The translations under genes and the position numbers were made by a program. A model generated the notes under the pieces. The model was not told the origin of the DNA and did not search any database. It saw only the letters and a list, made by a program, of their open reading frames with translations. From contig PMCS01000004.1 of NCBI GenBank assembly GCA_003154195.1, forward strand, positions 1 to 38,191: 38,191 bases of DNA, read 5' to 3'. This document shows, piece after piece, positions 1-38,191 of the stretch; the stretch's first letter is position 1; each line of letters begins with the position of its first letter. This DNA is from Candidatus Omnitrophota bacterium (GTDB taxonomy: Bacteria > Omnitrophota > Gorgyraeia > Duberdicusellales > 4484-171).

Positions 1-112
1 AAAGATTTAAAGATTATATCTTTTCGTGGTGAAAACTATTTTGTTTTTCCTTTTTTTATCAACTTCGTGCCCTTTGTGCCTTCGTGGTAAAAATGGGTTT
101 TTTTCGTTTTTC
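1..112. repeat. Family D intergenic palindromic repeat, truncated by window edge (D1)
   Basis: aaagatttaaagattatatctttt is identical to the centre of D4 (31269-31292); ends in gtgccttcgtggtaaaa. Confidence 0.75.
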
Positions 113-172
113 ATAAAACTTTTGACACTATCTACCAATCAGCTTTCACCCCCGACCCTACCGCTACAATCA

Positions 173-1243
173 TCAGAATGTTTTCGGTTTGAAGCCAGCG
201 GGTTTGCGCACCGGCTTACCCGCGTCAGCCTGCTTTTTGAATAACTCCCTTGCGTTGTCCGCATTAAATTCAAATATCTTAAACATCCGTTTATTATCAA
301 CCAGAATAACATTGCCTTCGCTGATATATAATTCCTTAATGTTTTTGTCGTTAATAGCGGTGTCGGCCTCGACATCTTTAGACCCGATGGCCTCTTTTAT
401 TTTCTTATAATCAAACTTTAGCGCATCGGCGGTATTAACCCACGTATTGTTTTTAATATCCCGGAGGCGCCGGCCGACATAATCGATAAATTTTTCCGGA
501 TAAACGCGCTTGACTGCCAGGGCGACGATTTTTTCTTCTTTGGCGTATTCAATTTCCGGAGATGAGCGGGCCGGCGTGACAAACCAGACATTTAGTTTAT
601 ATTTATTTTCCCCGCAAAGTTTAGCCAACCCGTTTAAAACATCCCATGCCTTAGGATTATAAAAATCAACAAAAAGATCGGTGGCGCCCGGTTTTTCGCT
701 GCGTCCGATAAAATAGAAAATACCGGACAGATTATTCTTCAATAATAGCGCGCCATTTTTTTCGTCAAAGATTGCCGATACCTTGGCAAATCTAGCGTCA
801 TCCTTCAATTCAAGAGGAAGAATGAAAGCCGGCAAAGTATCAAAATTATATTTTTTTAATAATTCCTGCGCTGTTGCTTCGCGGTAGTCCAGCGTATTGA
901 AACTTAAACCAAGAAATATCGAGCGCAGGGTTTCTTGGGGCAGAGCCACGGAACAAAAGAGGCAATCTTTGTCCGTAATAATCGTCCCGCTTGTTTTCTT
1001 AACGTCAAAATAAGCGCAAACCGCTTCGGGTTTACCCGCGTTAAGGCACCGGTTAACCAGGCCTTCCCTGGGCGAACAGTCGCTATCCTGGCGGCAAGCC
1101 GGCGCAACGGTTTTAGCCGCCTCGGTTGCATTGGCAATCGTCGCGTTTTCGGTTTGCGCATAAACGCAGAAGGGATACGCAAAAAACATTATAATAAAAA
1201 TATTTTTTTGTATTTTAACCCAGGCCTTAATAATCGCTGGCAT
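173..1243 (-). CDS. Exported thioredoxin-fold-like protein, possibly tandem with a degenerate second domain
   Basis: 356 aa ORF; signal peptide IFIIMFFAYPFCVYAQ; CLFC motif followed by a cis-Pro-like TLPAFILP. Confidence 0.6.
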   Translation of the reverse strand: MPAIIKAWVKIQKNIFIIMFFAYPFCVYAQTENATIANATEAAKTVAPACRQDSDCSPREGLVNRCLNAGKPEAVCAYFDVKKTSGTIITDKDCLFCSVALPQETLRSIFLGLSFNTLDYREATAQELLKKYNFDTLPAFILPLELKDDARFAKVSAIFDEKNGALLLKNNLSGIFYFIGRSEKPGATDLFVDFYNPKAWDVLNGLAKLCGENKYKLNVWFVTPARSSPEIEYAKEEKIVALAVKRVYPEKFIDYVGRRLRDIKNNTWVNTADALKFDYKKIKEAIGSKDVEADTAINDKNIKELYISEGNVILVDNKRMFKIFEFNADNARELFKKQADAGKPVRKPAGFKPKTF

Positions 1244-1342
1244 AAATTTCTCCTCCCTTTTGCGGCATTACCAAAACAAAAAACTTCCGTCCGCAGATTT
1301 CACAATTTACAAATTCTGATACTCCCGGATTAATAAAATAAC

Positions 1343-1942
1343 TTACTTTTTATCCCTTGCCGAAATTATAACTTCATCGACCAGGCCGTAATCCTTCGCC
1401 TCCTCGGCGCTCATAAAATAATCCCGGTCGGTATCTTTAAGAATCTGTTCGATAGTTTTCCCTGTATGAAACGACATGATTTCATTGACTTTTTGCCTCA
1501 AACGTAAAATCTCATTCGTCTGGCGGGAAATATCTTCCGCCGTGCCCTGCACCCCGCCCCAGGGCTGATGAATCATTATCCGCGAATTAGGCAAAGCGCG
1601 GCGTTTGCCTTTTGTCCCGGCGCAAAGCAGAACCGCGCCCATACTGGCGGCCTGGCCGACGCAATAAGTCGCCACATCGCACTTTAAAAATTGAATCGTG
1701 TCATAAATCGCTAATCCGGCGGTAATTGCCCCTCCGGGGGTGTTGATATAGACATTAATATCTTTAGTTACATCGTCCATTTGCAAAAACAACAGCTGCG
1801 CGATAATAACATTGGCAACCATATCGTCGATGGGCGTGCCGATAAATAAAACCCTGTCCTTTAAAAGGCGGGAATAGATATCGTAGGCGCGTTCAACCTG
1901 GCCGGTTTTTTCGATCACAATAGGAACGTATTGATTGTTCAT
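1343..1942 (-). CDS. clpP: ATP-dependent Clp protease proteolytic subunit ClpP
   Basis: [11 protein letters not shown] (Ser), MIHQPWGG (His), Asp region; 199 aa; SD-like ggaggtt upstream. Confidence 0.97.
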
Positions 1943-1960
1943 ATCAACCTCCTTAAAAAC

Positions 1961-2084
1961 TTGGTTAGGGTAAGGGTAACGATGCCAGTATGGGTTAGGG
2001 TTAAGGTGAAGGCCTTAGAATTAGTATCGGCCCTAACCCTTGCCTTAACCCAAACCGGCTTCTTTACCCTAGCCTTAACCGATT
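1961..2084. repeat. Family A palindromic repeat, hexamer-period (A1)
   Basis: Left arm ggttagggtaagggtaacgatgccagtatgggttagggttaagg is largely complementary to right arm ccctaacccttgccttaacccaaaccggcttctttaccctagccttaacc. Confidence 0.9.
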
Positions 2085-2096
2085 AACGTATCTCTC

Positions 2097-2987
2097 TCAC
2101 TCTGTATAATCAGCCTGGCTCAACAAATATCCCAAAACAACCTCGCCTAGATTATGCTCGGGTTTTAGGCCTTCCTTTTTGGCGATTGCCTCTAAGATAT
2201 AGTATAATTTTACTTCTTCTTCGGCCAGCGGTTTCAGCTTTTCCTCGATATCTTTTTTATATTTTTCGATATCCTCTTCCGGAATATTTCTTGAACGCAG
2301 ATGATACAACTCCCTATCCATTAATTCTTTATGGCGCTCTTCCAGCTCATGCCGGGGGATATCGGTTTTAATTTTATCTAAAAGGTGCTTGGAAATCTGG
2401 CTGTCGATCTTACGCCGCCTTTCTCTCAGTTTTTCGACAAAAATCTCGGCTTTTACCGCCTCGCGAAATCCGGCGATATTAGGATAGCCCGCCCATCGGG
2501 CTAAATCATCGTCATTTAAATCTTTTTCGGTAGCTTTCTTTATTTCTTCTTTAATATTGGTCAAAACTTTCTCGATTTCCTCTTCCTTGACCTCAGCCGC
2601 CTTATCCTTAACCTTGATCCCCCGATATTCCGCTTCGTCAAGCTCCAGTTGCGGTTTGATTTCAAGCTGAGCGCAAAATTTTAAGCTTTTATCGGTAAAT
2701 TCAATGTCGGAAATATCAGGGTTGCCGGCGGGAATAAGCTTATTTTCATCCAGGGCATTTTTATAATACACCGGAAGCATTTTTTTTAAAAATTCTTCCT
2801 TAAGCGACCCGGAATATCTTTTCTCTAAAACATCCAGCGGCGCGCTCCCCGGACGAAACCCGGGAACTTTTAAAGACTTGCCGATTTCGGCATAAGCCTC
2901 TTTTCTGTCCCGGGACAGGTTCTCTTCTTCGATTGTGACAGTTATGATTCTTTTTAGCTTATCAATTTTTTTTACTTCCGTTTTCAT
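2097..2987 (-). CDS. tig: Trigger factor-like chaperone lacking the PPIase domain
   Basis: N-terminal ribosome-binding motif GFRPGSAPLDVLEKRY and C-terminal helical domain; 296 aa with no FKBP-like segment. Confidence 0.88.
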   Translation of the reverse strand: MKTEVKKIDKLKRIITVTIEEENLSRDRKEAYAEIGKSLKVPGFRPGSAPLDVLEKRYSGSLKEEFLKKMLPVYYKNALDENKLIPAGNPDISDIEFTDKSLKFCAQLEIKPQLELDEAEYRGIKVKDKAAEVKEEEIEKVLTNIKEEIKKATEKDLNDDDLARWAGYPNIAGFREAVKAEIFVEKLRERRRKIDSQISKHLLDKIKTDIPRHELEERHKELMDRELYHLRSRNIPEEDIEKYKKDIEEKLKPLAEEEVKLYYILEAIAKKEGLKPEHNLGEVVLGYLLSQADYTE

Positions 2988-3023
2988 TATAGATTCTCCT
3001 CAATATTAATATGTCTGTTATTT

Positions 3024-3044
3024 AAATCCGCCCAGGGCGGATTT
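3024..3044. repeat. Perfect 10-bp hairpin aaatccgccc-a-gggcggattt
   Basis: Direct base-by-base complementarity. Confidence 0.9.
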
Positions 3045-3048
3045 GCCG

Positions 3049-3086
3049 ATAAATTCACCTTGCGGCTTGCCGCAAGGTGAATTTAT
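3049..3086. repeat. Perfect 18-bp dyad (2-nt loop) abutting the lptB stop codon
   Basis: ataaattcaccttgcggc-tt-gccgcaaggtgaatttat. Confidence 0.92.
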
Positions 3087-3809
3087 TTACATCCGGAAAT
3101 CTTTACCCAGATAAACCTCTTTCGCCTTGGTATCATTTATCAAATCGCTCGAGGTGCCGGAAATAAAAATATTTCCCTCGGCGATCAGGTACGCCCGATC
3201 AGTTATGGAAAGTGTCTCGCGCACATTATGATCGGTCAACAGTATTCCGATGCCTCTTTGTTTAAGGTCGGCAATAATCTCTTTTGCTTCACCGACCACA
3301 ATCGGGTCGATTCCGGAAAATGGTTCATCCAGCAAAAGAAAAGACGGATTATTCACCAAAGCCCTAGTAATCTCAAGCCGGCGTGTTTCGCCGCCGCTTA
3401 GCGTATAGGCTTTATTTTTTCTCAAATGAGAGATCTTAAGTTCTTTCAACAGTTCCTCGAGCCGCCGGTTGCGTTCCGTCGAACTCAGCTCAAGCGTTTC
3501 CAATATCGCCATGATATTCTCTTCGACGGTAAGTTTACGAAAAACCGACGGTTCCTGAGAAAGGTAACCGATACCGTAACGCGCTCTGGTATGAACCGGC
3601 AAATACGTTATATCCTGATTATCAAATAAAATCTCCCCGCTGTCGGGAGAAACAATACCGACAATCATATAAAAAGTAGTGGTTTTACCGGCGCCGTTGG
3701 GCCCAAGCAAACCCACAATTTCTCCCCGGTTTACCGAAAGCGATACGTTTCGCACTACCGTCCGGTAGCCGTAGGATTTGATTAAATTATTCACCTCAAG
3801 TAATTTCAT
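3087..3809 (-). CDS. lptB: LPS export ABC transporter ATP-binding protein LptB
   Basis: Walker [15 protein letters not shown] signature, Walker B FLLLDEP; LptB-like throughout. Confidence 0.95.
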
Positions 3810-4648
3810 AAATGAGGAGACTTATCCCCTTCCTTAGAGAAGTATATAACTTTTGGCCTGCCTTCAAGCGTAAGCCGGTCATCCACGGCGAAATAGGTAG
3901 CCTTGCGCGCGTAAGTAACGTTTTCCTCTTTTAATATCTTCACTTTACCGATGCAGATTATTTTTACCATCCGTTTGTTTTTCGCGTCAAAAAATACTAC
4001 CGCCTTATCGCAAAAAATCTTAGCTTGCTCGCTCTCGATAACGACATCTTTTATAAAAACAGCCCGGCCCTTGTTGTAATCGATTTTCAAAGGCCCTACG
4101 CTGGTAGCAATAACCGGTTTTTTATCGCTGCCGCCGGGGACAAATCTGGCGTTTACATCCTCCTCAAAGTCGGCGTTTTGAAGCGCGGTATCGGCAGTGA
4201 AACCCTTCGCCTTCACCTCGACGCTCTTATTTCCTACCCTTACCCAATCGTCGGTTTCAACAATATTTTCATTGCGGTGCCAGTTTAAACGATTCGTGTC
4301 AAAAGAAATACCCTGGCGGTTTTCAATATGGACATTATCTCTCAAAAAAATATTCATATTTTCCTTACTCAACTTGGCGACATCGGACATTATCTTAACC
4401 TCATCGTTGGTAGTGTAATAGGTAGCCTTCATCACATCGATATCGATATCCTTATCGTAAATCGTAGCGTAATCACCCCTCACCTCCCAATCCTGCAAAC
4501 CGTTTTCTTTATAATTAGAAAGGTAGAAATCCTTAATCCTCTGCTTGGCAGCGCCGGTCGCGTTCACGGCAGTAAGATTCTGCCCGAATGCCGTTAGGGC
4601 AAATAAAATATTAAAAAGTAAAAAGGATATTTTTTGTTTTAAAAACAT
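3806..4648 (-). CDS. Putative LptC-LptA fusion for LPS transport
   Basis: 280 aa with signal peptide; LptC-like [12 protein letters not shown]...TYYTTNDEV, then OstA/LptA-like half [19 protein letters not shown]...[13 protein letters not shown]; 4-nt overlap with lptB. Confidence 0.75.
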
Positions 4649-4704
4649 ATTAATATACCAAATTAACGGGTAAAGTCAAATTGCAAAAATTTTAAAATTT
4701 AGAC

Positions 4705-5244
4705 TCAAACTTTCAGAAACCTACTAATTATATCCCCAAGTCCCCGCGCCTCGATAATAAGATCGACGACTTCCCTCACCGCCCCTTCTCCGCCGTATCG
4801 TTCAGTCACATAGGCGGCGGCTTTTTTTATAACCGACGGCGCATCGCCGACCGTAACCGGAACCCCGACTTTTTTCATCAACCCCAGATCGAGCAGGTCA
4901 TCGCCCATAAAACACATTTCGCCTTCGCTGACTTTATATTGTTTCTTTATCAGCGGCAGGCTCTGTTCCTTAGGTAAAATCCCGGCAAAAACTTGCGCGA
5001 TTTTCATATCGCGCGCGCGGCGGCGGACAACCGGGCCGTCCTTGGCGGTAATGATTATCGTTTTAATACCGGCCGCGGCCAAAAGAACTACTCCCAGGCC
5101 GTCTTTAACATTAAAAATCTTCGATTCACCGCCATGGCTGTCATAAATTATCTCGCCCCTGGTCAAAACCCCGTCGACATCAAGCAAAAGAAGTTTTACT
5201 TTTTTGAATAAATCTTTAGTATTGCGGCTTTTTCCACGCGGCAT
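4705..5244 (-). CDS. kdsC: 3-deoxy-D-manno-octulosonate 8-phosphate phosphatase KdsC
   Basis: HAD motif LLLLDVDGVLTRGEI, FMGDDLLDLGLM. Confidence 0.93.
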   Translation of the reverse strand: MPRGKSRNTKDLFKKVKLLLLDVDGVLTRGEIIYDSHGGESKIFNVKDGLGVVLLAAAGIKTIIITAKDGPVVRRRARDMKIAQVFAGILPKEQSLPLIKKQYKVSEGEMCFMGDDLLDLGLMKKVGVPVTVGDAPSVIKKAAAYVTERYGGEGAVREVVDLIIEARGLGDIISRFLKV

Positions 5245-5284
5245 ATTATTTTATACCAAAATATTTTATTGTTTTCAAAACGGA

Positions 5285-5350
5285 CGGGACTCAGGCCTGT
5301 CCCTACGATATCCGCGATCATCTGCTTCTTCCAATCCGCGATCATCTGCG
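5285..5350. repeat. Small intergenic repeat: gggac..gtccc hairpin plus two direct copies of atccgcgatcatctgc
   Basis: 16-nt copies at 5310-5325 and 5334-5349. Confidence 0.8.
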
Positions 5351-5353
5351 CTA

Positions 5354-6334
5354 TCAAATAATGCCGGCCGCAATCAAATCCTGGATATCCAGCATGCCCA
5401 CGGGATGGTTATAGTCATCGACGACCGGCACTTCGTCAATCTTTTTCTTTTCTAAAACCTTAAGCGCCTCGGAAGCCAAATCATTATCGTTGACCGTGAC
5501 CGGATTCTTCGTCATTACGTCTTTTATTTTATTTTTTAAAAGATGGGGAAAGCGCTCCAGATTACGCCGCAAATCTCCGTCCGTAAATATCCCGATTAGC
5601 CTGTTTGCACTATCGACTATGACCGCGGCGCCGGCATGAGAAGAGGTGATTTTCACCAGCACGTCTTTTACAAGAGCCTCTTCGTGGACCACCGGATTAA
5701 ATTTACCCTTGCGCATTATATCCCTGACTTTCAATAAAAGCCGCCGGCCCAAAGAACCGCGGGGATGAAAAAGGGCGAAGTCTTTTTCCTGAAAACCTTT
5801 TATTTTCATCAGAATCACGGAAATCGCGTCGCAGGCCGCCAACATCGCCGTAGTGGAAGTTGTAGGCGCCAACCCCAGGGCGCAGGCTTCCCGGTTTATT
5901 CTCACATTTACCACGCTGTCGGAATAACGCGCTAAACTGGAATTACTATTCGCGGTAAACGCTATAATCCGGGCGCCGATTTTTTTTACAAACGGTATAA
6001 GGGTTTTAACTTCTTCGGTTTCCCCGCTATAGGATAAAACCGCGACCACATCATCCTCTTTAATCCGTCCTAGATCGCCATGGACGGCTTCGGCGGCATG
6101 CAGCCAGAAGCTGGATGTCCCCGTGGAAGAAAGCGTGGCGGAAAATTTCTGGCCGATGATCCCGGCTTTGCCCATACCCGTAACAACAATTCTTCCTTTA
6201 CAATCGGATAAAATTTTCAAAGTTTCCAGAAAATCTTCGTTCAGGATTCGCTTTAACCCCAAAATCCCTTCCGCTTCGATATCAAAAACATCCCGCGCCC
6301 AATCTAATATCTCTTCATTTTTGAAACGCTTCAT
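5354..6334 (-). CDS. kdsD: Arabinose-5-phosphate isomerase KdsD/KpsF (SIS + CBS pair)
   Basis: SIS domain TGMGKAGIIGQKFSATLSSTGT and two CBS domains. Confidence 0.95.
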   Translation of the reverse strand: MKRFKNEEILDWARDVFDIEAEGILGLKRILNEDFLETLKILSDCKGRIVVTGMGKAGIIGQKFSATLSSTGTSSFWLHAAEAVHGDLGRIKEDDVVAVLSYSGETEEVKTLIPFVKKIGARIIAFTANSNSSLARYSDSVVNVRINREACALGLAPTTSTTAMLAACDAISVILMKIKGFQEKDFALFHPRGSLGRRLLLKVRDIMRKGKFNPVVHEEALVKDVLVKITSSHAGAAVIVDSANRLIGIFTDGDLRRNLERFPHLLKNKIKDVMTKNPVTVNDNDLASEALKVLEKKKIDEVPVVDDYNHPVGMLDIQDLIAAGII

Positions 6335-6354
6335 TTTTACCTCTTATCTTTTAT

Positions 6355-7584
6355 CTATTCGAACTTAATCTCATCCAGATATATAGTGGATTCTTCTTTA
6401 TTTTCATTGATTTTTGCTACCCAACAGAAACCGCCTGTAATATAAGACATATTTTTGTCTTTTAAATCGAGAGTATACTGCGTCCATTCTTTGTTCAACA
6501 CGAGCGGCCCGCTGCTGACAATATCCGAATCGGGAAATGCTCCGGAAATGCCGCCTACCTTGAATCCCTCTACGCATTCCCCGCCCTTAGCGCCCCTTGC
6601 CCAGAATGTCAGCTTGCTGGCTTTAGAGAGGTTATATCCGGCGTCAACATAACCCCAGTTATTGGCCTGGCTCTGCCAAAAAATACCTGCCCAGCCCGCG
6701 CCCTGATAGCCGCAGCTGCAGTAATTAATTTTAATGCAGGTATTTCCCGAATAAGGATTCTCCGGACAGGCTCCCTCATATTTTATATCGCCGTAATCGC
6801 CCATCCATCCGGAGGGAATAAAATGGTTCTTTACAGAATTAGCGTCCGCATAGACATAAAAAGGCATATCCTGAAGGGATCTTGTTTCAGCCTTTAAGTT
6901 CGGGTCGAATTCAAATTTTATTTCATCCAAATAAAAGGTACACCCCTGGGGGTTGAAAGCCGTAGAAGTCATCCAGGCAAATCCTCCGTTTAGATAGGAA
7001 AGGTCTTTGCCAACCAGACTTATGGTGTATTGTTTCCAGGTATTCGTTAATTCTATAGGCGCTGTTTCTACTGCCGTAGAATCGGAATAAGCCCCTTTTA
7101 TGCCGCCGACCATAAATTTCTGGATTACCTCTCCGCCCTTGGCGCCCCTGGCCCAAAAGGTAACCTTATTCATACCGCTAAGGTCAAAACCGCCCGTTTT
7201 CGACCCCCAGTTGTTCGCCGGATTCTGCCAATACACCCCGGCCCAGGCGTTGCCCTGTTTCTTGTTCGCACGATAAACAAACTGAAGGCAGGTCGCCCCG
7301 CGATAGGGATTGCCAGTGGACTGGTCGTTAAGACTGATATCTCCGTAGTCGCCCATCCAACCGGAAGAAGAGTAATGGTTATCTTTATCATCTTTATCCC
7401 GATAAACGATAAACTCCTTTATATTACCTACGGATGATCCCTTTATCAAACCTATGGCGTCTACTTTAGCCGGCCCCGATTCGTGATACTTGTCTTCCTC
7501 GCAATGAGTGATATTGAAATCAGCGGCGCAAGCGTGCCCTGTCGCCATGGTTAATATCAATAACATAAATACCGTCGTCTTCAT
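6355..7584 (-). CDS. Exported protein of two homologous ~165-aa beta-rich domains, possibly carbohydrate-binding
   Basis: SGWMGDYGDI, NPY.G.TC, WAG.(Y/F)WQ..ANNWG, TFWARGAKGGE and YLDEIKFE each occur twice; signal peptide present. Confidence 0.65.
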   Translation of the reverse strand: MKTTVFMLLILTMATGHACAADFNITHCEEDKYHESGPAKVDAIGLIKGSSVGNIKEFIVYRDKDDKDNHYSSSGWMGDYGDISLNDQSTGNPYRGATCLQFVYRANKKQGNAWAGVYWQNPANNWGSKTGGFDLSGMNKVTFWARGAKGGEVIQKFMVGGIKGAYSDSTAVETAPIELTNTWKQYTISLVGKDLSYLNGGFAWMTSTAFNPQGCTFYLDEIKFEFDPNLKAETRSLQDMPFYVYADANSVKNHFIPSGWMGDYGDIKYEGACPENPYSGNTCIKINYCSCGYQGAGWAGIFWQSQANNWGYVDAGYNLSKASKLTFWARGAKGGECVEGFKVGGISGAFPDSDIVSSGPLVLNKEWTQYTLDLKDKNMSYITGGFCWVAKINENKEESTIYLDEIKFE

Positions 7585-7587
7585 TTT

Positions 7588-8379
7588 TTATTTTATCGCG
7601 GTTCGAATTTTAAAAATAGTCTTCAGCAACGCCCCGACTTTACCCAACGGGTATACCGCATGCTTATCGGAAAGGGCGGCCGACGGCTTAGAGTGTACTT
7701 CCATAAATAACCCATCCACGCCGCAGGCAACCGCAGCTTTTGCCAAAGGCGCGACAAATTCCCGGTCGCCTCCGGAAATACCGCCGGCGGCGGAAGGACG
7801 CTGCAGAGAGTGGGTCGCGTCATAGACAACCGGATAACCTAATTTCCTTAGCCATAAAAATGAGCGGAAATCAACGACTAAATTATTGTAGCCAAAGGAG
7901 CTCCCTCTCTCGGTAATAATAATTTTATCATTCCCCGTTGATTTTATCTTTTCCACGATATACTTTATATCCCCGGGAGCCAGAAACTGCCCTTTTTTGA
8001 TATTGATAATTTTTTTTGTCTTAGCCGCGGCCAGAATCAAATCGGTTTGCCGGCATAAAAAAGCGGGAATTTGTATAATATCCAGGACCGCGGCGGCGGC
8101 TTTTACCTGATCGACACAGTGTACGTCGCTCAAAATCGGAACGTTACACTTAGTTTTCACTTTTTCCAAAATTTTCAGCCCCCGTGATAAACCGGGCCCC
8201 CGGTAGGAACCGACCGAGGTACGGTTTGCCTTATCAAAACTGGCTTTAAAAATAAAAAGTACGTCCGGATAAGCGGCGGTCAAATCTTTGAGATAAAAAG
8301 CCGTATCCATCGTTGACGCTTCATTTTCCATCACGCACGGCCCGGCGATAAATATGAATTTGTCTTTATATTCGATCAT
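7588..8379 (-). CDS. kdsA: 2-dehydro-3-deoxyphosphooctonate aldolase KdsA
   Basis: FIAGPCVMENE, FKASFDKANRTS, GPGLSRGLKIL, ITERGSSFGYNNLVVDFRS. Confidence 0.97.
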   Translation of the reverse strand: MIEYKDKFIFIAGPCVMENEASTMDTAFYLKDLTAAYPDVLFIFKASFDKANRTSVGSYRGPGLSRGLKILEKVKTKCNVPILSDVHCVDQVKAAAAVLDIIQIPAFLCRQTDLILAAAKTKKIINIKKGQFLAPGDIKYIVEKIKSTGNDKIIITERGSSFGYNNLVVDFRSFLWLRKLGYPVVYDATHSLQRPSAAGGISGGDREFVAPLAKAAVACGVDGLFMEVHSKPSAALSDKHAVYPLGKVGALLKTIFKIRTAIK

Positions 8380-8395
8380 AGTTAGAAGGGAATTC

Positions 8396-9145
8396 CTAGA
8401 TTTTAGCCGCGGATGATTCCCGCTGCGCCATGATTATTTCCGCCGCCGCTAGATCAGCTTCGGTATCCACGCCGTGGGAATCAAATTTTGTTTCGATGAC
8501 TCTTATTTTATACCCTGCCTCCAGAACCCTGAGTTGTTCAAGTTTTTCCGCCGCTTCCAATTCAGAATGAGGAAGATTTTTAAACATGAAAAGAAAATCT
8601 TTCGTGTAAGCATAAATACCGATATGTTTATAGTACGCCCCGGCAATATCTTTGTCCCGCAAATAGGGTATGGGAAACCGGGAAAAATAAAGCGCGTAAT
8701 TATTCCGGTCGCAAACAACTTTTACAATGCTGGGGTTATCAATCTGGCTGTTATCTTCAATTTTCTTTTTAGCCGTTGCCATAACCAGGCCGTCGTTACC
8801 CAGCATCTCCTGCGCGAGCGAATCAACAAGCGAATAATGCAAAAACGGCTCGTCCGCCTGGATATTGATCACGATCTTAGCGTCAATATCCCGCACCGCT
8901 TCGGCAATTCTATCCGTGCCGGAGTTGTGTTTTGGCGAAGTCATCATTACTTCGGCGCCAAACTCCAAGGCGACTTCTTTGATTTTGACGTCATCGCAGG
9001 CAATAATCAAATGGTCCAGGGAATGAGCCCGGGAAGCCGCTTCCCAAACCCACTGGAGAATCGTCTTGCCGCCGATTTTGCGGATAAGCTTAAAAGGAAG
9101 CCTTGTTGAGTGGTAACGCGCCGGGATAACGCCGATTATGTTCAT
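8396..9145 (-). CDS. kdsB: CMP-Kdo synthetase KdsB
   Basis: IGVIPARYHSTRLPFK, NIQADEPF, GIYAYTKDFL. Confidence 0.96.
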   Translation of the reverse strand: MNIIGVIPARYHSTRLPFKLIRKIGGKTILQWVWEAASRAHSLDHLIIACDDVKIKEVALEFGAEVMMTSPKHNSGTDRIAEAVRDIDAKIVINIQADEPFLHYSLVDSLAQEMLGNDGLVMATAKKKIEDNSQIDNPSIVKVVCDRNNYALYFSRFPIPYLRDKDIAGAYYKHIGIYAYTKDFLFMFKNLPHSELEAAEKLEQLRVLEAGYKIRVIETKFDSHGVDTEADLAAAEIIMAQRESSAAKI

Positions 9146-9195
9146 AACCTACACCCTTTAGCCGTAAAGACAACTAAGCGATCATTTTCGGGATT

Positions 9196-9284
9196 TCATT
9201 TTAAATTGGTCATTGAGCATTTATCATTTTAAATTTTTAAAAATGACAAATGTCCAATGGTCAATGATAATTTTAAAATGGGTT
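9196..9284. repeat. Family B palindromic repeat, heptamer-period (B1)
   Basis: cattttaaattggtcattgagcatttatcattttaaatttttaaaaatgacaaatgtccaatggtcaatgataattttaaaatg. Confidence 0.9.
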
Positions 9285-9288
9285 AATG

Positions 9289-10278
9289 CTATAGCTTGCT
9301 TTCATCAATCCGCTTGAACAACTCTTGTTTGCTGGTGGTGGCGGCGCCGCGTTTGCCGACAACAATGCCGGCGGCAAAGTTAGCGATCGTCGCAGCCTCC
9401 AAAAAAGAAGCGCCGCATGCCAGGGCTAAAGTGAAAACGGCAATGACCGTATCGCCCGCGCCGGTAACGTCAAAAACCTCCAGCGCAAAAGTAGGGATAT
9501 GATGCCGGCCCTTGCCGTCAAACAACATCATCCCGTCTTCGCCTAAAGTGATCAACAGGGCGGACGGTTTCAGCTTAGCCATGATCATATCGCCCAGCAA
9601 GGGGATATCGCTCTTATTCTTAATTTTCACCCCCGCGGCGTTTTCCGCTTCTTTTAAATTGGGGGTAAGCGCCGTCACGTTCTCGTAATAATCAAAATGC
9701 TCTTCCTTGGGGTCAACCGTAATAATCTTTTTTTTCTTTTTGCATAAACCGACAACTTCGCTCAAAAAAACCGGATTAACGACGCCCTTCCCGTAATCTT
9801 CGATAATCAGGGCATCAAAATCATCGATATGCTTTTTAATTTTTCCCGCCAGAGTATTATTGGTTTCCGGCGCCAAAGGCTCCAACGATTCCCAATCAAG
9901 CCTCACCACCTGCTGATGGTTGCCGATAATCCTTGTTTTTAAAGTGGTCGGCCGGCCGCCGACCTTAGCCGCATATCGAGTATCGATACGGTTTTCTTTC
10001 ATCAGGGAAAACAAAACATTACCGAAATGATCATTGCCGACCACGCCGCAAAGGCCGGCATACGCTCCTAACGCGACTAGATTAAGGCCGACATTAGCCG
10101 ATCCGCCGCAAACGAAATTCTCCCGATTCGCCCACACCACGGGAACGGGAGCTTCCGGAGAAACACGGTCGACCTTGCCGTAGATATAGTGGTCGAGGAT
10201 AAGGTCTCCCGCGACGAGAATTCTTTTTCCTTTAAATTTCGAAATTATATTTTTCAGGTGTTGTTTATCCATAATCAT
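9289..10278 (-). CDS. D-glycero-beta-D-manno-heptose-7-phosphate kinase (HldE/RfaE kinase domain only)
   Basis: PfkB family; ILVAGDLILDHYIYGKVDRVSPEAPVPV and DVTGAGDTVIAVF. Confidence 0.93.
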   Translation of the reverse strand: MIMDKQHLKNIISKFKGKRILVAGDLILDHYIYGKVDRVSPEAPVPVVWANRENFVCGGSANVGLNLVALGAYAGLCGVVGNDHFGNVLFSLMKENRIDTRYAAKVGGRPTTLKTRIIGNHQQVVRLDWESLEPLAPETNNTLAGKIKKHIDDFDALIIEDYGKGVVNPVFLSEVVGLCKKKKKIITVDPKEEHFDYYENVTALTPNLKEAENAAGVKIKNKSDIPLLGDMIMAKLKPSALLITLGEDGMMLFDGKGRHHIPTFALEVFDVTGAGDTVIAVFTLALACGASFLEAATIANFAAGIVVGKRGAATTSKQELFKRIDESKL

Positions 10279-10312
10279 TCTTTACGGCGCAAAAATCTGC
10301 CGTTTGCCGGCG

Positions 10313-11224
10313 CTAAGGCTTAGCAGCAAGCTTCACGGTATATTTTTTTACCAGATTAACCGGATGGTACGACGACTTCGCCTTACGTAAGCCTTCCAAC
10401 CCCAGATCCTCTTCCATATTGACATATTCAAAATTGGCCGCTTCACGCGCCAGAAATTCATTATGCATAAGCTGGTACAATCCCGCCATATCCGGTAACG
10501 CTTTTAAAATATGGACGACAAAAGTATCGTTTTTTAATTTTTCGCCGATGGCCAACGCGCACATCTTGCCGTTAACGCGCACCGCGCCGCCCGATAGCTC
10601 TAAGCGCGCGAAATTAGCAACCATTTCGCCGAAAGCTTTTTTCTCATTATAAAGCCCTCTATTTTCATGGCAATCTTTCGTCAGGCACCACGCTTCTTCA
10701 AATTCATGGCATTCTTTAGCATAGCCCATATCGATTTTAACATAATCATATTTATAATTAGACTTAAATTTTTTAATTAAATTCCTCTTGCCGTCATATT
10801 TTGAACCTTTAAGCTCGATTAAATCTTTGGCCTTGTAAAGATAATCCGATGTATCGGGGCTATGCTCAATCTCAAAATAGTCCTCTTCGCTGAGCAAGCC
10901 CTTTACGTCTTCGGAAACTCGCGTAACTTTTTCTCCGGTTTCAAAAATAATCTTTTTTATAATATCCTTCTTATAGCCAAAATGCCCGATGGGACAAAAA
11001 AATTCCGGGGCCTTCGCCACATCGCAATGAACAATCAGCAAATCGTTAAACGCCGAAGCGGTGAATTGGTAATAATCCCGCCAAGCGTAAAGATTGGCGA
11101 AGGTATATTCGCAGATTTCCGGCGGGTCGACCTTAAACGCCTCATCAAACAAGGGCTTATCAGATAACGCTAAAGGCCTGGATTTCGGGTATTCCGGCAA
11201 TATCGGTTTAGTTTCGTCAGGCAT
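10313..11224 (-). CDS. DUF2156 / phosphatidylglycerol lysyltransferase C-terminal-like protein
   Basis: PPEICEYTFANLYAWRDYY, YDGKRNLIKKF, YVNMEEDLGLEGLRKAKSSYHP. Confidence 0.8.
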   Translation of the reverse strand: MPDETKPILPEYPKSRPLALSDKPLFDEAFKVDPPEICEYTFANLYAWRDYYQFTASAFNDLLIVHCDVAKAPEFFCPIGHFGYKKDIIKKIIFETGEKVTRVSEDVKGLLSEEDYFEIEHSPDTSDYLYKAKDLIELKGSKYDGKRNLIKKFKSNYKYDYVKIDMGYAKECHEFEEAWCLTKDCHENRGLYNEKKAFGEMVANFARLELSGGAVRVNGKMCALAIGEKLKNDTFVVHILKALPDMAGLYQLMHNEFLAREAANFEYVNMEEDLGLEGLRKAKSSYHPVNLVKKYTVKLAAKP

Positions 11225-11240
11225 AGGTAAATAAAAATTG

Positions 11241-11376
11241 TTTTAGGGTAAAGGTAAGGATGCCAGTATAGGCTATGGTTAAGGTAAGGGCTAAAAATTG
11301 ATTTAAACCTTAACCATTACCATAACCCAAACCGGCTTCGTAACCTTAACTAGTTTTAGCCTATGCTACAGCTAGG
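11241..11376. repeat. Family A palindromic repeat (A2)
   Basis: ttttagggtaaaggtaaggatgccagtataggctatggttaagg ... accttaaccattaccataacccaaaccggcttcgtaaccttaac. Confidence 0.88.
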
Positions 11377-13206
11377 TTAAATCCTTCCGGCTACAACTAT
11401 CATCTTTTTTATAACGGCATTATGTTTATTTTCCAGCAGTTCCTCCAGCGAGACCGGGGAAACTAGAGACCAATTCTTTTCGCTGATCGTGCCGGGACGA
11501 TTGATTCGGTATTGATAGGGATCGCCGTTTAATTTTCCGCAAAAAGCAAGCCAATCCACAAATAATTGTATCGCGTATATCGCGTTGGTCTTTAAATTAA
11601 AATCCATTGCCGCAGCGATAATCTTCGTATCGGCCTTTTCGGTAAACTTTCCTTTTGTGCCTAAAAGCTTAAAAAGCTTCTCTTTTTCTTTATAGGTGTT
11701 TTCATACATTTCGATAAAATCCTTGATTTGTTCCCGGGGTTTATCCAGAATAGCCGCCAGTTCATTTACGGAAGCGATATCGGCGCGCCAACGCAAACGG
11801 CCATAGCCGGAACGCGATAAATCAAAAAGCCTGTCTCGTACGCTCCCATAATTAATTTTCCGGTCGGCGCACTTGGCCATAAATAGCGGCTCATCGATTG
11901 TGCCGGCTTCATTTTCCCACCACGCCGGCCAATTGGTCGTATCATGGGTGGAAAGCATAGTTACGGCAAGATTACGATACTCATTTTTATCAAGCCAATC
12001 ATGGCGGACTTTCCAATCTTTCGTCCACCGCTGGACATCATTACCCGGCATACCGAACGAGAAAAGAGTTTGCGTGCAAACCGGCGGCACCGCGCCCAAA
12101 TCCTCCGCGCATAAAAGCATATCGCTCGCTTTAAGCATCGCCGATAAAATATCCCTGCCTTGCGGCCCCCATTGCGCTTCGTCGGAAGAGTCAAACTTTC
12201 CATGTAAGCCGGACGCGTCGAGAGAATCAAAAACCGGGATGCTCCAGATGCGGAATAACCCGACAACATGGTCGATTCTTATCAAATCGTAAAAATTACG
12301 GGCATAGTTTAGCTTCGCCTTGATATAACGATAGCCGTCATCCGCTATCGCCGGCCAATCATAGGTAGGCATACCCCAACGCTGCCCTTTGGCGCAATAC
12401 ATATCGGGCGGCGCGCCGGCGGCTAAATCCATTTTAAAAAAACGGCGCATTGCCCATACGTCGGCGCTATCCCGCGATACCAATACCGGTAAATCGCCTT
12501 TGATTAAAACTTTTTTCGCGGCGGCGTAGTTTTTTAAATCTCCGAATTGTTTAAATGCCTGCCACTGCAGCCACTTATGAAAATTCAGGGCCCGCGCGTT
12601 GTCTCTCTTAAAACGTTCGACCGCCTCAGGGTACCTATCTTTTAACTCCACCGGCCAATCGTACCAGGCGCGCTCGCTAAAAACGAATTTCGCTACCTTG
12701 AACAAAGCGAAATCATCCAGCCAATAAGCGTTGTGCGCGGCAAAATTTTTAAAGTCGAGGCTGCCGGCGCCCTTTGATTCAAGAAACATATCCCATAAAA
12801 GTTCAAGTTTTGCCGCCTTAATCGAGTAATTAACATAATTTTTACCGACGGGATAGGCTTTATGAAGTTTTATAATTCTTGTTTTGAACTTTCTTTCCAG
12901 GCCGGCCTCGATAAGCCGAAGCGATAAATAAGCCGGCTCAAGGGCAAATGAACTCAGGGAATCATAGGGACAGAAAAGCGGCCCCACTTCATTCATCGGT
13001 AAAAGCTGGATGATGGAATTGCCGGTCTTCCCGCACCAATCGACCAAAAGCCTTAAATCATCAAATTCGCCGATGCCAACGCTCTTTTTTGAATAAAGCG
13101 AAAACAACGGCGCTACTATCCCCGCGCGCCTTTGGCCGCCAATTTTTTCCCATTGGGCCTTCGATTTACTGGAAAAAACAATTTTGCTGAAACTATCCTG
13201 TGACAT
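11377..13206 (-). CDS. malQ: 4-alpha-glucanotransferase (GH77)
   Basis: IIQLLPMNEVGP, LIRIDHVVGLFRIW, LCAEDLGAVPP, STHDTTNWPAWW. Confidence 0.93.
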   Translation of the reverse strand: MSQDSFSKIVFSSKSKAQWEKIGGQRRAGIVAPLFSLYSKKSVGIGEFDDLRLLVDWCGKTGNSIIQLLPMNEVGPLFCPYDSLSSFALEPAYLSLRLIEAGLERKFKTRIIKLHKAYPVGKNYVNYSIKAAKLELLWDMFLESKGAGSLDFKNFAAHNAYWLDDFALFKVAKFVFSERAWYDWPVELKDRYPEAVERFKRDNARALNFHKWLQWQAFKQFGDLKNYAAAKKVLIKGDLPVLVSRDSADVWAMRRFFKMDLAAGAPPDMYCAKGQRWGMPTYDWPAIADDGYRYIKAKLNYARNFYDLIRIDHVVGLFRIWSIPVFDSLDASGLHGKFDSSDEAQWGPQGRDILSAMLKASDMLLCAEDLGAVPPVCTQTLFSFGMPGNDVQRWTKDWKVRHDWLDKNEYRNLAVTMLSTHDTTNWPAWWENEAGTIDEPLFMAKCADRKINYGSVRDRLFDLSRSGYGRLRWRADIASVNELAAILDKPREQIKDFIEMYENTYKEKEKLFKLLGTKGKFTEKADTKIIAAAMDFNLKTNAIYAIQLFVDWLAFCGKLNGDPYQYRINRPGTISEKNWSLVSPVSLEELLENKHNAVIKKMIVVAGRI

Positions 13207-13223
13207 GTACCCTCCTAAAAACC

Positions 13224-13426
13224 AGGTTAGGGTAAAGGTAAAGAAGCCTGTATGGGTTAAGAACTGGGTAAGGGCCAGGGTAAAGATGCCGGGGTGGGTT
13301 AGGGCTAGGGAAACGGCTTAAGAAATTATTTTAAACCCTAACCCTCACCCTTACCCAAACCGGCCTCGTAACCATAACCTTAACCCAGTATTAATTATAC
13401 CGGCTTCCTATCCATAGCCTTAACCT
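13224..13426. repeat. Family A palindromic repeat, two modules per arm (A3)
   Basis: ggttagggtaaaggtaaagaagcctgtatgggttaagaactgggtaagggccagggtaaagatgccgg... with a matching right arm. Confidence 0.88.
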
Positions 13427-13431
13427 ATTTA

Positions 13432-14469
13432 TTATATTCCCTTTTTAGCTACCCGCTCGACCACCTTCACCGCCAAGGCTACCACCGAGTTTAAATCGGC
13501 CAGCGAAAAAACACCGGTGGGAGAATGGATATAACGCGTGGGTATGCTCAGCACTCCCGTAGGGACACCTTCTTTGTTCATGTAAATAATCGCGCCATCG
13601 GTCATCCCGCCGTCAATAATATCGAGCTGATATTTAATTTTATTGCTCTTCGCGGTTTCGATAAAAATATTCCTTATCCGCTCGGCAACGATAATGCCCC
13701 TGCCGGACGCCTCCATAATCGTTATACCGGCGCCGCGGCCCAACTTAAGGTTGGATTCCTTCTCCTTGACCTGCGGCATGTCGCCGGCAACCGTCGTGTC
13801 GACGGCAATAGCAAAATCCGGTTCAATTTTAAACGCGGCAGTACGCGCGCCCTTCAACCCCACTTCTTCCTGAGCCGTCGCCACAGCATAGACCGTCGCG
13901 CCGTCCGTCTTTATTTTTTCCATAATCTTTATCAGCGCGTAACAGCCCGCCCGATTGTCGATTGCTTTGCCGTAATATAATTCGCCGCCCAGCTTGCCGA
14001 AGTTAGGTTCAAAAATCACCGGGTCGCCGATGCCGACTTTTTTTTGCGCGCTTTTTTCGTCACCGCATCCGATATCGATAAACATATCGTCGTATTTAAG
14101 CGGCTGTTTACGCTCATCCTCCTTCAGCAAATGCGGCGGCTTAGCCCCGATAATGCCGAGGCAGTCCCCATTCTTAGCTTTTACCACCACCCGCTGTCCG
14201 ACCAAAATCCGGTCATCGATACCGCCCACTTTGATAAAACTCAAATACCCGTCTTTCCCGATGTACTTGACTAAAAGCCCGATCTCATCCATATGGGCGG
14301 CCAGCATTATCTTTTTTTTCCCGCTCCCCCTTCGCGCAACGACATTGCCGAAAGCGTCGATAAAGACCTCGTCGCAACATTTAGCCAGCTCATTTTTCAT
14401 AATGGCAGCGATTTCGCTCTCAGAACCGGAAACGCCCGCCGCGCAAATTATTTTTTTTAAAAGCTCCAT
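13432..14469 (-). CDS. M42 family metallopeptidase / glutamyl aminopeptidase-like
   Basis: MLAAHMDEIGLLVKYI, KAIDNRAGCYALI, ATAQEEVGLKGARTAAF, PTRYIHSPTGVF. Confidence 0.93.
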   Translation of the reverse strand: MELLKKIICAAGVSGSESEIAAIMKNELAKCCDEVFIDAFGNVVARRGSGKKKIMLAAHMDEIGLLVKYIGKDGYLSFIKVGGIDDRILVGQRVVVKAKNGDCLGIIGAKPPHLLKEDERKQPLKYDDMFIDIGCGDEKSAQKKVGIGDPVIFEPNFGKLGGELYYGKAIDNRAGCYALIKIMEKIKTDGATVYAVATAQEEVGLKGARTAAFKIEPDFAIAVDTTVAGDMPQVKEKESNLKLGRGAGITIMEASGRGIIVAERIRNIFIETAKSNKIKYQLDIIDGGMTDGAIIYMNKEGVPTGVLSIPTRYIHSPTGVFSLADLNSVVALAVKVVERVAKKGI

Positions 14470-14509
14470 TGTAGAACCTCCCGATAATAGGTTTAATTCT
14501 TAAATCAAG

Positions 14510-14652
14510 GCTATCAGGGTATTGGGTAATTAGGGTTCGGTAATTGAGGTATTGGGGTATTCGGCCGTTAGTTATTGTCTCTTCGAAATCTTTCCCAATC
14601 TCCCAATTGCCCAATCCCCGAATCCCGATATCCTAAACCCCGATATCCTAAA
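14510..14652. repeat. Family C palindromic repeat, octamer-period (C1)
   Basis: gggtattgggtaattagggttcggtaattgaggtattggggtattcgg ... cccaatctcccaattgcccaatccccgaatcccgatatcc. Confidence 0.9.
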
Positions 14653-14713
14653 CGGAAACTCCCGGAAGTATATAATTATACCAAAATATCAGCCCAAAAC
14701 AATCCCAAAATAA

Positions 14714-14773
14714 CTAAAACAAACGCAACCGAAAAATATTCTAAACGCAATTTTTCGGTTGCGTTTGTTTTAG
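14714..14773. repeat. Perfect 24-bp hairpin (12-nt loop) overlapping the stop of the next gene; possible terminator
   Basis: ctaaaacaaacgcaaccgaaaaat-attctaaacgca-atttttcggttgcgtttgttttag. Confidence 0.93.
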
Positions 14774-15696
14774 GAGCAAAGCTTATCCACCGCGCTTTTA
14801 ATCTGTTCGGGGGTTGCCGGCTGGTGTGCCTCGATAACTTTGACGGTACAACTCTCAAGGTATGGTTTCATTTTTACAAAATCGATTTCTCCGGTAAAGG
14901 GCGGGAGATGGTCATCAACTCCCTTAACGTCATGAATGTGACAACCATATAAATAATCTTTAAAATCCTTGAACCGGGAAAGATAAGTTTCCGGCATCTC
15001 GATGCCTAATTTTCCCTGGACATCGGCATGCCCGGTATCATGCCAGTAAACCAGGCCTTTTTTGCCGAATATATCCAGCAGATATTCCGCTTCGTTGATA
15101 TCGGGAATCTCATTGGGATAATACCGGTTTTCCATCCCTAATTTTATATTACAGCCGGCGGCATGTGGGACAATCTCTTCGAAACTTTTGACCACCGCAT
15201 CCATATAGGTGTCTTTCGAAGAAAAACGGTTGGCGTTAAATTGCTCAAGTTGAAACTCGTATTCGCTGGTCGCGCGCTTCCCCTGCTTATATAATTGGAA
15301 AAGGCCTTTTATATATTTGTTGTCCATTTCGATGGTTCCGGCGTGGATGACTACGGCTTTCGCGCCGATACTGTTGGCAATATCGATGGTCATTTTTGTA
15401 GCATCAATAGCCTGCTGCCGTTCGGATTTATTCGGCGAAGAAAGACGATAGTAATCGGTAAAAAACCTTCCCCAATTTTCCTGCACCGGAACCGGACAAA
15501 AATTATGCACGCTGACAACCTGAATACCAAGGTCAATCGTCGCCGCAATCAGTTCCTCCAGCCTTATTTCACGTAAATTGTAGGCAACTTCGATCGAAGA
15601 AAAACCAAGCTTTTTTATCTGGATCAGCGCGTCTTTTATATTGTTGCGCACGTCAATATTCCAAATTGTAGAAATCGCTACTTGGTTTAATTTCAT
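14770..15696 (-). CDS. Sugar phosphate isomerase/epimerase-like TIM-barrel protein
   Basis: MKLNQVAISTIWN, VVSVHNFCPVP, AVVIHAGTIEM, VYWHDTGHADVQGKLG, CHIHDVKG; start moved inward from the ORF-track start. Confidence 0.85.
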   Translation of the reverse strand: MKLNQVAISTIWNIDVRNNIKDALIQIKKLGFSSIEVAYNLREIRLEELIAATIDLGIQVVSVHNFCPVPVQENWGRFFTDYYRLSSPNKSERQQAIDATKMTIDIANSIGAKAVVIHAGTIEMDNKYIKGLFQLYKQGKRATSEYEFQLEQFNANRFSSKDTYMDAVVKSFEEIVPHAAGCNIKLGMENRYYPNEIPDINEAEYLLDIFGKKGLVYWHDTGHADVQGKLGIEMPETYLSRFKDFKDYLYGCHIHDVKGVDDHLPPFTGEIDFVKMKPYLESCTVKVIEAHQPATPEQIKSAVDKLCS

Positions 15697-15705
15697 ATTT
15701 TTAAT

Positions 15706-15885
15706 TTTTCCGGCTCGCCGGAAATTTCGCCGGCAGTCCCGCCGGAAAAATTTCCCGCAGCTTGCCTTGAAACTTCGCCGCAAGCGGCGCAGAGATTCAT
15801 TCGCCTCGTTTTTCTCTTCCCGCCATCCGTCACCAGAGGTGGCGAGATGGCGAGGTCTCGCCAATTTGTTAACCAAATTGGCGGA
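15706..15885. repeat. GC-rich array of short hairpins (REP/BIME-like)
   Basis: tttccggc-tc-gccggaaa; cgccgc-aa-gcggcg; ggcgag-gt-ctcgcc; ccaatttg-ttaac-caaattgg. Confidence 0.85.
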
Positions 15886-15909
15886 CTTCATCTCTCACTC
15901 TTTTCCACG

Positions 15910-17034
15910 CTACACCAACGCGCTGGACGCTTCATCGCCGAACAAAAAACCTTTACGCGTGAGCCTCACCCCTTTTATTTTACCGTTTCTTCGGATATAC
16001 GCAATAAGCTTTTTTCCTAAAAGACCATCAACCGCTTCGTTCTCCAACAACATAAAATCAACGCCAAAACGCCGCCTGAACCACCCGAAGTCGATTCCCT
16101 CGCGAGTGCGTATTTTTACCGCCGCCGCCTCTTTGGCCCGGGATAAAACCGGTAAAGAATCGCGTCCAACGGCAACGCTTTTATCTGCTGCCGCTTTTTT
16201 AATGAAGCGGGAAACGTCGTCGTCATTGGTTATCCGCCTTCCGTTGACATAGGAAACTGCCGCCGCGCCGATCCCCACATATTCATCGCCTTGCCAATAA
16301 CTAAGATTATGCCGGCAGGCAAAACCTTTTATGGCAAAATTGGAAATCTCGTATTGCCGGAACCCTTTTCGCGGTAAATATTGCATCGTATATTCATACA
16401 TCGCCGCGGCCATATCATCTTCAGGCGGATCAACGGCAGTTTTTTTGAAAGTTTCCCATAACCGCGTGCCGCGTTCGTAGCTAAGCGCGTAAGCGGAGAC
16501 ATGCGTGACCGGCAAAGAACAAGCTTGCGCTAAGTCCTTTTTCCATTCCCGCAGGCATTCACCCGGCGCGCCGAAAATAAGATCGATCGAGATATTTTTA
16601 AAACCGCTTTGCCGCGCGAGCCGGACCGCCGCCCGTGCCTGCGCGCTGTCATGGCACCTTCCCAATTTCTTTAGTTTGGCGTCGTCAAACGACTGGACGC
16701 CGATACTGATTCGATTAACACCGTTATCCCTGAAAAGCGCGAGCTTGTCGGCAGTTAGACTCTCCGGATTGGCCTCAACGCTGAATTCCCGGCACCCGCG
16801 AGAAAATAACCGCAAACCGCCGAAAATTTTCCGCAGGAGTTTCAGGCCTAAAACCGTCGGCGTTCCGCCGCCGACATAAATACTCGAAAACGAACCATTA
16901 AGGCTTTTAAACTGCCGGCAGAGAATATCCGCGTAACGCCCGGCCAGAGCAGGATCGTAAGGGATACTGCAAAAATCGCAGTAGAAGCATTTCTGACGGC
17001 AAAACGGAATATGTATATATAATGTTTTAGCCAT
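15910..17034 (-). CDS. hemW: Radical SAM heme chaperone / HemN-like protein HemW
   Basis: LYIHIPFCRQKCFYCDF, YVGGGTPT, SIGVQSFDD, YEISNFA. Confidence 0.93.
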   Translation of the reverse strand: MAKTLYIHIPFCRQKCFYCDFCSIPYDPALAGRYADILCRQFKSLNGSFSSIYVGGGTPTVLGLKLLRKIFGGLRLFSRGCREFSVEANPESLTADKLALFRDNGVNRISIGVQSFDDAKLKKLGRCHDSAQARAAVRLARQSGFKNISIDLIFGAPGECLREWKKDLAQACSLPVTHVSAYALSYERGTRLWETFKKTAVDPPEDDMAAAMYEYTMQYLPRKGFRQYEISNFAIKGFACRHNLSYWQGDEYVGIGAAAVSYVNGRRITNDDDVSRFIKKAAADKSVAVGRDSLPVLSRAKEAAAVKIRTREGIDFGWFRRRFGVDFMLLENEAVDGLLGKKLIAYIRRNGKIKGVRLTRKGFLFGDEASSALV

Positions 17035-17035
17035 A

Positions 17036-17252
17036 ATATTTTAAATTGAACATTGGCCATTAATCAATGATCATTGGAAAAACCTGTAACCACTTACGGC
17101 CTTATTCATTTTAAATTGAGCATCGGCATCCGGCATTTATCGTTTAAAAATTTAAAATGGCCAATGGTAAATGCCAAATTTAAAATTGTTTTTTCTTCCA
17201 TTTTCTTCTTCCATTGTAAAATGATCAATGTACAATGCTAAATTTAAAATTA
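17036..17252. repeat. Family B repeat cluster in a divergent intergenic region (B2)
   Basis: cattttaaattgagcatcggcatccggcatttatcgtttaaaaatttaaaatggccaatggtaaatgcc plus partial copies on both sides. Confidence 0.85.
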
Positions 17253-17305
17253 TTATCGTTGCGCCTTTTAATCTGCACCTTAATATGTTAAAATATTATA
17301 TCCCA

Positions 17306-18559
17306 ATGAACAAAACAGTCTATATTATTCAAGCGCCGCCGCATTGGCTCAAAAACCCGCCTCTTTCGCTTGTCTATCTCAAAACCTATCTGCGTGATCA
17401 GGGCGCCGATGTCAAAGTGGTCGACCTCAATATGGCGCTCTTCCAACTATTCCGGCTCACCCCGCGCGAATGGCTGGCCCTGGACGAAAAGAGGGAAAAA
17501 AGTATTTTCGCTAAAGCGCATCGGGAGTTTAAACCGTTTTTTGATTTTTTTTACCGCGAGATCGCGGCGGCGGAATACATCGGCTTCTCTCTTTTCCGGC
17601 GTAACGCTCATTTTTCCTTCGCCCTGGCCGGGGAAATCAAGAAACGTTTTCCCGATAAAACCATCATCTACGGCGGCCCGCAGGTAATTTCCCTGGAAAA
17701 AGAAAATAAACTCGATAGCCGCGGAAGATGGGTCATCGGCGAAGGCGAAATACCGTTAGAAAAAATCACCGCCGGCGACAAGCAGGATATTTACCGTTTC
17801 GCCGAAATCGAAAATCTCGATACCCTCCCCTTTCTTGACTTCAACCCGTTAAACCTCAAAGCCTACTTGCCGGCCATACCGCTTTTATCATCGCGGGGAT
17901 GCCCCTACCGCTGCGGCTTTTGTTCGGAAAGGCTATTGGCAAAAAAATTCCGCTATCATTCGCCGGGTTATATGGCCGAACTGATAAAATCCCTGGCCCG
18001 CCGGCACACAATAAATAATTTTGTCTTTTGCGATTCGATGATAAATTTTCGCAATGACTGGCTGGCCGAACTTTGCGAGCGCCTCATCAACGAAGATATT
18101 AAAATCCACTGGGAAGCCCAGATGCGCGTCGACGATAATTTCACCCCCGCCCTGGCGGAGTTGATGCGCCGCAGCGGCTGCTTCAATTTATTCGTGGGGC
18201 TGGAAAGCGGGTGCGACAACACCCTGAAAAATATGAACAAAGGCTTTACCGCTGCCGCGGCGGCCGGATTTTTCCAAAAACTCAAAAAAGGAAACCTGAA
18301 CTTTGAGATCAGCCTGATCACAGGCTATCCCGGCGAAAAGGAAAGCGACTTCGCCGAAACCCTGGAATTTCTGGCGAAGAATAAAGAAAATATCCCTAAA
18401 ATCGCCCAGGTAAACCCCTTTGTGGATTATTTAGGCGAATATCCCGGGAAACACTTCCCCGGCCGGGATGGTAAAAAGCGGGTCAAAGCCGTCATGAAAT
18501 TTATCGAACGCGAAAAAATGAAATACACAAAAAGTTTTATTAACAATCTTTTTTATTGA
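17306..18559 (+). CDS. B12-binding-domain radical SAM protein
   Basis: PPLSLVYLKTYLRDQGADVKVVDLN; radical SAM CPYRCGFC; GLESGCDNTLKNMNKG; start moved to MNKTVYII. Confidence 0.9.
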   Translation: MNKTVYIIQAPPHWLKNPPLSLVYLKTYLRDQGADVKVVDLNMALFQLFRLTPREWLALDEKREKSIFAKAHREFKPFFDFFYREIAAAEYIGFSLFRRNAHFSFALAGEIKKRFPDKTIIYGGPQVISLEKENKLDSRGRWVIGEGEIPLEKITAGDKQDIYRFAEIENLDTLPFLDFNPLNLKAYLPAIPLLSSRGCPYRCGFCSERLLAKKFRYHSPGYMAELIKSLARRHTINNFVFCDSMINFRNDWLAELCERLINEDIKIHWEAQMRVDDNFTPALAELMRRSGCFNLFVGLESGCDNTLKNMNKGFTAAAAAGFFQKLKKGNLNFEISLITGYPGEKESDFAETLEFLAKNKENIPKIAQVNPFVDYLGEYPGKHFPGRDGKKRVKAVMKFIEREKMKYTKSFINNLFY

Positions 18560-18569
18560 AATCATTGTT

Positions 18570-18602
18570 TTATCCGTGATCGTCAGTGGCTAAAAAACAT
18601 AA
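18570..18602. repeat. Family E repeat fragment (E1)
   Basis: tttatccgtgatcgtcagtggctaaaaaac. Confidence 0.7.
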
Positions 18603-18647
18603 TGAGGCATTGCACTGTCAATCAGCGGCAAAATTCTCTGGAATCTT

Positions 18648-19526
18648 ATGACTATAGAGTTAATCAATACGCAGAAGACCTTATCCCGCACCCAGATAAA
18701 ACTTGCCGATTACGCGATTAATCCTTATAAAGGGTGTGAATTCGGCTGCGCCTACTGCTACGCCCAAAAGAATAAAAACCTGCGCCGGGAAGGCAGCGCC
18801 AACCTGGGCGTCAAAATAAACGCGCCGGAAACCCTGGAAAAAGAATTGCGCTACAAAAATCCCCGACGGGTGCTTCTGGGCTCGACCACGGAATGTTTCC
18901 CCCGCGTCGAGCCTCAATACCGGGTGACCGAAAAAATACTGGAAATCCTGAACCGCAATTCAATCCCCTATACCATACTTACTAAATCGGACGTTATCAA
19001 CGGTTACCTTCATCTCATCCGGGAAAACCATCTTAATAAAATATACTTCACGTTTAATTTTGATTCCAATAAAATAATAAAAATATTCGAGAATAGCTCT
19101 CCGGATCTGGCGCGCCGCCAGGAAACGATTAAAAACATAATCGCCGGCGGAATAGACCTGCGCGTCCACGTCGGGCCATACATCCCCCGAATCTCCCACC
19201 TTGCCGGGATATTTTCGCTCATTCCCGCGAATGTCCAAGAGGTCGACGTCGAACTATACCACCACGAAATGGGTAATTTCCGGGAAATCCTGAAACGGGT
19301 AGAAGCTAACCTGCCGGCGGGAGACAAAGAAGAAATCAACCGGATATATAAAAACAAGCAAAACTACACCGCCTTCGCGCAGGCGTTGAAAGATGAACTT
19401 AAGGAATTAAAACAGGAATATCCTTTTAAGATATTCTATCTCGTCCCTGAATACGGCAAATTTTACACGCCGGAGATGGACTACGAATCCCCCCTACGGG
19501 ATGACAATTTTGCCGACAAGAGATAA
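18648..19526 (+). CDS. SPL/Rv2578c-like radical SAM protein
   Basis: NPYKGCEFGCAYCYAQKN; LLGSTTECFPRVEPQYRVTEKILEIL. Confidence 0.88.
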   Translation: MTIELINTQKTLSRTQIKLADYAINPYKGCEFGCAYCYAQKNKNLRREGSANLGVKINAPETLEKELRYKNPRRVLLGSTTECFPRVEPQYRVTEKILEILNRNSIPYTILTKSDVINGYLHLIRENHLNKIYFTFNFDSNKIIKIFENSSPDLARRQETIKNIIAGGIDLRVHVGPYIPRISHLAGIFSLIPANVQEVDVELYHHEMGNFREILKRVEANLPAGDKEEINRIYKNKQNYTAFAQALKDELKELKQEYPFKIFYLVPEYGKFYTPEMDYESPLRDDNFADKR

Positions 19527-19539
19527 AATAAAGATAAAA

Positions 19540-19772
19540 AAGAAGACAAAACCGTTTTACCACCAAGGCACAAAGATTATAAATACGTAATTTCATTTTA
19601 AATTGTTCATTGACCATTTGCCATTTTAAATTTTTAAAAATGATAAATGTCCAATGCCCAATAATACTTTTAAAATAAATTAATCATTGGTTTTTGTGCC
19701 TTGGTGTCTTCTTAGCAAAACTTTTGGTTTTATTTTCTTAGTGTCTTGGTGGTAAAATCTTTATGGTTTTGT
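19540..19772. repeat. Compound repeat: family D (D2) with family B (B3, 19592-19688) nested inside
   Basis: accaccaaggcacaaag ... cattttaaattgttcattgaccatttgccatttt... ttgtgccttggtg...cttttggttttattttcttagtgtcttggtggt. Confidence 0.9.
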
Positions 19773-19805
19773 TACGGTATTTTATTTAAAAAAATATATC
19801 TTGAA

Positions 19806-20648
19806 ATGAAACCTTATCCATTTTTTTCGATAATCATACCCACATATAACCGCGCCGGGTTTTTAAAGATCGCCGTAGATTCGGTATTGGCACAAACCTA
19901 TACCGACTTTGAGATTATTATTGTCGATGACGGCTCCCGGGATGGTACCAAAAAAACCGCCGAAACCTATATCGATACCTCATCCGCTATACGTTATATA
20001 TATCAAGAAAATAAAGGCCCGGCAGCAGCACGCAATGCCGGCCTGGCGGCTGCCCAAGGCGAATGGATTTGCTTCCTTGATTCCGACGACCGCTTCCGCA
20101 TCAATAAACTGGCCGCAGCCAATGATTATATAAAAAAATATCCCGATTATAAAATTTTCCATACCGAAGAACTATGGTATCGCAACAGCGGATTACTGAC
20201 GCAAAGAGCTTGCCACAAAAAACCGCACGGCTTTGTCTTCCCGCAAGCGGTAAAGCTATGCTGTATCAGCATTTCCACTGCCGCCGCGCATAAAACCGTC
20301 TTTAGCTCTGTGGGCAATTTTGACGAATCCCTGCCGGCCTGCGAAGATTACGACTTCTGGCTGAGAGCAAGCGCGCGATACCCGGTATACCTGATCCCGC
20401 AATTTTTAACGATAAAAGAAGGCGGCCATAGCGACCAGCGTTCGAAACACTACCCGGCCATGGATAAATTCCGCATTTACTCGTTGACAAAAATACTGGA
20501 AAGTAATACTTTAGACAACGAACAGCACGGCGCTGCTCTTAGAGAACTAAAACGTAAATGCGCGATCTATATGCAGGGCGCGCAAAAACGGGGCAAAATA
20601 AGTGAGGCTGAACGGTGTAAAGAATTAATAGATAAATTAACTAAATAA
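19806..20648 (+). CDS. Family 2 glycosyltransferase
   Basis: FSIIIPTYNRAGFLKIAVDSVLAQTYTDFEIIIVDDGSRDGT, FLDSDD; upstream 20 codons rejected as repeat-derived. Confidence 0.93.
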   Translation: MKPYPFFSIIIPTYNRAGFLKIAVDSVLAQTYTDFEIIIVDDGSRDGTKKTAETYIDTSSAIRYIYQENKGPAAARNAGLAAAQGEWICFLDSDDRFRINKLAAANDYIKKYPDYKIFHTEELWYRNSGLLTQRACHKKPHGFVFPQAVKLCCISISTAAAHKTVFSSVGNFDESLPACEDYDFWLRASARYPVYLIPQFLTIKEGGHSDQRSKHYPAMDKFRIYSLTKILESNTLDNEQHGAALRELKRKCAIYMQGAQKRGKISEAERCKELIDKLTK

Positions 20649-20649
20649 T

Positions 20650-20826
20650 AAAAACCTAAAACTTACCACTAAGGCACCAAGAAAGATAAAAAAATATCAC
20701 GGAAAATTAATGCGCAAATTAAATATATTTCCATCAAGTTTGAAAATTTACTTTTCATGCCTTAGTGTCTTTGTGCCTTAGTCCCCTTCGGGGAGGCTTT
20801 GCACTGGTAAATCTTTTGGTTTTACT
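20650..20826. repeat. Family D repeat (D3) with an inserted ccccttcgggg hairpin
   Basis: acttaccactaaggcaccaag ... ccttagtgtctttgtgccttagt[ccccttcggggaggctttgcact]ggtaaatcttttggtttta. Confidence 0.85.
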
Positions 20827-22206
20827 ATGGAAAACCCGATCAAAACCCTTATCGAAACGGAATTCGGTTTCCGGCTCAACCAGAACCAATGGCGGGATAT
20901 CGAATGCCTACTGCTTGAGATTATGCGGCGCGACCGCTCCTCGCCGGAGGAAATCGTTAAATACCTGAAAGAAAAATCCCGGGCGCAAAAGCATTGCGGC
21001 CGGGAAAAATTCTTCTATCTGAAAAAAACCCTCATCGAAAAACGTTTTCCCCTTACCTCGGCAACCGCTAAAATCGGCGCGAAAGACCTATTCCTGCCCA
21101 AACAGCGCCCGGCATTAGCGGATAACTGGCAAACGCAGAAAATATTCAAACCCCTGAAAATATTTATTGAAAAATCGGTTAAAGACAGCGAGCTGGCCGC
21201 TGACTTTAAAAAACATTTCCCCGGTGTTGCGGTAGAAGAAATCGATCAATACGGCTCCTATCTGAAAAAAGAAAAATTTAATCTCGGATTGCTTAAAAAA
21301 CCGCTGGCCTTTATCGTAAAAGAAGGCTGGGATTTTATTAAACCATGCCCCTGCACCAGCGGGCATTTAGGCTGCGGTTACTGGATACTGAACCTTGGTT
21401 TCGGCTGCCCGTTCGATTGCTCCTACTGTTTCTTGCAAATCTACACTAATTTTCCCGGAATAATCCTACCGGCTAATCTTGACGATTTCTTTACCCAATT
21501 CGACACGTTCCATAAAAAATTGCAGGCACCGATACGGCTGGGTACGGGAGAATTCTGCGATTCGCTCGCCCTCGACCACATCACCGGGTATTCCCGGAAA
21601 CTTATCCCCTATTTCCGGGATAAAAACGTAATCTTTGAGTTAAAAACAAAAAGCAACAATATAAAAAACCTTCTGGAGATCAATCCTCCCGCCAATATCG
21701 TTATCTCCTGGTCGCTCAATCCCCAGCCGCTCATCACCGTTGAAGAGATTTCTGTAGCTGATTTAGCCCAACGCCTGGAAGCGGCAAAACAAATACAGGA
21801 TAAAGGGTATAAAATCGGTTTTCATTTCGATCCGGTAATATTTTACCCGGGATGGCAGGACGCCTATAAAGAATTAATCCGCCTGCTCTACTCCCGGCTT
21901 AAACCGCCGTTCGCCTGGATCAGTATCGGGACCCTGCGCGGCACGCGGGAATTAAAAATCGCCTCACAATTGCGCTTTCCCCAAAGCGATATTTTTTACG
22001 GGGAACTGCTCCCCGGCGAAGATAAAAAATTACGTTATCCGCAATTTTTACGTAAGGAAATTTATAAAAATATGGTACAATGGATTAGGCGATACGACAA
22101 ACAAACGCCGGTTTACCTGTGTATGGAAAACGCGGATAACTGGCGGGTAATCGGGGATGGATTCAGCGCGCCGGGCAAAATCGAACAATACTTGATTAAA
22201 TGCTAA
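20827..22206 (+). CDS. Spore photoproduct lyase-like radical SAM protein
   Basis: CPCTSGHLGCGYWILNLGFGCPFDCSYCFLQIYTN; LGTGEFCDSLALDHITGYS. Confidence 0.9.
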   Translation: MENPIKTLIETEFGFRLNQNQWRDIECLLLEIMRRDRSSPEEIVKYLKEKSRAQKHCGREKFFYLKKTLIEKRFPLTSATAKIGAKDLFLPKQRPALADNWQTQKIFKPLKIFIEKSVKDSELAADFKKHFPGVAVEEIDQYGSYLKKEKFNLGLLKKPLAFIVKEGWDFIKPCPCTSGHLGCGYWILNLGFGCPFDCSYCFLQIYTNFPGIILPANLDDFFTQFDTFHKKLQAPIRLGTGEFCDSLALDHITGYSRKLIPYFRDKNVIFELKTKSNNIKNLLEINPPANIVISWSLNPQPLITVEEISVADLAQRLEAAKQIQDKGYKIGFHFDPVIFYPGWQDAYKELIRLLYSRLKPPFAWISIGTLRGTRELKIASQLRFPQSDIFYGELLPGEDKKLRYPQFLRKEIYKNMVQWIRRYDKQTPVYLCMENADNWRVIGDGFSAPGKIEQYLIKC

Positions 22207-22583
22207 AAAAACTCTGGCAGCATAACAATATGTGGGATAGTTTTAAGGCAGCGTGCGAAGGGCTATGGATCGTCCTGCGCACCGAACGCAATGCCGGCAT
22301 TATTGCCGTCATCGGCATCGGCGTATTGACCGCCGGGTTTATCCTGGAAGTTTCTAAAATCGAATTTATGTTCCTGCTCATCATGGTCACGTTTGTATTT
22401 TTATGCGAAGTATTTAACACCCTTGCGGAAAGCATCCTCGACATGATCCAGCCGGAAACCGACCCTCACGTCAAAATATTAAAAGACATCTCCTCCGCCG
22501 CGGTATTACTCGCCTCCTTAAGCTCATTAGCCATCGGAATAATCATCTTTTCTCCGAAAATCCTGGCGCTATTGAAACATTAA
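22200..22583 (+). CDS. Diacylglycerol kinase / undecaprenol kinase family protein
   Basis: DSFKAACEGLWIVLRTERNAGI, CEVFNTLAESILDMIQP, VKILKDISSAAVLLASL. Confidence 0.9.
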   Translation: MLKKLWQHNNMWDSFKAACEGLWIVLRTERNAGIIAVIGIGVLTAGFILEVSKIEFMFLLIMVTFVFLCEVFNTLAESILDMIQPETDPHVKILKDISSAAVLLASLSSLAIGIIIFSPKILALLKH

Positions 22584-22744
22584 CCGGAAACCTATTTTTA
22601 GCTGGAAAGTACATCCACTAACGGGCGGGGTATCGCGGATTTTTTTGCGGCCATAGCCAAAGCAGTGAGTTGTATTACTCCAGGCTCAATAAGCGTTTGC
22701 GCGGGTATCTGCCGCGGTCATAAAAACAATTTTTCGCTTATTAT

Positions 22745-23122
22745 CTATTTCTTGCCTAAAACATTCTTGACCCGTTTGATCAATTCTTTATCCTCAAAAG
22801 GCTTGGTGATATAATCTACCGCTCCGCCCTCGATGATGGTATCGGTGATGGCTTCCTTATCCTGCACCGCAGTCAGCATAATGACCGGGGTAAACATCGT
22901 CCCATCTTCTTCTCTCAGTTTCCGGAGAACGGCTTTGCCGTCCATGCCGGGCATCCTTATATCCAGGATGATCAAGGATGGCTTTTCTTCTTTTGCCTTC
23001 TTGAGCGCCAATTCGCCGTTGTTAGCGGAGACAACTTCATAATTCTCGCGTTTGAGCAAAGTTTCCAGCGCCTTTAAGAATTTCAGCTCGTCATCGACGA
23101 TTAAGATTTTTGTCTTAGTCAT
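22745..23122 (-). CDS. Receiver-only response regulator
   Basis: KILIVDDELKFLKAL, LIILDIRMPGMDG, DYITKPF. Confidence 0.95.
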   Translation of the reverse strand: MTKTKILIVDDELKFLKALETLLKRENYEVVSANNGELALKKAKEEKPSLIILDIRMPGMDGKAVLRKLREEDGTMFTPVIMLTAVQDKEAITDTIIEGGAVDYITKPFEDKELIKRVKNVLGKK

Positions 23123-23184
23123 ATTTTCTCCTTTCTTCGTAAATTATAGAGGCCATCTCTATAAGCAATTGGATTTAACACCGA

Positions 23185-23297
23185 AACAATTAATCCGTGT
23201 TCATCAGTGACAATCCGTGGCAAAAAATTGTCATGTTTTTTATTAATTCTCAATTATAAAATCCGATTAATCTGAGCAATCTGTGGACAATGTATTT
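23185..23297. repeat. Family E (E2) and related family F (aatctg) repeat
   Basis: ttaatccgtgttcatcagtgacaatccgtggcaaaaaattgtcatg; ccgattaatctgagcaatctgtggacaatgta. Confidence 0.8.
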
Positions 23298-23301
23298 TTT
23301 A

Positions 23302-24318
23302 TCACCACAAAATAGCCACACCGCCCTCGGCTTTTAATTCCTTCCCGTCCCGGGAAAGGCGCAGGAAGGCTTTTGCTTGGTCGTCCCAGAAATCGCGGTT
23401 AAAGGCAACCGACGCGCCGATCGGCTTGCCGGTTTTAGCCCGCAATTCAAAGGTTATTTCGTCATTCGCGTCCAGGTTGGCGCTCGCGCCGAAAGTAACA
23501 GCTTTCACGCCGGCCGCGCCGTAATCGATATCAAAGGAGATGCTCCCTTTCTTTTCGATTTTCCAGGCCCCGTACAGGGACAGGACGTAAACTTTATCCA
23601 GCTTCGCCTGGATACCGATACCCAATTGATATTTAATCACGCCGTCTTTACCGACGAGGCTGGGGCTTTGCATCTGGGCTTTGAAGGAAAAGAGCGATGG
23701 GCCGGACAAATTTAAAATATATACCAGCCGGTCTTGGCCGGTGATATCCCAATACCCCTTAAAGATAAGGGTTCTTTCGCTTTTCGGTTTACGCTTAAGA
23801 TAGGTCTTGGTATAGCGGTAAACCAGCTGATTGTTTTCGCCAGCCTGCCACTCCCCTTCAAAGGTAAGAATATCGTAGGCCGATTCGGATTTTTTTACCC
23901 GAAAACAGATACGGTTGGCCTCATCGGCCTGCCAGGCTCCGGCAAGCTGTAAAAGTTTTATTGTTTCCGTGCCGTCTTTACTCTTTGCCGCCACGGTTAC
24001 GCTTAAAGCATTAGAGCTTGTATCGATTATTTCGCACTCAATGGTTATAGCATCCCCTTTGAAAAGGTTATGGTTTTTTATCCCGGATAATACCAGATTA
24101 TGCGCGGCATCCAGCGACCAGGTTCCTTCGAAAGTGATTTTATCGGGGAGGCGGTATTTTTTCTTAAAAACCGGCGGCTCATCGACCGTGTAAACAAGCC
24201 GGTTGCGTTTATCAATCACAAATTTACCATCGACCGGTATTTCTGCCACAGGCCGGCCTTTCTGGGGGATTAAAATGGCGAGAAAGTTATTTTTAACTAG
24301 ATATCGGTGTTTTTTCAT
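23302..24318 (-). CDS. Uncharacterised protein with about six degenerate beta-type repeats (G-x-W-x(7)-LVY)
   Basis: GKFVIDKRNRLVY, FEGTWSLDAAHNLVL, LAGAWQADEANRICF, FEGEWQAGENNQLVY, FKGYWDITGQDRLVY, LYGAWKIEKKGSISF. Confidence 0.7.
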   Translation of the reverse strand: MKKHRYLVKNNFLAILIPQKGRPVAEIPVDGKFVIDKRNRLVYTVDEPPVFKKKYRLPDKITFEGTWSLDAAHNLVLSGIKNHNLFKGDAITIECEIIDTSSNALSVTVAAKSKDGTETIKLLQLAGAWQADEANRICFRVKKSESAYDILTFEGEWQAGENNQLVYRYTKTYLKRKPKSERTLIFKGYWDITGQDRLVYILNLSGPSLFSFKAQMQSPSLVGKDGVIKYQLGIGIQAKLDKVYVLSLYGAWKIEKKGSISFDIDYGAAGVKAVTFGASANLDANDEITFELRAKTGKPIGASVAFNRDFWDDQAKAFLRLSRDGKELKAEGGVAILW

Positions 24319-24387
24319 TATCCCGTTTTGATTTCAATCTTACCTAATCTATATTGTAATTTTTTCCCGAATTTCCAAACTTTCTAA

Positions 24388-24432
24388 ATCTTATCCGTGC
24401 TCAATCCGTGTTTATCCGTGGCAAAAAATTTT
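24388..24432. repeat. Family E repeat, one arm only (E3)
   Basis: ttatccgtgctcaatccgtgtttatccgtggcaaaaaattt. Confidence 0.75.
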
Positions 24433-25616
24433 TAGGGAAAAATGCCCCTTTTTTTCAGCAACAGCATCTTATACACATTAGCCTTCCGGTTGGAAAAATC
24501 GGGCGGGGTTGGCTTGTCGCGGGTAATCTCAATCACGCCTTTCCCTTCCAATTCCAATAGCCCCAGGGAAATGGTCGTATCGCTGATCCCGTAGAGTTTT
24601 GCCATATCCTGCTGGCTGCGAAACCAGAAGGGGTATTTGGTAGAACGACCGGCTTCGTAGAGGCAGATGAGATACATATATTTCGCCCGCGTAGAAAGTT
24701 TAGCCGGATAGCCATATTCCCAATAGGCGTAAGGAACCAATATCGATTTATCCGGAGACGGATTGTCATTAAACGAAACAATACTTTTTTTATACTGGAT
24801 AAGCCCGGAATGGCCCAGGCGTGCCAGGGAATGGCGGACCCGCTCATAAAAATACTGATGAACATCGCGATAGCGGCCTAAATTTTGCGGGGCGGCATAG
24901 CCCATTTCCTTAGCCAAGGCGTCATAATCGACCGCAAGCGTGTCAGCGGGGCTTTTGGGACGCGTTTTAAGCAGAAGCAGATAAAGGTCAAGCTGCTTAT
25001 CCGCATCGTCATGGATAAGGCGGCGGCCGGTTTTCGGCGAGAGTAAAAAATCAGCGGGGACCGCCACCCCTTCGGCAGCGGGGATAAAGATGTCGGTTTT
25101 TTGTAAAGGAATAGCCGCGACGTATTTTTCAAACGCGGCGGCATCCGGCCGGGAATCCTCAAATGACGTAGCCTCATAGTTATCTTCGAACGCTGCCCGC
25201 GACCAGTTGGCGCTGCCCAGAAAAAGATAGCGGCCGTCGACGGCAACGCCCTTGGCGTGCAAAAGATTGGACGGCGTATCGAAATATACTTCAATACCGC
25301 CCTGTTTTAATTTCTGGTAAGCCGGGCGGTTTTCGGCAAGTTTCGAATCTTCCATGATAACCCTGACCTTTACCCCGCGCTTTATTGCCGCGGCTAAATC
25401 GTCGGTTAACTCGTTAACCGGCCCCTGGCCTTCCGGTTCAAGGATAATAAAATACATCGCGACGACAATTGAATTTTCGGCGCGGGAAAAATATTGGTGA
25501 AGGGTATCGGAATAGTCTTTGCCGAAAAGCACCCCGGCGAAAGAATTCAGAGGGCAGGCGATAAAAGCGAAAAGCAGGATAAGGGCGAAAAATATTCTTT
25601 TAATTTTCAACACCAT
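24432..25616 (-). CDS. Phospholipase D-like protein with signal peptide and C-terminal winged-helix-like region
   Basis: HAKGVAVDGRYLFLGSANWS (single HKD motif); C-terminal QQDMAKLYGISDTTISLGLLELEGKGVIEI. Confidence 0.8.
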   Translation of the reverse strand: MVLKIKRIFFALILLFAFIACPLNSFAGVLFGKDYSDTLHQYFSRAENSIVVAMYFIILEPEGQGPVNELTDDLAAAIKRGVKVRVIMEDSKLAENRPAYQKLKQGGIEVYFDTPSNLLHAKGVAVDGRYLFLGSANWSRAAFEDNYEATSFEDSRPDAAAFEKYVAAIPLQKTDIFIPAAEGVAVPADFLLSPKTGRRLIHDDADKQLDLYLLLLKTRPKSPADTLAVDYDALAKEMGYAAPQNLGRYRDVHQYFYERVRHSLARLGHSGLIQYKKSIVSFNDNPSPDKSILVPYAYWEYGYPAKLSTRAKYMYLICLYEAGRSTKYPFWFRSQQDMAKLYGISDTTISLGLLELEGKGVIEITRDKPTPPDFSNRKANVYKMLLLKKRGIFP

Positions 25617-25660
25617 GCGTTATTCTCCTTCGCCGAATACACCGCGGCTTACTAAAGATT

Positions 25661-25688
25661 ATTCAGCTTCGGAGAAATGAAGCTGAAT
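25661..25688. repeat. 10-bp hairpin attcagcttc-ggagaaat-gaagctgaat
   Basis: Perfect complementarity. Confidence 0.8.
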
Positions 25689-25776
25689 ACCTCGCGCGCT
25701 CTTCTCCGCTTCTCCGAAGCTTCGAAGAAGCGCGGGAGAGGCGTGCCGCGCGGTAGGGGAGGGGTACATTTGCGCT

Positions 25777-25935
25777 TCATTCCGGTTTGATTTCTATCTT
25801 GCCTAACCCCTCCGGCAGGGGTTGAGTCTTTTCGTTGTTAACCGTATATTGCCACTCGTCATAATCAAACGAAACCACGTAGCAATGCGCTGCTTCTTTA
25901 CCGTCAAATTTTACCACAAATCCGCCGTCGGACAT
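25777..25935 (-). CDS. Small hypothetical protein, 52 aa, below the ORF-track length cutoff
   Basis: MSDGGFVVKFDGKEAAHCYVVSFDYDEWQYTVNNEKTQPLPEGLGKIEIKPE; strong SD aaggagg before atg. Confidence 0.7.
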   Translation of the reverse strand: MSDGGFVVKFDGKEAAHCYVVSFDYDEWQYTVNNEKTQPLPEGLGKIEIKPE

Positions 25936-25956
25936 AAAACCTCCTTAAATGAGCAG

Positions 25957-26024
25957 ATGATTTATGAAAATTACTATTTTCATAAATCATAGGCCTTGAT
26001 ATCTTTCACACCAAGGCCGTCTGC
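25957..26024. other. Two adjacent hairpins inside a short enclosing stem; possible structured RNA or site
   Basis: atgatttatgaaaa-ttacta-ttttcataaatcat (14 bp perfect); ggccttg...caaggcc; gcaga/tctgc flanking. Confidence 0.6.
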
Positions 26025-26090
26025 GAATTTAATTCCGCAAAGCTCTTTAATGTAATTATCAAGCGTTCGGGATGAAATACATAAATACAT
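25980..26090 (-). pseudogene. Short ORF, possibly a gene remnant (36 aa)
   Basis: MYLCISSRTLDNYIKELCGIKFADGLGVKDIKAYDL; another frame upstream gives LLLARWIHEIMDKKE*. Confidence 0.35.
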
Positions 26091-26167
26091 AAAAAAATAT
26101 TGTTATTCTTTTTTATCCATAATTTCATGTATCCAGCGAGCCAGGAGTAGACATCTGCGTTTATTTA

Positions 26168-26186
26168 AACGTGTCTGTCCCCTTTA
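26168..26186. repeat. aacgtgtctgtccccttta, copy 1
   Basis: 19-nt exact match to 26988-27006. Confidence 0.85.
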
Positions 26187-26199
26187 TTATCTCCCCTTT

Positions 26200-26712
26200 C
26201 TAATTACTCATTCCCTGTTGCAATTTTTTTATATTCCTCTGCACTTCCGGGTCATTCGTAAGATTCATAAACTTTTCGTTTTGCATCAATGCCTGGACAT
26301 TACCGGATTTTAAAGCTTCCTGCGTATCGGGGTCATTAACTAATTCCTGGATCTGTGTATTATTGGCCATATCCTCGACAACAGCCATGCTTTCCGGATT
26401 GTTCATCAACTTCTCCTTGTAAAAATCAATTTGCGGCTGGGTGATATTGGCTGGTTGCGCATCTGGGTTGGGCTGAGTGAGGGGCGGCCGGGCGTTTACG
26501 GATTCGATTTTAGAAATCCTAGCCGCCTCAATTTTCATCTCCCCTAAACTGTCGGTGCTTATATCATACATCCCATCGGCAAAAGAGATTATTTCTCCGT
26601 TAATCACGCTGCCGTCGGTCAATTCTATCCTGCTTATCTGCCCGCAATAGGCATGCATGCTGGATAAGCTAAACGCCAGAAAAAAAATATAAAGAATAAC
26701 TGTTTTTTTCAT
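26200..26712 (-). CDS. Secreted/periplasmic small protein with C-terminal STI1-like NP/DP repeats
   Basis: Signal peptide; IELTDGSVINGEIISFADGMYDI; NPESMAVVEDMANNTQIQELVNDPDTQEALKSGNVQALMQNEKFMNLTNDPEVQRNIKKLQ. Confidence 0.65.
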   Translation of the reverse strand: MKKTVILYIFFLAFSLSSMHAYCGQISRIELTDGSVINGEIISFADGMYDISTDSLGEMKIEAARISKIESVNARPPLTQPNPDAQPANITQPQIDFYKEKLMNNPESMAVVEDMANNTQIQELVNDPDTQEALKSGNVQALMQNEKFMNLTNDPEVQRNIKKLQQGMSN

Positions 26713-26770
26713 ACCCGCTCCTTTTGTATACCCGGAACTTCATAGAAAAATACATGTTTCCCACCCGCAT

Positions 26771-27006
26771 AGCCGAGGGCCGAAATAGGCGAGGCTGGCA
26801 AAGGCGAAGCGCAAGCGAAGTCCCGAGCGTTTCCGGAACTTCTAGATAAAAAGCACTAACCCCTTTTCCTTAAAAGGCGCTGCCCCCTTTATCCTCCCCT
26901 TTCTCCCCTTTCTCCTATCCCCCTTTCCGCGTTTAGCCCGATATCCAGACGCGAGGGGTTAATGCTTGCATTTATTACTAAAATAAAAACGTGTCTGTCC
27001 CCTTTA
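26771..27006. repeat. REP-like intergenic region: GC-rich gccgaggg/aggcgaggc unit, long imperfect stem, and copy 2 of the cgtgtctgtcccc motif
   Basis: agccgagggccgaaataggcgaggctggc; gcactaacccct (26853-26864) / aggggttaatgc (26954-26965); aacgtgtctgtccccttta (26988-27006). Confidence 0.75.
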
Positions 27007-27046
27007 ATTTCCTCCTTCATCCCTCATCCATCATTTTTCAATTTCT

Positions 27047-28528
27047 TCACAGTGGTTTTACTATAACCGCCCGGACCGGACGCACCGGACACTTGTTCTG
27101 GCAGATGCCGCAGCCGACGCAGAGCTCAGGGTCGATGTAGGGTTTATGCAAAACCATCCCGTTGACATTTTCTTCGTAAAGGCCAATCGCTTTCTGGGCG
27201 ACCGGGCAGTGCTCCTGGCAGACGATACATTGCTGCTGGTGCGCCCAGGGAAGACATAGCGTCTGGTCGATCACCGCTAAGCCCAGACGGGCATCATGTT
27301 TTTCAATAAGGTTGACTTTTTTTATCGCGCCGGTCGGGCAGGTATTGCCACATAAAGTGCAGCTGTATTCGCAATAACCGATCTCCGGGACTAAGCGCGG
27401 GGTCCAGATACCCTCCGCGCCCGCCTCGAATACGCAGGGTTGTAAGCCGTTGGTGATGCAAACTTTCATGCAATTGCCGCAGCGCACGCAGCGGTCGACG
27501 AAATCAGCCTCCGGCAAAGCCGCGGGCGGCCGAATGACTTTAGAAGAAGCATTAGCCCGGATGTTTTTAAATTTGAATCCCTGCAGGAGTAAAAAAGACG
27601 ATGAGAGTAAAAGAAGAAATTGCCGGCGGTCAACCCCGCCCTTTCCCGCTTCGCCGCCAGGATGGCCGATCCTAAAGAGAGTGGCTTTAGAAGGGCAACC
27701 GTATACACAATCCATACAGAGAATACACTCGGAAGCGTCATAGCTGAAATCGCTGTTGATCGCGCCCATCCGGCAATCAGCCCGGCATTTACCGCACTGT
27801 GAACAATCGGTAACATAGCGGCGCAGTAAAGAAAAACGTGCCGCAAGCGCGTAGAGCGCGCCCAGAGGGCACAACGCGCGGCACCAGAAACGGGAAAAAA
27901 TAAACGTCAGGGACATGATTAACGCAAAAAACAAGAAAATAACCGGCGAATGAGCGAAATAATAGACGTTAATCCCTAAAATCGTCGATTTTAAACCGCG
28001 GTAAAAATCATAAACCGGCCCATAGAGGCGCAGGGTTTTAATCAGGGAAACAAAGATGGCGTCAATACCGGAGGTCACTGCCGGAATGAGGTTAAGCGAG
28101 ACAAACCTCGCCGCCGCGACTACCGGGTCAAGAAACCAAGCGGCCTGGAAGCCGGCTAAAGCCAAAACGAAAAATGCGGCTAAAAGATAAAATTTAACCC
28201 AACGCAGTTTTTTGTGCTGCCGCTTGCCGCGGCTCTTGCGGCGCGGCAGACCCGCCATATCGACCATCGTGCCCATCGGACAAATCCAGCCGCAAAAAAA
28301 TCTTCCTAAAATAATAGTTAAAACAAGCATAGAGAAAGAGAATAGCAGCCCGGGCAGAACGATTCTTTCGCTTAGCGAGGTAAAAATCATAATCAGGGGG
28401 TCAAAAAGAAAAAACAGCGAGGGGTGGAAAAATCCCTTGAGCGGGTAGGTCGTTGACCAGAGGATATAAATAAAGAGGCTTAGAAAGAAAGCCTGGGATA
28501 ATCTTCGGGCGGCAATCAACTTTCGCAT
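27047..28528 (-). CDS. Membrane polyferredoxin: NapH-like 4Fe-4S membrane domain fused to NapG/MauM-like ferredoxin
   Basis: FFCGWICPMGT, FWCRALCPLGA, repeated CxxCxxCxxxC clusters, VDRRQFLLLLSSSFLLL between halves. Confidence 0.88.
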   Translation of the reverse strand: MRKLIAARRLSQAFFLSLFIYILWSTTYPLKGFFHPSLFFLFDPLIMIFTSLSERIVLPGLLFSFSMLVLTIILGRFFCGWICPMGTMVDMAGLPRRKSRGKRQHKKLRWVKFYLLAAFFVLALAGFQAAWFLDPVVAAARFVSLNLIPAVTSGIDAIFVSLIKTLRLYGPVYDFYRGLKSTILGINVYYFAHSPVIFLFFALIMSLTFIFSRFWCRALCPLGALYALAARFSLLRRYVTDCSQCGKCRADCRMGAINSDFSYDASECILCMDCVYGCPSKATLFRIGHPGGEAGKGGVDRRQFLLLLSSSFLLLQGFKFKNIRANASSKVIRPPAALPEADFVDRCVRCGNCMKVCITNGLQPCVFEAGAEGIWTPRLVPEIGYCEYSCTLCGNTCPTGAIKKVNLIEKHDARLGLAVIDQTLCLPWAHQQQCIVCQEHCPVAQKAIGLYEENVNGMVLHKPYIDPELCVGCGICQNKCPVRPVRAVIVKPL

Positions 28529-28534
28529 AACAAA

Positions 28535-28662
28535 TCAAGGAAATTGGGGTATCAGGGCATTGGGATTAGGAAATTAGAATATTGGGATATTTATATATAA
28601 ATACTGATCACCTAATTCCCCAATACCCAAATCCTGATATCCTGGTTCCCCTATATCCTGCA
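28535..28662. repeat. Family C palindromic repeat (C2)
   Basis: ggaaattggggtatcagggcattgggattaggaaattagaatattgggatat ... caatacccaaatcctgatatcctggttcccctatatcctg. Confidence 0.88.
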
Positions 28663-28697
28663 TATTAAAAAATAGAAATCAAGCACACATTCTGGAA

Positions 28698-29672
28698 TTA
28701 AACAACGATATTGGTGATGTTGGCACCGGCGATATCGGCGCTGCCCAGGTTGCGGCCGGCTGCTTCTTTGATGTAGGTTATCGCCATCGGGTCGTAACCC
28801 ATAAATTGCGCGGCATAGGCATCCGCCAGGACGAAATCGGTGCCGACGATAACGGTATTGCGAGTTTCCACGTCAGCGAGATCGCCTCCGGTCGGGCCGT
28901 TACGCAGTAAAACCCGGTGGGCGTCGATTACGGTTAATTCCGGTTTGATGAAATCCGCCACATCGGCAAGCTTGACGCCAATATCGCCGTGCATCGAACC
29001 GCGGTTGCCGCCGCACACGCCCATCAGGTTCTTCATCGAAAGGGTCAACCCGGTAAGGCCATGGTGCTTGAGAATCGGCACGTTGATAAAGGTATCACAT
29101 TCTACCGCGTCGCGCAAAATCGGCCAGCCCTGCATCGGGCTTTTATAAGTAAAACCGGCTTCCAGGGTATTCCATTTATCGGCAAAATAGACATAGGCGC
29201 CTTTTTCCTTAGCCGCCGCCTCGATGCCACTCGTCGCGTAGCAGCGCCGGGCGTCATTGCAGGGAAGATCAAAAACATTGACCCGTTTGGCGCCGGCTTT
29301 ATAGCATAACTCGACGAGCGCCGCCACAACCATGGGGTTGGTGTTTCCCGCCTGCTCCGGCGTCCGGTCCCAGCCGATATTCGGCTTGACCACCACGGTA
29401 TCGCCCTTTTTTACGAAACGGGACATACCGCCGATCGCCGCAACGGCTTTTATCGTCGATAGATAAGGATCGCTGCCCTTGGCGACGACTAAATCGTAGC
29501 TGCCTTTAATGCTTCGCTTCGGCCGGCCGGCGGAAGCGTAGGCCTTAGGAAGAAAAAATTTGAACAGGGCATTGGCGGCGATAAAAGACAGAACCGTTTT
29601 AAAAGAAAATTTCAAGAAGTCCTTGCGGCTTATCTTCTTGTTTTGTAAAAATGAAAAAATATTTGCTTTCAT
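28698..29672 (-). CDS. DUF362 family protein with Tat-like leader
   Basis: SRKDFLKFSFKTVLSFIAANALF leader; VVVKPNIGWDR, FINVPILKHHGLTGLTLSMKNLMG. Confidence 0.88.
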   Translation of the reverse strand: MKANIFSFLQNKKISRKDFLKFSFKTVLSFIAANALFKFFLPKAYASAGRPKRSIKGSYDLVVAKGSDPYLSTIKAVAAIGGMSRFVKKGDTVVVKPNIGWDRTPEQAGNTNPMVVAALVELCYKAGAKRVNVFDLPCNDARRCYATSGIEAAAKEKGAYVYFADKWNTLEAGFTYKSPMQGWPILRDAVECDTFINVPILKHHGLTGLTLSMKNLMGVCGGNRGSMHGDIGVKLADVADFIKPELTVIDAHRVLLRNGPTGGDLADVETRNTVIVGTDFVLADAYAAQFMGYDPMAITYIKEAAGRNLGSADIAGANITNIVV

Positions 29673-29712
29673 AAAAATACCCTGCATTTGGCTATTGCAT
29701 AACGATTTTGTT

Positions 29713-29850
29713 TAGCCACTGATTGACACGGATAAACACGGATTTAGATAAAAAACAACATGGTTAGTTTTAAAGTTTTTTATTCCAAGAACTTAACAAA
29801 TACATTATTTATCCGCGACAATCAGTGTTAATCCGTGGCTAGAATAATCC
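29713..29850. repeat. Family E palindromic repeat, decamer-period (E4)
   Basis: agccactgattgacacggataaacacggatttagataaa ... tttatccgcgacaatcagtgttaatccgtggct. Confidence 0.88.
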
Positions 29851-29907
29851 CTAAACATTTTTTCTATTTAGATATTCCTTACAAGCTTAAAGCATACCTA
29901 CCGCCGG

Positions 29908-30066
29908 TTACTTCACTTCAATACCGCCGCGGCGAAGCGCTTTAATCATGCGTTCGATTGCCTGCGTCGTGCTGGCGCCCTCGGTAAGACGGTCAAGGCA
30001 AAGCGCGGCATAACCTTTGCGGTTTTTGATTTTAAAGGTTTTTATCCTGCTCCTAATTATCGTCAT
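29908..30066 (-). CDS. Small protein, 52 aa, weakly HicB-like; below the ORF-track cutoff
   Basis: MTIIRSRIKTFKIKNRKGYAALCLDRLTEGASTTQAIERMIKALRRGGIEVK; SD gggagggg. Confidence 0.6.
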   Translation of the reverse strand: MTIIRSRIKTFKIKNRKGYAALCLDRLTEGASTTQAIERMIKALRRGGIEVK

Positions 30067-30082
30067 AATCCCCTCCCTCTAA

Positions 30083-30224
30083 ATTAAGGAGATTAGGATA
30101 TTAGGGAATTGGGATTTGGAAATCAGGGTATTGGGATATTACTTATCGTCTCTTCGAAATCTTTCCTGATCTCCCAACTCCTCAATCCCCAAATCCCGAT
30201 ATCCTGATCCCCTGATATCCTAAA
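30083..30224. repeat. Family C palindromic repeat (C3)
   Basis: ggagattaggatattagggaattgggatttggaaatcagggtattgggatatt ... ctcaatccccaaatcccgatatcctgatcccctgatatcc. Confidence 0.9.
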
Positions 30225-30233
30225 AGAAAATTA

Positions 30234-30773
30234 CTATACCTTATATTTGTTAAACCACGCCCGCTCAGCAAACGGTTTCTTAGGTTTACGCGGCACTTCT
30301 CGCGCCGGCACACCGAGCGGCACGATAACCCGGACAATTTTATTCGGCGGCACGCCCAACAAATCGCCGATAATCTGCGCGTGATTTTCCAAACGCAGCC
30401 AGCCGTCAATCCAAACGCCGGCATACCCTGACGCGGTAATCGCCAAGAGCATATTTTCTACCGCCGCGCTGCAATCTTCTACCTGAAAAGAATGGCCTTC
30501 ATAGACAGCCGCGGGCTGACGGTCGATGATACAGGCGATTATCGCTCCGGCGGTTTGCATCGCCGGCATCCTATGCATCTTCCCTATCGTTTTAACCAAA
30601 GCGGGGTCATCGACAATTACAAAAGTTGTCGTCTGCTCGTTTTTTCCGGAAGGCGCCGCCAACCCCGCCTTTACTATTTTCTCCAAATCTTTACGCGGAA
30701 CTTTTTTCTTTTTAAAACCTTCGCGGTAGCTGTAACGGCGGGCAATGGCATCAAAAAGGTTTTTGTCCTTCAT
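30234..30773 (-). CDS. Nitroreductase family protein
   Basis: AIARRYSYREGFKKKKVPRKDLEKIVKAGLAAPSGKNEQ; GYAGVWIDGW. Confidence 0.9.
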   Translation of the reverse strand: MKDKNLFDAIARRYSYREGFKKKKVPRKDLEKIVKAGLAAPSGKNEQTTTFVIVDDPALVKTIGKMHRMPAMQTAGAIIACIIDRQPAAVYEGHSFQVEDCSAAVENMLLAITASGYAGVWIDGWLRLENHAQIIGDLLGVPPNKIVRVIVPLGVPAREVPRKPKKPFAERAWFNKYKV

Positions 30774-30774
30774 A

Positions 30775-31149
30775 TCAACCCAGCGCTTTCTTTACCATTC
30801 GTTTAAAAACATCGTCGTCCCACGGCTTCAAGACAAATCCATGCAAACCGACCGACTCAAGGTTTTTTTCTGTAAGTGAAGGATCGGGAGTGCCGGTTAT
30901 CAGAATTTTCGCGGGGGTTTTGTTTAATTCAGCCAGCCTACGAAAAATGTCAAACCCGTTGATCCTACCCATATGGAAATCGGAAATAACCAGGTCAAAA
31001 TCATGGCTTTCTAAAAATAATATCGCCTGGCCGGAATCGCTGAAAGTAACTATTTCGTAAGGTTCGCCCTCAAGAATACGGCGGATAACTTTTAAGATAG
31101 TCGGCTCATCATCAACCGCTAATATTTTATATATTTTTTCCTGCTCCAT
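30775..31149 (-). CDS. Receiver-only response regulator
   Basis: KILAVDDEPTILKVIRRIL, DLVISDFHMG, FVLKPWDDD. Confidence 0.93.
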   Translation of the reverse strand: MEQEKIYKILAVDDEPTILKVIRRILEGEPYEIVTFSDSGQAILFLESHDFDLVISDFHMGRINGFDIFRRLAELNKTPAKILITGTPDPSLTEKNLESVGLHGFVLKPWDDDVFKRMVKKALG

Positions 31150-31194
31150 GAAGTCAACGCCTCCCAGTTGGACAAATCAGTTTCCCTAAAAACT

Positions 31195-31377
31195 AAAATA
31201 CTTAACCACAAGGACACCATAACAACAAAACCAAAAACTTCACCACCAAGGCACCAAGACACTAAAAAAGATTTAAAGATTATATCTTTTCTTTGTCCCC
31301 TTTATGTCTTGGTGATAAAACTTTATGGTTTTTAATCGTGCCTTCGTGGTAAGGCTTTTGGTTTTATTTTCTTAATG
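31195..31377. repeat. Family D palindromic repeat (D4)
   Basis: aaaaccaaaaacttcaccaccaaggcaccaagacac ... cgtgccttcgtggtaaggcttttggtttta. Confidence 0.9.
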
Positions 31378-31379
31378 CC

Positions 31380-32936
31380 CTACTTAATCTGCCGGGTTTC
31401 CGGCAAAATCGACTCGGTTACTTTAGGCAACTCCCCAAAAACATTTTGGTAAATCTCATTATATTTATCCTTACCGCCGATAAGGGCGCAGGTAAGCGGC
31501 ATGATTTTTTTCGCGGCGCTGCTCATCGCGCGGGAAATGTTTTGTATATCCCATTGGGCGTGGCTGTCTTCCCGCAGGCGCGAAATATGGCAAAGTTCCC
31601 GGGCGCTGACGCGCATCAGGACACGGCGCCGGTGAGCGTTGGTTAAAATATAGGGCGCCGCCAGAGGAACAGTTTTATTGATTGTATTATAAACTTCGGC
31701 GGATTCATCCGCGATTGCTTTAAAATATTTAGCCATACCGATTTCTTTTATCGACCGGGGTATCGTTAAGCCCAGCCGCGGGTCATAATCCTGAATGGTA
31801 ATGGTCGACATACGGTGGCGTTTCAACTGGCCAAAACAGGCGGCCGATAAAACAATATCGAAGGTAACGCCCGCGTATTCGAATTCCCGCAGCAGCGAAT
31901 CGTAAAACTGCATATTGCGCCACGCGGTTTTAAAAATAAGCTCTTTATCTTTCCGGGGCATTTTGCGGACAATCTTCAGACAACGTTTAAATGGCGCGGC
32001 CGATGAGGTGTGCAATATCGCGGCGGCAATAATCAAATCGGCGTCCCGGGTATAATCGACTATTTCAACTTCTCCGGCGCCCTTACGGCCGGTTTTCGTC
32101 CCCGTCAGGCCCGCCTTGCTCGCCTCGCGGCGAAGCCGAGGGCTAAGCAGGCGAGGCAGGCCCGCAGCAAGTTCCCGTAACTGCGGATAAGTCTTCCGGT
32201 CGCGGTCGTTGGCCTGGTGGAAAATAACAATCGAAGGAGCTACCTCGAAGGTTTCCTTATAAATAAGACGGCCCAAATCTTTAATTTCCAGCAGCGGCGA
32301 AGAAGCAAAACGCCGAAGCATCAGTTCCAAATTACGGGCGTTAATCGTAAGGCCGGCCTGGGACTGGGTCGCCAAAGCGGTGATATACCGGGCGTCTTCC
32401 TTAGCCCATCCTTCGAGTAAATTATGTTTTTTCTGGTCTTCGGCGAGACGGGGGTTATTTTTAAAAACATAAGTTTTTAACTTTCCCAGGAGCTCGAAAT
32501 AAGCGTCGTTCTGCCGCTTAACCATACCGATAAATTTCTTTTCCAAGCCCGTCCCGACCAATTCCTTGGGGACGACAAAATCCTTATCCAGGGTAATATA
32601 CCGCTGGGATTTTTCTGTGTACGAACAAAGCCGGAATTTCTCCAGCTCTTCCATAGCCAAACGCGAAGCGCCCAGGATATCGAGATTGAAAACGCTGTGT
32701 TCCGCCACCGAATGATGGCCCATTTTAAAGATAATCGTCTGGTTCGATTTACGCGAACGTTCGACTTCCAACCGTGCTTCCTGCCGTATTTCATTAATCG
32801 GTTTGGGGTCTCGGCTGATCCGCGCGTAAGCCGCGGAAATTACTTCCGGGGTGACATCATCACGCCGGCCGGTTTTTGCCTGCAGCTCTTCCAATACTTG
32901 CGTGTCTACATTATAACCCGCTAAATAAACTTTCAT
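31380..32936 (-). CDS. Tandem-domain ThyX-like FAD-dependent thymidylate synthase family protein
   Basis: 518 aa; MGHHSVAEHSVF and FRLCSYTEKSQRYITL in first half; FGQLKRHRMSTITIQDYDPRLG and SARELCHISRLREDSHAQWDI in second half. Confidence 0.85.
   Translation of the reverse strand: MKVYLAGYNVDTQVLEELQAKTGRRDDVTPEVISAAYARISRDPKPINEIRQEARLEVERSRKSNQTIIFKMGHHSVAEHSVFNLDILGASRLAMEELEKFRLCSYTEKSQRYITLDKDFVVPKELVGTGLEKKFIGMVKRQNDAYFELLGKLKTYVFKNNPRLAEDQKKHNLLEGWAKEDARYITALATQSQAGLTINARNLELMLRRFASSPLLEIKDLGRLIYKETFEVAPSIVIFHQANDRDRKTYPQLRELAAGLPRLLSPRLRREASKAGLTGTKTGRKGAGEVEIVDYTRDADLIIAAAILHTSSAAPFKRCLKIVRKMPRKDKELIFKTAWRNMQFYDSLLREFEYAGVTFDIVLSAACFGQLKRHRMSTITIQDYDPRLGLTIPRSIKEIGMAKYFKAIADESAEVYNTINKTVPLAAPYILTNAHRRRVLMRVSARELCHISRLREDSHAQWDIQNISRAMSSAAKKIMPLTCALIGGKDKYNEIYQNVFGELPKVTESILPETRQIK
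32105..32166. repeat. GC-rich imperfect palindrome inside the ThyX-like CDS, related to the element at 26771
   Basis: gccttgctcgcctcgcggcgaagccgagggctaagcaggcgaggcaggc; shares agccgagggc and aggcgaggc-ggc with 26771-26799. Confidence 0.75.
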
Positions 32937-32974
32937 CTTTGCTCCCTTAAAAAAGTAATGCCAAAAACTAGATG

Positions 32975-33205
32975 TAACAACAAACCCATAAAGATTTTAC
33001 CACCAAGACACAAAGTACACAAAGAAAAAAATACATGATTTAATTTTAAATTGTTCATGGCCATTTGCCATTTTAAATTTTTAAAAAATGATAAATGTCC
33101 AATGCCCAATGATACTTTTAAAATGAATTAATCATTGGTTTTTTGTGCCTTGGTGGTAAAGTTTTTGGTTTTATATTTTAGTGTCTTGGTGGTGAAAATG
33201 GCTTT
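32975..33205. repeat. Compound repeat: family D (D5) with family B (B4, 33042-33143) nested inside
   Basis: ttttaccaccaagacacaaag ... ttgttcatggccatttgccattttaaattttt... taatcattggttttttgtgccttggtggtaaagtttttggtttta. Confidence 0.9.
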
Positions 33206-33209
33206 GCCT

Positions 33210-33674
33210 TTATTGATTGCGATGCGGCGACGTTAAATTTTGACGATTTAAAATATACCGGCGGAACATCGCCGCGACGACCGGCGGCGGGACAGAATCA
33301 ATCAACAGAGATATCCTCTTCTTGGTAAGCGACTTGATTATTGTTGCGGCTTCCACCTTGCTCAATCCCGGCTTAAATCCATCATTCCCCCGGGATTTAG
33401 CGAAATAAGGCTGGACGGCCGCGTAATCTTTATTAAATTTTTTGTCATCCATTTTCTGGATTCGATAGATGCTGTCCTGTTTTATTTTTTCCAGTCCGGT
33501 AAATACTAAATATGTTTTGGCCGCAGCCCTCAACACCGAAACGATCAGGCTGTTCTCCATTGCCCCCAATATCCCGGCAGAGACATTGGAGACGATGAAC
33601 AATGAAATTAAAAAAACGATGCTGATTCTTAAAAGTCGTAACGCGGGAAAATTAGAAAACATACGTATTCTCAA
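33210..33674 (-). CDS. Hypothetical protein with N-terminal signal/TM segment
   Basis: 154 aa; LLRISIVFLISLFIVSNVSAG. Confidence 0.6.
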   Translation of the reverse strand: MRIRMFSNFPALRLLRISIVFLISLFIVSNVSAGILGAMENSLIVSVLRAAAKTYLVFTGLEKIKQDSIYRIQKMDDKKFNKDYAAVQPYFAKSRGNDGFKPGLSKVEAATIIKSLTKKRISLLIDSVPPPVVAAMFRRYILNRQNLTSPHRNQ

Positions 33675-33682
33675 TAAAAACC

Positions 33683-33862
33683 TTTGTCCACAGATTGCTC
33701 AGATTTTTATAGATTTGTGGAAAATACAAAAACTGATATTTTGATTTAATTTTTGCTTTAATATAATATGTAATTCGCTGTTACGCGGATTATCCAGATT
33801 TGTCCATGCCAGAATTTTCTTTTCAATCTGCGCCAATCTGAGAAATCTGTGGACTATATATT
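33683..33862. repeat. Family F palindromic repeat (aatctg words)
   Basis: gtccacagattgctcagatttttatagatttgtgg ... caatctgcgccaatctgagaaatctgtggac. Confidence 0.82.
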
Positions 33863-33889
33863 TTTTAAGGCAACGGGGCACCGGATAGG

Positions 33890-35749
33890 TTAATACTTCT
33901 CTTTAATGACCGTGCCGGGGTAATAATGCTCCAGGATATCTTTATAGCCGAATCCCTCCCGCGCCATCCCCACTGCCCCATCCTGGCATAAACCCGCGCC
34001 ATGGCCGAACCCCGCCCCCCAGATTATAACCATCGCGGGCTTCCCGTAAGAATATTTAATTTCGATTTTAAACAAACTACTACGTAATTTATCGAAATAA
34101 TTCCGGATGCTCAGGCCGCCGTCGAGAGCGATTTTTTCCTTACCGACTGCCACATCGACACGCTCATAGCGAAAGCATTCGCCCTGGGCGCCAGGTTTAA
34201 TCTTTTTTACATCCGCCAAGGGGTATCCGAAAACAAGAAAAAAATCTTCGCGGTCGTAAATCCTCTGCCAACGAAAATTGCTCCCGCTCGACTCTCCCGC
34301 GCAGAAAGCCGGAAAGCGGCGTCTGACCCATTCCTCTTCTTCATAAGGAGACAGGGACACCGGCGTGTTATCCTCAGAATCGAACTTATTCTTTGGATAA
34401 GCTTGCTTACCAAAAAAAGACGAGCGCGGGCATCCGCCGCAATTAGCGTGGTAGAATACTTCAAGCGGCGCGCCGTTGTATTCGGCAACCTCCCCCCTGG
34501 TCTCGTCAACAGCAAGGCTCGCTCGTTTATTCTCCGATAAAAACCCTAAATAAGCCTGGCAATGCGGCTCCGCGCAAAAATCAAAACCTTCCCTGCGGTG
34601 ACGGCCTGAATTTTTAAAAACAAAAGTACGAGCGGCCACCGCCTGGGCCTTAAGCGCCTCTTCGGGAGAGCCGGGGTTAATCTCCGACGGTAAAACGCCG
34701 TAGAGATAATCCTCAACCGTAAGCTCATTAATCAACGTTATGCCGCTCTTATCCCGGACAACCCGCATCCCGCCCCGATAGGCCCGGTCGGCCTGCGCCT
34801 GCCAGAAATTATTTTTACCAAACATCAAGTCCAGGATATATAACGGGTAAGCCGTCGGTTTGATTTCCACCGGCCCGTAAAACCGCGCGTATTCTTTTTT
34901 GGTTTTGTAATCGGCGATTGTTATTTCACTGCCGTTAAGAGAAACCAGGTAAAATTTATCCGGCGCTACCGGGAAAGAACTCTTGCCGCCCAAGACCACG
35001 GTAGCGGCTCCCGAACTAAAGACAAAATCATCCAATCCAGCGGCGATGCCGACCGTAACATAAGGTATGCCTTTCCCCGGCGCATAGGGAAGCAGTTTAA
35101 TGCCACCCCGCCGCGCTTCTTTCTCTTCCCTTTCCTTTAAGAAAAAACCTTTCCCCAGAAGGCTCCGGGCCGCCTCAAAGGCTTTCATGATCGGTATATT
35201 GCGCGGATAAAAATTAGCCGCTTTCGACAAATAGCTGTACGCTTGTCCGTAATTCTTTTCTTTTAAAAATAAATCGCCCAGATAATAATTGACAACACGA
35301 ATGCTGGAATCATAAGCGTTAAGGCGGATGAAATAATTTTTCGCTTCGGCGTAAGCGCCTTGATGATAATAAATTTTACCAAGCCGGTAAAGGGCGATAC
35401 TGTTTTTTTCCAGGGCCAGGGAACGGGAGTAATTTTTTATTGCCGGGACGGTTTTGCCTAAATCCTCGAGGGCTAAACCGAGATACACAAAATCAAGCCA
35501 GTCTTTTTGCCGAATCCGGCTAAAAATCCGTAACGCTTTCCGGGGGTAACCGCCGAGGAAATAAATACGGGCAAGGTACTTTTTTACCCGCTCATCCCCG
35601 GTTTTAGCGCTCAATAAAACTTCAATGGCTCGCGAGTAATTCCCCGCCTCTTTATACGAAGCGGCCCGGTCGAGGCATTCACGGCTATCGGCGTATCCCG
35701 ACGCAGAAAAAACCAGTAAAAAAATAGAAAATACAAAAAATCCACGCAT
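33890..35749 (-). CDS. TPR-containing SpoIID/LytB domain protein
   Basis: LTVEDYLYGVLPSEINPGSPEEALKAQAVAARTFVFKN, GWGAGFGHGAGLCQDGAVGMA-like C-terminus; N-terminal TPR helices. Confidence 0.9.
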   Translation of the reverse strand: MRGFFVFSIFLLVFSASGYADSRECLDRAASYKEAGNYSRAIEVLLSAKTGDERVKKYLARIYFLGGYPRKALRIFSRIRQKDWLDFVYLGLALEDLGKTVPAIKNYSRSLALEKNSIALYRLGKIYYHQGAYAEAKNYFIRLNAYDSSIRVVNYYLGDLFLKEKNYGQAYSYLSKAANFYPRNIPIMKAFEAARSLLGKGFFLKEREEKEARRGGIKLLPYAPGKGIPYVTVGIAAGLDDFVFSSGAATVVLGGKSSFPVAPDKFYLVSLNGSEITIADYKTKKEYARFYGPVEIKPTAYPLYILDLMFGKNNFWQAQADRAYRGGMRVVRDKSGITLINELTVEDYLYGVLPSEINPGSPEEALKAQAVAARTFVFKNSGRHRREGFDFCAEPHCQAYLGFLSENKRASLAVDETRGEVAEYNGAPLEVFYHANCGGCPRSSFFGKQAYPKNKFDSEDNTPVSLSPYEEEEWVRRRFPAFCAGESSGSNFRWQRIYDREDFFLVFGYPLADVKKIKPGAQGECFRYERVDVAVGKEKIALDGGLSIRNYFDKLRSSLFKIEIKYSYGKPAMVIIWGAGFGHGAGLCQDGAVGMAREGFGYKDILEHYYPGTVIKEKY

Positions 35750-35756
35750 GTTTTTA

Positions 35757-35898
35757 CCCCGTTAGAGAAAGTTCCCCCCGTTAGAAGTACGCTCTAACGG
35801 GACAAGCCGACAGAGCCGATGGTATATATCCAGAAGCGGACAACGGTTTATACCGCCGTTGCGCAATACTATTAGAGAACAAAGTTCTCTAACGGGGT
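35757..35898. repeat. Gttagag-type nested inverted repeat with internal hairpins
   Basis: accccgttagagaaagtt ... aaagttctctaacggggt; ccgttaga-agtacgc-tctaacgg; aacgg...ccgtt. Confidence 0.88.
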
Positions 35899-35939
35899 TT
35901 ACTTTAGCATTAACTAGAAAATTTGCAACGACGAAAAAT

Positions 35940-36138
35940 AAACCACGAAACAACCAAAACAGCAAACCAAAAACTTTACCACGAAGGCACTAAGTTCACA
36001 AAGAAATTCAGTATATACCTTTAGGTAATTCTAAAAATCCCCCTACATGTTCTGAATATTTTACATCTGAAATTATCAATCTAGTTTTTCTTCGTGCCTT
36101 GGTGCCTTCATGGTAAAGCTTTTGGTTTTATTTTTAGG
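35940..36138. repeat. Family D palindromic repeat (D6)
   Basis: aaccaaaaactttaccacgaaggcactaagttcacaaag ... cttcgtgccttggtgccttcatggtaaagcttttggtttta. Confidence 0.9.
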
Positions 36139-36151
36139 GAAGTGCTTGTTT

Positions 36152-36991
36152 TTACTTTCCAATCACGGGGATGGCGAATTTTTTAGCCAGGGAAAGAAAA
36201 CGCTCTTTTTCCAGAATAATAACCTTTCCTTTTTCCAGAACCAGAGCGCCGGCTTTGATTTTTTTGAGGAGTTTTAGCGTGGATAATCCTACCACGGGGA
36301 CATCGAACCGTAAATCCTGAGTGCGTTTGCAGAATTTTAAAATCACGCAGCCGGCGCCGCCGAGAGAGTAAGCGCGTTTTATTGCCCGGTCGGTACCTTC
36401 GAACGATTCGAGAGAAACCACCGCCCCCTGCTTAACGGCGATAGTCTGTCCGACATCAAGCTCCACGTAACGGCCGGCGATAGCTACGCCGAAATCAATA
36501 TCCCGCGCCAAATCGACGGATAAAAACAGGCCGTCCATGACGCCTTCACCGGCCAGTTGATCTTTTAAATAAAGCGTAGAATCCAGAAATATTACTCCCT
36601 GATTTTGCAGATAACCGATGAGGGCGGTAAAAATCGTGTGGGGCCGGAAATCCGATATGCCGGCGGCAAGCGCGCGAAAGTCATCATCCCAAAGCTTCTT
36701 GCGAAAAATACGCACGGGGCTGACCTGGCCGGCCATAACCCATTCCAGGATACCATCTTTCTTTATCGCCGCGGTCAATTCACCCAACCGGCCGGGATTC
36801 ACCCAATAAACTTTATCGGCATATCGCGATATCGACACGCTGGTCTCACCCCGAAAAGCTACCGCCGCGATAAAAGAATTTTTATTTTTTTCTTTAATGC
36901 TTTTGATAAGAAGCAGAGGAAGAAGGCGGTTGCCGGCGATAACGCCGAGACGCAGATTATTAATCTTGGGAGGATTGTTGTTGTTATCCAT
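36152..36991 (-). CDS. lpxI: UDP-2,3-diacylglucosamine diphosphatase LpxI (DUF1009)
   Basis: LGVIAGNRLLPLLL, MAGQVSPVRIF, IAVKQGAVVSLESFEGTDRAIKRA. Confidence 0.93.
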   Translation of the reverse strand: MDNNNNPPKINNLRLGVIAGNRLLPLLLIKSIKEKNKNSFIAAVAFRGETSVSISRYADKVYWVNPGRLGELTAAIKKDGILEWVMAGQVSPVRIFRKKLWDDDFRALAAGISDFRPHTIFTALIGYLQNQGVIFLDSTLYLKDQLAGEGVMDGLFLSVDLARDIDFGVAIAGRYVELDVGQTIAVKQGAVVSLESFEGTDRAIKRAYSLGGAGCVILKFCKRTQDLRFDVPVVGLSTLKLLKKIKAGALVLEKGKVIILEKERFLSLAKKFAIPVIGK

Positions 36992-36994
36992 TAA

Positions 36995-37142
36995 TTAAGG
37001 GAATTGGGGTATCAGGGAATCGGGATCTGGAAATTGGGATATCGGGTATTTGGTTATAGGTCATAACCTCGTCGGCCTTTTCCCTAACCTCCCAATTTCC
37101 TAATCCCCAAATCCTGATATCCTAATCCCCTGCTATCCTATA
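36995..37142. repeat. Family C palindromic repeat filling the lpxA-lpxI gap (C4)
   Basis: gggaattggggtatcagggaatcgggatctggaaattgggatatcgggtatttgg ... cccaatttcctaatccccaaatcctgatatcctaatcccc. Confidence 0.9.
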
Positions 37143-37144
37143 AA

Positions 37145-37951
37145 TTACCGGCCGATTCCACGTTTCGACGAAGAAATAAAATCAAGAAGAATGTCAACTT
37201 CTTTTACAGCGGGATATTCGTTTTTGATAATCTCTTTAGCTTTATCAAAAGTATGATTTTCAAAAAAAAGCGTCTTAAAAACCTTTTTCAACGCTTGAAT
37301 CGTCGCGGCGGAAAACCCAGCCCGTTTTAAACCGACACTATTAAGGCCGCAGACAATCGCGGGATGGCCGTCGCACATCGAATAGGGCGGCGCGTCCTGA
37401 ACAACCTTGGAGCAACCGCCGACAATCGAATAATCACCCAGCCGGCAAAATTGATGCACGGCAGTCAACCCGCCAATCACTACTTTATTGCCTACTTCGA
37501 CACTACCGGCTAACGTCGCGTTATTAGCAAAAATATTATTATCGCCGACCAGGCAATCGTGGGCGATATGCGAATAGGCCATAAAAAGGTTGCCCCGGCC
37601 GACGATAGTTTTAGAATCGGGCCGGGTGCCGCGGTTCATCGTAACAAATTCGCGGATGATGTTATTGTCGCCGATTACCAAGAAACTGCGGCTGCCGTCG
37701 AACTTTAAATCCTGTGATATATTGCCGACCATCGCGTAAGGGAAAATATGGCAATTTTTTCCTACTTCAGTATATTCTAAAACATGGGCAAACGAATCAA
37801 TGAAAGTCCCGTCGCCGATCCGGACGTTATCGCCGATTACCGCGTAGGGGCCGATTGTAACATTTTTGCCGATAACAGCTTTGCGGCTTACCATCGCCCG
37901 GCGGTCGATTTTTTTTGCCTGTTTTTTGCTTTTTTGACTCTGCTTTTTCAT
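37145..37951 (-). CDS. lpxA: UDP-N-acetylglucosamine O-acyltransferase LpxA
   Basis: Hexapeptide repeats; FVTMNRGT, FMAYSHIAHDCLVGDNN, VHQFCRLGDYSIVGGCSKVVQDAPPY, LKRAGFSAATIQALKKVFKTLF. Confidence 0.95.
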   Translation of the reverse strand: MKKQSQKSKKQAKKIDRRAMVSRKAVIGKNVTIGPYAVIGDNVRIGDGTFIDSFAHVLEYTEVGKNCHIFPYAMVGNISQDLKFDGSRSFLVIGDNNIIREFVTMNRGTRPDSKTIVGRGNLFMAYSHIAHDCLVGDNNIFANNATLAGSVEVGNKVVIGGLTAVHQFCRLGDYSIVGGCSKVVQDAPPYSMCDGHPAIVCGLNSVGLKRAGFSAATIQALKKVFKTLFFENHTFDKAKEIIKNEYPAVKEVDILLDFISSSKRGIGR

Positions 37952-38004
37952 TTTTTTATCTGCCTATAAATTCTGAAAAATGGTTAAGATAAATTCATAA
38001 TAAA

Positions 38005-38062
38005 ACCCAAAACTTCACCACCAAGGCACTAAGAAACGATTCAAAACCGTAAAGCTTTATCA
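38005..38062. repeat. Family D left arm, apparently interrupted (D7)
   Basis: aaaacccaaaacttcaccaccaaggcactaagaaac with no matching right arm before the transposase. Confidence 0.75.
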
Positions 38063-38131
38063 CTAAGATGGTATGTTAATGTGTCAATCTTCTCCTAAGG
38101 GGATATAATTATATCCAAAGGGAGGTGTCAC

Positions 38132-38191
38132 ATGATACATACCTACAGGCCCAGTGATTACGATATTTTTATCGGTATCGATACCGATAAA
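38132..38191 (+). mobile_element. IS110-family-like transposase, first 20 codons (truncated by window end)
   Basis: MIHTYRPSDYDIFIGIDTDK resembles the DEDD N-terminus FxGIDxxK; SD gggaggtg upstream. Confidence 0.6.

Follow-up and report, generated by a model that had tools for sequence, protein, structure and literature searches.

Intergenic palindromes built of facing arrays of short words in a Candidatus Omnitrophota genome

Paired tandem-repeat sites, called predicted global regulator binding sites, have been described in Geobacter metallireducens (Aklujkar et al. 2009, PMC2700814). As set out in the text of that paper, they consist of tandem, degenerate words of 7, 8, and 8/9 letters (MTYCTGA, GTTGCTYN, and TCTCCGTS[Y], respectively), lie mostly as opposite-strand pairs at variable distance, and occur in tens of copies with several families per genome; binding by IHF/HU was proposed, and the alignments are placed in the supplement (PMC2700814). 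The multicopy sequences of G. bemidjiensis are a further close system (PMC2996986). In marine Beggiatoaceae, TAACTGA forms intergenic direct repeats, with an inverted arrangement reported only once (PMC4679880).

The window analysed here is the whole stretch of 38,191 nucleotides of contig PMCS01000004.1 (Candidatus Omnitrophota bacterium, assembly GCA_003154195.1). A first-pass annotation of the letters alone had described palindromic intergenic repeat families in it, and both the repeats and their inverted arms were present where it had placed them (Table 1). The occurrence of intergenic palindromic word-repeat families in the source genome was thereby confirmed. An element in each family was approximately 60-160 bp long, with a single short word arrayed twice in facing orientation and the paired word sites on opposite strands and at variable distance from each other. 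Composites had formed by nesting in the window (A in A, B in B, and B in D). All five of the families first proposed (A to E) were seen, but five was too few, since further word families exist, for example GGCCGGTTN (9), CACAGATTT (9), GTCARAGY (8), AATCCCA (7), and CAGATRATC (10), with periods in brackets.

Table 1. Word-array features located in the window
Feature	Position	Strand
Family A element, word NGGYWA, period 6; unequal inverted arms, core GATGCCNGTATGGG / CCCAAACCGGCTTC	1953..2090	+
Family A element	11233..11367	+
Nested family A: inner copy 13260-13395; outer half-arms 13213-13261, 13397-13433	13207..13433	+
Family B element, words CATTNNN / AATTNNN, period 7	9187..9290	+
Nested family B: inner copy 17098-17187 (-); outer half-arms 17032-17077, 17215-17254	17032..17254	
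Family B element within family D element	19581..19691	+
Family B element within family D element	33030..33140	+
Family C element, word RGGRWATY, period 8	14497..14657	+
Family C element	28531..28663	+
Family C element	30078..30229	+
Family C element	36988..37144	+
Family D arms, CACNAAGR words (~8), ACCACCAAGGCACAAAG ... GTGCCTTGGTG, split by B element	19548..19760	
Degenerate family D element	20656..20820	
Family D element with both arms	31196..31385	
Family D arms flanking B element	32990..33196	
Family D element with both arms	35940..36134	
Family D single arm	38008..38045	
Family D single arm, contig start	65..91	
Family E element, CACNGATNNA words, period 10; left arm 29717-29743, right arm 29808-29841	29715..29841	
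Family E single arm, three words	24391..24425	-
Family E single arm	23188..23225	-
Family E, degenerate arms	18569..18632	
9-letter relative of E, CACAGATTN / AATCTGNGN, two arms	33681..33850	
10-letter relative of E, ATCCGCGATCATCTGC, one arm	5307..5351	

Autocorrelation was calculated for each arm in the window families and compared with 1000 dinucleotide shuffles. Family A arms peaked at lag 6, or 12 in two arms, with a best z of 2.9-4.9 (p<=0.028 in 6/6 arms), and family C arms at lag 8 with z of 3.8-5.1 (p<=0.002 in 8/8 arms), while lag 7 was found in 3/4 family B arms (z 3.5-3.9), the remaining arm being non-significant. One family D arm gave lag 8 at p=0.01 and two others were non-significant, and the family E arms gave lag 10 with z of 2.8-4.9 (p = 0.05, 0.023, and <0.001). 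The earlier claim of family-specific periods held in that the periods were distinct (6, 7, 8, 8, and 10 for A, B, C, D, and E, respectively), with strong peaks in A-C and weaker ones in D and E; for family E the period was approximately 10 and not exact, since the three words were spaced 10 and 10-11.

The GG and A of NGGYWA were almost invariant in 38 oriented copies of family A, and the Y, W, and N positions varied. Variability between copies was periodic, at 6 in A (p 0.008, 0.0005), 7 in B (0.0055, 0.005), and 8/4 in C (<0.0005). The autocorrelation check suggested with the annotation gave a distinct period for each family, and between-copy variability shared that period. The compensatory changes also suggested did not appear: the RNAalifold covariation term was 0.02 for A, and when copies were oriented, pairing within elements at variable positions did not exceed that of shuffled partners in any of A, B, and C, and fell below it in A (P=0.003). 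Family E showed a small excess of within-element pairing, a figure to which taxon-specific subfamilies may contribute. A hairpin or RNA function, as a candidate, was rejected by these two tests for A, B, and C. Because the core bases are invariant, the bases in between vary periodically, and the arms do not compensate, it is the word and not the fold that is conserved; the long hairpins can form as had been claimed, but in A-C the fold is not the conserved property. The proposal of phased binding sites held in part: the words act like recognition words, but spacings of 6, 7, 8, and 9 bp are unlike the helical repeat.

Genome-wide, family A had at least 40 full or near-full-length copies (all of the 40 candidates scored out of 88), and families B and C had roughly 35 copies each. 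An untargeted gap survey showed word-array palindromes in 23/122 tested gaps in the surveyed stretches of the source genome and in 0/126 gaps of two same-family relatives. Word-array elements accounted for a considerable part of the source genome's intergenic DNA. A large proportion of the element sites (80/85) lay within assigned gaps, with 2 in called genes and 3 at edges, whereas gaps >60 bp were 14% of the sequence, and the elements were placed tightly between stop and start codons. A preferred direction relative to the flanking genes was found for A (26:7) and C (24:2), and none was seen for family B.

Family A was found in 0/57 relatives searched, and a pattern of five GG..A. words gave few matches in relatives beyond the source genome, several of them simple tandems. 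Three-word arms of family E numbered 19 in the source genome, versus one match in 1/34 same-family relatives. In the GTDB set, family E gave at least 120 rows, with approximately 7.5 exact chance matches expected, and occurred in at least 12 distant bacterial groups; the matches listed were from Planctomycetota, Proteobacteria, Acidobacteriota, Bacteroidota, Nitrospirota, Chloroflexi, Verrucomicrobiota, and others. Isolates were included (Geothrix SG200, Adhaeretor mobilis, Pedobacter alluvionis, and Cecembia lonarensis), so the distribution is not a binning artefact. The recurrence of one family in distant bacterial groups points to a class of mobile DNA, read word by word, that has received little study. 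The elements recur in bacteria of many phyla, yet the E words searched were not found in print in the open-access papers searched, and no curated Rfam covariance model matched anywhere in the window. Family E was also not found in plasmid or phage records, which come from few E-carrying lineages, and was present in few IMG/VR contigs, which is odd for a phylum-crossing element.

Word-array elements were present or absent at orthologous sites in Geothrix, as is expected of IS-derived MITEs. One orthologous gap held E in some species, was empty in most, and held a 9-letter family in two others, and in Geothrix G096 a remnant resembling a microhomology deletion was seen. In a comparison of two congeners (181 kb aligned at 93% identity), about 8/18 indels of at least 40 bp were word-array palindromes as judged by eye, and one gap held different word families in each species. 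A TA duplication in Geothrix, read from a 2-bp overlap of BLAST coordinates, was rejected, as the sequences gave no support.

The fixed-length tandem degenerate words and opposite-strand pairs of the G. metallireducens sites were both tested and found here, and the word-array architecture already has a precedent in those sites as described in the text of that paper (PMC2700814). The families here are more numerous, with periods of 6-10, than the sites described there, and an arm-covariation test, a distribution in distant groups, and changes at orthologous gaps were added, whereas that text does not report testing for constraint, covariation, spread, or turnover (PMC2700814). The Beggiatoaceae TAACTGA repeats are likewise dispersed intergenic tandem heptamers, but they are direct repeats of one 7-mer without family-specific periods from 6 to 10 (PMC4679880). 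REP, BIME, and REPIN elements with RAYT are also high-copy intergenic palindromes; REPs, however, are GTAG-tagged hairpins of 20-40 nt (PMC2817692, PMC3116915), and the elements here are word arrays without RAYT association. The MITEs Correia, RUP, and ERIC/RU (RU: PMC2759123) share a size of approximately 100-150 bp, inverted arms, intergenic location, and a non-autonomous nature. Foldback elements are much larger than the elements here and serve as an analogy only. They are eukaryotic, and short subrepeats make up their long inverted ends. The cyanobacterial STRR heptamers are dispersed intergenic tandem heptamers in direct repeat.

The explanation preferred here, held as a serious possibility short of a probable one, is that these elements are non-autonomous and turn over fast, and that a putative protein reads their words, one unit per word. 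A trans-acting DNA-binding protein would read the duplex word by word, so that the period would be the protein footprint; each family would have its own protein or protein variant, the facing arrays would join two protein filaments, and either the word-reading protein or a partner recombinase would move the element. Copies would persist where genes stay unbroken and would be lost by deletion, favoured by near-perfect palindromes. The self-nesting of elements supports this explanation, as do the constrained words, the lack of arm compensation in A-C, the differences at Geothrix gaps, the scattered occurrence of E, and the placement in gaps. The lack of target duplication in 45 E elements counts against it, although insertion without target duplication is known, and so does the failure to find E in plasmids or phages. 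Some copies may be used by the host as binding sites, and the direction of A and C, which selfishness need not give, counts against a purely selfish element. It is conceivable, though doubtful, that word-array palindromes are one mobile-element class recognised by its architecture rather than its sequence, in which words of 6-10 bp would be read, one unit each, by a common kind of oligomeric recombinase that binds DNA, new families would arise from changed word specificity, congeners would swap families at one gap, and some families would jump between phyla. Should a word-reading protein exist, it would amount to a new modular system of recognition in which word length can be selected, and it would let regulation between genes change rapidly; the footprint follows from the words, which makes the claim directly testable.

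A rather unlikely alternative to such mobile elements is that the arrays are host sites for regulation or chromosome architecture, to which a global regulator or nucleoid protein binds or which act on the transcript between the genes of an operon; the paired sites of G. metallireducens were read in this way, with IHF/HU suggested (PMC2700814). Word-level constraint with periodic variability, the tight placement between stop and start codons, and the direction kept by A and C would suit such sites, but A was not found in the 57 relatives searched, E is nearly absent from same-family genomes, the orthologous gap is empty, holds E, or holds another family in different congeners, family B has no direction preference, and IHF/HU would not predict a differing word for each family. 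Movement of REP/REPIN-like elements as single-stranded hairpins by a Y1 (RAYT) transposase is improbable. The strand preference of A and C would suit single-strand insertion, Y1_Tnp matches were present in the source genome (5) and in 27/30 E-bearing genomes, and one Y1 gene lay near CACAGATTT and D arrays. However, Y1_Tnp was also present in 46/58 kin genomes searched, where E was nearly absent and A was found only in the source genome, and three E carriers (Geothrix SG200, an NPL-UPA2 MAG, and a Gallionellaceae MAG) had no match; across E-bearing and kin genomes, Y1_Tnp presence did not track the elements. The best-scoring Y1 loci of the E-bearing genomes and the source genome's own five had no flanking E or D words, except L031, and with this exception no RAYT gene flanked by cognate repeats was found (A, B, and C around the own five; E and D around own and foreign loci). 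The hairpin is also not conserved in A-C, and this alternative is already weakened.

Ordinary IS-derived MITEs, one per transposase and with incidental internal periods, would match in size, in their inverted ends, in lying between genes, and in copy number, and are nevertheless given little credence, since the conserved property is the periodicity, which is common to many unrelated families. No target-site duplication was found in 45 E elements, the Geothrix flanks being too diverged to read, whereas several MITEs of the Correia, RUP, and ERIC/RU kind show TA target duplications. We know of no MITE of this type that is built of a periodic word. The first-pass annotation had named one ordinary MITE as the alternative to its view, against which stand the missing E duplications, the unrelated words of each family, and the absence of a link to a REP-type transposase. 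By-products of replication slippage and template switching at short words, with neither recognition nor function, are an improbable source. Slippage typically yields tandem words, self-nesting, and palindromes, and the deletion remnant in Geothrix G096 agrees with this origin, but it leaves the dozens of dispersed copies per family and the sharing of E across distant groups unexplained, and it is disfavoured by the periodic confinement of variability to certain word positions.

Families A, B and C of the intergenic palindromic elements each consisted of two facing arrays of a single word. Autocorrelation against dinucleotide shuffles peaked at lag 6 in A (at 12 in two arms), at lag 7 in B and at lag 8 in C in nearly all arms, with weaker support for D (lag 8) and E (lag 10), so that the distinct fixed period per family proposed in the first-pass annotation held with that gradation. 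Genome-wide, at least 40 full or near-full copies of A were found among the best 40 of 88 candidates, and about 35 copies each of B and C. Across 438 kb of the genome, 244 gaps exceeded 60 bp, and 117 of them joined into a single similarity component, partly because the elements were nested and mosaic and partly because of other repeats. A scan for long palindromes whose arms are periodic, not targeted at particular families, was positive in 23/122 gaps of this genome, 3/130 gaps of two Geothrix genomes and 0/126 gaps of two same-family relatives; the arms of one element usually shared their period where scored, and additional families with periods 7, 8 and 9 were revealed.

Iterative orientation gave every copy a clear polarity (21-72 bits, margins somewhat inflated since the model includes these copies). 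In the word NGGYWA of family A, the G-G and the A were near-invariant on both arms across 38 oriented copies, positions Y, W and N were variable, and some W positions were conserved yet mismatched across arms (A opposite A, T opposite T). Column variability between copies was periodic at lag 6 in A (p 0.008 and 0.0005), lag 7 in B (p 0.0055 and 0.005) and lags 8 and 4 in C (p <0.0005), which points to evolution under word constraint rather than to a leftover of slippage. Pairing between arms at variable positions was 0.348 in A against 0.392 in partner-shuffled copies (P=0.003 for lower) and no higher than the partner-shuffled level in oriented copies of B and C. Of the long hairpins with compensatory changes first envisaged, folding is therefore possible, yet the fold is not the target of selection in A-C. 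Across phyla, arm agreement was slightly raised in E (0.667 vs 0.551, p=0.0002, taxa pooled), an excess that may reflect taxon-specific subfamilies.

Assigned gaps contained 80 of the 85 sites counted for seven families; of the other five, 2 fell in called genes and 3 lay at sequence edges. Gaps over 60 bp made up 14% of the sequence. A, B and C fitted tightly between stop and start codons (median distances 4.5-24 nt after the stop and 14-29 nt before the start). A (26:7, p=0.0013) and C (24:2, p=1e-5) were oriented against co-directional flanking genes, and B had no preference relative to them (17:13). In one locally reversed gene block, an A copy followed the genes and not the region; transcription is therefore the likelier direction reference than replication, on this single case.

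Family A had no match among 57 relatives. E (consensus AGCCACGGATGAACACGGATGAAACACGGAT, loop, reverse complement) had 19 three-word arms in this genome vs none with the reversed control, a single match in 1 of 34 same-family genomes, and simple tandems in one same-class genome. Its 18-letter pattern gave at least 120 matches in the GTDB collection vs about 7.5 exact matches expected by chance (2 x 257e9 / 4^18), and both arms were present by strict pattern at about half of 80 loci. Carriers among the matches listed, which include isolates, were Planctomycetota, Gallionella, Sideroxydans, Methylobacter, Geothrix, Bryobacterales, Pedobacter, Cecembia, Nitrospirota, Nitrospinota, Caldilineaceae, Verrucomicrobiota, Kiritimatiellae, Lentisphaerae, Latescibacterota, Poribacteria and others. 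Plasmid and phage records contained no E match, and IMG/VR just 11 stretches.

At the E site of the isolate Geothrix SG200, compared in 41 Geothrix genomes, some carried E, many had matching flanks with nothing between, two had a 9-letter family (CGCAGATGA) instead, and a remnant was left in one. In an alignment of 181 kb with a congener (93% identity), word-array palindromes of at least 7 word types, judged by eye, accounted for about 8 of the 18 indels of at least 40 bp, and one gap held a 7-letter array in one species and an 8-letter array in the other. The 45 E elements examined had no target duplication. An A-tract lay 12-15 bp beyond their left end, mirrored by a T-tract beyond the right one. 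In the Geothrix stretches L302-L331, the SG200 element apparently provides the TAG stop codon of the neighbouring gene; in congeners without it, a TGA stop adjoins the following start.

For elements constrained in their words, free of fold constraint in A-C, placed in gaps, subject to turnover and scattered in distribution, the model with the best support is that of a non-autonomous element with words serving as putative recognition sites. An oligomeric DNA-binding protein would bind with one unit per word, presumably reading the duplex with a footprint that sets the period; the facing arrays would form a synaptic pair, and spread would be by transposition rather than another route. Movement by the Y1 transposase of REP elements (RAYT) is disfavoured because the Y1 genes were not flanked by copies of the arrays tested, were widespread among relatives that nearly lack E and gave no match to A, and were absent from three E carriers. 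The elements may also serve in host regulation, most of all A and C in view of their direction preference.

A 2009 report on Geobacter metallireducens describes sites of tandem 7-9-letter words, paired across opposite strands, proposes IHF/HU for them, and likens a fourth set to multicopy sequences of many genomes (PMC2700814); their architecture, as described there, is the same as here, and the kind is therefore not new. Further families are described for G. bemidjiensis (PMC2996986). Relative to the open literature, the additions are the variety of families, the tests of constraint and of covariation, the wide distribution of E and the turnover.

The window is an entire contig of a 34-contig, 2.48 Mb genome for which the collection contains no congener, and the genes of the window were an ordinary Gram-negative housekeeping and envelope set (LptC, KpsF/KdsD, KdsB, LpxI, an LpxA-like transferase, HemW and Thy1). 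Other repeats are listed in the table.

Other repeat features in the window and at one Y1 transposase gene
Sequence	Position	Feature	Observation
Window	26158-27002	Two same-strand AAACGTGTCTGTCCCCTTT copies (core 26170-26182 and 26990-27002)	None expected by chance; resembles a small unit that is mobile or duplicated
Window	26200-26712	170-aa ORF bracketed by the AAACGTGTCTGTCCCCTTT pair	Weak STI1/HOP match
Window	25617-26199	Portion of a longer repeat family	GTCTGCGAATT and GAGCAGATGATTTATGAA ... TTCATAAATCAT hairpins; also in other gaps of the genome (cluster 5)
Window	35750-35910	Separate repeat of CCCGTTAGA	Direct and inverted copies; 5' end of the 35750-36151 gap
Stretch L031	1150-2560	One of five Y1 transposase genes	Adjoins two CACAGATTT arrays and a D array; sole such case found
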